A stretch of DNA of 64,000 nucleotides from Diploptera punctata (lineage: Eukaryota > Arthropoda > Insecta > Blattodea > Blaberidae). This document shows positions 1 to 64,000 of the stretch, piece by piece. Each line of letters opens with the position of its first letter. The first letter of the stretch is position 1. The DNA lies in contig JASPKZ010010239.1 in the NCBI GenBank assembly GCA_030220185.1, positions 700,001 to 764,000 of the forward strand, in the 5' to 3' direction. Below the pieces are notes generated by a model that was not told the DNA's origin, made no database searches, and saw only the letters and a list, made by a program, of their open reading frames with translations. The translations under genes and the position numbers were made by a program.

Positions 1-723
1 ATGGAAGTTTGGCTCATGTTTAATTTTTCCTGTTTACACATTACGGTAAAACCTATTGTTTAAACATGCGATTTTCAATACGAAAGCAACTTATATATCG
101 TGTTATGAAATTAGTTGGGGGGTCTGATAACTCAGGAAGTCGATATTGGAGGAAGGCGTGAAGCGGGCAAGGAATTTGTCCACCGGCTTATCAGAAATCA
201 ATCGGCGGCAGAGATCAAGACTGGGGACCCAACCAATCTGGTATAGTATTTCAATATAGTAGTACAGTCACTTCAAAATATAGTTGTATAGTCTTCTAAC
301 ACAGTCACTTACATGCAAAACATTGGTATCGCGAGAAAGAAACGGGCTTCTAACAACACAATATCCTCGCTAATTCCTATCCTCATAGCTAAGTTAGTAA
401 GGTACCAATGGTTAATCATATTATCTAAATTCTAGCGTGTGTTATATTTAAGGACCTACTTTCAGATTACTGAAATGTTCATCATCATCAACAATCACGG
501 ATTAAGCCCATGTGTCTTGTTCCAGTCTCATAGATTCTCATTGAAAAAGTTGAATCCATCTCTTTTTCGGTCTACTAACATTCCTGTCTCCTTTTGGTTT
601 GTAATTAAGTATAATTTTTGGTATGCGTTCATATTTCATTCTTTGAACATGTTATTCCATTTTTTTCTCGATTCCTTTATTTGATTTAAACGTTTAAAAA
701 TATTTAGCTACTTTCTAATATCT

Positions 724-880
724 TCACTTCTTCTTTAATCCAGAACTTTGAAGCCAGCTACACTTCTCAGAAATCTCATTTCAGCTGCTTCTATGATCTG
801 CTCTTCTCTTTTAGTTAAAAACCAAAATTCACTACCATATAACAGTAAGAGAACTACCACTGCTTTATAAAATTGAAATG
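724..880 (-). pseudogene. LINE reverse-transcriptase C-terminal fragment
   Basis: On the minus strand this reads as the region just after the RT palm of a LINE ORF2. It has a LLYGSEFWFLTKREEQ stretch followed by AAEMRFLRSVAGFK, the usual C-terminal pattern LYGSE-W-LT-RDE-R-L-AAEM-FLR. Only about 50 residues are left, with no polymerase motif, so this is a truncated, inactive copy. The family was recognised by pattern only and the clade is not assigned. Confidence 0.5.
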
Positions 881-1082
881 TTTATTCTATTAAATTTTGT
901 CACTGGTGTCACAGAATAACTGAAGATTACGGCCACTTGTTACAAAGCACGCACCTGGTTCCTAGGTTCGCGTATTTAAACCGTGTCCTGGACAATGTAT
1001 TTTTAAGTTCTTAGGAAAGGAATGAATGCATGTGTCGTAGATTTACAATACTTAACAGAAATGAAATACTTATCAAGGCTGT
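875..1082. repeat. 205-bp dispersed repeat, copy 1
   Basis: About 205 bp that recur at 1816-2030 in the same orientation with roughly 85% identity by eye. Shared landmarks are CTGAAGATTACGGCCA, CACCTGGTTCCTAGGTTCG and GTCGTAGATTTACA. No reading frame or tRNA-like head is visible. The two copies lie on either side of a SINE C copy. Confidence 0.7.
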
Positions 1083-1149
1083 TGTAGAATTATATCAGTT
1101 AAAATAACAAACCAGTTCTACTGCCCAATTAAGTCTTCACTTCCTGTGT

Positions 1150-1450
1150 TTCCGTCTCGCGCACGGCTGTCCCGACTGGGATCCTAGATTCGAATTCTGG
1201 CGGTTCCGGACAGATATTAGTGACCAGCAATACCGGGAATTTTCAAGTTTTTTTATTCCGTTTTCCTGAATTTTTTCCCACCAACACTCTCCATGCCCCC
1301 TTCCCTCCCCTTCATATTATTTAATTTCTCATTCATTCATTTCATATCATCCTTCTCCTCGTCTCATGTTGGGTAAAACAGTTTAGTTGGCAATCAACAG
1401 GTGTTGAAAATATGAGATTGCGGGGATCTAGTGGGGTATCCAGAGTCTTA
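1150..1450 (+). mobile_element. SINE family C (tRNA-derived), copy 1
   Basis: A GGGATCCTAGATTCGAATTC block near 1180 looks like a tRNA B box. It is followed by an ACCGGGAATTTTCAAG-type body and, at the end, CAATCAACAGG and GGGGATCTAGTGG blocks. These landmarks recur in inverted order on the opposite strand at about 5560-6030 and 35138-35960. The ends are approximate. Confidence 0.5.
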
Positions 1451-1815
1451 TCCCATTACTACAAGCTTGAGCAATAAAAAAGGGCAAAATTAATCAACGA
1501 GAGGATTTGTAGCCCCCCCTTTGTGGCCACGGGCTTAACCCAAAAATTGTCAGATTAATCATGAGAGTGAAACTTGGCGAGTTGGACTTACAACTTACAT
1601 AATACTGTAGATTAGACTTTCATTCCACTCGTCTCCAAATACTAGAAATGCGCAATAAATATTTCATGTCGCGCTGCAGACCGAATATAGAACATAGGGA
1701 GAGGTTAAACTAAGGAAAATGAAGAAAGAAAGAACGTCCATCTACTAAATGAATGCTTATAGAACATTTTTGTTTTCTTTTATTGGTTGATATCATAGGG
1801 TATATAATGATTACT

Positions 1816-2030
1816 AAAATGTTTATTCTCTTAAATTTTGTCACTGTTATTAGAGAGTAACTGAAGATTACGGCCAGTTGTTACCATGCATGCACCTGGT
1901 TCCTAGGTTCGCATATTTAAACAGTTTCTTGGACAATGTATTTTTAAGGTCTTCGAAAAAAATGAATGCATCTGTCGTAGATTTACAGTACTTAAAATAT
2001 ATGAAACAATTATCAAGGTAATCATAATTA
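1816..2030. repeat. 205-bp dispersed repeat, copy 2
   Basis: Partner of 875-1082, same orientation, about 940 bp apart. It diverges mainly by substitutions and small indels. It is either a local segmental duplication or two copies of an unrecognised dispersed repeat. Confidence 0.7.
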
Positions 2031-2073
2031 TCAAGAAATAAACATTATCTCAGTCAAAATATAAATTTATTAA

Positions 2074-2112
2074 GTCGACGTTTCAATCTCCTTATGTGAG
2101 ACCATTTTCAAG
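2074..2112 (-). ncRNA. Degenerate hammerhead-like motif
   Basis: On the minus strand a CTTGAAAA box is followed by a potential stem (GGTCTC pairing with GAGATT) and then GAAACGTC. The GAAA box, a two-base palindromic stem III (CG) and a UC cleavage position would fit a Penelope-type hammerhead, but box 1 departs from CTGANGA. No Penelope coding remains are recognised next to it. It is probably decayed. Confidence 0.3.
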
Positions 2113-2113
2113 A

Positions 2114-2442
2114 CATCCATCCATCCATCCATCGATAGTAATTCTGCCCGAAGGCAGGTCCTTCACTGCAATCATAGCATTTTCATTCTATGCTTGCAGT
2201 TTTACTAGGGAATTGTAGGTGTGGTAGCTTCGCGTTGTTTTCCACACCGGTGAAGGATGATGATGATGAAGGCCATATGACTTCGGGGACCGTTTGGGCC
2301 TTAAAGTTTTCCTGACATTTGTCTTACAGATGAGGAAAAATCCCGATAAAAACCTCACCCAGAAAAACTGCCCCGACCGGGGATGGAGCCCGGGCCCGCT
2401 GCGTGGCAAGGCAGCACGCTACCTCGAGACCACAGCGGTGGA
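2114..2442 (-). mobile_element. SINE family A (tRNA-derived), copy 1
   Basis: Read on the minus strand it starts with CCACCGCTGTGGTCTCGAGG (A-box-like) and a mutated B box. A body with ACATTTGTC and CGTTTGGGCC landmarks follows, then a GCTATGATTGCAGTGAAGG segment. The end is GGGCAGAATTACTAT plus a (GGAT)n tail at 2114-2132. The same order occurs in four more near-complete copies of the window, and fragments match parts of it. Peptides translated from it are not genes. Confidence 0.85.
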
Positions 2443-2519
2443 CTTTCAAAACATGGTTGTTTATAAATTTATGATACACAGTTACTATCACCAAGACAAT
2501 TTTAGTTGTTTTTATGTAT

Positions 2520-2919
2520 CTTCTTGTAACCCTATGTTTCCCTTACCAGAGATTTAGTCGCTCTTCCCCTACAGGGAAGAACTTCAACCATACCAATTTA
2601 GTTACACTTGTTTTCATATAGATGTCATTTGAGTGGTCCGTGGTCAGCGTTCCACCTCATACTGACATCTAGGAAACCAAGGTAGTACTAGGACGGGAAA
2701 ATTCGGTAAATGTTGCTTAGAGGCATTTTCATTCAGGTTTAAGGATTTTTACGAGCCTGAAAATCTTCAGACGCGGGACCCACGGCTTGAAGTCCCTCCC
2801 GGAGGACTCGCTCCTTGGATTTTTCCATCCTAAAAAAATCCATCTACCCCGGCCGGGTTTGAACCTGCGACCCTCGGGACCAGAGGCAAGGAGCATAATC
2901 ACTAGTCCACCGCGGCCGA
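2520..2919 (-). mobile_element. SINE family B (tRNA-derived), copy 1
   Basis: The minus-strand head contains GGCCGCGGTGGACTAGTGAT (A-box region) and GCAGGTTCAAACCCGGCC (B box GGTTCAAACC). The body runs through GACTTCAAGCCGTGGG, AAAATCCTTAAACCTGAATG and GACATCTAGGAAACCAAG landmarks (the last on the plus strand). It matches 30423-30712, which lacks the head, and both copies share the left border TTCTTGTAA. Confidence 0.75.
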
Positions 2920-3182
2920 TTTTATATATATACAAATCTAAAAATTCATATTTATAGTTTAAAATATTTGAGCAAGGAATCATATGTTCCACATCATTCA
3001 TTTAAATCTTTTTATTTATTTAATACTTTAATTTGTTCCTTTTTTATGTAGGTCATTTCTGCTATTAATCTTATTTGGTAATTAATTTATTTGTGTAAAA
3101 TTTTTTAGGTTATTCCATTTCATTATCAGTGTGGTTGTTGTATATCAGTCCCACGCTTTAGCCGAGATATATAAGGCATCAT

Positions 3183-3480
3183 TCCGTGGTGTAGAGCCAA
3201 CGGACTTGCATTGGTTTAAGTCACAATGGGGGATGACATTTTCTGATGGAATTTCGGCCAGTGTGATATCGGTCCTCACATAGCATCATGAGGAATTTGG
3301 ACAATTAAAATAAATTGAATCTCAGGTTTAAAAATACCAGCTATTACTGTCGAGAGACCTGTCATGATGAGAACTTGTCACTGCTATACTGGCTGTATGA
3401 TCGTCCACCTATGTAATAAATACATGTGGATGCGAGATCGGCAGCCGTCTGATAAGTCAAAGCTATTCTAGGTCTAGGCA
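3183..3480 (+). mobile_element. SINE family D (tRNA-derived), copy 1
   Basis: A weak B box (GGTTTAAGTC) near 3216 is followed by a conserved 3' block: ACTGGCTGTATGATCGTC, then ACATGTGGATGCGAGATCG and GCAGCCG. The same block occurs at 33005-33300, 40803-41110 (minus) and 52680-52860. The family is defined here only by these four copies. Confidence 0.6.
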
Positions 3481-4416
3481 CCAGTTTAGTTTTAGTTGTT
3501 GTATATGAAGTGTCTTATATTAAAAATATTTTTATAATGTATTATATACTATAAATAATGCTGCAACGGAATTTTTCCATTAAATTTATTAATATGCTAC
3601 TATGTACAAGCCTACAATGAGAAACAAAAATTAAGGATTCCTTCTTGAAGAGGAAACATACCTCTTCATAAGTCTCCAAAACTGGGAATAAAATGATTTT
3701 GGAAATTTAGAATCGTAAGTTGGAAAATCAAGGGGCAAGGCGGGCAAGAATGGATGGACATGATGAGGAGGAAAGGGTTAAACTTAAAGAACCATGGCGC
3801 CAAAGAAAAATAAGAAGAAATAATGAAACATTAAATGAGACGGCTCTGAGAAAAAAAAATGGTCGGCTGTTTCACGCCCAGATTTGAATGCCGACCCTAT
3901 TGCGCTATGCTGTAAAGAAAATATAACTCATCCCTGTATTCAAATAGGAAATTTCTTATGTTAATTATTCGTATGTGATACTTTTAAGTTCATTATAATC
4001 TGTCTAAGAATACGATTGTAAATAAACTTGGAGACTTCATTGAATTTCTCATCATTACAGATCTTGCTTAGTAACAGTATAATAAGATATCATGCATAAA
4101 TCAAGAATTTCAACATTTTATTGATTCCCTTGGTATCTGTATAATAAGACGCCCTCGGGCAGTAGAGGGGAACAGACAATTGAATTCTACTACAGACAAA
4201 GGAGTTGTGTTGCATTAAGGTAAAAGTTAGAAAACTTCTACTCATTCCTACTTTGGATTGTTTTCCTTATTCGAAACTTAATTTCAAGAAGGGATACACT
4301 TTTCTTTAAAACAGTTATTTCATATTAATATTTTCTCCAGTACAAGTTTATTCATTTCATCTCTCAAGGTAAAGCTAGGATTCTATGTTACAATAATAAA
4401 CTGTTTTCTTTTTAAG
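3481..4416. other. No recognisable gene
   Basis: AT-rich sequence without a convincing open frame. A short match at 3556-3600 (CTGCAACGGAATTT, CATTAAATTTATTA) resembles the terminal motif seen beside Penelope-like fragments at 20792, 27671, 49366 and 54256. Nothing else was identified. Confidence 0.5.
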
Positions 4417-4560
4417 AGTCGGTTTCGGCGGACTAGTGATTACAATGCACGTCTCTGGTTTCAAAATCCGAAGGTTTAAACTGACCGAGATGATAGAGTT
4501 TTGAGGGCTCAAATCCTTTGGAAGGGAATATAACATCTTCGATTCTGTGTCCAGATTTAC
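4417..4560 (+). mobile_element. tRNA-like SINE head, family B related
   Basis: GGCGGACTAGTGATTACAAT matches the A-box region of family B. A decayed B box (AAGGTTTAAACTGACC) and a CCTTTGGAAGGGAATA segment follow. The tail was not found. It is also similar to the head at 60415-60540. Confidence 0.45.
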
Positions 4561-5559
4561 GGATGTGAAAATAAAGGACCTATCAACAGATGTCTACAAC
4601 ATTACACGCTAAATTGAATTGGGACGTTGGTGGTTTGTGTTTATAAATAACCTCGTTAAATGATACTAACTTATTTGTAACATTACGCTTGTTGGGCATT
4701 AAAACACTAACTTGCATAGTAGAAAGTTACAATTTATTTTAAAATAACAATAGCAATAATAATGATAGTGATGGGTATAATTATGTTAATGTAAATAAGG
4801 ATGGTGACGATCATTTTACCTGATGAAATGAAGGCTATCCACTTCATGAGGTACAAATGTCATAAATAACACTGAGCAACAAAAACATAAACTTCTTTTT
4901 TTAGTCTCAGAAAGAAAAAAAAATGTTATGCTAATAGTATTTTTTCTCCTGAATTGAAATATGATATCGGGGTTTCTCCATCACGCAAAATTTTCGAGAG
5001 GCAGGAATTTATAATTTCAAACACTTTAATATTTTCTACATTCGTAACTACACAATATTCGAACATTCAGATTCACCTAGAAAGTAAGGAAGTACGATTT
5101 TCTGCTATATTTCGCCTGTGGAGCATCCCTCTTGATGATCCAACAATAAATAATCGGCCATCATATTAAGATTCCATTTGCTTTGATATCTATTTTCCAT
5201 AGCTTAAATCTCATGAGTTAGCTCATTTGGTTTTATTTTATAATGGAAAAATGGACGAAATAACGTTTATTAAAATGTAATTATTTAAATCCATTAATTG
5301 AAATTGGAATAAAAAAACTGTGGGTGATGGAGTTCCGAATACATATTTGAAAACACGATAAAAACTGCATTAAGTACAACTATTGGTACTCATGAGACAA
5401 AAATCATGTTGACCAGTGTAATTAAAATTACGAATAAGCTACAAATAATTAATAACAATGCATAATATAATTGAAGTGAAGAAAGGATATAAATTATATT
5501 TTTTATCTTCTTAATATGACATGAATGGTTGCTATAAACTAAGGATGGACGAGAGTTCT
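4561..5559. other. No recognisable gene
   Basis: AT-rich stretch. Short open frames here begin at non-ATG codons and have no recognisable motif. No repeat family was matched. Confidence 0.5.
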
Positions 5560-6030
5560 TTTAGTTCTTTAATCAGGCTGAAAGGGCAAAGTGCCCTGAC
5601 CACCGCGACCTGAAATATTTATAGCGCTATTCGAGTATTATGGAGATGAATGGAATGAACGTTGTACATCGTCTTCGAGGTCCAACACATACTGCCATTT
5701 TTGGGTTGGACCGTGGCCGCAACGGGTGACTAAAACCCTTCCATTGGCTTCTTCTGTCGTTTTTTATTGGCCAGAACCGGAGAAACCAGACAGCGCTCTG
5801 GTTACATCACTAGATCCCGCAAGCATTAAATACCTGTGGATTGCCAACCAAACTACTTTTCCTAATATAAAATGAGGTGAAGGGCGATTAGATATGAATG
5901 AATGAGAAATGATATGAAGGAGAAGTAATGGTGGGATGAAATTCGGGAAGCCCGTAGAAGAAACCGAAAAATATCTGTATGGACAACCACCTGTACACCT
6001 GTGGAACCGCTAGGATTAGAAATTCGGATC
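5560..6030 (-). mobile_element. SINE family C, copy 2
   Basis: Shares with 35138-35960 the order GCGCTRT, TTATGRARATGARTGGAATG, GTGGCCGCRASGGG, CACTAGATC-CCGCAA, GTGGATYGCCAACCAAA and GAAATTCGGGAA. The tRNA-derived head is expected at the right end but is decayed. The ends are approximate. Confidence 0.55.
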
Positions 6031-6177
6031 TTAATCGTGATATGAAAATAATAACAATACGTGAATTAAAACTATAAACTCATTGAGTAATTAAATAAAA
6101 ATAAAGATGTAGGGTCTCAAATGTAAAGTTATTAGAAAAAACGCAATATGCATTTTATGATGATCATGATGATGATG

Positions 6178-6211
<34 letters not shown>
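6178..6211. repeat. (ATT)n microsatellite
   Basis: About eleven uninterrupted ATT units preceded by a short GATGAT run. Confidence 0.9.
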
Positions 6212-6212
<1 letters not shown>

Positions 6213-6217
6213 CCTCA

Positions 6218-6330
6218 AGGTTTTGTGATCAGAGAATCAAATTACAGTTCATATGGTGCCGGGTTTGATTCCGATCAGATCACGGGAATTTTTCTTTAAA
6301 GGAAATTATTTATATGTTTTCTCTATTATC
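6218..6330 (+). mobile_element. tRNA-like sequence, possible SINE head
   Basis: GGTGCCGGGTTTGATTCC contains a good B box (GGTTTGATTCC). The A box is poor. The microsatellite directly upstream and the lack of a cloverleaf argue for a SINE remnant rather than a tRNA gene. Confidence 0.35.
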
Positions 6331-8940
6331 TAGAATTTACGTTAGATTTAAACATGATGGCTCTGGTGCTTCTTTATCATTTTTATCAACCAACATATCA
6401 TCAGGGTAACGTAACTCTGCCTTCCAGGCCCCCAAACCTCACCAGTGGGTTAGAATTCGTCCGGTGCCATGATAGAATTGAATAAATGTTGAAAGGAAAA
6501 TTCCTGGCATTGGACAGAAAAAATCAAAACGGAATTTGATTAGGCTGGTACAGTTTTCTTTAACGATGTTCTTTATTTTTCAGACTATAGTTTTTTTTTC
6601 TTCCCTGCTCTAAATGTTGTATGGCAAAGAAGTCAATTTTAATTCCCTTCCGAAGAAACACATAAGCTGTATTTTTATTCCCTGAAAAATGCATCAATTT
6701 TAGCCGAATATTAAATCTCGTAACCTTGGAACCAGGGTTTAGTTATCATTAGTCCACCAGTAAATTTAAAACGTTTCTGAACCTATGCTCATAATATTTT
6801 CATACCTCAGAAGTGAGAAAGTTTCTCCAATATTTTAATATTATTCTGTTAAATCTTGGACAAATATTGATAGGGGTCTACTTATTTTAAGGTTGATGGA
6901 GAAGGGATTGTTGGACGACAGGATAATGAAAGGATTCCTCTTTAGTTAAGGAATTTGGGTAGCTCGGTGGGTTAGGGTAGGCTGAGGGTCACTTTCTTTC
7001 AGGGATACGCAAGGATCTGGCGGACTATTTTAGGTTTAGTTGCTTGAGAAATGACGACAGGTTGTAGATACACTCTCACTTTAATAATAACTCCTTACAT
7101 GCCGAACATTTGAACACACAATAATAATCAAAACACGTAATGGTCGGCGTTTATCACGTGGTCACACAATTATGTTCAAGCAACTCAACTGACGACGGAT
7201 TAATTAACAACACCGCGCCTATAATAATATATAATATCGATCTTTTTATATAAGCGAAGATAACTGACAATTCGACTTTATGTTTCACTTGTTAGGTTCG
7301 TGGTATCTCCTTTTACTAACTATTTTAATTGATGCTGTTAGCCTATTAGCCGACACGTGAACAAATGCGTGTGTCCATATCGACACCACAATAAGATGAT
7401 TACAGGGGCACTGCAAGATGAAGAGTGATTTAAGTTCGTGGTTCAAGCCATAAAGTAAACTTTGATCCGCACTCACCATAGTTTGCGACCACGTGATAAG
7501 GTCTCTCTTATAATGTAAAATTGCAGATCATTGGTACTTTTATCTATAATTTAAGATGGAAGGGCTTTGGGGAACATGCGATTCGTCGTGACGTCAACAA
7601 GTTTTTAGGGCCCTCCTTCTATGAGATTATATACAGTGAGGGCATAAGTTGATGGAGCCTGAGATCAGGGAATCCCATCTAATTCGGCATTAGACTTCGC
7701 TTCTAATTAAGTTAAGGGTCTGTGACAGTTCCCGCGTTGATTCTAAGTCCGATTATACTGCAGCCACTGATTCTCCGGCCTGGACGTTTTCACAACAGTG
7801 TTGCCGATATGGATATTCAGTGGGAGTGGCTGCTTTATGTTTGCGGTTAGCAGACAAACAGCTGGCAACAATCTCTGCAATTTCAAACCGTACTAGCGCG
7901 CTATAGCTGCGTCAAGAGCAGTGATTGGTTGTTGCAGACATCTACTCCCAAAACAACCATTTTCGTATTGGCAGTAGAGGGCGAATTCTCCCTTTACCCT
8001 CGTATAACCTAAACTTGAGAGCTGGAGATATGGCGGCTAGGGTATAGGTTAAATGGATTCATTCGTGTCTAATTTGCCTTCCTCACCCCCGTAAAAACAT
8101 GTTTGCTGAGTTTCCAAAATTCCAGCAATAAATTTACATATAGAAATACGAATGTCAAGTCAGGGAGATTATACATTGTTATGCATTTGCTCCAGAAATA
8201 ATTGCTTGTACTTGCCCAAGAAGAAAAGAACTCCAGATATTTTAACTAATTGTATAAGCGTCATAAGACTGTCAGTGGATAATAGCGAAAGGTAGCGGTT
8301 ACCTACTTCTGCTTAGTTACTCATAATTGGAAGTTTATTAATTCGCCATCTAGATTCATCAGTATCATCTATTTTATGAACATTAATGTTCTCATTGAAT
8401 TCTACACATTTTTCCGTTTAAAATTAATCTACACAAGATATAGGTCTGATGATTCTTACTCTAATTAGTCGATTGATCATTCATAAATCTACTTCCTATC
8501 TCGATATTTATTTATCGACTCGGTTGCTCATTTGGGAAGGAGGCTGAGCGAATGACTGGGTGCAATCTGTATATACGAATATGCTACAGTTCAAAGAAAT
8601 TAAGTCAGTGGAATGTACAGAATTCTTGTGTCCGTTGCCATGGTGTGTTCTGTAAAGTCTCTTCCTATATTCCGGCGCGCGGTTCGGGTTTATTTCCGGC
8701 GGGTTAGAGGGTTTTAAACTTCCATCTGTTTTTCTTGATTTGTCGTGTCTGAATTTAGTGGTGGCTTTGGGTTAAAGTCTTCAAATTTACGATATTTAAA
8801 AAATGTCATAGGCAGTAACATTCAAGTTTAGGGTTAGCTTTTTTCCTTTTTTTATTGTTTATACTGATCGTATATTTTAGGGCAAATATTTAAACTAAAA
8901 TATAACTATTTGAAAATTAATCTTATACATATAATAATCA
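6331..8940. other. Long unassigned region
   Basis: About 2.6 kb with no recognised gene. The 7560-8060 part looks less AT-rich than its surroundings but shows no long frame. A degenerate tRNA-like remnant lies at 6715-6770 on the minus strand. A 64-codon frame on the minus strand at 7285-7479 shows no known motif. It could be old repeat or intronic or intergenic sequence. Confidence 0.4.
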
Positions 8941-8943
8941 TGT

Positions 8944-9288
8944 CCACCGATGTGGTCTCGAGGTAGCGTGCTGCCTTGTCACGCAGCGGGCCCGGGTTCG
9001 ATCCCCGGTCGGGGCAGTTTTTCTGGGTGAGGTTTCTATCGGGGTTTTTCCTCATCTGTAAGACAAATGTCAGGAAAACTTTAAGGCCCAAACGGTCCCA
9101 GAAATCATATGGCCATCATCATCCTCATCCTCACCCTTATCATTATCATCAGCATCCTTCATCGGTGTGGAAAGCAACGAGAAGCTACCACACCTACAAT
9201 TCTCTAGTAAAGCTGCAAGCATAGCATGGAAGTGCTATGATTGCAGTGAAGGACCTGTCCTCGGGCAGAATTACTATGGATGGATAAA
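8944..9288 (+). mobile_element. SINE family A, copy 2 (well preserved)
   Basis: The best reference copy of the family. The head runs from CCACCGATGTGGTCTCGAGG to GGGCCCGGGTTCGATCCC, with a perfect B box (GGTTCGATCC). The middle has GACAAATGTCAGG and GGCCCAAACGGTCC, then a CATCATC-rich variable part, then CGGTGTGGAAAGCAACGAGA. The end is GGGCAGAATTACTATGGATG with a short (GGAT)n tail. RNA polymerase III promoter boxes are thus internal and intact by eye. Confidence 0.9.
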
Positions 9289-9594
9289 ATAATCAACATT
9301 CTTTGAACAGTAACGTTAACATATTGGTCATCTCTAGGCCTACATAGAAGCATAAACAGAAAGAAATTCTGTTTACGACAGTATTGCTGTACCTGTAATA
9401 TTACAATATGTGACTGACGTATGTGAGACACATGGCATGATCTTTATATTTAAGCTGTACGATGCTATGTATTCTACACACGAGAAGGTAGCGGGTACTG
9501 AACAGGGAGATTATACATGTATCGTGTTTATGATTTAATAATAAAAATAATAGATCATCGGTTGATTAATGTATTTGACATCGTCCGATTCCTA

Positions 9595-9800
9595 ATAGCC
9601 AATTTTGTCGGTCCATCCAATCTCCTGGTTGTAGATGTTTCTCCTTCATGTATAAATATATTTCCTGACTCTATGAGGTTTTAGGTCTTCCTCTGCCTCG
9701 CCTTCCCTCAGGTTTCCATTCCAAAACAGATTTTGGTAGCCGATACTCTTCCATTCGCTTGTCCATACCATCTTAATTGCTGAGTTTTTATTTAATCTAA
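9595..9800 (-). pseudogene. LINE RT C-terminal fragment
   Basis: On the minus strand, pieces of WYGQ, a GKARQRKT-like basic block and IGWTDKIG match in order the tail of the LINE protein at 50890-51495 (WFRHVQRM, GRRSRGRPKTSW, GDWMDRQNW). Frames are shifted within the fragment. It is a dead tail copy of the same or a close LINE family. Confidence 0.5.
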
Positions 9801-9882
9801 ATGAGGAGTCCTAAGTAATTTCTGTGTAGTTTCCAGAATCGAATCACACCACTTCCCAAACAAACTTATTTTATTTAATCTA

Positions 9883-10476
9883 AAATAGTGTCTTCAATCT
9901 TCATTTTCTCTCTTACAACTGAGTTCCATTTCATCTTATCTTTTCTGTCAAATTCTTCCTAAAGGGCAGATCAGACTCTTAGCTGTAGTGAAAGCAACTG
10001 ATCTAACGATGGACACCTGAAAAAATTCTCGGTCCTCCAGGTTGAGGGTAGATGCGGTAGGCCAGCTCCCCCTATCAGAAAAAAATTGAAATGCTAAAAA
10101 ACCTAATAGATATAAGCCGGTCAGATTAAAAGGAAGACGAAAAAGATTTTGGTAGCCAATCCTCTCCCATTCGCTAGACATTTCCATACCATCTTAATTG
10201 CTGAGTTTTTATATAATCTAAAATAGTGTCTTCAATCTTCATTTTCTCCCTTATAACTGAGTTCCATTTATCTTATCTTTTCTGTCAAATTCTTCCTAAA
10301 GGGCAGATCAGGCTCTTAACTGTAGTGAAAGCAACTGATCTAAGGATGGGCACCTGAAAAATCCCCGGTCCTCCAAGTTAGGGGTTGATGCGGTAGACCA
10401 GCTCCCTCCCCTCAGAAAAAATATTGCAATGCTAAAACACCTAACAGAGATAAGCCGGTCAGATTAAAAGGAAGAC
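9883..10476 (+). repeat. Tandem duplicated block, possible LINE leader
   Basis: A block with CTTCAATCTTCATTTTCTC, AAAGGGCAGATCAG, GAAAGCAACTGATCTAA, GATGCGGTAG and AAGCCGGTCAGATTAAAAGG occurs twice in direct orientation, about 333 bp apart (first copy from about 9883, second from about 10217). The second copy runs directly into a LINE endonuclease start. The block may therefore be a leader made of repeated monomers, or a local duplication of an old LINE 5' end. Confidence 0.6.
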
Positions 10477-10600
10477 AAATCAAGCTACGAAAACGAACTC
10501 TGCTAATTGGAACATGGAACGTAGAAGGCGTAAGAAAAATGGAGGAGGTCCTTAAATATATGAAGGATTTGAAGGAGGATATAATCGTACTGACAGAAAC

Positions 10601-10604
<4 letters not shown>
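10470..10604 (+). pseudogene. LINE apurinic endonuclease, N-terminal fragment
   Basis: An open stretch of about 44 codons reads RKRTLLIGTWNVEGVRKMEE and ends KEDIIVLTET. This is the classical start of the exonuclease-endonuclease-phosphatase domain of LINE ORF2: the asparagine after GTW, then the catalytic glutamate in LTET. The frame stops at once in an AAT array, so only the first catalytic residues are kept. It follows the duplicated block at 9883-10476. Confidence 0.7.
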
Positions 10605-10664
<60 letters not shown>

Positions 10665-10692
10665 TAATAATAATAATAAAATAATAATAATA
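10602..10692. repeat. (AAT)n microsatellite
   Basis: About 90 bp of near-perfect AAT repeats placed directly after the truncated endonuclease fragment. Poly-tyrosine frames on the other strand are artefacts. Confidence 0.95.
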
Positions 10693-10967
10693 AATATAGT
10701 AATAAGTAATACATATGTATATTGAGAGTAAAATACAATTTATACTGTAATTAATTTTCTCTTGAAATAGCGATTTTTTAGATATAAATCGAGTGGATAA
10801 AATTACCTGATATCCTGGTTATCATAGATCCAGGATGGCCCGCAACTGTTTACCCATGGCTTCCAGCTAAAGACGGTAGTCCTGTGAATTGGATTATTAT
10901 TTATTATTATTTATTATTTATTTAGCCTGGTGGAGTTAAGGCCATGTGGCCTTCTCTTCCACTCACC

Positions 10968-11140
10968 AGAACAAGCATATGTTACATATGAATACAAAAA
11001 AAATACAATAATAGTCATATAGAACAGGACAAACATATGTTACACATGAGTACAAAAAAAATTACAATAGTAGTCATATTAGACAGGACAAACATGTTAC
11101 ATATGAATACAAAAAAAAAGTTACAATAATAGTTATTGAA
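10968..11140 (-). repeat. Triple tandem repeat in LINE 3' UTR
   Basis: Three copies of a 53-60 bp unit start at 10968, 11021 and 11081 (plus-strand landmarks AGRACARG, ACATATGTTACA, GARTACAAAAAAAA, ACAATARTAGT). They differ by a few substitutions and A-run length. The unit lies between ORF2 and the conserved 3' terminus and was not noticed in the truncated copies. Confidence 0.8.
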
Positions 11141-11412
11141 CAATTCATTATCTGTCATATTGAATAATAATGAAATTAATGTCTAATAATAGAATGAAAC
11201 TAAATACAATTAAAATTAAATTAATGATACAATGAATAAAAAAAAGGAATAACAGCTCGAATCTACTATGCATAAAAAGAAGAGAAAAAAATACACTACA
11301 ATGAATTAATCTACGCTTTTTATACAAGGCATTAGGTAAATATATTAACAAATCCTAAGTCTATTTTTATTAAATAATGCAAAAACGCATTATTAATTCT
11401 TAAAAAGTAGTA

Positions 11413-14325
11413 TTAGTGAGTTGTTTCTGTTAGTGATTTTATTTTCAATTTATTTCTGAAAGATGGTAAAGTTTGGCAGTCTCTGACATAGGGTGGAAGT
11501 GAATTCCATGTTCTAGCAAGAGAAACTGTAAAAGATTTCGAATAATAGGTAGTATGATGAGGAGGGATATAAAGGACACTGTGCTCAAGGGATCGGGTAT
11601 CTAAGTTATGTGTATCAGAGAGTTTAGTGAAGCGGTGGTGTGATAAATAATAAGGTAAAGATGTGTGTAATATGTTATAGAGTAGGCATAGGGAATGGAT
11701 GGTTCTACGATCTTGAAGACGAAGCCATGACAATTGTTCCAGGGATGGTGTGTACGTGATCAAATCTACGTATACCACAAATAAAACGTATGCAAGAATT
11801 GTGAACACGTTGAAGTCTTTGGGTAAGAACAGTATTTAGGTCAGTAAAAAGAGTATCACAATAATCAAAATGGGGCATTGCGAGTGTTTCTACTAGCATT
11901 TTTCTTAGAGAAAACGGTAAACAATTTCTTATACAATTTAATGAGTGTATTATTGAGAAGATAGTTTTGCAAATGTTATTTATTTGTTTATTCCAAATTA
12001 AATGTTTATCCATAAACACTCCTAGATTTTTACTGTCTCACTATAAGGGATCTGAACCCCATTAAGTGACACATGTAATACTGCATTTGTGTTAATTGAG
12101 GATAATAGTCTCTGATGGCCCACAATGATTGCTTGTGTCTTTCTAGGATTTAATTCAAGTCCATATTTCTCTGTCCACGCCGTTAGCGAGTCAAGCTCCT
12201 CATTAATTTTGGTTACCGCGTCATTTAAAGAATATTTGTCTGAGTGAAGGTAGATCTGCATGTCGTCCGCAAATAAATGATGTTTGCAATGTTTTAGGGA
12301 GTCAGATATGTCGTTTATATAGATTGAAAAAAGCAATGGGCCGAGCACCGAGCCCTGTGGAACTCCAGCTTTACGGTAGGTCCAAGAAGAGCGTAATGTA
12401 GAATTTCCTACAACATATTGCTGGCGCTCACGAAGGTAGGAGTTGAACCATTGCGTGACACTGTCAGAAAGTGAGAGGTTTTTTAGTTTAAGCAACAATA
12501 AGTCCAAGTCTACCGTGTCAAATGCTTTACTAAAGTCAAGTAGTGTAAGAATAGTAAGTTTTCGATTATCAGATGCTTCGCGTATGTCTTCACATATATT
12601 TAGTAGAGCAGTATTTGTATTGTGTCCTGTCCTAAAGCCTGATTGGTATTGATCTAAAAGGTCGTGTTCAGTTAGGTAGTCAGTCAGTTGTTTGTGGACT
12701 AATCGTTCCAAAGCTTTTGAAAGGGTAGGTAAAATACTAATGGGTCGAAAATCGTTAGGAGTTAAGGGAGTTTTTACTTTCGGGAGTGGGCGTACAATTG
12801 CTTGCTTCCATAATGTGGGATATATAGAGGTTTGTAGTGAGGAGTTGAAAACATGAGTTATGGTAGGTAGTATAACGTCGATTATTTTGTTAAGTAGAGT
12901 GATATTTATACGGTCAGTACCTTCTGCTTTTGTTTTTATTCGTTTCAGAGCTTTCTTTATGTCATTTTCTGTAAGATATGAAAAATGGAAATGTTCTCTG
13001 TCTGGTGGAATTGTCAATAGTAGTTCACTTGTTGTATGTGTTTTGTCTTTAGGAGTAAAGAATGTGCTTGTAAAATGGTTATTAAGTGTGTTCAGAGAAA
13101 CAGGTAGTTTTTCTACCTGTGTGTCTTTCCTTCCTACACCCATTTTATTCAGATTTTTCCAAATATCTGGGTTATTGTTATTAGGTTCAGTAAGGCTGTA
13201 TAGATGTCTAAGTTTGGCGTTTCTGATAGTTTGTGTAGTCTTGTTTCGTAACCGTTTATAGTGATTAAGATTTATATCAGTTTTGTCGACTCTATATTTC
13301 CGATATGCTGCGTCTCTTTCAGTCATCAAGTCACGAATGTTAGCAGACATCCAGGGAGCAGGGTGTCGTTTCACTAGTTTAGTTTTCAGTGGAGCGTGTC
13401 TGTCATATAGTTGTAATATAAGGTTATTTAATGCCTCAACTTTTTCGTCAACAGAATGCAACGTCCATATAGTATGCCAGGGTAATTTTATAGCGTCTTC
13501 AAGTAGAGCTGCATTGTTTATATGTTTTAGGTCTCTATATGTGATAGTCTTACGAGCTAGTTTAGGGCACTGCAGTGAATATGCTAAGAATATAATATCA
13601 TGTGCTGATATTCCGGGAGCTGACAGTTGCCCGTGGGTTAGTACTCTGTCTGGATTATTAGTAGCAATTAAGTCAAGTAAAGTCTCAGAATGATTGGTGT
13701 GATGTGTAGGCTGTAAGGGAAGGATAGTCATATCACAAACTTGGAACGCGGACATAAGCTGTTGTGTATGTCTGTTGTCAGTGTCTAGTATATTTATATT
13801 AAAGTCACCCATGACGATAACGTGTTCATATTGTATACGTGCGTTTTGTAGAGCGGATTCTATTTCTGCTATTTTTTTCATTTTAGGGGGTTGGTACACT
13901 ACACAAAGAAGGCATTTTTTGAAGCTTGCGTATATTTCTATAAACATAATTTCAGGAGATGTCTCGTTATTAGAAAAGTATACAGACTTAGGGCAAAGGT
14001 CTGTCCTAACGAAGACACCAACACCGCCCCCTCGACTATGTACACGATCATGTCTAAGAAAAGTATAACCATCCATGTCAATTAAACTAGAATTAATGGA
14101 GGGAGTGAGCCATGTTTCTGATACGAGAATAGCATGAATATTGGAAGAAGAAAAAATCATACTAATTTCGTCTGTATGTGCAGTTAAGCTTTGTGCGTTC
14201 AAGTGAACCACATGTAGGGAAGACGGGAAGGGGGAGAATGCTGTTTCTAGAACCTGTCTTGCATTATTGTTGTTTGGAAGGGGTTTGAGAAGGGTAGTGT
14301 CCTCTAACCTGTCAGAGACCGCCAA
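11413..14325 (-). pseudogene. LINE ORF2: endonuclease-reverse transcriptase, two frameshifts
   Basis: About 970 residues in three frames. The first 767 carry the endonuclease (VVHLNAQSL, VSETWL, RGGGVGVFVR, VMGDFNI) and the reverse transcriptase (FRPISILPTLSK, YQSGFRTGHNT, LLDFSKAFDTVD, GVPQGSVLGPLLFSIYIND, HHLFADDMQIYL with the FADD catalytic site). The frame stops at 12022 because an A run near 12028-12032 seems one base short, and it resumes at 12019 (LIWNKQINN, MPHFDYCDTLF). A second shift near 11745-11755 leads to the last frame (TPSLEQLSW, SLARTWNSLP, RNKLK). The first codon at 14325 is TTG in TTGGCG, where an ATGGCG would be expected, and no in-frame ATG lies just upstream. It is dead unless these are assembly errors. 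Confidence 0.85.
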
Positions 14326-14553
14326 ATGAATAGCATTATTTGGATGGAAAATTTTAAAAATATTTTAACTAGAATTATAAGAAAAGAACAAGTCACTAAT
14401 ATCTTATTCAAATATTAAATTAATAAATAAAGTAAAATTTCTAAATATAATACTAATAATTAATGTGAAATTTCTAAATATAATTTTAATAATTTATATA
14501 AAAGTGCTAAATTGGGGATATGGTATCACTGGGCGTGTTTGCACTAGGTAGAT

Positions 14554-15210
14554 TTACATATCAGAGGCCCGGGTGATGATGCGTTTGGTATCTCCATTTT
14601 TCACATGTATTGCGCCATCAATTGTCCACACATTTGTGACGCCAAATTTTGTGATGCAGTCCTTTAACAATTTATATCTAATTTGGGTGAGATCTTCTCT
14701 TACTGTGATCCCACTGCCTTTCAATTGTTTTTTATTTTGGAAGACCTCCCTTCTCTTTCTATAACTGATGAACTTAACAATAACAGGCCGTGGTCGATCC
14801 GACTTTTTCCCAACCCTGTGACTCCTGTCGATATCACAGGTTTCTAATTTAACTCCAATTTTGGAGGCCACGTCGATTGCTATATTGTCCGTATCTTCAC
14901 CATCCTGTTCAGGTATACCGAAAATACGTAGACACTGTCGACGTTGGTATTGCTCTAGCGAGTCGGTTTTCTCACTTAACTGTTGTTCCAGTTTTAATAT
15001 TTTGTTGTCCCTCTCCTGAAGCGAGAGTTCCAACTGCCTAATAACTTCCGTATTACGGTCTATAGTTACCTTTAGCTCCGATACAATAGCCTCACGCACG
15101 GAGTCCTTCAACAGCTGCAACATGGCTGGATCCCGCAAACATTCTTGGACCACACGCTTAGTTATTTCTTCTTTGCTTTCTTCACAATTTCTTGTTTTAC
15201 GCGGAGCCAT
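14554..15210 (-). CDS. LINE ORF1 protein (coiled coil, RRM-like)
   Basis: Intact 218-residue frame from an ATG with G at +4. ORF1 proteins of this kind are RNA-binding chaperones that coat the LINE transcript. A lysine- and glutamate-rich start is followed by a predicted coiled coil at about residues 55-95 (repeated ELSLQERDNKILKLEQQLSE-type heptads). Next come QYQRRQCLRIFGIPE at about 92-106, the start of an RRM-like fold, then DRSHRVGK and RPRPVIVKFISYRKR, and a C-terminal part with GITVREDLT. This LEQY-RR-CLRI-G-PE signature is typical of L2/CR1-like ORF1. It lies upstream of ORF2 in a different frame with a 228-bp gap. No damage was seen in it. Confidence 0.85.
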   Translation of the reverse strand: MAPRKTRNCEESKEEITKRVVQECLRDPAMLQLLKDSVREAIVSELKVTIDRNTEVIRQLELSLQERDNKILKLEQQLSEKTDSLEQYQRRQCLRIFGIPEQDGEDTDNIAIDVASKIGVKLETCDIDRSHRVGKKSDRPRPVIVKFISYRKRREVFQNKKQLKGSGITVREDLTQIRYKLLKDCITKFGVTNVWTIDGAIHVKNGDTKRIITRASDM

Positions 15211-15815
15211 TATGCGTAAAATTAAGCTACAAACAAAATAAAATTCGCAATATCGATATTACGTTTATAAAAACAAACTAACACCTGCTGAAAATTGTGC
15301 AAAAACACGAGCAACCAGTTTCACTCTTATTCACAATCCGCCATGACACTAGACAAGTCGCATGGAAAGCGAGTTAATTGCATAAAATGAGAGAGATTAA
15401 AATCAGAAAATAATAAAATAGTTAGAAACGTGCAATGACTGTATCTGCATGCTTGTGACAAAGTTATTGATATGTTGAAGAGAGTGTACGTAGAATTAAA
15501 CAAAGCCCAGATGTGAAGCTGGCTTAAATATTTGACCAGTCCCACAAGATCCCACTCACAAGGAATAAGAAATGAGAATCGACATCTACTGCTCCACACC
15601 ATACCCTGTCATTTTGCCTGTTACAAATTCTCTAACACAAGTTACAATACACATTTCAAATTAAAATCATTTAAATAGGCCAATACTGTATATGTATTAA
15701 TGATAATATACAAATTCATAATCATATATACATTCATCATTTTATTTTCTTACTTTTTTTAGTAATTCATCTTAGTGTAATTTGTTATTAGTGTTTATTA
15801 CTTACTTTGTGTGAA

Positions 15816-15819
<4 letters not shown>

Positions 15820-15850
<31 letters not shown>
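15820..15850. repeat. (TA)n microsatellite
   Basis: Pure TA run directly abutting the (TCCA)n tail of SINE A copy 3. TA runs also flank SINE A copies at 16193-16205 and 29390-29418 and precede those at 28980-29030 and 37717-37736. Confidence 0.9.
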
Positions 15851-15853
<3 letters not shown>

Positions 15854-16192
15854 ATCCATCCATCTATCTATAGTAATTCTTCTCATGGGGAGGTTTTTCA
15901 CTACAATCATAGCATTTTCATGTCATGCTTCGCAGCTTTACTAGGGAATTACAGGTGTGGTAGTTTCCCGCTGCTTTCCACACCGGTGAAGGGTGATGAT
16001 GATGATAATGATAAAGATGGTGATGATGGTCGGATAGTTTCCGGGGACCGTTGGGTTCTAAGCCTCCTGACATTTGTCTTAAAAGTGAGGAAAAACCCGG
16101 AAAATCTCACCCAAGAGCCTGTCCCCACCGGGAATCGAACCCGGGCCCGCTGCGTGACAAGGCAGCACGTTACCTCGAGATCACAGCGGTGG
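15851..16192 (-). mobile_element. SINE family A, copy 3
   Basis: Complete copy with the head at the right end (TGTGATCTCGAGG, then GGGCCCGGGTTCGATTCCC on the minus strand, B box intact) and a (GGAT)n tail at the left. The internal ATGATG-rich part is expanded. The GACATTTGTCTTA landmark is kept on the plus strand. Confidence 0.88.
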
Positions 16193-16285
16193 AATATATA
16201 TATATACGTTTTTTAGTAATGCATCTTATTGTAATTTATTACTAGTCTGTCTATATTATTTACTTTGTGTGAAATACATATATGC

Positions 16286-16440
16286 ATTCATAGTAATTCT
16301 ACCCAATGGCAGGTCTTTCACTTCAATCATAGCATTTTCATGCTACGCTTTGCAGTTTTACTAGGAAATTATAGCTGTGGTAGCTTCCCGTTGCTTTCCA
16401 TACCGGTGAAGGATGATGATAATGATAAAGATGATGATGA
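16286..16440 (-). mobile_element. SINE family A, copy 4 (5'-truncated)
   Basis: Contains only the 3' half: TAGTAATTCTACCC, TCATAGCATTTTCATGCTA and CCATACCGGTGAAGGATGA on the plus strand, ending in the ATGATG-rich part at a TA and TG dinucleotide run (16441-16483). The head is missing, as expected from incomplete reverse transcription. Confidence 0.8.
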
Positions 16441-16442
16441 AT

Positions 16443-16483
<41 letters not shown>
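16441..16483. repeat. (TA)n(TG)n microsatellite
   Basis: A compound TA then TG array at the truncated side of SINE A copy 4. Confidence 0.9.
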
Positions 16484-16538
16484 TTGCTTTTTTAGTAATT
16501 CATCTTAGTGTAATTTATTTTTAGTTTTTCTATATTAT

Positions 16539-16539
<1 letters not shown>

Positions 16540-16595
<56 letters not shown>

Positions 16596-16690
16596 TTTTA
16601 TTTATTCTGGCAGAGTTTATAAGGCATTCTCTTCTACTCAACCAGCACAAATACAAATAAATATTTGACAAATATATATATACACTATAC
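16540..16690 (-). mobile_element. LINE 3' tail with (AAT)n, truncated
   Basis: (AAT)n at 16540-16593 followed by TTATTTATTCTGGCAGAG, AAGGCATTCTCTTCTACTC and CCAGCACAA. This is the 3' terminus of the LINE at 10890-15610 in the same orientation. Only the last 60-100 bp can be matched. Confidence 0.7.
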
Positions 16691-16782
16691 TAATTATAAA
16701 CAGTTAAAAATATATTAAATGTAGCAAAGTAAATTTCATGTGCAAACAACATTTTACACGATAATAACAATAATAATGCTTA

Positions 16783-16784
16783 CG

Positions 16785-16826
<42 letters not shown>
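16783..16826. repeat. (AAT)n microsatellite
   Basis: Array directly before SINE A fragment 5. Confidence 0.9.
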
Positions 16827-16880
16827 TCCTCCATAGTAATTATGCCCGAAGGCAGATCCTTCCCTGCAATCATAACATTT
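16827..16880 (-). mobile_element. SINE family A, fragment 5
   Basis: About 50 bp of the 3' end only (CATAGTAATTATGCCCGAAG, GCAATCATAACATTT on the plus strand), strongly 5'-truncated. Confidence 0.75.
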
Positions 16881-16881
16881 A

Positions 16882-17110
16882 CTTTGTTGTTAAAATAATT
16901 CAAACATAGTAGGCCTTTCGGGACTAGTCACATCCTCAGCAGAAGATTGTTAGTTACTCTCCACCTACTATTCAGGTACTGACTGGTTTGTGAGGATCTT
17001 GTAAATATGGTTCTCGTACTGGATGCATTCTCGTTTAAAATGAGCTAATTGTTGTCAACTTATATGAGTTATCTATGTAATTTTGTGAGTGTGTTTATTA
17101 TACCGTATAT
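16882..17110 (-). mobile_element. Penelope-like element fragment
   Basis: The minus-strand translation shows, with stops, a NHIYKILTNQSVPE-type end and SSAEDVTSPERPT. These match the C-terminal tail of the Penelope-like copies at 27395-27600 (NPLYKILTNN) and 53985-54190 (NPLYKIFTNKSV, STDDGTSPEKPT). It carries a hammerhead-like core at 16910-16939. It is a dead 5'-truncated piece. Confidence 0.6.
16910..16939 (-). ncRNA. Hammerhead ribozyme motif (Penelope-type)
   Basis: On the minus strand: CTGAGGA (box 1, one change from CTGATGA), stem II TGTGACTAGTCCC, GAAA, then GGCC and TA. The four bases after GAAA are self-complementary, fitting the very short stem III of Penelope hammerheads. Cleavage would fall after the A of CUA. 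The changed base in box 1 probably inactivates it. Confidence 0.55.
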
Positions 17111-17230
17111 GAATCCATCCATTATTTTATGTTTGGTGTAATTTGATTTACCTTCTGCATATTTAACCCTTAAATTGGCAAAACACTGACTGACTGTTTT
17201 GTGGCAATGACTAGCATTGCCCAGTGTGCC

Positions 17231-17520
17231 GCTTTTTGGGAACCAGTTGAGGTCCCTTGGCGGCCAAACACCATTGTGTTTATTCAGTAGGGGTTTTGTT
17301 CCTTAGCCTTGCTGTCTCGCTGCTTATGTGTTCATTGCCGTAGCAGGTATGGATGATATGAAACATGAGTTCACTAGATTTGTCAGGAACACAAACCTTT
17401 CCATAGGTGTCGACAGACCACTCAGCAGAGGCTGAATGTTATGGAAAAGCTGTTGTCCTGATCCGTCATTGGTATAGCAGCCACAGACCCTGGCTGACAT
17501 GGGACAGTGCCTGTAGTAGG
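17231..17520 (+). pseudogene. Possible jockey-like 5' end, inverted
   Basis: CGCTTTTTGGGAACC and CTTGGCGGCCA near 17231-17268 resemble, on the opposite strand, CGCTTTTTTCCGGG and CCTGGCGGCCA upstream of the ORF1 at 19168. A following frame from an ATG (MDDMKHEFTRFVRNTNL) looks like a distant version of the ORF1 start (QKFERYVENQKF). If correct, two related 5' ends face outwards. The similarity is short. Confidence 0.3.
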
Positions 17521-17540
17521 TTTAACTGTGATGCCAGAAT

Positions 17541-19168
17541 TTACCATAGAACTATATGAGACTGTAGGATTAACAGATTTTGATGTGAAAGTTCGAGGTT
17601 GGGACGCCGGGGTTGTTGGACTTTGGTTGGTTTTCTTTTTTCATAAATTTCTTTTGCTTTCTTATAGGCTTCACAACCCCGGTAGGAAGCGGGATGTCCC
17701 TTTTCCCCACAGTTCGCGCACTTCAGCAGGCTCTTGTCCGTGAGTGCCTCGGTTCTCACCGGACACTCACGATGACTATGAGTACCAGCGCAAATTACGC
17801 AAGATGGGGTCAAGGAAACCCCATGAAAGTATGGTTGAACTTCTGGCATCTGAAGCACTGCTTCATGCCAGCTCTAGGTCTGTATGGTTCCACAGCCACC
17901 ACTGTCAAACAGAGGCGGTTTAAGTTATATATTTCCCTACCAGCATCATTGTTCTGAAGTTCCAGGATGTATAATGGTAAGGGAGTATAAACTTCTCCTT
18001 CTTTTTTGGTGATTTGCTTTACCGATATTATTGGATATTCTAGTTCTTTAAGTTCTTCCTTGACTTCATCAGCAGTGATGCTGGAGGGAAGCCTCTTTAG
18101 AACAGCCCTCAGAGGCAGATCTTTTTTGAGTTGAAATGTATAAAATTCTTTCTTTGCATTTTTGAAGTACTCTTTGAGTAGCTGAAAGTCTGCCTCCGAG
18201 GTAGCGTAGTATCTCAAACCGTCCTGGTTTTTACTACTTCACGTCTTTTTCGAATTTTTCTTTTAATTCCCGATTCATCCTGAAAAGGTCACCATGTCCA
18301 ATCACCGTTATGGGTGGTGGGCGTGGTTCCCTTTTCGGTTGCGGCAATTACTTGAGGCTCCCTGGACGGTTGGCTACTACGCCTGGTAGTTGCTGTAGTT
18401 TGCTTGTCCCATGACGATCCAAGTTGAGGAGCCTGAGGGTCGACAGTGTCCATTGGTTCCGGTAATTCGGATAAAATTGAAAATTTATTTTGCATTGGCA
18501 CAGTCGACACCTCATTTTGTCGTGATGTGACCTTAGTTGCCTTATTTGTGGTTGGTTTCACTTTATTTGAAACTGTATTCATGTTAACTTTAGAATTATT
18601 TTGGGATGGTTTCTCTTTATTTGAAACTGTATTCATGTTAACTTTTGAATTATTTTGGGATGGTTTCTCTTTATTTGAAACTGTATTCATGTTGTCATTT
18701 GTACTATTTTGGGATGGTTTCTCTTTCTCATGTGTTTTAATCTTTTTAGGTTCAGGTACATATTCTGTATTCGCTATAGGAATTTGATCCGCACCTTTGA
18801 AAAAACAGGATACAGGAAGTTCTATAAGTATTGTTTTCAATTCATGAAGCTTTTTCCAAAATAATCTTGGTTAGATTTCATATTGAGCTTAATCTCACTT
18901 AATCTTTTTAGGCAATCATGTGTAACATCACGAGCAAAATCGGACTGACCGAAATCTGGGAATGCGCTTATGTAATTGATAACTATAACGATGGAACCAC
19001 GCACCTCTCTAGCTACTTCTAGTAATTTTGATTCAGATGGAAATTTTTGATTTTCTACGTATCTCTCAAATTTTTGAGCGCAGTTTCCCAAAGTTTCGTA
19101 GGCCGAGGGCTCCTCATACTCAAGGTCCATAGCCTGCTCGGCACTCACGTATTTAGTGAAGCAGCCAT
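17541..19168 (-). pseudogene. Jockey-like LINE ORF1 (PRE/C2HC, zinc knuckles), broken
   Basis: Nucleic-acid-binding gag-like protein of a jockey-clade retrotransposon, in several frames. The likely start is the ATG at 19168 (CCATGGCT, then MAASLNT), with a shift into the frame open from 19148 (EYEEPSAYETLGNCAQKFER). Next comes a linker with three repeats of an EKPSQNNSK-VNMNTVSNK unit (about 18560-18720). Then a PRE/RRM-like domain (FYTFQLKKDLPLRAVLKRLP, ITADEVKEELKELEYP, PLYILEL) leads into CFRCQKFNHT. In the last frame CVICAGTHSHREC and CANCGEKGHPASYRGC are further zinc knuckles. ORF2 is absent. At least three frameshifts make it inactive. Confidence 0.75.
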
Positions 19169-20599
19169 GGTAAGACTGTTCAGCACTAATTACTTATTAC
19201 TACACTAGCACTTGGCTTGATTGAACTGAAATAAAAACTGAACACAATAAGCCAGCAGATAAGGCTTAACAAAGCACTCGCAGTTAATAGAGTTGCTTTG
19301 CAGGAACCAAACACCACTGTATAAACACAACACTGAAAAAATTTCACTGAAAAACACTGAATACTCTTAAGTGAGTGTGGCCGCCAGGCCCCACCCGGAA
19401 AAAAGCGACATGCTGCACAACACTATTCACCAATTCACTATTTTCAGCCAGCAATCAGAATTCTTGTGTTAGTTATTTGAATGTGGCGGACCGCAGTGAA
19501 AACGGAATCTTGTGTAACTGTTATTAGAGAAACTTCGAATAGAGGGGAAACTGAGTACAGTGACATCTAAAAAATTTCGTTCGTTTACGATGAACTACAA
19601 TGAGCAAACTACAATGGTAGCGCTTTTTCGTAGTAACAGAATATGTAACTAAATAAAACAAATGCAAGGCACATGGCGTCGTTCACGGCGTGTTTAACGG
19701 TGTTCACTCGGGATTATGGGAAGTTAGCCATTTTGTAAATTTAAATTTTTAACTGCTATCCTTTCGTTCCATGTAGACGGTACTGTAAATTATCGAAAGT
19801 TAAAATCATTACTTAGATTTTATTTTACTCTAATTTGTAAGTAAATTCAAGCTTGTTTACATTTTTAATGTGAATCTATTTTCAAAGATAAACCTACTAG
19901 AAGTGATAAAATTCTAAGATTTGTTAGGTTAGGAAGAGTGATGTTAGTGTACAGCCATTTCTAATAAACATTTTAAAAGTGTGACTTTATAATGGACAGA
20001 TGTACGACATGGCTAAGGTTATTTAATAAATATTGTATAAAATATGTACGTGAGAATAAGGGGGTAGGTCAATTGTACATATTTATTAAAAGAGCTCATA
20101 ATGCACATTTTAAAATTTTAATAAACGAAAATAAATTAACATATTTTATTTATTTCCATCCTTCCTTTCTGTTAAAATTAAAGAAAATCTGTAGGTCTGA
20201 GAGACTGGGTATACATAATTCCACAATTTAAGATTAATTAATACGTTATTTATTCCTATAAAAGTTAAATTCCATGATTATTCACCAGATGGCGTTATAT
20301 AATTATAATTCATAATTTTACCACCAGGCGGTGCTGAATTTCATATTAGTACCAAAAAAAGAACCGAAAAAATTTAGGTGTCGTTAGTTGTATTACACTA
20401 GCGCCACCTGTGGCATGTACGCGCAACTTGTCTACTTTCTTCTCTGGTACTCTGTGATTATTAGGTATATTGTATAATTAGACACACATTTATGTGGGTT
20501 ATTTTTGTTCGTTTTCTTCTGATTTATTGAAAATATTATATTAATTAAACCAACTGATGTCTCCAAAAGGATACATTACGCATTTAAGGGTTAAAGTCT

Positions 20600-20989
20600 T
20601 TAAAATGTTAATTATATCTAATATTAAAACCTCTGCTGGTTGTTCTTATGTAAATTTGTTACAATATTAATTACATATTAGTTTATATACGATTATATTA
20701 ATTCAATTATTTTTTCTTTTATGATATTATTTATTATGTTTTTAGTTGTTTTTCAGTTTTTTGTGCAATTTTTATAATTTGATATAATATGAGTAACCTC
20801 TCAATGGAATTTTACCATAAAATTTATTAGTATCGAAGTATAAAATAACGTCTCTGTTTCATCCATTCACCTGTCAGATGAATCTCCCATTATAGTATTT
20901 AGTAGTCTGTGCAATTAAAATTTAGCAACCAACTTAAATTATTATATACATAGCAAACACGGTAAATACAGTATACACATACATACATA
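20600..20989. other. AT-rich spacer with Penelope terminal motif
   Basis: No gene. At 20792-20840 a CCTCTCAATGGAATTTTACC and AAATTTATTAGTATCGAAG segment resembles the terminal motif following Penelope-like copies at 54256-54300. It is possibly the last 50 bp of a truncated copy. Confidence 0.4.
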
Positions 20990-21640
20990 GTGTTCTACCC
21001 AAGAGAAGGTATCCCACTGCAAACTCAGCATTTTCCACTATTTCCTTAACTCATCTTTCCTTTTTGTATCCGCATACAAATCATTTATTTTGATATTACC
21101 TATCAACTGATGTATTTTTATGTCTCTAACTTTCTTTCCGATGATCATTCTTTCTATGGCATCCGTCAACAGGCAGTTTCTTCTTAGCCAGTGGCCAATC
21201 CAATTTCTTTTCCTCTTCTTAATGAGTTCCAGCATTGTTCACCCTTCACACACTCTGTCTAGCACATCTTTATTTTGGTCTGTCCATTTAATACGCTCCA
21301 CCCTTCCCCATATCCACATCTCAAAAGCTTCCAGTCGCTTTTCCTCATTCCGTCGTAATGTCCAAGTCTCTGCACCATACAATACCATACTCCACATAAA
21401 GCACTTCACTAGTCTCTTCCGTAATTCGTTTGCCAAAGGTCCGCAGAAAATGCTTCTATTCTTGTTAAAAGCTTCTTCTGCCATTGCTATCCTCTGCTTT
21501 ACTTCATGACCGCAGTTCATGTTACTACTGATAGTACAACCCAAGTATTTGAAGCTCTCCACTTGCTAAATGGACTCATCTTTAATCCTCATGTTTATCT
21601 TCCTTGGTTTCCTTCTTATAATCATGGCCTTTATAAGACT
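20990..21640 (-). pseudogene. LINE RT C-terminal region
   Basis: The minus strand gives VESFKYLGCTISSNMNCGHE, RIAMAEEAFNKNRSIFCG, YGAETWTLRRNEEKRLEAFE and MWIWGRVERIKWTD. After a frameshift it gives RKRNWIGHWLRRNCLL and HWLRRNCLLTDAIERMI. This is the post-palm region of a LINE reverse transcriptase, with KYLG and YGAE-WTL landmarks but no catalytic motif. At the left end a short TATG-type tail (around 20978) may be the 3' end. It is 5'-truncated. Confidence 0.7.
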
Positions 21641-21884
21641 ACGTACAATATCACGTATATGATTGAGCACATTGTTTAACAACGCTTGTTACAACTCTGG
21701 TCAATGTTGAAACTCACGTCTGAGTGATAAAGCCCGAGAAAGTTTATTTTGTGGTCACTTATTTCAGGAATCAGGTTATTTTTACTACCAATAAATCTAT
21801 AATATGGGACTTATGGTTTTATTTCTCTCACAAGAAAGTATAATTACAGATTCCAATACCCTTAAAATAACCTATCCCGTACTG

Positions 21885-21945
21885 GTTATACCCGTTAACC
21901 TCGAAGCGAGAGGCGAGTATGGTAATCACTAGTCCACCACGAACT
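21885..21945 (-). mobile_element. tRNA-like SINE head fragment
   Basis: The minus strand reads CGTGGTGGACTAGTGATTAC, matching the family B head, then GAGGTTAACGGGTATAACC in place of the B box. It is only a decayed head. Confidence 0.4.
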
Positions 21946-22189
21946 ACTGTGAAGTTCAGTGACTGTAAATTAGAGTGAAGTAACTTAGGAACTTCAAGCA
22001 CAGTTACAAACTTCCTGCAATTTATATTGAGCAACTACTTCCATGGTAAGATGTATGTTTCTCTTCGTGGGTTTTGTGTAAGTTGTGTAGGGTAGAGTTC
22101 GCTATGATAATCATAAAACCGGTTTTGTCGGATTTTAAATGTATTTTATTTTTTATTTACATTGTGGAAGTGATCATATAAAACTATTA

Positions 22190-22665
22190 TTTTACCAGTT
22201 ATATTATATGGATGCAAAACATGGACTCTTACTTTAAGGGAGGAAAGGAGATTACGTGTATTTGAGAATAAAGCTCTTAGGAAAATTTTTGGACAAAAGG
22301 CAGATGAACAGACAGGTGAATGCAGAAGACTTTTCATAACAGTGAATTACATGGTCTCTATAGGAAGCCAAAATTAACAAGGACAGTTAAGTCTCGTAGA
22401 CTACGATGGGTAGAACATGTGGCACTAATGGGGAATGAAAGATGTGCATGGAAACTTCTTGTAGGAAAAACAGAGGGAAAACGCCCAGTTGGTAGACCAA
22501 GAATGAGGTGGGAGAATAATATTAACTATGATTTGAGGGAAGTAGATTATACAGGGGATGATTGGAAAACATTAACTCAGGATAGGGATGTATCAAGAGC
22601 TTATGTCCGCGCGGCCATGAACCTACGGGTTTGATAGTGCCAGTGAGTTAGTTATTGTGGGAGTG
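22190..22665 (+). pseudogene. LINE tail, abundant GRPRMRWEN family, copy 1
   Basis: The translated pieces in order are YGCKTWTLTLREERRLRVFE, NKALRKIFGQKADEQTGE, SELHGLYRKPKLTRTVKSR, RRLRWVEHVALMGNERCAWK, GKRPVGRPRMRWENN and NYDLREVDYTGDDWKTLTQD, ending RAYVRAAMNLRV. This is the C-terminus and 3' end of a LINE ORF2 with one frameshift near 22320. The same tail occurs at 23549, 39700, 45325, 45779, 60955 and 63002, so this is one of the dominant families here. Confidence 0.75.
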
Positions 22666-22744
22666 ATTAGCAAAGGTAAATTGGACAAAAAACAATAAGT
22701 TCTCGGTGGATTAAATGAAATAACTGTATAATTATAAACAAATA

Positions 22745-23083
22745 AGTATCCTCAACTCGTGTCTAACTCAGGGTCGGGTTGAAGGATGAAATGAGATGAA
22801 GCCCCTATATATAGAGGTCTGTGAATGACAAGGGTGCCGGCCGATCACGTTTGATGCATAGTCACAGGGGCAGATGAAGCGAAATGAAACGAAATGGATG
22901 AGATGAGTATGGAAGAATGGTGGAATAATGTTGTGACAGGCGAAAACGGGAGGAACGCTTAGAAAAACCTGACTAAGGTCCGTTTCAATCCACCACTAAA
23001 CAAACATGGAGTGGCCGAGACTCGATTTTGGACTCAGCGGTTAGAGGCGAGCGTCTAGCCTCTTACGCCACAGAGCCACCAAA
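22745..23083 (-). mobile_element. SINE family E (tRNA-Leu-like head), copy 1
   Basis: The minus-strand head is GGTGGCTCTGTGGCGTAAG, then GGCTAGACGCTCGCCTCT and AAATCGAGTCTCGGCCACTC, with A- and B-box-like segments. The end of the body carries CAGACCTCTATATAT, GGGGCTTCATCTCAT and TCAACCCGACCCTGAG. It matches 33342-33665 over its length. Confidence 0.75.
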
Positions 23084-23548
23084 TGTTTAATTATAATTAT
23101 TCAATATAAATAGTGAGAAACATAAATTTTTTTCGCCATATATTCCATCAAAATAATGTCCCTATTGATGAATAGAAAGTATTAATCCGAAGAAAGATTA
23201 TTTTGGAAGATACAGCAGATGCCAAGAACATGTCGTTACCTTACTTCCAAAACCTCGTCTAATTTAGCAACATTTTTAAGAGAGCATAAAAACATTTTTG
23301 ATATTGCTTCTAATTTTGTAACTATGTTTTAATGTCCTATGCTGAATGTTTACAATCAAAGTGAGGCATTAAAAACATAGTTACAAAATAATAAGTATTG
23401 TTACAAATGTTTTTATGAGTTCATGAAAAAATCTGTTAATTAGACTTATGAGGTTTTAGAAGTAAAGTGACGATATAGAAATAAACTTGGTTTCTAGAAT
23501 AGAATAATGACTTTCCTGACATACGATTGCACCTATAAAAGTATTATT

Positions 23549-23790
23549 ATTGTTAACTAACTCACTGACACTATCGAACCCGGAAGTTCAGGGTCGCGCG
23601 GATATATACTCCTCATACATATTTCCCTATCCTGAGGTATTGTTTTTCAATCATCCCATTCATAATTCATCTCCCTCAAATCATGATTAAACTTATTCCC
23701 CCACCTTACTCTTGGTCTACCTATTGGCACTTTTCTTCTGATTTTCCTATTAATTCCCATGCCCCTCTATCATTCCCTAATTGTGCTACA
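23549..23790 (-). pseudogene. LINE tail, GRPRMRWEN family, copy 2
   Basis: The minus strand contains, with damage, the same end as 22450-22640: a GTTCGATAGTGTCAGTGAGT terminus, ATTCATCTCCCTCAAATCAT and GGTCTACCTATTGGCAC on the plus strand. It is a shorter and more diverged copy. Confidence 0.65.
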
Positions 23791-23944
23791 TGTAAAGTAA
23801 TAAATATTGCCTACACTCTTAACGTTAGTCAGTTGTTTATAATGAACGCAAATATTTCCAACAAATATATTATTATTTTACTATTATTTATTATTTTGAA
23901 AACACCATAGAGCAAAAAATAAAAATAAATAATGTACAGCGCAC

Positions 23945-24036
23945 GTTTGTGAAGCGTTTTACAGAAACTCGGAAATTAAAAACCTCGCTATTGCTCGGTT
24001 TTAAACATTTTCCTCGCTTCTGTAAAATCTGCTTAC
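23945..24036. repeat. Foldback (imperfect palindrome)
   Basis: GTTTTACAGAAACTCGGAAA at the left pairs with TTTTCCTCGCTTCTGTAAAA at the right, around a CTCGCTATTGCTCGG centre. It could form a hairpin of about 40 bp per arm and may be a small MITE remnant. Confidence 0.5.
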
Positions 24037-24526
24037 CAACTTCGCATTGTAATATAAGAGGTCTTTCTAATAAAGTGAAAATACTTCAGGAAGGATTAAA
24101 AAAACGGAAGTAGATATATGAGTAATACCAGAAACAAAAAATAAAGAAATTAAAGGGATCACAAGAATTAGAAGCCTACATTCTACTATACAATGGTGTC
24201 CCAGCAAATAAAAGAGCAACAGCTGGCATAGCAATAATGATTAAAAATAAATTTGAGAAGAAAATACATAGCTACACTTTTATAAACGAAACAATTCTTC
24301 AAATTAGATATAAATTTCAAATAAGATATTACCATTATTGACAATTTAAGCTCCTGAGAAAGGAAAAATTCAACAAACTGATGCATTTTATGAAACTCTT
24401 CGAAATCACATAGACAAACTTAATAAAAATCATTATATTATTGTTGCAGGAGATTACTATGCACGAGTTGGAAAAATACTTATAGATGGAATACCTGACA
24501 CAAAATGGTGAAATAACCATTAACCA

Positions 24527-25791
24527 TTAGAGGAAGATCGTGTATTTTGGACCACTTGAATTCAAATCGTGATAACTGGCCATCCTTTGTCAAAAAAAGG
24601 ACTGTATATCATATATGGTAGCAGCATGTGATAAGGGAACCCCAAGTAAAAGAAAATATCACTACATTGAAGAGTAATGACCCAGAAATAAAATTCAAAC
24701 AAAATATCGTAGCCGTGTAATTTAGAACGAGGTCGTGTAATATGGACCAGAGGATCGTGTCGTGTAACTGGACCAGAAAAAATAATTCATAATCAGCTAC
24801 TAAAATATTGTTTACTTAATTGATAATTCATTTAATTATATAATGGACAATAATTTCACCATGGGGACTCGAACAGACCTAAATTTCTTAACTCTGCTCC
24901 GCGGCATGATTCTTTAAACCGCTTGGCTAGGGCATAGCACCATATATCAAAAATATATGACCACACCATATGTCATAAGAGACTCTTGGGGTAGTAGTAG
25001 TAGGTTTAAGCCTCCCACTTTTTTAGAAACCCTACCTGACGGCCGCCGTTATGACAGAAAAAAACTTCTGAGACTCGTTTTCGTTAGAGGTTTAGTAGAC
25101 TCCAGGGCCACTGCGCCGCTAGAAATTTTGGATCAGTTTAAACATTCTGACACCACCGGGACACGAAACCATATATTTTATAGTATAAAAAATGCACATT
25201 GATATTCAAAATAATAATAATGATAAATAAATGCAATTTGAAGTAATGTAACTGTGTTTACTGATCCTTTTCTTCCCTCCGGAAAGCATTGTTGAAAATG
25301 TGTTTTAATAAATATTAATTATTGCATTTTGAACCTCATAATTTGTACAAGTTAACGAGATAACAGAGATAATAGGTTGAACCATTTAACATGCATTGAG
25401 GTGGTACAAATTACACGAAGTGTCCGATATGTTTTAAAAAAGTATTTGCGTATAAACTATGTGAAATGCTTAAATGTAAATATAACAGAACTTATCTTGA
25501 GAGCTTGTTATTCGTACTGTATACAAAACAAAACACAGGTACATTCTTACACGTCTTCACACAACCTTCTGTCAAACTCAAGTAAAAATATTTAATAAAT
25601 TTTAGGATAATACGATTAACATATCTATGACCTGTTTACACCACCCCTTCTTTGTGGTATTTATGGTCAGTTTTCTACTACAAATGGGGATGCAAAAACA
25701 GTATATAGTGTTTTGCAAACTATCCTGTAAATCGAGAATTTATTCATGGCCCAAATTACACACCGGTCCAAATAACACGGAAGTCCCCTAA
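24527..25791. mobile_element. Unassigned DNA transposon interrupting the LINE
   Basis: A 1265-bp insertion splitting the LINE endonuclease. Its ends form an imperfect 27-bp inverted repeat: left TTAGAGGAAGATCG then TGTATTTTGGACC, right (reverse complement) TTAGGGGACTTCCG then TGTTATTTGGACC. The GTGTAATNTGGACC-like motif recurs inside near 24707, 24733 and 24757 and near the right end at 25748. A 60-80 codon frame at 24957-25202 has no recognised domain. The target duplication is not resolved, so the superfamily is left open. Confidence 0.5.
24858..24942 (-). mobile_element. tRNA-like sequence within the transposon
   Basis: The minus strand holds an A-box match (TAGCCAAGCGG) and a B-box match (TGTTCGAGTCC), spaced like a class II (leucine or serine type) tRNA. 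No acceptor stem could be closed by eye, so a tRNA pseudogene or SINE head is more likely than a functional gene. Confidence 0.4.
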
Positions 25792-27119
25792 TAATAACGG
25801 AATTAAGTTAAAGGACTTTGAATCATTGAATTAATTAAAAATAACCAACACATTTTTCAGAAATAAAGAAATCCATAAAATTACATGGAGTTCCAGAGGT
25901 TATATACCTTATATTATAGACTATATTTTAACAAAGGAGAAATTGTCATCCTTGTAAGAGATACTACAGTTTTTAGAGGATATGACGTTCCATCAGATCA
26001 CTTTTTACTAATTTCAAAATAAATATAACACAGAAATGACATTAGACCTTCCAAAGGCTTACACGACAAGAAGAAACATTTCGAGTACAATTATTGGAAG
26101 ACACTAGGTATGAAATTTCTATATCAGAGAATATTAGAACAAAACTTGATAATGTCACCTTGTAGCCATGACATTAATGAAGAATGGCAAAATATAAAAG
26201 ACCATTACTACAAGCAGCAACTGAGACCTTAGGCAAGAGAAAGAAAACAAAAGACATTTAATAATATTGAGGATGAAAACTAATGAGTTGATTGAAACTA
26301 AAAACAAACCTTACTTGAAAAATCTCTCAACACATTCTGAAACGCATAAAATAAAATACAAAAGATTGGCCGCAATGGTGAAGAGAGAAACAAGAATAAT
26401 TAATAGATAATCTTGGGAAACATATGTAAATAAAATTGAACATAATATCCATAGACCACAGCTGTCTGCATACAAAATTAATAAAGACCGAAACAAAATA
26501 GCGAACGATAATTTAAAACTTAATCCAATATCTCAACATAAATGGCTAGAATATTACACAAGATTTTGAAGTAAGTCAACTGATAATGAAACCTTTGAAG
26601 AAAACATCCCAAACTTAATAGCAGATTCTGTAGATTTGATCACAATTGAACAACTGGAAACAACTATAAAATAATTGAAATCTCGAAAAGCACCAGGTTC
26701 AAATGGAATTCATAATGAATTATTTAAATATGCACCTAAAACGTTTTTACGTAAAATTTTCAACTTACTAAATGTTGAACTGAGAACAGTGATTGTGATT
26801 CCTATACACAAGATAGGAGAGAACTAACCCAGATAATAATTATAGAGGTATAAGTCTGCTGAACACCGGATACAAAATATATGCAAAAATCTTAGCAAGA
26901 AGATTGGGCGTGATTACAGAAACTTTACTATTAGAAGAACAAAATGGATTTAGAAAAGGATGATCTTGCGTGATTTGTATATTCTCTAAGCATTGAAAAA
27001 CACAATGAATTTAATATACTTACATACATACCATTTATTGACTTTAAAAAGGCATATTTATAATATAAAAATAGAATTCCTGAGATCTCAGTCTTCCTCA
27101 ACTTTGGATTTGGTGTGTG

Positions 27120-27151
27120 GAGTACTGTCGAAGCATATGCTTCATCTTCGG
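27120..27151 (-). ncRNA. Hammerhead-like motif, left arm of Penelope insertion
   Basis: On the minus strand: CCGAAGA (box 1), a perfect stem II (GAAGCATATGCTTC), GACA in place of GAAA, then GTAC and TC. The altered box 2 should abolish cleavage. It is the inverted partner of 27566-27597. Confidence 0.5.
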
Positions 27152-27565
27152 TTGTAACTCGGTAGTGGTTGTTTGTAAGAATTTTGTAGAGCGGGTTGAC
27201 GTCACTGGGTGAGTTCTCATTCAGCAGGTGAGTGTTTTTGGTTTCTTTTACTATTTAGATTTCTTCGAGAATGTTAATTTTGAGTCTGTTGTTTTCTCTA
27301 TGGATGATGGATGTAGTCACTCTAACTCTATGGTGACAACACTCTATCCATCATCCACAGAGAAAACAACAGACTCAAAATTAACATTCTCGAAGAACAC
27401 TCTATCGATCATCCATAGAGAAAACAACAGACTCAAAATTAACATTCTCGAAGAAATCGAAATACTAAAAGAAACCAAAAACACTCACCTGCTGAATGAG
27501 AACTCACCCAGCGACGTCAATCCGTTGTACAAAATTCTCACGAATAACCAGTACCGAGTTACAAG

Positions 27566-27597
27566 CTAAAGATGAAGAATATGCTTCGAAAGTACTC
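27566..27597 (+). ncRNA. Hammerhead-like motif, right arm of Penelope insertion
   Basis: CTAAAGA (box 1 variant), stem II GAAGAATATGCTTC, GAAA, palindromic GTAC, then TC as the cleavage dinucleotide. The TAA inside box 1 is also the stop codon of the preceding frame (ITSTEL is in another frame; the coding end reads NNQYRVTS). Confidence 0.5.
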
Positions 27598-28344
27598 CAC
27601 ACCCCACATCCAAAGTTGAGGAAGATTGAGATCTCAGGTATTCTATTTTTATATTATAAATATTACATAGTAACCTCAACGGTGTTTCGTCATGAATTTT
27701 AAAAGTATCTATTAAAAAGACATTCGACTCGATAGACAGAAAAAAAAATATAGGATTATTATGGAAAGAAAACGAATGCCATTACATCTAATATCACCAA
27801 TTAAAATGATAATACTATAAAAGTAAATGTCGGCAATGGAGTTATCTAAAGATAACAGAAACATCACCCAAGGTGTCAGACAAGGAAGTCCTGTATCTTC
27901 GATCCTATTTAATTTATACCTAGATAATATTATTAGAATCTGGCTCGAGAAGCTACAACAAAACAAGTATTTCAAAAATATTATATTCAACATCTATTTG
28001 CCGATTACCAACTAATTATTTCAAATTCAGAAGACAGTTTACAAATAGCAGTTTATACATTATATCGTATATCAAGATAATACAATTTGGAAATTTCCAC
28101 GGATTTGGTTTTGTTCGAACAGATCACATCAGAACGAAAATAATTATAAACATTACGAAATTAGAACAAGTTAGGTGAATCTATTCGTCAACAACTAATT
28201 ATCGCAAATATATTATAAATTATTGACGAATACCAGCCAATGCATTTACAACACATGCAACCATCAAGAATTCCAACACAATCATGTAGATACAGACGAC
28301 AGTAAACGAACAGGTCGAATCCTTGAAGCTGGTGACGATGATGA

Positions 28345-28980
28345 AAGAAATTAGGACTGCCTGCCTGTCTGTCTTTTACGCATTACTACACCATTCATCC
28401 GATTGTGATGTAGCTTTATGAAAAATGTTCAGGAGTTTCCCGGAAAGGTTTTAGACTATAAGCGATTTGTAATACTCAAATCCTTTACCCTTAAAAATTA
28501 CCATTTGTAGTGAAAAACTTGTTTTTCGGAACTTTTTGGGACGTTTAAATGATTTACGCTGCCTAAACTATAATATATACACCTAATCCATGTACACAGA
28601 ATTGAGTATCTGAAAAAATCTTTAAAAAAGTCCGTTAAATCATGTGTTTATATTTTACGGATAACTCATAATAACCATTTTCATCTTTCACCTTATTGAT
28701 GCCAGGAAGACCGGGATGACTAGATTCCCGGGCAAACGTAGCAGCGCACGGCGGGTATTCTTTTACGGATAACTCTCAATAACCAATTTTGTCTTTCAGA
28801 TCATTTATGCCAAGAAGATCGGAAGAAGTAGATTCCCGGACAACGCCGGGTAATCAGCATGGAGTATATAACAATTTTTACGATATAAATTTATAATTAT
28901 TTTTCCTTTTACTTATCCAACTAAACATAAAAATATATTTAATTTATTTAGGCGTAGCAGCGCGCGCCGAGTAATAGCTA
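28345..28980 (+). mobile_element. Helitron-like non-autonomous element
   Basis: The left part has the CTGCCTGTCTGTCTTTTACG and CATCCGATTGTGATG signature common to insect Helitron-like repeats. The right part has GC-rich hairpins followed by short AT tails: CCCGGACAACGCCGGG then TAATCAGC (about 28832-28855), and CGCGCGCCGAGTAATAGC (about 28955-28975). A block of about 90 bp (TTTTACGGATAACTC, AGATTCCCGG) occurs twice, at 28654 and 28762. No Rep-helicase is present. The ends are approximate. Confidence 0.5.
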
Positions 28981-28989
28981 ATATATATA

Positions 28990-29030
<41 letters not shown>
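28980..29030. repeat. (TA)n microsatellite
   Basis: TA array with one TG interruption, abutting the tail of SINE A copy 6. Confidence 0.9.
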
Positions 29031-29032
<2 letters not shown>

Positions 29033-29387
29033 ATCCATAGTAATTTTGCCCGAAGGCAGGTCCTTCACTACAATCATAGCATTTTCATGCTATGCTTGCA
29101 ACTTTACTAGGGAATTGTAGGTGTGGTAGCTTCTCGTTGCTTTCCACACCGATGAAGGATGATGATAATGATGATGATGATAAGGATGATGATAATGATG
29201 ATGATGATAAGGATGATGATCATATGATTTCGGGGACCGTTTGGGCCTTAAAGTTGTCCTGACATTTGTCTTACAGGTGAGGAAAAACCCCAATAAAAAC
29301 CTCACCCAGAAAAATTGCCCCGACCGAGGATCGAACCTGGGCCCTCTGCGTGACAAGCTAGCACGCTACCCCGAGACACAGCGGTGG
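29031..29387 (-). mobile_element. SINE family A, copy 6
   Basis: Full-length copy with the tRNA-like head at the right, some mutations in it (CCCAGGTTCGATCC keeps the B box on the minus strand), and a GGATGG tail at the left. The ATGATG-rich segment is duplicated (two GATGATGATGATAAGGATG units). Confidence 0.88.
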
Positions 29388-29388
29388 G

Positions 29389-29389
<1 letters not shown>

Positions 29390-29418
<29 letters not shown>
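29390..29418. repeat. (TA)n microsatellite
   Basis: TA run beside the head of SINE A copy 6, so that this copy lies within a TA-rich target. Confidence 0.9.
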
Positions 29419-29419
<1 letters not shown>

Positions 29420-29903
29420 AAAGTGTTTGTAATGGAATTGTCAAGGGTTTATGCGAAACTACCTCGGACAAATTATCAAGTATCGCATATTGTTCAAAGG
29501 GTGTAATTCCGGAATAAATCAAACTAAATCTCTCTTGACATTAAAACGGATTTATCACGAAAAGGGGGGAAACCAGCAATCGTAATTCACAGAGTCCTTA
29601 TGCCCATGTGTTTGTTGTACGCAGATAAACATTCTTGTGAACTGAAGTAATCGGTTTCTATTCTCAACACCTACAATCCTAACAAAAAATTTAGACAAAT
29701 GTAAATTTATACTAATAATTTTAGATTAAATTATTAGCAGTAATATCTAACTCCTTGTAAAAGACAAGATACCTCAGACCTGTCCACCGAGTTAATCGGC
29801 AAATGAGATATTTCAATAGCAAATGATGGGGGTGAGGATAACAGAGTAGTGTCACAGTAAAATAACCCCCACTTATAATACAAATAAAAAAGCAGAGGTA
29901 ACT

Positions 29904-29905
<2 letters not shown>
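29419..29905. other. No recognisable gene
   Basis: AT-rich sequence with no frame or repeat family recognised. Confidence 0.5.
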
Positions 29906-29949
<44 letters not shown>

Positions 29950-30035
29950 ACATTAACAATAATAAAAATAGCAATGATAATAGTAATAATAATATTAATA
30001 ATAGTAAGCCTAATAATAATAATAATAATAATAAT
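29906..30035. repeat. (ATT)n and (AAT)n arrays
   Basis: Two triplet arrays, about 29911-29947 (ATT) and 30008-30035 (AAT), with a degenerate AAT-rich link between them. The two orientations could pair. Confidence 0.85.
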
Positions 30036-30139
30036 GTGACTGCAAAATTATTGTTAGCAAAAACGAATTATCTGAAAATAAGTTAAATAATCAGTAATGA
30101 ATATGTAAGACGAATTAATTATGATCAGACTGTGATATA

Positions 30140-30345
30140 AAGGATTGAGGAAAAGAGATTAGAGTGTTTTGGACATGTAATGAGAAGAACCCAACAATTT
30201 TAGCCCACAAAATCCTTGAATGATCATCTCAAGAAGGAGGAGTCAACGAAGGCCAGGTAAAGCGTGGCATGGTAGAAATCCTTAAGAAGAAGATGAGATC
30301 TAGATTGACGGCAATAGTGAAGAAGAAGCCTGCTGAAAAGGTCCG
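30140..30345 (+). pseudogene. Possible LINE tail fragment
   Basis: The plus strand reads EEKRLECFGHVMRRTQ, resembling the R-L-WFGHV-RR segment of LINE C-termini, followed by stops. It is short and may be spurious beyond this motif. Confidence 0.35.
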
Positions 30346-30422
30346 AATACTACCACCACAACCACCACCATCACTACTTCTACTATTACTACTACTACTA
30401 ACACAATAAGGAATAATATTCT

Positions 30423-30712
30423 TCTTGTAAGCCCATGTTTCCCTTAACAGAGATTTATGCGCTCTCCCCCTACAGGGAAGAATTTGAACCATACTAATTT
30501 AGTTACACTTGTTTTCGTATGTATGTCATTTGAGTGGTTCGTGGTCAGCGTTCCGCCTCATACTGACATCTAGGAAACCAAGGTAGTACTAGGGTGGCAA
30601 AATTCGGTAAATTTTGCTTAGAGGCCTTTTCATTCAGGCTTAAGGATCTTTTACAAACCTGAAAATCTTCAGACTCGGGAACCACGGCTTAAAGTCCTTC
30701 CCGGAGGACTTG
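30423..30712 (-). mobile_element. SINE family B, copy 2 (head missing)
   Basis: Matches 2523-2800 over about 290 bp: CCATGTTTCCCTTA, CTACAGGGAAGAA, GACATCTAGGAAACCAAG, TGCTTAGAGGC and CCCGGAGGACT. It stops before the tRNA-like head, so it is 5'-truncated. Confidence 0.75.
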
Positions 30713-30792
30713 GTGAATAAAAATAAATTATTACTAATTTTATCTGAACAACTTATGGCTGTAAGTTCACCTCTTTCCCTTTATTATGTTCA

Positions 30793-30796
<4 letters not shown>

Positions 30797-30870
<74 letters not shown>

Positions 30871-30960
30871 TTTTTATTTATTCTGACAGAGTTAAGGCCA
30901 TAAGCCCTTCTTTTCCACTCCGCCAGCACAATTACAAAAAAAAATTGACAATATAGATAT
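30797..30960 (-). mobile_element. LINE 3' tail with (AAT)n, truncated
   Basis: (AAT)n at 30797-30870, then TTTATTTATTCTGACAGAG, TTAAGGCCATAAGCCCTTC, TTTTCCACTCCGCCAGCAC. This is the same terminus as the LINE at 10890-15610, same orientation. The 5' limit is not certain. Confidence 0.75.
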
Positions 30961-31139
30961 ACTAGTTATATAGCCTACGTTAAAATATCATATTAAGTTG
31001 GCATTAATTAAAGTTCCTATTGTATAATATGTGTTATATATATATATATAGCTGAATTTAATTACATAATCTATATATTTTCTGAGAAAATGTTTAAAAA
31101 ATTGTATTTTAAATGTTACTAAGTCGTGAAATCGTTGCT

Positions 31140-31440
31140 AGAAAAGGACAGAAATTTTAGAGATGAGCAGCCGAAACAATTTCATTATCCATCATCAGCA
31201 CAACAACCAACCATGATCGGGTCAAGGCTTCCTTCAGACATTTTCTACAAGCTTCTCTATCTCTGGCAACCATCCACCAATTATTGAGCTTTAAACGTTT
31301 GACATCCTGTAGTACCCCGTCCATCCATTTCAATTTCAATCTTCCAGTTCTCCGTCTACCTTCTGGTTTACCTTCTATTATTCTTCTAACTACTTCATTT
31401 TTGGTCATCCTCTACATAGTCTATGTATTGCCTATTTTAG
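31140..31440 (-). pseudogene. LINE RT C-terminal fragment, different family
   Basis: The minus strand gives MTKNEVVRRIIEGKPEGRRR, then TGRLKLKWMDGVLQDVKRL and NNWWMVARDREACRKCLKEA. This is the EGKPEGRR-GRP-LRW-D-V pattern of LINE tails, but a different family from the GRPRMRWEN one. Confidence 0.6.
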
Positions 31441-31984
31441 TCTGTTTACTCTAATATGTATAATGATATCTGATGATTCATACGTCTCATATATGTCCCT
31501 GTTATATCTAATTTGACACTCTCCATTTTCCTTAATAGTCCATGTACACTTCTGACCGAAAATAGAAAAAGTGAGATATTAGACGTAGAAATATATTTAG
31601 AGTTAATTTATTTATCCAACGTGTATTTATATTGATATGGGAAGAATAAAATGGAAGCGAATTGATAGGCCAAGAGTTGATGAAGTGGACAAATAGTGAT
31701 GCAAAAAATAGAAGCAGTTTGTGTCTTCGAGGCAAGGTAACATTTCAAATGCTCGCGGTATGCGATTTGATTTACAAAGATAGCATATACAGGTTTCTAA
31801 ACAAAATACCGACAAAGCTTATAATGTAGTGCAAGACGGCAACTTGATCATTTTTCTCAAGACGGAAACTCTGTTTGAAAACGGACAATTTGTGTGCTAT
31901 AGAGTACAAATGTGATATGTTTTGTCTACCTTATTGTATACAGGTTCCACTGGCTGTAACACAATGCAGCTCCAGCACATGTTG

Positions 31985-32450
31985 ATATAATTGTGCGGAA
32001 TTGCCAATGCGTTATATCTAAATCTTTGGATTGGTAAAGGCAGAATTCAATGGCTAGCACGGTTACAGATCTGACATTTATCGACTATTTTATGTGGGAT
32101 AATATGAAGAGTATGGTGTGTGCAATTCCTGTAACGTCAGAGGACGACCTTATTGCACGAGTCCTAGGAGCGATTGAAATTCTAACAAGACAACCGCACT
32201 TTTTGGGTCATGTTAGTGAAGTACAACACCACCGATGTAGGCTCTGTTATTGAAATAGGTGGTATACAGTTTGAACCCCGTTTTTAATGTAGCCTTCTCA
32301 ATGTGCAACACGTGTTCCGTTTATTGACATTTGAAATAGGTACTTCAATGCTCTACAGCACCCAGAACTGCGCGTTTACTTGAAATATGATCAGTTTGTC
32401 GTCCTGCACATGATACTAAGTGTTGTCGGTTTTTTTTGGGATACCCTGTA
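31985..32450 (+). pseudogene. Tc1/mariner-like transposase, 3' end
   Basis: The last part of a DDE transposase. A damaged W-GR stretch is followed by DLTFIDYFMWDNMKSMVCAI, standing for the usual SPDLTPLD-F-WG-MKS that carries the last catalytic acid. Then come VTSEDDLIARVLGAIEILTR and HHRCRLC. Downstream, TTTTTTTTGGGATACCCTG and TA at 32430-32450 is a typical terminal inverted repeat end with its TA target. The left half of the element is missing. Confidence 0.65.
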
Positions 32451-32594
32451 TAACGCAAACATGTATAGTAGTCTTTTTCATACATTTTGATGCTCGTGTC
32501 GGTTAAAAGCGTTGAAAGGACATATTTCTTTAAACGCTTTATATAATAAAGAATTGAATACATTGTTTACAAATTTCTCATATTAGAAATCTGT

Positions 32595-32920
32595 TAAGTA
32601 AGAATTTGCTAGTTATCCCAAGAAAACGTAGGGAATGTTGCTTTCGCCTTAGACGCTTATCCAGAGGAAGAGAAGTGGGTGGTTGGCAGGAGAAGACAGA
32701 AGGAAAGCTAAGGATAAGAAGAAGCTGTATTGAAGGGAGAGCAGCGAGGCGAGACACGGGGATGAGCGTGACGGAGCAAGGATTGATCCTCGAGTACAGT
32801 ACAGTCTACTGCTTCAGTTTCAAATATCTACCTCGAGTCCCGCAGTTCAACTCCAGATATAATGCTCATCTACTTTCAAGCATAAAAGAATATCTTAATC
32901 GGTTCCACTTGTAAAACGAA
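32595..32920 (+). other. Unassigned open stretch
   Basis: A 102-codon frame rich in arginine (RRLSRGREVGG, KLRIRRSCIEGRAARR) without a recognised domain. It looks less AT-rich than its neighbours. It is probably fortuitous, but composition sets it apart from the flanking mariner and SINE DNA. Confidence 0.2.
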
Positions 32921-33004
32921 AAATTGCTGGATCTCGAAAAACGAACTATTTTTATCGTTCTTTGCCTACTCAAATATAACCGAATCCGGGCGGTTTAAAG
33001 TTTG

Positions 33005-33300
33005 ATTTGATGCCATGGTACAAAGTTAAGAGACTTGTACTGGTTCGAATCCCTATAGGGGAAAATTTTTTATTATGGAAATTTAACCAGTATGGGATAG
33101 GTGCCCACTCAGCATCTTAAGAAGCTGTCCCAAGTTGAGAAAACCAGTTTCAATGGCTGAGGGATCCGGAAATACTGACCACGTATCACTCGTATACTGG
33201 CTGGATGATCGTGAACATCTCTGATTAACACATGTGGGTGTGAGGCCAGCAGCCGGATATTAGGCCTAGGGCCTTCTAGACCTGTTATGCCATGAAACTT
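33005..33300 (+). mobile_element. SINE family D, copy 2 (head preserved)
   Basis: Has a perfect B box (GGTTCGAATCC, about 33043-33053) in a tRNA-like head, and the conserved 3' block (ACTGGCTGGATGATCGTG, ACACATGTGGGTGTGAGG, CAGCAGCCGGAT). It shows that family D is tRNA-derived. It lies directly next to a SINE E copy. Confidence 0.7.
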
Positions 33301-33341
33301 CAATCTAGATGTAAATAAATGCTACATTTAATTGTTTTTTT

Positions 33342-33665
33342 AAGGTGGCAGCTCCGTGGCGCAAGCGGTTAGACGCTCGCCTTTCACCACTGGGGTCCCA
33401 AGATCGAGTCTCGGTCACTCCATGTGGGTTTCGTGGTGGACGAAACGAGCTTGGGCAGGTTTTTCGCGGAGTTTTTCCCGTTTCCCCTGCCACAAATTCC
33501 ATTCCACTATTTCTCTATATTCATGTCATTCATTTCATTTAATTTCGTTTATCCGCCCCTGTGACGGTGCGTCAGGCGTGTCGGCCGGCACCCTCGTCGT
33601 TCACAGACTTCTATAAATATAGGGGCTTCATCTCATCTCATGCTTCGACCCGACCCTTAGTTGTA
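33342..33665 (+). mobile_element. SINE family E, copy 2 (best copy)
   Basis: The head is CAGCTCCGTGGCGCAAGCGG then TTAGACGCTCGCC, with B box AGATCGAGTCTCGG. The body is ATGTGGGTTTCGTGGTGGAC, TTTTTCCCGTTTCCCCTG and CTATAAATATAGGGGCTTC, with an end at TCGACCCGACCC. The long palindromic CTATAAATATAG motif is shared by all copies. Peptides read across it are not genes. Confidence 0.8.
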
Positions 33666-34739
33666 CACAATATTTATTCATTTATTAAAAAGGTATTGAG
33701 TAATTGGTGCATTCGGTTATCTCCACTTTTTTCTTAGAACATCTTGAATATGAAGTTCTCAGAAAAAAAAACTTAGTCAATATAAGTTATATAGGCTAAT
33801 AGAATAACACATTGTAAGATTACGACCGTAGGATTCTGTCTTCTTATTTCAGGTTTTCATGAGTGCGATTTAAAATTTAGAAATAATATGGGAAATACAC
33901 GATTGAACTGTACAAAACTCGCAGATTATAAACATTATAAACAAAACGATAACGTTAGTTATAGAAATTACTCTTAATCATTTAATATGAAATGAAAAGT
34001 TGATACAACTCTCTGATTCTTACTTTGCGATAATACACATACATTGATACTAACATAATTCAACTTTATGGACATCTCATTATATTCCAAGTTCATAAAT
34101 AAAAATCTGTACAAGGACAGCGTCGGCGTTTGTTATTCCCGGTTAACGCGGTCCGCTGTAGTCGCACGTTACAGTCAGTTTTATATTTCCTTTCATTCAA
34201 TGTTACGAGTAGTAAACAATGGATACTGTAATTTTAAGAACTGAACCTACACACGCTACCTCTGGACCCACTTGGCGCCGAGTACCAAGTAGAATGTCTT
34301 AATCGCTCTCTAGTTACAAGGGCTAACTGTTACATCGTAGGTTTTTTTGAGACGCCTTCCAATATCAGAGATCATTATCATCCCAGTTCAAAGCTGGAAC
34401 AACAAATTTCGTTTTAGGTATCTCTTATATCAAGAGTGAGAGGCTGTTCATATGTCGTTAATTTACCAAAGTGAATAAATTCATATTACTTCCTTTCCGG
34501 AAGAAGCTACAATCAGGTGTTTTTTACGCACTGAAAAATTTCATCTACCCCAACTAGGTTTAAAAATGTATCCCAGGATCCAAATTCGAGCATGATGAAC
34601 CATCGGTATCATCGGAATTCATAGAGGGTAAAAATGTATTAATAGTTAGAAATAGACCATGTTGATCAGACGTCAAGAGGTTTGAAGTTAATGGATTTAA
34701 GAAAATGTTTACAGTAATAATGAAAACCAAACACATCAA
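33666..34739. other. No recognisable gene
   Basis: No long frame. A possible decayed tRNA-like head lies around 34545-34610. Nothing else was recognised. Confidence 0.45.
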
Positions 34740-34990
34740 CACTTTTGAATTTCATATTAAAGCACCGTTGAGGTTATGTAATAAGACAAGGAATAAAGAC
34801 CTATTCAACGAGAACATACCCGCAGACATAAATCCGTTATACAACCTATACAACATCATCATTTCCAGTTAAAATGCTGAAGATGAAACATTGTTTTTGA
34901 AAGGCCTCCATATTGGAATAACTTGAAGAAGTTTAATAATTTAGTTGAGGACGACTGACTTACCAGGTACCAATTTTATAATTAACACTT
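34740..34990 (+). mobile_element. Penelope-like fragment
   Basis: The frame reads TRNKDLFNENIPADINPLYN, then NAEDETLFLKGLHIG and TTDLPGTNFII, matching 49150-49350 closely. On its left, 34742-34778 is the inverted terminal motif (ACTTTTGAATTTCATATTAA, CACCGTTGAGGTTATG). A partial inverted structure like that of 27056-27711 is thus present here. Confidence 0.65.
34877..34908 (+). ncRNA. Hammerhead-like motif (CTGAAGA type)
   Basis: CTGAAGA, stem II around AAACATTGTTT, GAAA, palindromic GGCC, then TC. Box 1 has A where canonical hammerheads have T. The same change occurs in several copies here, so it may be a family feature. Confidence 0.5.
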
Positions 34991-35137
34991 TAAGCAAACA
35001 CAATTAACAACATTTAAAAATATGTGAAAAATATGTGAGCCCACTATGAACTATTTCAAAATGAATTATAAAATTTGAAAAGTAGATTTCGTGGACCTCG
35101 TGATGAATTCAAGGGACAACTTATAATAGTTATATTC

Positions 35138-35960
35138 AGTTCTTTAATTCATTATTCAGACTCGGACCTTAAATATCTATTGCGCTGTCCCAGTATTATG
35201 AAAATGAGTGGAATGAATGTATACTCTACGGTGTTACGTAAGTTGTAGGTCGTCTTCTAAGTCAGATACGCCAGGTTCTATTCCCTTGAACCACACCGAC
35301 ATTTTTCAGTAGGTCTCGTGGCCGCGAGGGGGATTACAAAACTCCTGTTGGCCCTTTTTGTCCATTTTTTATTGTTCAGGCCCGGATACATGAGACAGCA
35401 CCCTGGCGAGACACCACTAGATCACCGCAACGACATACTTTCAACACTGTGGATCGCCAACCAAATTACTTGTATTTGTTCCCTAACAAGAGATGAGATG
35501 AAGGGTCATATGAAGTGAATGAATGAAACATGAAATTAAATTAAGGGATGGGGATTGAAGTGGAATAGTAGGGAAATGGTTGAACATATAGAAAATTATC
35601 AGATTAAATGGTTCCGACACGTCCAGAGAATGTGAAATTCCCGTTTACCAAAGATGATTTACCACCTCAACCCTAAAGGCAAAAGAGACCTCGGAAGACC
35701 CTTCAACCGATATAAAGATCAGTTTTTGTAGTCGCAGAACGGGCATCATCACCCAATACTGCATTCGGAAGAAGAATAAGAAGAAAGATGGGGATTGGAG
35801 AGGGTTGGTGCGATAAAATTCGGGAAATAGGAGAACACCGAGTAAAACTCGATAAATCCCAGTGTACCCAACTACAAATGCTTCTTTGGAATCACCAGGA
35901 TCCAACCTGGGATCCCAGTCAGAGCATGCCACCGCGCTAGCCATACGTCCACCGAGATGG
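35138..35960 (-). mobile_element. SINE family C, copy 3, split by an insertion
   Basis: The minus-strand head at the right (GCCATCTCGGTGGACGTATG, GCTAGCGCGGTGGCATGC, GACTGGGATCCCAGG) is followed by AATTTTATCGCACCAACC. After an interruption at 35558-35786 it continues with TCATCTCATCTCTTGTT, TTTGGTTGGCGATCCACAG and GTGGTGTCTCGCCAGGG. The right-hand part is the best preserved head of family C. Confidence 0.65.
35558..35786 (+). pseudogene. LINE tail inserted in SINE C with 11-bp duplication
   Basis: The plus strand reads VEHIENYQIKWFRHVQRM, SRLPKMIYHLNPKGKRDLGR, standing for the WFGHVQRM-RLPK-NP-GKR-LGRP tail of a LINE. It ends in a GAA-rich tail (GAAGAATAAGAAGAAA). Flanks are GATGGGGATTG at 35547-35557 and GATGGGGATTG at 35787-35797, an exact 11-bp target duplication. 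It is a 229-bp dead-on-arrival insertion. Confidence 0.75.
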
Positions 35961-36009
35961 CGGTCTATTCAGTTAATTTTGTTTAAAAAATAGTAAAAAC
36001 TCATACACT

Positions 36010-36430
36010 GAAACAAATAACACAATATTTGGCTTCGTTGAAAATCCTCCTACACGCCTCTCTTCATACTTTCTTTTACCATTCCCTAATATTTTTTATC
36101 AACGTCACTCTCTAATTATTGTGGTCACCTTTTCCTTGGTCTACCTCTTCTTTCACTTCCTGACATCACACTATATAAGATATTTGTGGGCATTATATTT
36201 CCATTCAATCTATAAACATATCCTAGCCAACTGAGTCTAAGCGATTTTATATTTTTTACAATAATTTGTCCTGCAAAAATATGTTCTATTTCTAGTTATT
36301 CCTTATTCTTTATTCTCCACTTTCACAAACTGCTCCATAAATGTTGCTAATAATTCTTCTCTCAAATACCAAAAAGGCATTTTCATCTTCTGTATTCTGT
36401 GTCTTGTTACAACTGGTCTAACAGTGTTTT
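36010..36430 (-). pseudogene. LINE RT C-terminal fragment, decayed
   Basis: The minus strand gives LEIEHIFAGQIIVKNIKSLR, then LSWLGYVYRLNGNIMPTN and SERRGRPRKR with stops. This is the R-SWLGHV-R-GRPRKRW tail of a LINE. No closely related copy was noticed in the window. Confidence 0.55.
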
Positions 36431-36721
36431 TTTTAACGTTTCAGCTTAGTATCTCTGGGCAGATATTTACCACAAGGGCTTCCGAATACAAATTTTGAAA
36501 AAAAAAAAATCTTCACTCATCGATTTGAATTACATGACCTTCTAATTTAAATCGCATAAGCTTAACAATGCTACTAATAATTGAATATTGTATAAACAGA
36601 GTACCTCGTTGTAAAGCATTGGCTATTCTTCATCCTCAGAGTCGAATATTCGCATCTCGATTCAATTTTAGATTTCTTATAACTCTCTGTTATTGTTTTT
36701 TTAAATTTTAATTAGAATCTC

Positions 36722-37400
36722 GTGATGTTAGGCAAATTGGTAAGTTTCTTTCGGAATTATATACAGCTGTGGATTTCTTGTACGCGAGGCTCTTCGGTGA
36801 CCCCAGGAATAAAAGTCCAGGGTATCAGATGTGGTGACCGGCTGGCCATGAAACAGGACCTCCACGACCAATTCATCTTTGCCCGAACTATTCATCAGGT
36901 ATTCCCTAACATTCACTTCAAAATTTGCTGGCTCTCCATTATGTTGTTACCACATAACTCAGAGTAAACAGATACGACTTTGGATGATTTCAAAATGATA
37001 ACAATGAAATTACTCGGCAATGAGCCACGGATCGGTTCCACGTATCAAACACTCAGAAGACATCCCTGAACAAATTGTGAAAGTTTGTCGTCAAAGTTGG
37101 GATTCATTCTGTATATGAAGAGCAAACGAAGCATATTTCATTTTTAATGGAGACATTAATATTTATTTTTATCAAGGTCTACTTGTAGACACCCTTACTT
37201 TTGAGCTAACGGTTATTTCACTGATCAAAAGAATTCAAAAAGTTTGTTTTATATTCTGTGGTTCTGTATAAAACACTTTTTTTTTCTTTTCTCTAATATT
37301 TTAATCAATCTTTCTCATATGATTGTCAGGTTTTGAAACTCATTCGAGATAAAGGCTTTAGGCTTACACTAACACACTCTATAATTGATAAGTAAATGAT
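36722..37400. other. Unassigned sequence with short frames
   Basis: An 81-codon frame at 36722-36967 overlaps a 62-codon frame on the other strand. Neither shows a known domain. The rest is AT-rich. No function is proposed. Confidence 0.25.
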
Positions 37401-37414
37401 AACTGATAAAACGG

Positions 37415-37416
<2 letters not shown>

Positions 37417-37450
<34 letters not shown>
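37417..37450. repeat. (TA)n microsatellite
   Basis: Pure TA run of about 34 bp. Confidence 0.9.
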
Positions 37451-37453
<3 letters not shown>

Positions 37454-37504
37454 TCATTTATTTATTTATAAACAGGTTTACAATGTAATAAAACATGTTC
37501 ATGT

Positions 37505-37715
37505 GCCAAAAGCTTTTTAAATTTTTATCATATTTCTCCATTCTTCTCTATCTTCCCAGTCCAATCCTTCCAGACCTACCTCCCTTATACCTCTTCTTTC
37601 ATCATCCGTCCATTTATATCTAGGTCGACCTCTCTTTTCTTTTCCAGATGGAATACATTCCAAAGCTTGTCTGAGTAATCTTTTCTCTGGCATACTACGT
37701 AATGGCATGGTCATA
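37505..37715 (-). pseudogene. LINE RT C-terminal fragment
   Basis: An open minus-strand frame of about 65 codons: MTMPLRSMPEKRLLRQALEC, IPSGKEKRGRPRYKWTDDER and LEGLDWEDREEWRNM. It matches the MP-RLPRQALEWIP-G-RKRGRP tail pattern of LINEs. It is followed by a TA run and SINE A copy 7. Confidence 0.6.
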
Positions 37716-37736
37716 TATATATATTATATATATATA

Positions 37737-38018
37737 TCCATCCATCCATCCATCCATCCATAGTAATTCTGCCCGAGGGCAGGTCTTTCATTGCAATCAC
37801 AGCATTGTCATGCCATGCTTTGCAGTTTTACTAGGGAATTATAGGTGTGGTAGCTTCCCGTTGCTTTCCACACCGATGAAGGATTATTTTCCTGACATAT
37901 GTCTTACAGGTGATGAAAAAACCCGAAAAAACCTCATCCAGGAGCCTGTCCGACCGGGTATCAAACCCGGGCCCGCTGCGTGACAAGGCAGCACGCTACC
38001 TTGAGACCACAGCGGTGG
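37737..38018 (-). mobile_element. SINE family A, copy 7 (internal deletion)
   Basis: Head and tail are intact (B box GGGTTTGATACCC, long (GGAT)n tail at 37737-37761), but the ATGATG-rich segment and the CGTTTGGGCC part are missing: GATGAAGGATT joins TTTTCCTGACAT directly. Confidence 0.88.
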
Positions 38019-38720
38019 AATATATACATATAACATAAAATATTCCTTAACTTCGATTATGTCAGTTGTGTTAGATATCTAAAACAAGTTTCATAAAACT
38101 TTACAAATTGTCCTTAAACTTTGTACTTTCCGGCAGAAAATTTACTAAAATAGAATTACTTTTAACGATTAAATGAACTATGCACTGCCTGGTTGAAAAA
38201 TTCACGAGATAATTCCGAACGTCCAATGTGGCTATTTCTGATCACTTAAACATTAGAATTGTAAATTATTTACCGCAAATACACTGTTTCATGGTTACAG
38301 AGTCGTAAAAAATGACATGAAACCAAGCGTCAACTGTCAAAGTAATGTTTCCGAAAACCCTATTGACACATTTGCTACATCTCACTCTTCATGTTTAGAA
38401 AAGATGGCTGGATGTCTAATTAATATTTATGTAAGTGTATTTTTGTTCCAGTAATCACCCCCTTATTACACATTGTCATGTAAGATGTTATGTAAAGTGT
38501 TTGTGTAAAGCAGACAGCTTCATCCCTTTCTATTGATATCTAATACTGGTACAATGTGCATGGCAAAATCAAAATGTTACCTTATATAAAGGAATGTGAA
38601 AATAAGGTCAATTCTATGGAAATTGACGTAATAATTGTAACACAATTAAATAACATTTACATTTTTTAAGCTTCATATAGTAGGACACTACTTTTTCTCT
38701 TCAAAACGTTTATTTGCAAG
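38019..38720. other. No recognisable gene
   Basis: AT-rich, no frame or known repeat recognised. Confidence 0.5.
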
Positions 38721-38726
38721 TTTTAA

Positions 38727-38991
38727 TCATTATTCTTGTAAAGTTTTATTTAAAGGGGGTAGAATTTAAGTTCGAATATATCTGGTTTGCAATTATCAAT
38801 AATTGTGTACTAATTGTTAGGCTAAAATAGGGGAAGGACATTCTAAAATGTTCACATAGAGTAGGTGATAAAGTTATAAAATTTATTATAGCTCCAGATA
38901 TTTTTATTATTCTTGTAAAGTTTTATTTAAAGAGGGGTATAATTTAAGTTGGAATATATCTGGTTTGCAATTATCAATAATTGAGGACTAA
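38727..38991. repeat. Tandem direct repeat, about 177-bp period
   Basis: An 88-bp block (TTATTCTTGTAAAGTTTTAT, ATATATCTGGTTTGCAATTA, TCAATAATTG) at 38727-38816 recurs at 38905-38991 with over 90% identity by eye. The second copy lacks the insert that follows the first. Confidence 0.8.
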
Positions 38992-39074
38992 TAACAGAGA
39001 ACACGGAGTTTATATCTTTAATAATTAGTGTACTTGAAATATATTGTTTTATACAGGTAAGTGGGAATATAATA

Positions 39075-40176
39075 GTACTGTACGTCAACTATACGTAGAC
39101 TTCAAAAAGGCATAGGATTCATTTAAGAGGGAGAAGTTATATAGTATCCAGCTGGAGTTCGAATTCCTAAAAAGTTTGACTTATACGAATGTGTCTAAAA
39201 GGCACAATGAGTAGGGTACAGTTTTCGGATACTTTTGAAATCCAGAATAGGTTGAAGCAACGAGATTCACTATCTCCTCTATTATTTAATTTTGTACTAG
39301 AGCATGCCATCAAATCTTTAGAGGATGAAGAAGGCTTACAACTCAATGGTATAAATAAGCTGTTAGTTTATGCTGATGATGTGGTACTATTGGGCGGCAG
39401 CTAGGAGATACTAAGGACCAATATGCACACACTATTGAGTAACACTAAAAAATTGGGACCGGAAGTAAATACAAATATGTATGGTCACACATAGAAATAC
39501 AATATATAATGAAAATGGACAGCTAATGAAAAATGAGGGAAATTTTCAGGAGGTGGCTGAATTCAAATACCTAGGAATAATAATCACAAAAAATGAATGA
39601 GATGCACAAATAAATTAAATATAGGCTCAAATCTGGAAATGCGTGCTATTATGCATTACAGAGACTCTTGACGTCCCAATTCCTTTAAAAAACGTTAAAC
39701 AGAAAATATGTAAAACTATTAATCTACTAGTTATATTAAACGGGTGCGAAACATGGATTCTTACTTTAAGGGAGGAAAGGAGATTACGAGTATTTAAGAA
39801 TAAAGTTCTGAGGAAAATTTTTGGATCAAATAAAGATGATCAGACAGGGAATGAAGAAGACGTTGTAATAGTGAACTACATGATATTTATTGGAAGCTAG
39901 CTATAATAAGAAGAGTTAAGTCTCATAGACTGCGATGCGCAAGACATGTAGCACGAATGGGGAATGAAGAGGTGCATGGAGACTTCATGCAGGAAAACCA
40001 GGGGGAAAACGCTCAGTTGATAGACCGAGAATGAGGTGGGAGAATAACAGTAACTATGGTTTGAGGGACATGGATTATGCAGGGGATGATTGGAAAACAT
40101 TAACTCAGGATAGGGATGTATGGCGAGGTTAATTCCGTACGGCCATGAAGCTACGGGTTCGATAGTGTCAGTTAGT
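39075..40176 (+). pseudogene. LINE ORF2, RT palm to 3' end, GRPRMRWEN family, copy 3
   Basis: The longest copy of this family. It begins in the RT palm (VDFKKA-DS), then FEIQNRLKQRDSLSPLLFNF, LLVYADDVVLLGG (the YADD catalytic site), EVAEFKYLG, NGCETWILTLREERRLRVF, RKIFGSNKDDQTGNEED, and after a shift RVKSHRLRCARHVARMGNE, with a frame-broken GRPRMRWEN region. It ends at ACGGGTTCGATAGTG. It links the short tails elsewhere to an RT with the YADD box. It carries many stops. Confidence 0.75.
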
Positions 40177-40802
40177 TAGATATCGGTAAGTGAGATAACT
40201 GTAGAACAGCATGTTTTACAGAGAAGCGTAAAATAATATCTATGAAGTTTTCAATTTTATTTCAAGAAGTAATTGTTAATGTAGTATACATAGGAGTTAC
40301 AAAATGTATGTTTTGAGTTTTGTGTTCTAAAATGTTTAGTCATACAAAATAAAGATAATAATTGATGTAACAACTAACACTTCTGTCTGATGTAAGAGAT
40401 TTAATTAAAATAGATAGCTAGTTATTTGTTACTTATGAGTTTGTTCATATTCTACAATATTTGTGATGTAGGCACTTGAAAATATTTTTAATAGTCTCTA
40501 TATTACTTTGGGAAGCAGGATTGAAGGTTCAATTTTCATGCGTCATGTTAAATTTTAATTCAAATTCACCATAACCTTAGATATAATAGTTAACAAGCAA
40601 CTTTCATCAAATTGGTGAATGATAGTTACCATATTATAAGGTTTTGTAGACTTTGGTAAATTATTAAATATTTTAAAAACATGTATTTTGAATTTATTTG
40701 GGTTACTTTGTATCCATAAAGCTGAAGTGTAATATCAAGACAACATTTACGGTTTGATATTCAGGAAAATTGGTTTTAAGATTAAATTTGTTAATATTTA
40801 CT
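40177..40802. other. No recognisable gene
   Basis: AT-rich. No frame over 60 codons, no repeat recognised. Confidence 0.5.
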
Positions 40803-41110
40803 ACTAGTGCATGGCGCGGCAAGCCTAGAACACCATTGGTCGTCTATCAACTAGCTGCTTTTCTCATTTCTACATGTATTAATCACAAAAGTGGACGATC
40901 ATCCAGCCAATATGGGGGTGACATGTAGTCAGCATGATGTGTCCTCCATTCATTATAGATAGTTTTGTCAATCTGGATCCCAACTTATTACAGCTACGAC
41001 AATACTAAATTTCGATCACATACTGGCCGAAATTCCATGAGCATATTTATTCCTTCATGGAGACTGGAACTACTGCAAGTTTCGTAGCTATGCGACCAAG
41101 TTTTGGCAGT
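40803..41110 (-). mobile_element. SINE family D, copy 3
   Basis: The minus strand shows GGCTGGATGATCGTCCAC and TAATACATGTAGAAATGAG from the 3' block, and upstream GGAATTTCGGCCAGTATGTG, which matches the middle of copy 1. It is diverged. Confidence 0.55.
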
Positions 41111-41725
41111 AATATTTTTAAAATATGTTAATAGTTTTAAAACATTAATGGCCAACCTATGAATTCTCTACATAAAATACAATTTTTTAAATGACAATAT
41201 ATAAAGGCATGGTATATATAAAACGCATTTACTCGTTTGTCGGTACTTCTAGACAAATTTCTCAAAATGAAAATTTCTCCCTCTATTTTCTTAGAAATCA
41301 TATTTACATGTGCATCTCAACCAAGGCAAGATTCAGACAAAATAACCATGAAATGTATGTATTGAGTGTGTCTACACTTGTCTTCTAAACACTGATATTT
41401 TCAGCTCAGGAGGGAGTTTAATGTTCAAAGTTCAAGGACATTTATACGAGAGATAGTTCAAGTAACAGTGCATTCATCACATAGAAATAAATTTTAGTTA
41501 TTAAAACAATTAGAGCTCCATATAATACCTATAAAGCATACTGATTACTTTTATTCCATTATTATTTTGCAGAAGATATATATGTATTATCAAATCGCGT
41601 TCAGAATAAAACTATTTGATTGAATTTGTAATCCAGCTGGAGGAGCAAGTTGTGTAAAAAGAAGTTTCCAATTTGCATAGGGAAAATATTTAGGCAGAAG
41701 AATAATATTAATTATTAATAACCAT

Positions 41726-41918
41726 GTAGCTCCTTGGCACAAGCGGTTAGACGCTCGCCTCTCAACAGTTGGGTCTCGAGATCATGTCTCGCTGAATCCA
41801 TGTGGGTTTCGTAGTGGACGAAACGGAGTTTGGGCACCCATGTCGTTAACAGACCTCTATAAATGTAGGGGCTTCATCTCATCCCTCGACCGACTCTGAG
41901 TTGGACACAAGTTGAGAA
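41726..41918 (+). mobile_element. SINE family E, copy 3 (internal deletion)
   Basis: The head (TAGCTCCTTGGCACAAGCGG, TTAGACGCTCGCCTCT) and the end (GACCTCTATAAATGTAGGGG, TTCATCTCATC) are present, while about 130 bp of the middle are missing compared with 33342-33665. Confidence 0.7.
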
Positions 41919-42185
41919 TATTATTATTGTTATTATTATTATTTTAAGTAAAATATACGAATAATTTATATAAATAAGCCTGCTACAAATTAGGAATCTA
42001 TTAAGCCAAATTAATGTATTATCTTATTAACATGTTTAATAAAAATGAACAAATTAAGATTTAACATATTTTTTATTTAAAAAACAATTTAAAAATACAA
42101 ACGTTATGAAAAGCAAACAAACAAAGTACCCATTTGAAGAATTCCTCACACCAACACCCGAACATGTTTACAACAATACCGACAC

Positions 42186-42835
42186 AAAATTAAATGATTA
42201 ATTTACATCATCATCATCTGGTATCATGGCAGCTGCCGCCGTCTTCGGAAACCAAACGCCATTCCTCTCTGTCCATCCATTGATCTTCCTCCAATAACCA
42301 TTTGTACCTCTTCTCCAAGTTTTCTTCGGTCTTCCTCTCTTCCTCCTTTCCGTTGGGATTAATTCCATAACTATTTTAGGCAATCTTTGCTCTGGCATTC
42401 TTTTCACATGGCCATACCACTGTAATCGTTTTATTTCTATAATGTCTGTGATGTCCGGCTCTTCTTGTACACCCATAATTTCTCTTATTTCTTTATTTCG
42501 TATTCTATCCATTCTAGACTTTCCAGCTCATCTTCTTAAAACATCCATTTCTGTACTTAAAATTATTTTTATTTCCCTAGTAGGAATTTGCCAAACTTCA
42601 GCTCTGAATTATGGTATAGTATATTTGTAATTTTCTATTTATTGCAGTATTCTTGCTCCACCAAACAGAGTTTAAAGCATTTATTGCTCGTTTTGTTTGT
42701 GCGATTCTATTTTTAATTTCCACTGTGTTATCACCTGAATGGTCTAATTTTGTTCCTAAATAAGAGTATTCAATACTAGGTTTTAGTTCTTCTCCATTGT
42801 TGAAATTTATATGATCCATTTCTTCTCCTATACAC
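42186..42835 (-). pseudogene. LINE RT C-terminal region, two frames
   Basis: The minus strand begins with IEYSYLGTKLDHSGDNTVEI, KNRIAQTKRAINALNSVWW and KLQIYYTIIQS. It continues in another frame with MDRIRNKEIREIMGVQEEPD, IKRLQWYGHVKRMPEQRLP and RRKRGRPKKTWRRG. It ends close to a DDDD run and is followed by a CATCATCATC stretch. It is the YLG-to-tail part of a LINE ORF2 without the catalytic domain. Confidence 0.7.
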
Positions 42836-42839
42836 GGAT

Positions 42840-43375
42840 ATTTAGTTTTCTCGAGTAATTTACAATCACAATAAAATATAACAAACTAGAAAAGAATAAA
42901 TTAAACAAAACAGTCTAAGTTGGCGCCATAGTTGTACCAGAATATCTTATTTAGACTGGCGCATTTGCTAAACTGAATTGTTAGTTATTTTATACCGTTA
43001 AATAGCACGAGTGAGTGAGGAGGTTGACGGGAAGTCTGACGCGTCATAGAGGGAGTAACTAGAGGAGTTGAACTTGGCGGAACATAAACGAAATCGCAAT
43101 CGAATTTGGAACAGGATTCAAAATGTAATACTGTTGTATTTACCAAGTATTATGTGAGATAAATTATTTTATTTTAACTATAATTCATATACTCAATTTT
43201 GTAATTTCATATGCAATTTTATTTGGTATTCTTGTCCTCATTACAACCCACAAATATAGTAGGAAGAAAATAAATATCTGAAGATATATGTATCCAGAAA
43301 ATGAATGAATTGCTTGCAAATATAATAACATTAATACAATTCATGGTAAAACTCAGTTAAGGTATTAGTCTGTTC
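42840..43375. other. No recognisable gene
   Basis: AT-rich sequence with no assigned repeat. Confidence 0.45.
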
Positions 43376-43377
43376 AC

Positions 43378-43545
43378 CTTGTATGTCTGTCTCCTAAATT
43401 TTTAAAATGCTAATTCATTAAACACACTGAGGGTCATTGAAAATATACACACCTTGTACTGATGATGGGATTAGTCACGAAAGGCCTACAGTGAATTAAC
43501 ATTTTAAAATTTGAAGAGATGGACCTACAAGATAAACAATTATAT
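43378..43545 (+). mobile_element. Short Penelope-like hairpin copy
   Basis: The left side (GTCTGTCTCCTAAATTTTTA, AAATGCTAATTCATT) is the inverted counterpart of the right side (GTGAATTAACATTTTAAAAT, GAGATGGACCTACAAGA). Between them lies a hammerhead core at 43459-43488. It corresponds to the same terminal part as 53262-53395, in miniature. Confidence 0.6.
43459..43488 (+). ncRNA. Hammerhead ribozyme motif (CTGATGA type)
   Basis: Canonical CTGATGA, stem II TGGGATTAGTCAC (one mismatch), GAAA, palindromic GGCC, then TA and CAG. All conserved core bases of boxes 1 and 2 are intact. The four-base stem III could pair only weakly alone and better between two molecules. Confidence 0.65.
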
Positions 43546-44149
43546 AATTTTATATTATAATTTTAATTTGTTGCAAACATAAAGTAGGCCTACTATATTT
43601 CCGAGACTGCGCATGCCCACCTCTCTAAATGAGGGTTCAACTAATTGAATTCTAGCTGTCATCTATATAATGTGTTTGTAAAATGAAAAACTCTAAGAAA
43701 ATATATGCTAAATATTTGCGGATGATATAATTAAGATATTTTAATTTATTTTATTAAATAACATGTTGCCAATTGAATAATAATTTTGTTATCACGTATT
43801 TGAACCCTTGTATGAAAGGTCTGTCACGCAGGAAATACGTAAAGCGAATTTCTCAGCAAGTCGAATTCATGGCCCGAATTTGATGTTTTACAGAATACAT
43901 TTTTTTTTGCTAAATTGGAGAAACTAAATTTCTGATGTCAGCTTATTTAAAAGTATCGGACCGTGAAAGATATATGGCCCAAATAGAGATAATGGAGCCT
44001 GGTGAATTAGAACTAACCGGGAACTACAAGCATAGGAACAATAGCACATATTAAATTCAGACGAGTCGATTGATGGAATATATATATAGGCCCTAGAATA
44101 GGCACAAACCGAGCCCCCAATGTAGTACTGTTTGCAAAACGTAACTCTA
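43546..44149. other. No recognisable gene
   Basis: AT-rich sequence. No frame or family recognised. Confidence 0.45.
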
Positions 44150-44310
44150 AAAGATGACGTGTAGACCGAGGATTAGATGGATGGATGGATGACTTGGGAA
44201 GTGATTTGAGAAGAACTGGAAACAGTAATTGTAGGCAGAAAGTAAAGGACAGCATATAATGGCGAGCAATGGGAGATCAAGACTAAACTCTAAAAGCTGT
44301 AGTACCGAAG
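44150..44310 (+). pseudogene. Possible LINE tail fragment
   Basis: The plus strand reads RRPRIRWMDG and WEVI-EELETVIVGRK, similar to the RRP-RWMDDLE-DLRR end of LINE proteins. There is only one motif, so support is weak. Confidence 0.3.
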
Positions 44311-44344
44311 AATATGATGATGATGATGATCGGACAGGAGTGAA

Positions 44345-45224
44345 AACAAATAATGCATAAATGTAAGTTATCGATAAATTATCGATAAATTCACGACTCA
44401 CGAAGTGTATAACATACTTGAATGAAAAAAAGTTTATTTTTTATCACGTTTACTGCTGTCGACAGTACATTTACAAGTTAAGTTTTTAAATTATTTTAAG
44501 ATTTAAAACTAAACAAATACATAATTTTAAGTTCTTAGTACACTGCACACGTGTGAAAAGTGCCGTGTTCTCTTTTCCATCAGGTATTCATAGTAGGAGT
44601 AGATTTTCTAGTCTTCTTCATTAAAGTTTTTTGTTAATAGGTGTCGCCACGTCCGAGAGCTTTTAATTAACTTCAGTTCTTGTTCTTAATAAAACTCATT
44701 TACTTAAAATGCTCCCACAGACCCAACTTAATTGTTCCCACGGTGATCCAAGGGAAATGTTTATACAGACAGCCTATTGAGAAAGATGACCCTAGTATGA
44801 AGTGTGTTGAAGAAATTATAATGACATATTTAATAAGGAACATAGCATAATGAACACCCTGTATGTATTAAGGATTCATAATAACACAACGCTTGTCTGG
44901 TCTCAGAATCTATAAAAAGAAAAGAGAATGCAAAAAGATTACATTGTCTGAGTCTGTGAGGGAGAAAAAATATTCCAGCACTCATCACCATTTTTCTTAT
45001 TAAACAATGGCGACGCGCTCCTTCATTAATAATTAAAAGCCCTTCACGGAAACAGCATTAAATTCTTTGTCAGATACGAATGATTCCGTAAAACTCTGAA
45101 CGACGTATGTCAAACATTGGGAGAAGATGTAAGTAAAAAATAAATTAAGTTCTAACCAGAATTCGTCTACAATAATATTATACAATCTCACTGAATGAAG
45201 ATTAGGATGCAGTATTTACATAAG
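44345..45224. other. No recognisable gene
   Basis: No long frame and no recognised repeat. Confidence 0.45.
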
Positions 45225-45269
<45 letters not shown>

Positions 45270-45303
45270 TATTATTGGCGAGTCCGTCGCGCAAACAGTT
45301 AGG
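45225..45303 (+). repeat. (ATT)n array and SINE E head fragment
   Basis: ATT array at 45225-45266 followed by GGCGAGTCCGTCGCGCAAAC and AGTTAGG, which matches the first 25 bp of SINE E (CTCCGTGGCGCAAGCGG, TTAGACGC). A TA run at 45307-45324 follows. Confidence 0.55.
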
Positions 45304-45324
45304 ATAATATATATATATATATAT

Positions 45325-45750
45325 ACTTTAAGGGAGGAAAGGAGATTACGAGTATTTGAGAATAAAGTTCTTAGGAAAATGTTTGGACCAAAGAGAGATG
45401 AACAGACAGGTGAATGGAGAAGACTACATAACAATGAACTACTTGGTCTTATAGGAAGCCAGATATAATAAGAACAGTTAAGTCTCGTAGACTGCGATGG
45501 GCAGGACATGTTGCGCGTATGGGGAATGAACGACTTGCATGGAAGCTTCTTCTAGGGAAGCCAGAGGGAAAACGCCCAGTTGATAGACCAAGAATGAGAT
45601 GGGAGAATAACATAAACTATGATTTGATGGAAGTAGATTATACAGGGAATGATTGGAAAGCATTAGCTCAAGATAGGGATGTATAGAGAGCATATGTCCG
45701 CGCGGCCATGAACCTACGGGTTCGATATTGCCAGTGAGTAAGTAAGTATT
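45325..45750 (+). pseudogene. LINE tail, GRPRMRWEN family, copy 4
   Basis: Starts in TLREERRLRVFENKVLRKMF and runs through GPKRDEQTGEWRRLHNNELL, TVKSRRLRWAGHVARMGNER, GKPEGKRPVDRPRMRWENN and AYVRAAMNLRVRYCQ. It is one of the best preserved tails, 5'-truncated next to a TA run, with one shift near 45450. It lies back to back with copy 5. Confidence 0.78.
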
Positions 45751-45778
45751 GCTTTATAATAATTAAAAAACTAGCAGG

Positions 45779-46385
45779 TGCTATCGAACCCGCAGATTCA
45801 TGACAGCATAAAAGTTTTCCAGTTGTTTCCTGTATAATTCATTCCCTCATGTCATGATTAATTTATTCTCCCACCTCCTTCTTGCCCTATCTAATTGGCG
45901 TTTTCGCTCTGGCTTTTCTGAAAGAGTTTCCATGCCCCTCTTTCATTTACCGTTCTACATCACGTCCTGTCCATCTCTTCTACGAGACTTAACTGTGCTA
46001 TTTACATCTGGTTTCTCATAAATATATACAGAGTGCAGCATAAGTCAGTTAACTGGAATTGCAAATATATTATTTTCAGTAGCTTACAACATCTATACAA
46101 AAAACAACTACCAATATTGCTTCCTAGTTAGCAAATTACCTCAAGCAGTAGTGTTTGACATTATATTCTGAAGGTCCCGTATTCAAACACCAGTTTCAAC
46201 AAATCTGATTTTTTCCCCTTGCAAACATGTACAGTGGTTAACTTACTTGTGCCGCACCCTGTTTAGTTCTTTCTTACAAAGTCTTCTTTCGTTTATTTCT
46301 TCGACTTTATCTAGTCCAAATATGTCTTAACTTTATTCTCAAATACTAGTAATCTTTTTCTCTACGCTTAAAGTAAGAATCCCCG
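45779..46385 (-). pseudogene. LINE tail, GRPRMRWEN family, copy 5, carrying a MITE
   Basis: Minus-strand copy of the same tail (start at TTAAGCGTAGAGAAAAAGAT, end at CGGGTTCGATAGCACC), more diverged than copy 4. It is split by a 233-bp insertion at 46029-46261 with terminal inverted repeats. Confidence 0.7.
46029..46261. mobile_element. MITE with terminal inverted repeats
   Basis: The left end is CAGAGTGCAGCATAAGTCAG then TTAACT. The right end, reverse complemented, is CAGGGTGCGGCACAAGTAAG then TTAACC. About 22 of 26 positions agree. TA precedes the left end, as for Tc1/mariner-derived MITEs; at the right the flank is TTTA. It is 233 bp with no coding capacity, inserted in LINE tail copy 5. 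Confidence 0.7.
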
Positions 46386-46447
46386 TATTTGTTGTATAAT
46401 AGTATTATAAAACAATAATAAATAATCAATTGAGTTGGTTAACATGT

Positions 46448-46480
46448 CTGAAGAAGGTATAGTGTACCGAAACAGCTGTC
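46448..46480 (+). ncRNA. Hammerhead-like motif with CAGCTG stem III
   Basis: CTGAAGA, stem II (GGTA pairing with TACC around TAGTG), GAAA, palindromic CAGCTG, then TC. NUH is GUC, the preferred cleavage triplet. No Penelope coding tail could be read just upstream, so the host element is uncertain. Confidence 0.5.
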
Positions 46481-46544
46481 ACTGAATTATATAATAAATA
46501 TGAAAATCAAATAAAACTACGTTTTATTTTTATTTAATTAATAA

Positions 46545-46545
<1 letters not shown>

Positions 46546-46601
<56 letters not shown>
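46546..46601. repeat. (AAT)n microsatellite
   Basis: About 18 AAT units, 70 bp downstream of the hammerhead-like motif. Confidence 0.95.
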
Positions 46602-46602
<1 letters not shown>

Positions 46603-47490
46603 TGCATGGATCTCCAAAAACTGACCAAATAGAAGGAAAATAATTATCATAGGAGTGAGAACAATATTATATTAGTTCTATAGAATATTTTTAGACTTAT
46701 TTTTATTAGGTTACTTTCACCTATTAAGAACAGAGGTGGTTCCACTGATAAAAGTATCCTTAACTTATAATTATATAATGAAAGCATAAAAATAACATAT
46801 AAAGATTTATCTTTGATAATAAAATAATATAAATTTAAAAATAATGTAATTATTAGTGTTATTATAAATTAAACACTTTGCAGCATTCTATTTTTCTTTA
46901 ATAAAAATATATTACAAGCACTAAGGACATGAACCCCTATATGCAGCACCGCGTGCTTTCAATGGGGAGAATATATACATTACGTCACATTTCCCCTCAA
47001 GTCCTCATCCACATGCTATATCTTCCGGCAAACACAAGGGAATTACGCTCGGAGTCGAGTTGCTCACCAGTTGATGAGGGCTGTTGTAGGATCTATTTGG
47101 AGTAGTTATTTTGCACTATTACTACCAAGACACTGCGTTAATAGGACCATATTATAGCCTTATAGAAAACTTCCGACCTGTAAAACTTTTTAGATTGCTC
47201 ATTAACACAATGTATTGCTAGTATTTGCGCAGAAACACTTTTCTAAATGATATACCTACAAATTAATTTAAATAGTTGTTACATTTTATTGTCCAAGTTT
47301 CTGCATCATATCATTCCACTGTACGAAGTAATTCTGTTCATTTCGTGAAAGCTCTTAATAATCAAGAAGTCTGTGTTCACAATGCTATTGATTTTTTCAT
47401 GACTAATACCAACATATAAAACTTTAATAGTTCATCTTCCATCTACTGTAAATTTTATTTTCATACTTGCGTTATTAAGTGAGTGTATAT
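46602..47490. other. No recognisable gene
   Basis: AT-rich, no frame over 60 codons. The 46980-47060 part looks less AT-rich, but no feature was recognised in it. Confidence 0.45.
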
Positions 47491-47496
47491 ATATGA

Positions 47497-47813
47497 CCAC
47501 CACTGTGGTCTCGAGGTAGCGTGCTGTCTTATCACGCAGCGGGCCCGGGTTCGATGCCCAGTCGGTACAGGCTTCTGGGTGAGGTTTTTCCGAGGTTTTT
47601 CCTCACCTGTAAGACAAATGTCAGGATGTTAGGGCCCAACAGTCCCTGAAAATCATCCGGCCATCATCACCATCCTTATCATTATCATCATCATCATCCT
47701 TCACCGGTCTGGAAAGCAACGGGAAGCTAGCACACCTATAATTCCCTAGTAAAGCTGAAAAGCATAGCATTAAAAAGCTATGACTGCAGTGAAAGACCTG
47801 CCCTCGGGCAGAA
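47497..47813 (+). mobile_element. SINE family A, copy 8
   Basis: Complete plus-strand copy: CCACCACTGTGGTCTCGAGG, B box GGGTTCGATGCCC, GACAAATGTCAGG, CGGTCTGGAAAGCAACGGGA and CTGCCCTCGGGCAGAA. The tail has decayed to AAAATAAA. A possible tRNA-like remnant on the minus strand (GGTTCAAATCTCG, around 47830-47885) lies just downstream. Confidence 0.88.
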
Positions 47814-47885
47814 AAATAAACACCTGAATCGAGATTTGAACCACACATACTTCTAACTTGATAGGTTAGTGCGCAACAAACTGCA

Positions 47886-47912
47886 ATATATATATATATA
47901 TATATATATATA
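47886..47912. repeat. (TA)n microsatellite
   Basis: TA run followed by a short (CA)n run, directly outside the mariner-like element. Confidence 0.9.
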
Positions 47913-48055
47913 ACACACACACAGGGTGTAACTAAATTCCCATTACAGACTTTGAGGTGTTGGTTACGGATAGCACTGGAACTCATGTCCGGAAACATAC
48001 AGTTTTCCCACTACACGCAAAATAGCATAACACACTGTTTTTTCTCGTGAGGCAG

Positions 48056-48650
48056 AGCAGAGATGAGAGGAAGAAGAGAGAGAGAGTAAGGGAGAGAAGA
48101 GAGAGAGAGCGGAGAAGAGAGAGGAGAGAGAGGAAGAGAGAGATGAGAGGAAGAGAGAGAGATGAAGAGAGAGAGTATGGAAAGAGATAGAGAGAGGAAG
48201 TGAGAGAGAGGAAGAGAGAGGTGGGAATAAAGAGGTTGAAGAAGAGTAGGAGAAAAAAAGAGAGAGGAAGAAAGAGAGAGAAAGAAAGGAGAGAGAAAAG
48301 AGAGAGAGAAAGAAAGAGAGAGAGAAAGGAGAGGAGAGACAAGGAAGGAAAGAGAAAGGAAAGAAAAAAGAAGAAAAGAAAGAAAAAGAGAAGGAGAGAA
48401 AGGACGAGAGAACAGTAGACAAGAACGAGAGAGAAAGAACGAAAAGGAACGAAAGCGAAGAGAGAGACAAGGAGGGGGAGATGCAAGAGAAAGAAGGATG
48501 ACAAGATAGAGAGAAAGAAAACAAAAGAGAAGAGAGAATATTGAGAGAGGAGAAGAGGAGAGATCTCTTCTCTGCTACTCTCTATCTCTCTCTCTCTACT
48601 CTCTGCTCTATCCTCTCTCTCTCTCTCTCTCGTCTCTCTCTCTCTGACGC
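48056..48650. repeat. Long purine (GA) tract with strand switch
   Basis: About 500 bp of almost pure purine on the plus strand (48056-48560), mainly GAGA with GAAA and GGA variants. It changes at about 48562-48570 (GAGATCTC) to about 80 bp of CT on the same strand. Long apparent frames of serine, leucine and phenylalanine or of arginine, glutamate and lysine are artefacts of this composition. Confidence 0.95.
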
Positions 48651-48659
48651 CTGCTGCTT

Positions 48660-48905
48660 GTCGTCTGAGTCCACAAAAGGGTTCGATGTGATGAACACTT
48701 ACCTCAACACAGATACGGTACGTCCGTACCATTTTCTGGTACTTACGATCACCAATCCTTGGTCCTGCAACATCCGCCGCAACCATAATCTGCATCAGTA
48801 GGTCTTTCTGGGTAGCCACAGAGGTCTCGTAAATTAGGGATTTCATGTGATCCCACACTTAATAGTCTAGCGGGTTCAAATATGAGAACGTGCAGGGTCT
48901 TTGGC
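48660..48905 (-). pseudogene. Mariner/Tc-like transposase, C-terminal remnant
   Basis: The minus strand reads LNPLDY (after a frame break; the region of the last catalytic aspartate), then VWDHMKSLIYETSVATQKDL, LMQIMVAADVAGPRIGDR and VRTYRICVEVSVHHIEPF. This is the known end pattern of these transposases (WGHMKS-VYETPV-DL-R-AA, VR-R--CVEV-G-H-EP). Downstream the frame runs into the GA tract and is meaningless. Confidence 0.7.
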
Positions 48906-49080
48906 GCCAAAAATGCGGAAGATTTGAATGTGCGTTCTGGTATTTTGCGTGCCTGTGTCGGGAAAACGGTACATTTTACGACATTAACTCCTATGAGATA
49001 TTACATATAAAATTGGTACCTGACAAGTCAATCGCCCTCAACTTAATTAAAAAACTTAATTAAGTAAAATCGACAATACC

Positions 49081-49420
49081 ATGTCAGTACTACACAGAGA
49101 GTATAACAACAACAGGATCAGCATCCTTGAAGATATAGAGATTCTAAAAGAAGCATAAAATACAGACCTACTCAATGAAAACACACCCACAGACATGAAC
49201 CCGTTGTACAACTTATACAACAACATCAGTACCAGTTATAATGCAGAAGATGAAACATTATTTTTGAAAGATCTCCATATTCGAACTACTTAATGAAGTT
49301 TATTAATTTAGTTGAGGACGACTGACTTACCAGGTACCAATTTTATATTTGATATCTTACTACATAATCTCAACGGTGCTTTAATATGAATTTCAAAAGT
49401 GTTCATTAGTTCGTATGCTA
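49081..49420 (+). mobile_element. Penelope-like fragment
   Basis: The translation reads EYNNNRISILEDIEILKEA, TDLLNENTPTDMNPLYNLYN, SYNAEDETLFLKDLHIRTT and LRTTDLPGTNFIF, then the terminal motif (TCTCAACGGTGCTTTAATAT, GAATTTCAAAAGTGTTCATT). It is the C-terminal tail region of a Penelope-like protein with one stop. It is a close relative of 34740-34990. Confidence 0.7.
49244..49275 (+). ncRNA. Hammerhead-like motif (GATC stem III)
   Basis: CAGAAGA (box 1 variant), stem II around AAACATTATTTTT, GAAA, palindromic GATC, then TC. It differs from 34877-34908 in the stem III sequence but keeps self-complementarity. Confidence 0.45.
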
Positions 49421-49460
49421 AATGTAACTATCTTGGTCTCCACTGCATGTCCTTAAAGTA

Positions 49461-50018
49461 CATACATACATACATAAGGACTTTATTAAACTAAAAGTAA
49501 GATACGTACAATGTTATTTACAAATATGGATCGCACGGGCAGTAAGCCGTACGTGCTGTTGACAGTCCGTTACAATAAGTTGATGTTTAAAACAAAAAAA
49601 AAACAAAACAATAATATTACAATTAGATATCAATACAATTACATTATTCATTAACTTAGTTATGTAGAATTATCAAGAATTAATGTCATTGCAATTTGCT
49701 AACATATTTATTTATTCCTGAATAAGTGTTGTTCTTATTTTCCGCGTTTTGTCCAGAAATGTACCCAGATTTATCCAATTGTCTGGGTTTACCAGTAACT
49801 CGTACCATACCAATCTTCCACGATTTGAATTTAGAAATCTTTCCCGGTAATAACTGATGCCTCCAATATTCTAAATCGTTACATTTTCCTAGTATATGTA
49901 TCTCGTCTTCAAAGCTCCCGCACATTGGACATATTCGCATATCGTGATCGTCGCTAATTTTTAAAAAAAATTCTATGCCCCTAACCTGAACCAAGCATGC
50001 CCTGATCTCTCTTTAAAT
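49461..50018 (-). pseudogene. LINE 3' end (CCHC-type finger) with 10-bp duplication
   Basis: The minus strand starts EIRACLVQVRGIEFF and contains CPMCGSFEDEIHILGKC, a zinc-finger-like motif typical near the C-terminus of R1/I/jockey-type LINE proteins. Then come NDLEYWRHQLL and a 3' UTR with AATAAAG and a (TATG)n tail. Flanks are CCTTAAAGTA at 49451-49460 and CCTTAAAGTA at 50019-50028, an exact 10-bp target duplication inside the right end of the mariner-like element. Confidence 0.78.
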
Positions 50019-50054
50019 CCTTAAAGTATGTAATGGGAATTGAGTTACACTCTG

Positions 50055-50670
50055 TATATCGAAAAAAATGTGTATATGAATAAAATGAAATATCAGCTGA
50101 CACTTGAATTCATCATGTTCAGATGCAATGTATGACATTTTGTATAGATTTTATACATTTAATACATTTGCAAAGTAATATTTTAGCATTGTGAATCAAT
50201 TTTCTGATTTCAGTTTGTTTACTATAGTAGTACCTATCGGAAACAGATGAACACTCTACAATTTTGTATGAGACATGTGATACTAGAGTAAAATAACTTA
50301 TATTTACAATGTCGGGTGTCGCAGGAAACAAAATGTAATATGGATTAAAATTAATGTCATATGTTATTGAGTGGGTGTTAGTGACAGGGGATAGTTGATC
50401 GATACTCCATAACGTTGGGGTTTAACTGGACGTGTGACAAGTGATTAAGATGGGATTACAACACATCGGGGACAGTTTCAATAACATAAGCGACAATCAT
50501 CAACTCTCCTCTTCTTACATATATCATTTTCAATAATATTCCTTAATAACAAGAACGATTACAGTAACGCATTTCTGTATCTTATTCACATTCTCTATTT
50601 ATTCTTATTACGAAATTTTTTGAATAAAGAATTAGGAATATTATTTTTTTATTCTAGATAATGATGAAAT
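50055..50670. other. No recognisable gene
   Basis: AT-rich, no assigned repeat. Confidence 0.45.
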
Positions 50671-50674
50671 GGTA

Positions 50675-50743
50675 TTATTATTATTTATTTTATTATTATT
50701 ATTATCATCATCATCATTATCTTTATTATTATCATAATTATTA

Positions 50744-50812
<69 letters not shown>
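50675..50812. repeat. (ATT)n microsatellite
   Basis: About 135 bp of ATT, partly interrupted by ATC units at the left. Confidence 0.95.
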
Positions 50813-50813
<1 letters not shown>

Positions 50814-50817
50814 GACA

Positions 50818-51512
50818 AATGGGATTTAAATTTAAACATGAAGAAAAACAAATTATTTATCAATTGGTGAACCAGAACAAAATTTAATTTTGGAGACTGG
50901 AGAAACAATAAAATCTTGTATTGAGATCACATATTTAGGAATTAAAATAAATAAAAATGAGAGTTATGAAGAGGAAATAAGAAATAGAAATAATAAAGGA
51001 AAATTTGCAATTGATTGTATCGATGGAATATTGTGGGATAAAAATATAAGTAATAAAAATAAAATGAATATATATCATACAATTGTTAAAAGCATCATTA
51101 CTTATGGAGCAGAACTCTGGCCATTAACAACAAAAACAAATAAGTACCTTTTGGCAACGGAAATGGATTTTATACGAAGGGCCCCAAGAATTTCAAGAAG
51201 AGAAAAAATTATAAACTCAGTTATAAGGGAGAAAATGAAGATTGAAGACACTATTTTAGATTATATTAAAACTCAGCAATTAAGATGGTTCAGACATGTC
51301 CAGCGAATGGAAGAGGATCGACTACCAACATCTGTTTTGGAATGGAAACCTGAGGGAAGACGAAGCAGAGGAAGGCCTAAAACCTCCTGGAGTCAGGGAA
51401 TATGTTTATATATAAAGGAGAAACATCTACAACCAGGAGATTGGATGGACCGACAAAATTGGCTATTAGGAATCGGACGATGTCAAAGACATTAATCAAC
51501 CGATGATCTATC
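50818..51512 (+). pseudogene. LINE ORF2 C-terminal part, long open frame
   Basis: An open frame of about 200 codons (50890-51495) beginning ETIKSCIEITYLGIKINKNE. It continues NRNNKGKFAIDCIDGILWDK, IYHTIVKSIITYGAELWPL, EMDFIRRAPRISRREKI, RWFRHVQRMEEDRLPTSVLE, RRSRGRPKTSWSQG and GDWMDRQNWLLGIGR. This is the part after the RT catalytic site, up to the natural end. It looks relatively young (no stop), but the endonuclease and palm are missing. ATT arrays flank it on both sides. Confidence 0.75.
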
Positions 51513-51514
51513 TA

Positions 51515-51516
51515 TA

Positions 51517-51555
<39 letters not shown>
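51515..51555. repeat. (ATT)n microsatellite
   Basis: ATT array directly after the LINE tail, in the position of its 3' tail. Confidence 0.95.
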
Positions 51556-52250
51556 CTATGGGATGTGGAGCCGAAATCGAAAATGTAATATTAGAAGATC
51601 AAAAGGGGTATAATAGATGATGTGAAAAATTTGAGTATCTGGGAGTAAAAGTAGATAAAGAGCATAAACAAGAAAGTGATATTAAGAACAGAATAAATAA
51701 GGGTAGAGCAATAACAGCAATGATAAATGGAGTTTTATGGAACAGACATATAATCAGCAAAAATTAAGTTACAAATATATAATTCAATAGTGAGAAGTAC
51801 TGTCACATATGGGGCTGAAGTTTGGAAATTCAACAAAAACTTAGAACAAAACTTATGTCGATGGAAATGGATTTCTTGGGGAGAGCAGCAAGATGTTCAA
51901 AATTAGAAAAAATAAGACATACTGTCATACGAAAAAAAAAATAGAGATTCAATAGTAGATTATATACGGTATAAGCAATTAAATTGGTATGGTCACGTAC
52001 GACGAATGCAAGAAGAAAGGTTACCCAGGAAAACATTGGAATGGTGTCCACCTGGAAGAAGACAGAAAGGAAGACCTCAAAATTCGTGGATGCAAGAAAT
52101 AAGAACTGGAATGAGAACAAGAGGTCTGGAGAACTTGGAGCGGATGGTTAGAAACGAGTGGAGAAGAAAAATAAAACTTTAGACACAGAGAGATGTGTTA
52201 ACATTAAAAATCTGTAGGCCTATATAAATAAAATTATTATTATTACCATT
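51556..52250 (+). pseudogene. Related LINE tail, second in row
   Basis: Follows the same order as the previous copy but diverged and frame-broken: FEYLGVKVDKEHKQESDIKN, INKGRAITAMINGVLWNRH, MEMDFLGRAARCSKLEKIRH, LNWYGHVRRMQEERLPRKTL, GRRQKGRPQNSWMQEIR. It ends with TATATAAATAAAATTATTAT. It is a different subfamily of the same lineage, placed head to tail after the first. Confidence 0.7.
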
Positions 52251-52329
52251 ATTAAAAAAGGCTACACAAGTTTGTATCGGATAAAGAATGAATGTATAAG
52301 AACGCTGTTAATTTTATATCCATTTAACG

Positions 52330-52545
52330 AAAAAAATGAAAGCATATAGAGATAAATGATTTAGACATATAGAAAGAATGATTGTAACAAGATTACCAAA
52401 ATCAGCATTTAACGACAAGCCAAGAGGATCAAGGAATGTACGAAGGCCAGTGGGAAGATGGACAGAACAACAGTTGGACGGAACAGGCAATTTGCCTATC
52501 CCGTGAAGTGAAGAAGATGGAAAAGAACTGTTATTATTATTTTCA
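52330..52545 (+). pseudogene. Third LINE tail fragment in row
   Basis: The plus strand reads RHIERMIVTRLPKSAFNDKP, RGSRNVRRPVGRWTEQQLDG, then a short frame and ATTATTATTTTC. This is the RM-RLPK-NDKPRG-RN-GRP-GRW tail of another LINE family. Confidence 0.5.
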
Positions 52546-52679
52546 TTACTACCAGTGTTCGCCAAGTGGCCGAAATTCGACCATAAATAATTTATATTAT
52601 GTTAGATGTTGATATTTTTAAATTGTATTAGACTATAATCATAAGAATACAGAGTATAAATTTATGTTGAGGTGTAACT

Positions 52680-52860
52680 GATTATGGAGGCGATAGCATT
52701 CTAAATTAACACCCAGCATCGTGAGGAATTTCGTTAACTACAATAAGTAACGGCTCCACATTGAGAAAACCGACTATAACGGCTGATGGACCCGACATGC
52801 TGGCCACACTACACTGGCAGGATGATCGTCTATCTCTGTGATTAACACATGTACTTATAT
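52680..52860 (+). mobile_element. SINE family D, copy 4
   Basis: CAGCATCGTGAGGAATTTCG, CACATTGAGAAAACCGACTA, ACTGGCAGGATGATCGTC and CTGTGATTAACACATGT match the middle and 3' block of family D. The head is decayed (GATTATGGAGGCGATAGC). Confidence 0.6.
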
Positions 52861-53260
52861 TACTTCCCTATAGTTTAAATGGGAGCTTGGCGCTGGATTT
52901 AATGCCTTGTAGTTGAAAACGGCAGATAATTTTATGGACATGGAATTTGTACATCACATGTTTCTGTTGAGGAAATTTAACTCTTGCATCATGGATATTT
53001 TTGATAAACACTGGCATGCTGTTAAAATGGCAGAACTAATTGATTCCAATTTTTTTTTGTTAACACTAAAACTCGTCAATAACTACCGGTACTAAAAAAA
53101 TCAGTTTACAATCAGAAGAGAAAATGGTACTTAACTGTTTTGTCTATTGCCTATTTGTGTATAGATTTCCGTTTTTGTGGTCTCGGAGTAGTTCAACAAC
53201 ATTTATTAATAATCAAGTCTTTCGAATATAATTTCTTCAAAGTAAATATATAAACAAAGC
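52861..53260. other. No recognisable gene
   Basis: A 60-codon frame at 52913-53095 starts at a non-ATG codon and shows no known motif. Confidence 0.4.
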
Positions 53261-53342
53261 AATAATAGAACATACGAATAAAAACTATAAAATAGTCACC
53301 TGGTAGGTCTGCCTCCTCAACTGAAGATATTTTAATACTTTG

Positions 53343-53372
53343 TATGCCTTTCGGGACTAGTTCCATCATCAG
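53343..53372 (-). ncRNA. Hammerhead ribozyme motif, left arm
   Basis: On the minus strand: CTGATGA, stem II TGGAACTAGTCCC (one mismatch), GAAA, GGCA (a changed GGCC), then TA. Stem I could form between TTCTG before box 1 and CAAAG after the cleavage site. Confidence 0.6.
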
Positions 53373-54147
53373 CAGAACGAATTAGATCTGTATTTGTTGA
53401 CCCTTTTTGAAGCGCTGACTTATTTGTGAATATTTTGTATAGAGGATTGTATGTTCTCATTCAGATTCAGGTTGTTATCGATTTCACTTAGAATTGCAAT
53501 TTTCCTCCAGTATATTTATCCTCGTTGGTATGTTTTATATATGTAATATTGTGAGGGCGTTATCGATGTTATGCATATGGTGTCCTGCTTGAATTATATG
53601 TTTTGCGTAACTTGATTTTCCTCCATCATAAACAAAATTCCTAAAATGTTATTTAAATATAGTTAAAGATTCTGCTAGATTTTTCCCAATGTACAATGAG
53701 TCTGTACATGTTAATTTGTATACGCCTTTATTGTTGAAATCATTTTTTCTTCTTCGATATTATTATTTATTAAATTATGTAATATATTACCTGTTCTGTA
53801 TGCTATATTCATATTTATATTCTTGTCAAGATTTTTTTTAGCGTACTGGCTAATTTTAATGTTTCTATACCTGTGTATGTGTTGGATTCATTTCTTGTTA
53901 TTATTCAAGTTACGCAAAACATAATTCAAGCAGGACACCATATGCATTATACCGGTAACGCCCTCACATTATTACATAGAGAAAAACGAGGATAAATATA
54001 CTGGAGGAAATTGCAATTCAAGAAAAATCGACAACAAGCTGATTCTGAATGAGAACATACCCAGCTCACACAATCCTCTATACAAAATATTCACAAATAA
54101 GTCAGTGCTTCAACAAGGGTCAAAAAATACAGATTTAATTCGTTCTA

Positions 54148-54177
54148 CTGATGATGGGACTAGTCCCGAAAAGCCTA
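54148..54177 (+). ncRNA. Hammerhead ribozyme motif, right arm
   Basis: CTGATGA, perfect stem II TGGGACTAGTCCC, GAAA, AGCC (changed from GGCC), then TA and CAGAG. TTCTA before box 1 can pair partly with CAGAG. The core lies in frame in the C-terminal tail of the Penelope-like protein (STDDGTSPEKPTEY, then stop). Confidence 0.65.
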
Positions 54178-54384
54178 CAGAGTATTAAAATATTTTTAGT
54201 TGAGGAGACAGACCTACAAGTTTTTTATTCGTATATTCTATTACTCTGACTTAATACCTCAACGGAAACTTACCATGAACTTTACTAGCATCGATATAAA
54301 CAAGAATAAAACTTTCTTACATCTTAATAATTGGAGTGTTAATAATGCATTTGGATAAATACAAAATTGTTAGTAATTGTCCTT

Positions 54385-54540
54385 TCATTGTCTCGTACGC
54401 AGCGGGCCGGATTCGATCCGGAACATATTTCTTGGGTGAGGAGTTTCTCGGGGCTTTTCCTCATCTTTAAGACAAATATCATGGTATTTTATGCAAATAT
54501 GAGTTTTCCGAATATCATGTGGTCATCATAATCATCATCC
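54385..54540 (+). mobile_element. SINE family A, fragment 9
   Basis: CGCAGCGGGCCGGATTCGAT keeps the B box, then GGGTGAGGAGTTTCTCGGGG, CTTTAAGACAAATATCATGG and CATGTGGTCATCATAATC. The A-box part and the 3' half are missing. It is more diverged than the other copies. Confidence 0.65.
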
Positions 54541-54939
54541 ATAACACATTAACCAAGTATAGTATAACTAATCTAATGTTATGTCTAGTCTTAAATGTTC
54601 ATGTTTTCTCAGATATGGGCTTGAGATTTAGCTTATGACTCATCCAGGGAGGCGCTCTATGACCTTTTGTGGTCAAACGAAGTATTTGTGTGTAATCAAG
54701 ATTTACAAATCCTCTACTGACAGGTCGTGGTCCGTAAGGCCCGCTTGCCATGGGGCATGCAAATGTACCAAAAAGAAGAGGGGTTAAACCAAAGTAAAAA
54801 AGAGAAGGAGGGAGATTATCATTTTCGTTATTCCCGTTACTTTTATTTTATGGTTACTTTCAGCAAATGTGTTATTAATTTAACTATAGATATTTCATTA
54901 TATTCATTAGAGAGCAATTATTGTTATATCTAATTTAAC

Positions 54940-55138
54940 CCCGGTGAAGTGGAAGAGGAGATTTTAAGGTTATAACTTCCCCTGGTAAAATGAACCATTG
55001 TTATTATTATTATTATTATTATCATTATTATTATTATCATTATTATTATCATAATTATCATTATCATCATTATTATTAGTATAATCATTATCATTATTAT
55101 CATAATTATCATTGTTATTATCATCATTATCATTATCA

Positions 55139-55200
<62 letters not shown>
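54940..55200 (+). mobile_element. LINE 3' tail with very long (ATT)n, opposite orientation
   Basis: CGGTGAAGTGGAAGAGGAGA, TTTTAAGGTTATAACTTCCC and AAATGAACCATTG match, on the plus strand, the 3' terminus of the LINE at 10890-15610. It is directly followed by about 210 bp of ATT and ATC units (54990-55200). Apparent frames of isoleucine, asparagine or methionine runs here are artefacts. Confidence 0.55.
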
Positions 55201-55202
<2 letters not shown>

Positions 55203-55293
55203 ACATATGTGGATAAAAATCAATCATCAACTAGTGGTTTAGAGTCATTATTATCATATGCAATTATTTCGAATGTGTGGTTGTATTATAGTA

Positions 55294-55329
<36 letters not shown>

Positions 55330-55439
55330 CATCATCACATGTGTGGATAAAATCAATCATTAACTAGTGGTTTAGAATCATCATATGCAATACCTTCGAG
55401 TGTGTGGCTGTATTATAGTGTTTATTATTATTATTTTTA

Positions 55440-55472
<33 letters not shown>
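55199..55472. repeat. Tandem unit with (ATT)n spacers
   Basis: A unit of about 90 bp (ACACATATGTGGATAAA, TCAATCATCAACTAGTGGTT, TAGAGTCAT, GTGTGTGGTTGTATTATAGT in near order) occurs at 55199-55297 and 55337-55425, separated by an ATT array at 55297-55330 and followed by another at 55420-55472. The period is about 137 bp. Confidence 0.8.
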
Positions 55473-55647
55473 GAGCCGTAATCTGAGGAGTTCACATAGG
55501 GCAAGTACAGCCTCCTGAGGATGTCCATCGCAGCGGTAGGTAAAACTTCAATTAGCATATACTCTGGACTACGGTCATTGAACCCGGAAGAGGATTTCAA
55601 GAATTGAAGACTTCGTCCGTGAGAGACAACAAACTTTTGTTATTATA

Positions 55648-55690
<43 letters not shown>
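55473..55690 (-). other. Unassigned block between ATT arrays
   Basis: About 150 bp of non-repetitive sequence (minus strand FNDRSPEYMLIEVLPTAAMD, ILRRLYLPYVNSSDYGS), joined to AAT arrays on both sides (55644-55685 at the right). The position suggests another retroelement 3' end with an AAT tail, but no match was found in the window. Confidence 0.35.
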
Positions 55691-55698
<8 letters not shown>

Positions 55699-57520
55699 TA
55701 TCAAATTCTTTGATTTATGTCATTGTTTAAAAAGTTTGTAATCTTAGAAATTTATACTATGGATATAAAGTATTATACTATTTTAATGAAAGCTATAGCT
55801 AAAGAAAAGAGACACGCTTAGCATCAATGTTATTAGACTAACTCATATAATTACTGGAAGTAAAAACTTATTAAATATACTTTGATGACTTAAATATCCT
55901 ATTTATGGAGCAATTAAAACGAGTTTAAGAAGAAGGGAGAGGAAAGAAAAAATGAAGACGTTGGAATAAAAATTAATTTTAAAAGTTTAATAACTTGTTA
56001 GGTTTGAGAGCTTGTTAACAACTTTAAAATTTGCGCATGCGCAAATGAAAAAAGGAAAAAGTATTGGTATAATTCCGAACTTGCAATTTGGTAGGAATTA
56101 AAGTTTGCACTTTGCATCTCAATGAGAAAAGACATGTAGATTTCTCTCCACCTCCTCCATTCAGAGACGTTTACGTAATTTGAAGGCAAATAGTCTCGGG
56201 GTAGTCATTACATATAATTGTATGATTTTATGGCGATTTGCTAAGCGCACCACGGGGTCCCAAGAAGCTTCAACATTATCATTTTAAGGAGTTTTTCTCC
56301 TTACTTCGCCCTCATTCCCTCTTTCAATCATCTTGTCTCAAGTTTTTTAAATGCAAATACCAGTCTTTTTTTCTTTGGACTGGCAGAACGTAGAATTTTT
56401 CCGCTCGCTGGGGTCAAGTCGGCGCCAATTAACAGAAAAAAAAGAAAGACGAGGAAAAGAAAAATAGGAGGAATAGGTTGGTGGGTTCCAACCCCCTGCT
56501 TTATGCCTTATTAAATTAGATCAGAGACTTCTTTTCCCCTCACGTTGTGAGCCGGGGGAGAAACTGTTATTGGTACGTGTTCCGCAGCTGTGATCACTGG
56601 TTAATTTCTTTTTAAAGTGCAAGTCGTGTTCCAACTGATGAGCAATCGCCCGATACCTCAACATTCTATACAGATATACCGTGTATACACTTCACCTGAA
56701 TATTACTACAATCATATATGTTGTACAAAAAATGCCATCAAATATATCTGCTTTGAGCTTCCTAGATCAATATGACACAAAAAACCTTCAATATTATCAA
56801 CATTTTCAGATTCCCTAGAATGCTCAAACACAAATAAATATTTTACAAATAACATTTATAACAAATAACGAAATGAGGAGTCTTTTTTTCAGTAATTTGG
56901 AATGAGCTAAATCACTGATACCATTTATTACCGGAACAAGTGGAAGCATCACGCCTTATCATTAAAAATAATCAGAAGAAAATAATGAAATTTTAGATAA
57001 AATTGATTATTTAGATCTCGTATTCATGTTTGAAAATTATCATAAGTAATGCCCCACGAGTGATTTCAAATGTTTCTAGAGAATTTGGAAATCAAGAGTG
57101 GCATTTGTTGGAACTATTTAACGAATAAAATTAGGCTGTTTACTCACAAATCATTATTTAAATGTAGTTATTTTAAAATATTTATATATTTAATGTAAAC
57201 GGCGATGTTTGAAAACAAATTAGAAACGATTGGTACGTTTCATTTGCTTGTTCATCTCTGCAAACAGATCATATTATGTATTGCCAAGGGATCGCAATAT
57301 TGTAAGAATACACCCTAGTGGAGAAATTTATAACCAACATCATAGGTTATTAATTCATTTCTGATGTAAATATGTCAATTATATTTTTCTGGAATGTAAA
57401 TTCCGAGGAAATAATACGTTTAAGACAGTGCAAACAGTGGTATCTTTCTTTTGTGGTATAATCAATTGCTACAAATGTTTTTATGTTATCTCCCGCAAAC
57501 ACTATGTGTTAACATTCGTG

Positions 57521-57522
<2 letters not shown>
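55691..57522. other. Unassigned region
   Basis: 1.8 kb with no recognised gene or repeat. At 56025-56045 there is a short palindrome (TTTGCGCATGCGCAAA). Short frames have no known motif. Confidence 0.4.

Positions 57523-57554
<32 letters not shown>
57523..57554. repeat. (TA)n microsatellite
   Basis: About 16 TA units. Confidence 0.95.
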
Positions 57555-57556
<2 letters not shown>

Positions 57557-58199
57557 ATTTACGGCGACAGAATTTGACCCATACAATCGAGGGGAAATAT
57601 GACTGTGATTGGTGTAAATAAAAATCATTTAAATGTGAATGGTCATTGATTCCCATTTGGGGCATGAGTTAAAGAGTCTTTGAAAACTATCAAGTATATT
57701 ATGAATGTTTGTGTCCCTTAGTGTCATCTGCCCAAGTGTAGAATTATGGTACTTGACAGTAACCATTAATGCAACTAAAGGTACTTTAAAAATTGACACA
57801 ATAGCTAAGTTGTTAAGAAAATCTGTATATTTACAGAGTATCCCCTGCGTTTGTATTTAAAATACATTCACGGATTAATGACCATAATTAACCAGCGATT
57901 TACAGGTTTTCAATCTCTAAAATAATATTTTTGAGGATTGACTGGAAAGTGTTGAAAGGTTGAAAACTTACAATTTAACAATTCGAACCAATTGTATATA
58001 TATTTTTATGCAACAATTCACTTTATATGCTTCAGGCTCAACTCTGTACAGATGCATCGGGTATGTGGTGTATTTTCAGTTTACCACCACTTCGTCAGAT
58101 CATTTTATTTTGGTGATGTGTACTTGTTTTTTTTGTACATAGGGGAGTTTAGAATCAGTCAATGCTTAAGTGTGTATGTTTGTGTGTGTTTAGAGTGTT
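57555..58199. other. No recognisable gene
   Basis: AT-rich, short overlapping frames near 57960-58200 without a known domain. Confidence 0.45.
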
Positions 58200-58363
58200 A
58201 TTATTAGGGCTAGGATTTTTATGTACTAAAGTTAAGATTGCAACGTAGTATAATGAGACTGTCTTTTGTTTCGGTTTCACACACAAACAGTTGAATAATA
58301 TATACTATTTGCATTGCAATCTTATATTTTATTGCATAAAAATCCTAGTCCTAGTTATAATGA
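58200..58363. mobile_element. Foldback MITE-like element
   Basis: The left arm (GGGCTAGGATTTTTATGTAC, AAGATTGCAACGTAGTATA) and the right arm (TATACTATTTGCATTGCAAT, CTTATA, CATAAAAATCCTAGTCCTAG) are inverted copies with a spacer of about 45 bp. It is non-coding. The superfamily is not assigned. Confidence 0.6.
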
Positions 58364-58573
58364 AAAATGAAGATGGGAGAGAAGGGTGAAGGTGAAATCC
58401 AGTATTAACACATAGTTTACTCCTGTCAAAAAGCATCAAGAGACTCCCTATCCGTCAGACGAATAGCTATCAAGAACATTACTTTCTTCTCATAATATGT
58501 ATTGCTTTGCGAATCTAGAACCATCACCCGTTCCAGCCCAAAGATTTAAAATAACGAATAAAATTTCCTACCT

Positions 58574-58642
58574 CGTCGGGCAAGGAATCAAGGCCCGTTA
58601 GTTAGGAACCAGCCATGCTATCAACTGAGCTAGCGCGGCAGG
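58574..58642 (-). mobile_element. tRNA-like SINE head
   Basis: The minus strand has a strong A box (GCGCTAGCTCAGTTGATAGC), then GGTTCCTAACTAACGGGCC and a weak B box (CTTGATTCCTTGCC). It resembles a SINE head more than a tRNA, since an anticodon stem is not convincing. Confidence 0.45.
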
Positions 58643-59475
58643 TATTATTAACTTATGAAAATATTTTAGCAACGAATTCACAACGAATTATTTTTATTAA
58701 TATAAACAATATTTAGGTTTAATTATTAAGAAAGATAAACATTTAGTCAGAATGTTGGATGGTGGACATTCGGCCCCAGATAAAAAATGTCGTTTATAGG
58801 CTATCATGTTGATAGAAACTAGAGGAATAAGGTGATTGATAGGGACCGATGACTAGATATTCTTCAGTAAGCCAAGATTCGACCAGAATTGTAGCGTCGG
58901 AGGATTAGTGAATGAAAGAATATGAGAAGCGAGCGAATGAACTGTTGTAAGGATTCCATATAAATGTAGATTGCCCAGCTGTTATAAAAATCAGTATCTG
59001 ATCATTGTGATCTTTCTCTTCTCAAGGGTTGAACGAATATAATTCAAGTAATTAATTTGTTCTTTATAACCTGCTCAAATTACAGTTGAATTAGTCATTT
59101 TAGAAAGGTTTTTTTTATCCTAAAATGTCCAAAAATAATTTTTCACTACAAAACAGCTCCTTCTTATGTATGTGCAGCTTTCGTTGTAGAATACACTTCA
59201 TATCAGGTATATTTATCGATAAGCCACCTAAATTATTCTATGCATCACTTTAGATGTCTTTTTATTCCTGGACTAATGTCTGCAATCTCTTTAGGGCCGC
59301 ATGCAAATACATTAGTATCTACTCAAATTACTTCCAATCACTGGTGAGCTGACTCGCCGTTAGCAATTGCTGAGATCGAATTAACGGCCGCCTTAACCGG
59401 TCATGCATGAAAGTTGACGTTTTCGTAATATTGGCAACGAATAACCCAGAATTCTCAGCGATAAAACCACTTCCG
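58643..59475. other. No recognisable gene
   Basis: No repeat recognised. Part of it could be intron if the exon candidate at 59509-59667 is real. Confidence 0.4.
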
Positions 59476-59508
59476 TTATTTTCGTCTGCTATAGAGGAAC
59501 GCACTTAC

Positions 59509-59667
59509 GTTTGCGTCCCGCAAATAATACCGTATACAACGACGTCTGCTTCGTGCAATATTACGCCGATTCTCCTGTTCTTCCAGTTGAATTCTTTGGT
59601 AGACTATATCAAATTCCTCTTTTCCGCGTATACCGAAAACATGATCGAAGTCTTCAAGGTCCGACAT
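59509..59667 (-). CDS. Candidate first coding exon, unknown protein
   Basis: A minus-strand frame from an ATG (AAG before ATGTC) encodes 53 residues: MSDLEDFDHVFGIRGKEEFD, IVYQRIQLEEQENRRNIARS, RRRCIRYYLRDAN. An acidic start is followed by a basic arginine cluster. After AAC comes GTAAGT (59508-59503), a perfect splice-donor match in phase 0. The frame stops 10 codons later. Composition looks less AT-rich than its flanks. The RRR-RYYLRD stretch faintly recalls the segment before the helix-turn-helix of PIF/Harbinger transposases, but this is inference. No second exon was recognised. Confidence 0.3.
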
Positions 59668-59696
59668 CTTAGATAAAGCTGCAAAGGTTTCAAACT

Positions 59697-59735
59697 ACAT
59701 CGGTTACCATCGGTTCCCATCGGTTCCCTTCGGGA
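59697..59735. repeat. Short tandem ATCGGTTCCC repeat
   Basis: Three to four copies of a 10-bp unit (CATCGGTTAC, CATCGGTTCC, CATCGGTTCC, CTTCGGG) 30 bp upstream of the candidate start codon. Confidence 0.8.
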
Positions 59736-60414
59736 TTTTCACGATAAGTTTCTATCTTGAGCTAAGATCTTAAGGTACCTCGTCAAGTAGCTTACAATTA
59801 TTATCGCATGAATAGAGTTCTGAGTATGAAAAATGTATTTGGATAAAACTTTCTCAGCAGAGAACGCCTTTTACTGTCTAATGCGTTCAAACATTCGACC
59901 CTTAGTGGTACTTTTTGGAATAAGGCCTTTTTTTAAATTACTGATTCAATTATATCGCGATAATAATTTTCTGTAGGTTATTACTAAAGTTCTGCCTGGT
60001 CTGTTCGGTTTTGTTTATTGCCATAAGGACATACAGCGTCCTAACGGAGTACATTCTCAGTGCTATAAGAGCAATTTTGATTACAGTATTAATATAAGTT
60101 GTATTAATTACGGCGTTATCGCGCTGGAATCTTCCAGTGGTAGGTGATCTCTATTCATACCCCACGAACTTCACGGCACTTGACTCTTAAACCTACCGAA
60201 CATATACTATTATATCTATGGATTGAACATTTCAGGTTTCACGTGACAGATATTGACTCACGAACCTTAAAATAAGAGGCTTCTGAACAAAATGTGTCGA
60301 TTCTTCAATACTCAGTTTTAATTTGCGATTCTAATCATGCCATCTGTTAAAGAGCGCCATTTTCATAGAATATTAGCTATCTTTAAAACAGAGTCGATAC
60401 AAATTAATTAGACT
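59736..60414. other. No recognisable gene
   Basis: No frame or repeat recognised. Confidence 0.45.
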
Positions 60415-60540
60415 TACCGTGCTCATCAGTGGTTACGAATTTGCGGGTTCAAACCCGGCCGGAATAGAAAGACTTTATAGTGGTGTAAGCTTGCTTCCTT
60501 TGAAGGGAAATAAAAACGCAGAACGTCGTTAAACAAAATA
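60415..60540 (+). mobile_element. tRNA-like SINE head, family B related
   Basis: CCGTGCTCATCAGTGGTTAC and GCGGGTTCAAACCCGGCCGG give a good B box (GGTTCAAACC). The following TGCTTCCTTTGAAGGGAAAT matches the segment after the head at 4417-4560. The tail was not found. Confidence 0.5.
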
Positions 60541-60604
60541 ATATTTGCAATTAACAATAACAGCCAGTTATAATATATTATCTTAATCCAAATCTATTAT
60601 TATT

Positions 60605-60745
60605 CATGACTATGGTCTCATCATCATCATAGTACATTCACGAATTTAGGCCATTTGTTGACCTGTTTCGGCCTCAAGAGAAACACCATTCAGAAGTCTT
60701 TTGAGTGGACGTCCTGGTCTTCTTCTTCCTGCAGCTTAATATCTT
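60605..60745 (-). pseudogene. LINE tail fragment
   Basis: The minus strand reads AAGRRRPGRPLKRLLNGVSL, EAETGQQMA, the GRRRPGRP-KR end pattern of a LINE. The left side is a CATCATCATC run. Confidence 0.45.
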
Positions 60746-60954
60746 AACATTTGTTTGGGTGACTATGTTCTCATAAAGTTAAAAAAAAACTACAACGCAA
60801 GTGATACGCAGTCCGACTCACGAAGTTCATCTGTACGGCAGATCCTGTAAACCTGAGGAATTACATAAATTTATAAAATTTGACGATAGAAAAAAAAAAC
60901 GTTAAATTGAAAATATATAAAACTCTTTTTCTCCGAGTTACATTAATTCGATAT

Positions 60955-61395
60955 GAAACATGAACTCTCACTTAAAAGAGAAAGGAAGATTACGAGTATT
61001 TGAGAATAAAGTTCTTAGGAAAATTGTTGACCAAAGAGAGATGAACAGACAGGTGAATGGAGAAGACTACATACATTGAACTACATGGTCTTTATAGGAA
61101 GTCAGATATAATAAGAACAGTTAAGTCTCGTAGACTACGATGGACAGGACATGTGGCACGAATGGGGAATGAACGAGGTACATGCAAGTTTCTTGTAGGG
61201 AAACCATAGGGAAAACGCCCAGTTGCTAGACCAAGAATGAGGTGGAGAATATCATTAACTATGATTTGAGGGAAGTAGTTTATAAAAGGAATGATTGGAA
61301 AACATTAGCTCAAGATAGGTTTGTGTGAAGATTTTTATATCCGCGCGGCCACGAACATACGGGTTCGATAATGCCAGTGAGTTAGCTAGTTTAGA
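60955..61395 (+). pseudogene. LINE tail, GRPRMRWEN family, copy 6
   Basis: Frame-broken copy of the tail: RLRVFENKVLRKIV, NRQVNGEDYI, VKSRRLRWTGHVARMGNERG, ENAQLLDQE and a shifted RPRMRWRI. It ends at ACGGGTTCGATAATGCC. It has small deletions compared with copy 4. Confidence 0.7.
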
Positions 61396-62340
61396 GGGAT
61401 GAGTAATTACTCTGTATACAATAAAATAGAGACAGAAGGAACAATGTTCTTGAGCTAATAATATTCGAATGAACGGAATAAAAACAAATGAAAAGGAAAT
61501 AATTTATAATTTGTTAACTTATTTTGTGTTATTCAGTTAAAAAAAATGAATGATCTTCATGGAAGTGATTTAAAAAAATGTTGGGACTGTACTATGACAC
61601 CCTGCAAGGCACGTCCCTAACGATGGAGACCGCAGTCCGAACAAAATATCAACTCATCAGTTCCCCTAAAATGATGGGGTATGTGGTAGGGGAAGTTCTA
61701 TTCACACCCCTTTCCTACCACTCATTATTTGGCTTGAGCCCAAAAAAATATGACACAAGTGAATGTGTGTAGGCCTACACCTTTATTAAGTCCATTTGTA
61801 ACATCGATTGTAGAAATTCTATAGCAAGACTGAAATGATTTCAGATTTTAACGTACGTGTCCCTGACTCACAAAAAAACTCTGTTGCATTCATAAAATTG
61901 CACACATTTAAAGTTTAATATGCACTATTTATTTACTAAATAATGATTATGCAATTAAATAATGTCAGCTGGGAAGACATAAGAAGGCATAAAGCGATAT
62001 TGCCCCTGGCTAACAGATGGCAGTATAGGGAGTGAAGTGAGTAGCCATCTGCTGTCACCAACGGCATCACTGGTTACATTTTGAGCGAGTTAAAAACGTC
62101 ACTGGAACTAGAGTTCTCACAAGAAGTGCATAGGCATATATGGGAATAATTATTTGTTTTACTAAAATTACTTCTTAAGTTCAAAATTACTAAAACAAGT
62201 ACGAAAAATGACAGAATGTCATTTGACATGGAAATTACATTAACAATATGAACTGCAATATAAATTTTTCCAATAGAGGGATTTGGTAAAAAATTTCAAA
62301 TATAGTCATAGTACTGACATTTTTAATCATATTATTTGAA
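61396..62340. other. Unassigned region
   Basis: No recognised gene. A 64-codon frame at 61578-61772 has no known domain. No repeat was matched. Confidence 0.4.
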
Positions 62341-62342
62341 AC

Positions 62343-62385
62343 TGGAAAATACGAAGAAGAAGAAGAAGAAGAAAAAGAAAAATAA
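62343..62385. repeat. (GAA)n microsatellite
   Basis: About eight GAA units followed by GAAAAAGAAAAA. Confidence 0.9.
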
Positions 62386-62454
62386 TGATTATGAAACATA
62401 ATGGCTATTATGTAATGACTGCTGTTTATCAAAATTATACGTGCTTCATTAGGA

Positions 62455-62630
62455 AGATATGAGTAGACGGGTCGACGCTACAACAATGTGGGGCGTGCGA
62501 ACTGGAAAAAAAAATTGAAGAGGCCGTTCAAGTATAGATGGGCACACGACTTCCTAACTGTAGCCGGGGCAAACTGGACAAGGATTGCCAAGGACAGAGT
62601 GCGATGGAAAAAAGGCAAAATAAAAATCAA
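62455..62630 (+). pseudogene. LINE tail fragment, other family
   Basis: The plus strand gives LKRPFKYRWAHDFLTVAGAN and WTRIAKDRVRWKKGK, matching the R-RWADDI-AG-NW-R-A-DR-W pattern at the end of LINE proteins. It is preceded by RYE-TGRRYNNVGRANW in a shifted frame. Confidence 0.5.
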
Positions 62631-63001
62631 AAATCAAGAATGAAGAAACTAACACATGTAATGGCTTCCACGTAAGAAATAATCCCTACGCAAATAGGAA
62701 TTTCTTACCCAGAAGAGATTTTATGGGCTTATCTGAATGTTATGGGGGAAAAAGAAAACTAGTAAGCCACTCTTTCCTTTAAATCTAGAAAACATACTAT
62801 TAGGTGTTCAATATATACTTCTTACCTGAATTCCATACTTTGGAGATACATAAACTATTACTTAACTGCATACTTTACTATTTTACACATCTAAATGATG
62901 TTTTCCATGGTGAATGTAATGACACGCCAAGCATCATTTCGACGAACAACTGACATACTTGTTTCTTTCTCTGTACTCGATCTTATCTTATACTTACTTA
63001 C

Positions 63002-63380
63002 TCATTGGCACTATCGAACCCGTAAATCCATGGCCGCGCGGACATAAGCTTTACATACATCCCTATCCTGAGCTAATGATTTCCAAACATTCCCTGTATA
63101 ATCCACTTCCCTCAAATCATAGTTAATGTTATTCTCCCACCTCATTCTTGGTCTAACAACTGGGGTTTTCCCTCTGGTTTTCCTATAAGAAGCTTCCATG
63201 CACGTCTTTCATTTCCCATACGCGCAACATGTCCTGCCCATCGCAGTCTACGAGACTTAACTTTTCTTATTATATCTGGCTTCCTATAAAGACCATGTAG
63301 TTCATTGTTATGTAGTCTTCTCCATTCACCTGTCTGTGCATCTCTCTTTGGTCCAAACATTTTCCTAAGTACTTTATTAT
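63002..63380 (-). pseudogene. LINE tail, GRPRMRWEN family, copy 7
   Basis: Minus-strand tail in two frames: MFGPKRDAQTGEWRRLHNNE, LHGLYRKPDIIRKVKSRRLR, WAGHVARMGNERRAWKLL and GKPEGKPQLLDQE. After a one-base shift come PVVRPRMRWENNINYDLRE, VDYTGNVWKSLAQDRDVCK and AYVRAAMDLRVR. It is well preserved and, with copy 4, one of the youngest looking. Confidence 0.78.
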
Positions 63381-64000
63381 CTTATACATAGCTTTATTAA
63401 ATTTCATATTAATCGCAGTTTACTGTAAGAACATTCATAATATCCTCAACGAAAAACGTTAATAAATAAATTATATATATTTTTTCTTTGTATCAGAAAT
63501 ATTTTTCCCATAAGATTAGTTTAATTAGTACTGTACTAGTTATTAACTTTCTCATTTATCTTCGGTTAGTCTCTCCCTTTAAAGGTACATTCACTAACAG
63601 GGCTTGTAAATCTATTTAGTAACATACGAGTAATTAAAATGGATAACTTCTACATGGTCCACTCCGGCGATAAGTATTCGATTCTCGGAGGGAAAGGGAT
63701 TTATATATCCAGTCTGGATCCGGGCGTGTGTCTTCGCCTTGCTTTATTCTGTAGTAGAACAGGGAAATGGTCGGTGGATCTCCGACAACAATCCTCCCAG
63801 CTAGACTCAAGGAGCCCGTGGACCAACTGTGGGGTCGTCAGGAACGAGCGACCTGACGCACTAGGTTCGCTCAGCAATTTCCCAAGAAGTTGCTACTCCA
63901 ACACCTTCTCCCTGAGATGTTAGTTTTAGCCCGTGAACTTGAACGTGACCGCGATGTAGATAAGGGAGGACAAGAAGCTGGGACTTGGGAGTATGGCCTT
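63381..64000 (+). other. Unassigned end of window, one ATG-started frame
   Basis: A 94-codon frame from an ATG at 63639 (MDNFYMVHSGDKYSILGGKG ... DPGVCLRLALFCSRTGKWS) ends at 63923. Base composition looks less AT-rich than upstream. No domain is recognised and no splice signals were identified. It may be a piece of an unrecognised repeat or of a gene continuing beyond the window. Confidence 0.25.

Follow-up and report, generated by a model that had tools for sequence, protein, structure and literature searches.

Eight of nine hammerhead-like cores in the window (the whole stretch of DNA analysed, 64 kb) occupy one homologous spot in the 3' ends of remnant Penelope-like elements, namely five insertions and one fragment. 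We suggest, with a probability of about 0.85, that these eight are what remains of minimal dimer-type hammerhead motifs (type I) at the pseudo-LTR ends of several Penelope-like families. The position they share lies between endonuclease-end sequence and a 3' tail that is conserved, and the element copies are mostly decayed. This shared 3' position and the Penelope-like anatomy around it support the interpretation given in an earlier note on this DNA, whose nine core strings were all verified at their coordinates and strands.

Cores

16910..16939, minus: core of locus A; CTGAGGA, GAAA and TA undamaged; one stem II mismatch; palindrome AGGCCT
27120..27151, minus: left core of B; two lesions, CCGAAGA in box 1 and GACA; stem II all paired; palindrome AGTACT
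27566..27597, plus: right core of B; one lesion, CTAAAGA in box 1; GAAA undamaged; palindrome AGTACT
34877..34908, plus: core of C, the best preserved; boxes undamaged; stem I with 3 + 7 pairs and a 4-nt bulge; palindrome AGGCCT
43459..43488, plus: core of D; boxes undamaged; one stem II mismatch; poor stem I; palindrome AGGCCT
46448..46480, plus: orphan core; boxes undamaged; 5-pair stem II; 8-nt palindrome ACAGCTGT
49244..49275, plus: core of E; one lesion, CAGAAGA in box 1; GAAA undamaged; palindrome AGATCT
53343..53372, minus: left core of F; boxes undamaged; one mismatch in stem II; palindrome broken by one letter, III block reading GGCA
54148..54177, plus: right core of F; boxes undamaged; stem II perfect; palindrome broken by one letter, III block reading AGCC

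The catalytic boxes CUGANGA, GAAA and UH are undamaged in six of the nine cores and lesioned in 27120, 27566 and 49244. Box 1 is an exact CTGANGA in 16910, 34877, 43459, 46448, 53343 and 54148 and carries a single change in the other three (CCGAAGA, CTAAAGA and CAGAAGA, respectively). GAAA is exact in 8/9, the exception being GACA at 27120, and TA or TC closes every core. The distance from box 1 to GAAA is 13, 15 or 14 nt, differing by 1–2 nt between families, into which the loci group as B, C/E and A/D/F. Stem II has one mismatch each in 16910, 43459 and 53343, and the innermost pair of stem I is missing at 54148. The palindrome from A15.1 to U16.1, 6–8 nt long, is perfect in seven cores and absent in 53343 and 54148; four different palindromes occur among the stem III blocks and, being self-complementary, would allow pairing between two copies.

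Insertions

16892..17161, minus: A, lone 5'-truncated arm; tail swapped for another repeat near 16880
27044..27723, unstranded: B, head-to-head pair within a LINE remnant; short tail on the left arm, long tail on the right; target duplication 27044-27055 TTAAAAAGGCAT and 27712-27723 TTAAAAAGACAT
34725..35002, unstranded: C, head-to-head pair; nothing but the long tail in the left arm, short tail in the right; target duplication 34725-34735 AACCAAACACA and 34992-35002 AAGCAAACACA
43308..43582, unstranded: D, head-to-head pair; no core and a weakly matched long tail in the left arm, short tail in the right; target duplication 43308-43325 and 43565-43582 (15/18 identical)
48982..49417, unstranded: E, head-to-head pair; short tail and no core in the left arm, long tail in the right; weak candidate duplication 48982-48995 and 49404-49417 (11/14 identical)
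53248..54303, unstranded: F, head-to-head pair; short tail on the left arm, long tail on the right; target duplication ATATAAACAA at 53248-53257 and 54294-54303

Five of the six loci are head-to-head inverted pairs of 5'-truncated arms, a short tail on one arm being matched by a long tail on the other, and locus A is a fragment. A convincing target duplication of 10–18 bp bounds four of the five pairs, the candidate at E being equalled by 18 of 60 random place pairs. The within-locus inverted-repeat search returned only a simple-repeat match in A and no pair in C, because the two arms of C hold different parts; C was identified as a pair via its match to E. The density of cores in 64 kb, which the earlier note had called notable, is explained by the five inverted pairs (B and F with cores in both arms), the fragment and the orphan. 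Its statement that seven cores are flanked by Penelope-like coding sequence also held, with endonuclease-end homology upstream of 7/9 (weak for 16910); the D arm with core 43459 is truncated close upstream of it.

Tails end about 64–85 nt (short) or 114–128 nt (long) beyond the predicted hammerhead cut, and all seven arms that have both a core and a readable tail extend past it. The left arms of D and E were considered as candidates for ending exactly at the cut, as copies of cut RNA would, and gave no clear support for this: judged by eye, their homology starts about 0–9 nt (D) and 9–11 nt (E) past it, and the remaining arms end elsewhere.

Coding and stem pairing

A GVYKLTC..LYIGKN-like stretch in F was likened by eye to what we take to be a GIY-YIG endonuclease motif. 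The Penelope coding pieces, which are broken, gave no significant match in Pfam, PDB or a protein database (Pfam/PDB rows, all sub-threshold: TEN_TERT, E 0.066; SF3A3, E 0.13; a nickel regulator, E 0.58), and no telomerase-like reverse transcriptase was seen in the arms, all of them 5'-truncated. In A, C, E, the left arm of B and both arms of F, the endonuclease-end frame could be followed by eye across the core; stop codons interrupt it in A and C. The ATG within the core was tried as an ORF start in B, C and E; its frame meets a stop no later than codon 16 in B and codon 6 in C and E, and it is probably not an ORF start in these families.

The cores might be merely the conserved coding end of the element ORF, an AEDE- or ADDG-like peptide, and their hammerhead look accidental. 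A frame passing through six arms, stops in A and C included, with similar first residues speaks for this explanation; we nevertheless consider it improbable. The peptides diverge after about four residues, and the GAAA letters are kept though the spacings of 13, 15 and 14 nt put them in different codon phases. Furthermore, stems II and III change on both sides: across families, stem II and the palindromic III block remain self-complementary despite these letter changes. Scored over the four outer stem II pairs plus the III pairs, the nine cores have 49/54 cells paired and two-sided changes in 5/6 pairs, a result as high in 0/20000 shuffles; without 46448, the other eight give 43/48 cells and 4/6 pairs, as high in 2/20000. 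Differing box spacing and two-sided stem changes together mean that coding alone is insufficient to explain the cores. Pairing within the A/D/F family alone was not above shuffles, nor was stem I over all cores (17/36 cells). Taken individually, stem I had p > 0.05 in eight of nine cores and was convincing at 34877 only (p 0.002 against shuffles, 0.0115 against random window places).

Covariance searches and chance expectation

The covariance-model search that the earlier note had proposed as a check was not passed with Rfam: for the whole window at E up to 10 and for three short stretches, no hammerhead family was reported, including Hammerhead_1 (RF00163), in a search that had no published Penelope hammerhead as positive control. 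Support for the hammerhead reading thus rests on comparative anatomy. Hammerhead_1 and the other Rfam hammerhead families have the catalytic boxes in common with the cores here. With covariance models built from the families themselves, the first (R1) reached no better than E 0.17 for 34877 and E 3.3 for 46448, and the second (R2) found no core of the other family, its top non-member, 40279 (E 0.12), being no core; neither family was clearly recognised by the other's model. A tRNA scan found none.

Derivation of the cores from retrozymes, which are small, non-autonomous and carry type I hammerheads, in place of Penelope-like elements seems very unlikely. Such retrozymes are frequent in animals according to parts of PMC7229834, and an origin of this kind could suit 46448, which lacks a coding flank. 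The short tandem units it requires were not seen at any core, however, with 0/46 tandem-repeat rows covering one; endonuclease-end sequence lies upstream of seven cores and Penelope-like tail or arm structure accompanies eight.

Chance expectation was estimated from 25 dinucleotide shuffles with a III block of 4 nt only, a setting under which 46448 cannot be detected. Exact boxes with stem II were found 5 times (shuffle mean 0.04, maximum 1). Allowing at most one mismatch in all gave 8 matches (mean 1.36, maximum 3), among them 18041, which is absent from the nine cores first reported. Allowing one mismatch per box gave 22 rows (mean 12.04, maximum 17), comprising the eight Penelope cores and 14 others; since the 14 are near the shuffle mean, a match to this laxest pattern carries little weight by itself. 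The core copies are related to each other and so do not count as independent events in these statistics. The idea that a loose pattern simply matched AT-rich DNA by chance gains something from the mean of 12.04 and the negative Rfam search, and is scarcely credible against five exact-box cores where 0.04 are expected, eight cores at a single homologous place and two-sided stem changes.

The orphan core

For 46448, no Penelope flank was recognised, in agreement with the earlier report that it lacks a coding flank; it lies between an older repeat, which ends at about 46431, and a TAA array starting at 46539. Its description (exact boxes, at least four stem II pairs, a perfect 6-nt block) is expected 0.0002 times per 64 kb, from 2 matches in order-2 Markov sequence totalling 584 Mb, and the post hoc description without the palindrome requirement 0.029 times. 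The description was fitted after the site was known, and chance may account for this one core. Overall, 46448 is a probable hammerhead of unassigned parentage.

Proposed mechanism

In the element RNA, the motif would fold with its stem III shared by two copies, and the folded motif is predicted to cut after UH. The element protein would cut target DNA and begin reverse transcription downstream of the motif, at either of two internal sites, and priming from both DNA ends may leave an inverted pair behind. As 7/7 readable tails pass the predicted cut, each arm would have been copied from RNA that was uncut at that motif.

We also entertain, as a long shot, that the motif is retained more for joining two element RNAs than for cutting. 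The self-complementary blocks of 6–8 nt (AGGCCU, AGUACU, AGAUCU and ACAGCUGU) could pair two RNAs, each of which might then template synthesis at one of the broken target's two ends. Such dimerisation would account for five head-to-head insertions, two tail lengths and copying from uncut RNA.

Comparison with known Penelope-like elements

Minimal type I hammerheads of Penelope-like elements were reportedly described by Cervera and De la Pena in 2014, a study that PMC6155905 and PMC11167929 both cite. That the class is already known, as the earlier note had stated, is borne out by parts of PMC6155905 and by PMC11167929, and the former describes Penelope-like pseudo-LTRs carrying a minimal hammerhead core whose helix III has no loop. 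In core type and pseudo-LTR placement, the features compared, no categorical difference was found between the cores here and the published ones. The finding therefore adds members to a published class and is no new kind.

Inverted pairs, two tail lengths and target duplications match the descriptions of Penelope elements in PMC11167929 and parts of PMC3846280. In the Penelope families of the rotifer Adineta vaga, as parts of PMC3846280 describe them, adjacent inverted pLTRs occur, head-to-head being the commonest inverted arrangement, and a tail of about 31 bp is optional on one inverted pLTR, which we liken to the pairs here. Target duplications are 8–10 bp there and 10–18 bp as scored here; no full-length ORF was seen here, and those parts of PMC3846280 do not mention hammerheads.

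PAc, the Poseidon element of Anolis carolinensis (PMC11167929), resembles the present copies in having ATG directly after G8 (A9-U-G), two tail lengths and insertions copied beyond the cut. Its reverse transcription begins 111–118 bp into the ORF and its hammerhead cut lies 26 bp into it (PMC11167929), which by arithmetic places the start 85–92 nt past the cut, against about 64–85 or 114–128 nt here. It differs in that, in B, C and E here, a stop soon ends the frame opened by the ATG in the core. Insertion in vitro does not need hammerhead cleavage (PMC11167929), and tails running past the predicted cut agree with this in a genome. The five inverted-arm insertions, each with a short and a long tail and with tails past the predicted cut, offer a compact natural data set.

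Results and discussion

Hammerhead-like cores and the insertions that carry them

The nine hammerhead-like core strings claimed in the earlier note were all found in the window at the positions it gave, and self-comparison of the window shows that eight of them fall in six Penelope-like places (A to F). A hammerhead parse finds the CTGANGA and GAAA boxes and the U-H cut site intact in six of the nine (16910, 34877, 43459, 46448, 53343 and 54148). Both boxes are damaged at 27120 (CCGAAGA, GACA), as is box 1 at 27566 (CTAAAGA) and 49244 (CAGAAGA), and in every core one additional base, A in 46448 and T in the others, separates A9 from stem II.

Core starts by locus, with the direct repeat at the outer edges of each paired insertion and the share of random place pairs that equal it.
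16910 (-): core of A, a lone arm
27120 (-) and 27566 (+): left and right cores of pair B; repeat 11/12, equalled by 1/60
34877 (+): core of pair C; repeat 10/11, equalled by 1/60
43459 (+): core of pair D; repeat 15/18, equalled by 0/60
46448 (+): orphan core, no Penelope flank recognised
49244 (+): core of pair E; repeat 11/14, equalled by 18/60
53343 (-) and 54148 (+): left and right cores of pair F; repeat 10/10, equalled by 0/60

Loci B to F are head-to-head inverted pairs, their 3' tails pointing outward and their 5'-truncated ends meeting inside. Each pair has one short-tailed and one long-tailed arm, the long tail extending to CTCAACGG...ATGAA; the short tail lies on the left in B, E and F and on the right in C and D, the D-left long tail matching weakly, at 77.8% across 36 nt. 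Direct repeats were sought in ranges chosen by hand around the insertion edges, and the duplication at E is unsupported because 18 of 60 random place pairs do as well. The edges of B, fixed independently by a split LINE, are the clearest in the window: the insertion interrupts a reverse-transcriptase remnant (26930-27043 and 27712-27800, +) at what by eye is a FIDFKKA/FDSIDR-like motif. Two direct 58-bp copies (96%) lie at 27338-27455 inside B, near the meeting point of its arms.

Of the arms that carry a core, all seven whose tail can be read (B-left and B-right, C-right, D-right, E-right, F-left and F-right) extend beyond the predicted cut, by about 64-85 nt in short tails and 114-128 nt in long ones as measured to the duplications, of which the E edge is unsupported; A was left out, as its tail is replaced. 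The B, C, E and F long tails share an ATGAA...-type start (MNFKS-/MKFKS-like), at ~27690 (+), 34755 (-), 49385 (+) and 54277 (+) respectively; it lies ~100 nt downstream of the core and may be the real ORF start. By eye, F carries a GIY-YIG-like stretch; the broken Penelope-like pieces gave no significant match to Pfam, PDB sequences or the protein database.

Core position, self-complementarity, pair structure and tails are read directly in the window, and the insertions most probably formed as follows. The template RNA would have stayed uncut at the hammerhead motif during copying, reverse transcription would have started internally, at either of two sites, and the two DNA ends may both have acted as primers. 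The rotifer paper (PMC3846280) offers an alternative, in which inverted pairs may instead arise via self-priming on an antisense template.

Pairing, chance and coding

Stem II sequences are as follows: F-right, GGGACTAGTCCC; B-left, GAAGCATATGCTTC; C, GAAACATTGTTTTT; 46448, GGTATAGTGTACC. The A15.1-U16.1 stretch is AGGCCT in A, C and D, AGTACT in both B cores, AGATCT in E and ACAGCTGT in 46448, and in F-left and F-right it is a single letter away from AGGCCT. When the outer four pairs of stem II and two pairs of III are taken as test cells, 49 of 54 cells are paired across the nine cores and five of the six pairs show two-sided change, matched by 0 of 20000 shuffles; the eight cores without 46448 give 43/48 and four of six, matched by 2/20000, counts that are not probabilities because the hammerhead model set the register and the sequences have common ancestry. 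Within A/D/F, pairing does not exceed the shuffle level (68.8% of cells vs 70.4%), and within B/C/E one pair shows two-sided change, as many cells being paired in 44 of 500 shuffles. C matches E at 83% across 223 nt, yet the two differ by two changes in the III block with the palindrome kept. Stem I overall is no better than shuffles (17/36 cells paired) and is convincing only at 34877, where a 3 + 7-pair helix includes a 4-nt bulge (p 0.002 against shuffles, 0.0115 against random window places); at the other eight cores p is above 0.05.

Chance was assessed with 25 dinucleotide shuffles, a core being required to form at least three pairs in stem II and one or both of two III pairs. Five exact-box cores occur in the window vs a shuffle mean of 0.04 (maximum 1), eight with at most one mismatch overall, including 18041 from outside the original nine, vs 1.36 (maximum 3), and 22 with one mismatch per box vs 12.04 (maximum 17), of which eight are Penelope cores and the other 14 approximate the shuffle mean. 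The intact cores thus exceed what chance would give, and the damaged ones gain their credibility chiefly through homology to them. Independent groups are few (A/D/F, B/C/E and 46448) because copies share ancestry, and the A/D/F and B/C/E sites are homologous in position. The III block of 46448, at 6 nt, lies outside the shuffle pattern; order-2 Markov sequence totalling 584 Mb contains its full description, fitted post hoc, twice (0.0002 per 64 kb), and the figure is 0.029 per 64 kb without the palindrome requirement.

That the cores are merely coding might be argued from the endonuclease-end frame, which by eye runs through the core in six of eight Penelope copies (interrupted by stop codons in A and C), but box 1-to-GAAA spacing varies (13 nt in A/D/F, 15 in B/C/E, 14 in 46448), so that unchanged GAAA letters are kept in differing codon phases, and the encoded peptides diverge after ~4 residues.

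The covariance check proposed in the earlier note failed with both Rfam and our own models, run with no published Penelope hammerhead as positive control. Searching Rfam release 15 at its gathering score, and again up to E 10, returned no hammerhead family, either for the whole window or for 34850-34935, 54115-54210 and 46420-46505. Up to E 10, a model built from A, D, F-left and F-right gave 26 rows, comprising its 4 members and 22 non-members, led by 34877 (15.7 bits, E 0.17) and with 46448 at E 3.3; one built from both B cores, C and E gave 19 rows, its 4 members and 15 non-members, led by 40279 (E 0.12) and including no A, D, F or 46448 core. Motifs this short hold little information.

Other repeats in the window

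A LINE at 12022-15258 (-) holds a 780-aa endonuclease/reverse-transcriptase frame (12022-14364) and, upstream on the same strand, a 234-aa ORF1-like frame. The best protein match to the longer frame is 70%; species named among its matches include Periplaneta americana at 54-55% over part and Mythimna loreyi at 41%, which makes an insect host likely, and its relatives carry PF00078 and PF14529. A ~300-400 bp dispersed family (2114-2443, 8924-9286, 15817-16440, 28984-29408, 37739-38032, 47486-47813) has copies adjoining TA arrays, and one copy replaces the tail of arm A near 16880. A second family of ~400-500 bp occurs in both orientations (22176-22655, 23554-23793, 39687-40183, 45324-46022, 60894-61393, 62989-63387); a diverged piece of it stops directly upstream of the orphan core. 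The long imperfect AG/CT-rich repeat at 48054-48645 has open frames of 187-291 aa and sub-threshold microRNA-family matches, most likely low-complexity artefacts. By eye, a 217-aa open frame at 50842-51495 (+) resembles a LINE C-terminus, with a portion repeated on the opposite strand at 9536-9801 (90%).

Comparison with published Penelope-like elements

Cervera and De la Pena (2014) reportedly proposed that Penelope hammerheads act as dimers. The cores are further members of an already published class, mostly decayed copies, and their density reflects the inverted pairs and a retroelement-rich window. PMC6155905 places hammerheads in all available Penelope-like sequences, usually minimal and without helix III. 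PMC7229834 describes them as rare variants of the minimal type I form and finds that type I motifs, whether minimal or canonical, number >6000 in a single coral. Rotifer Penelope families are described as having adjacent inverted pLTRs with 8-10 bp target duplications, most commonly head-to-head, and an optional ~31 bp tail on one inverted pLTR (PMC3846280). In the Anolis element the start codon is preceded by G8 and stem II forms the beginning of the ORF (PMC11167929), from which we infer that it would share the A9-U-G arrangement with the cores here. The same study explains the tail by two reverse-transcription start sites and reports that both target strands are cleaved and extended, that the hammerhead cuts solely with protein present, and that insertion does not require this cut (PMC11167929).
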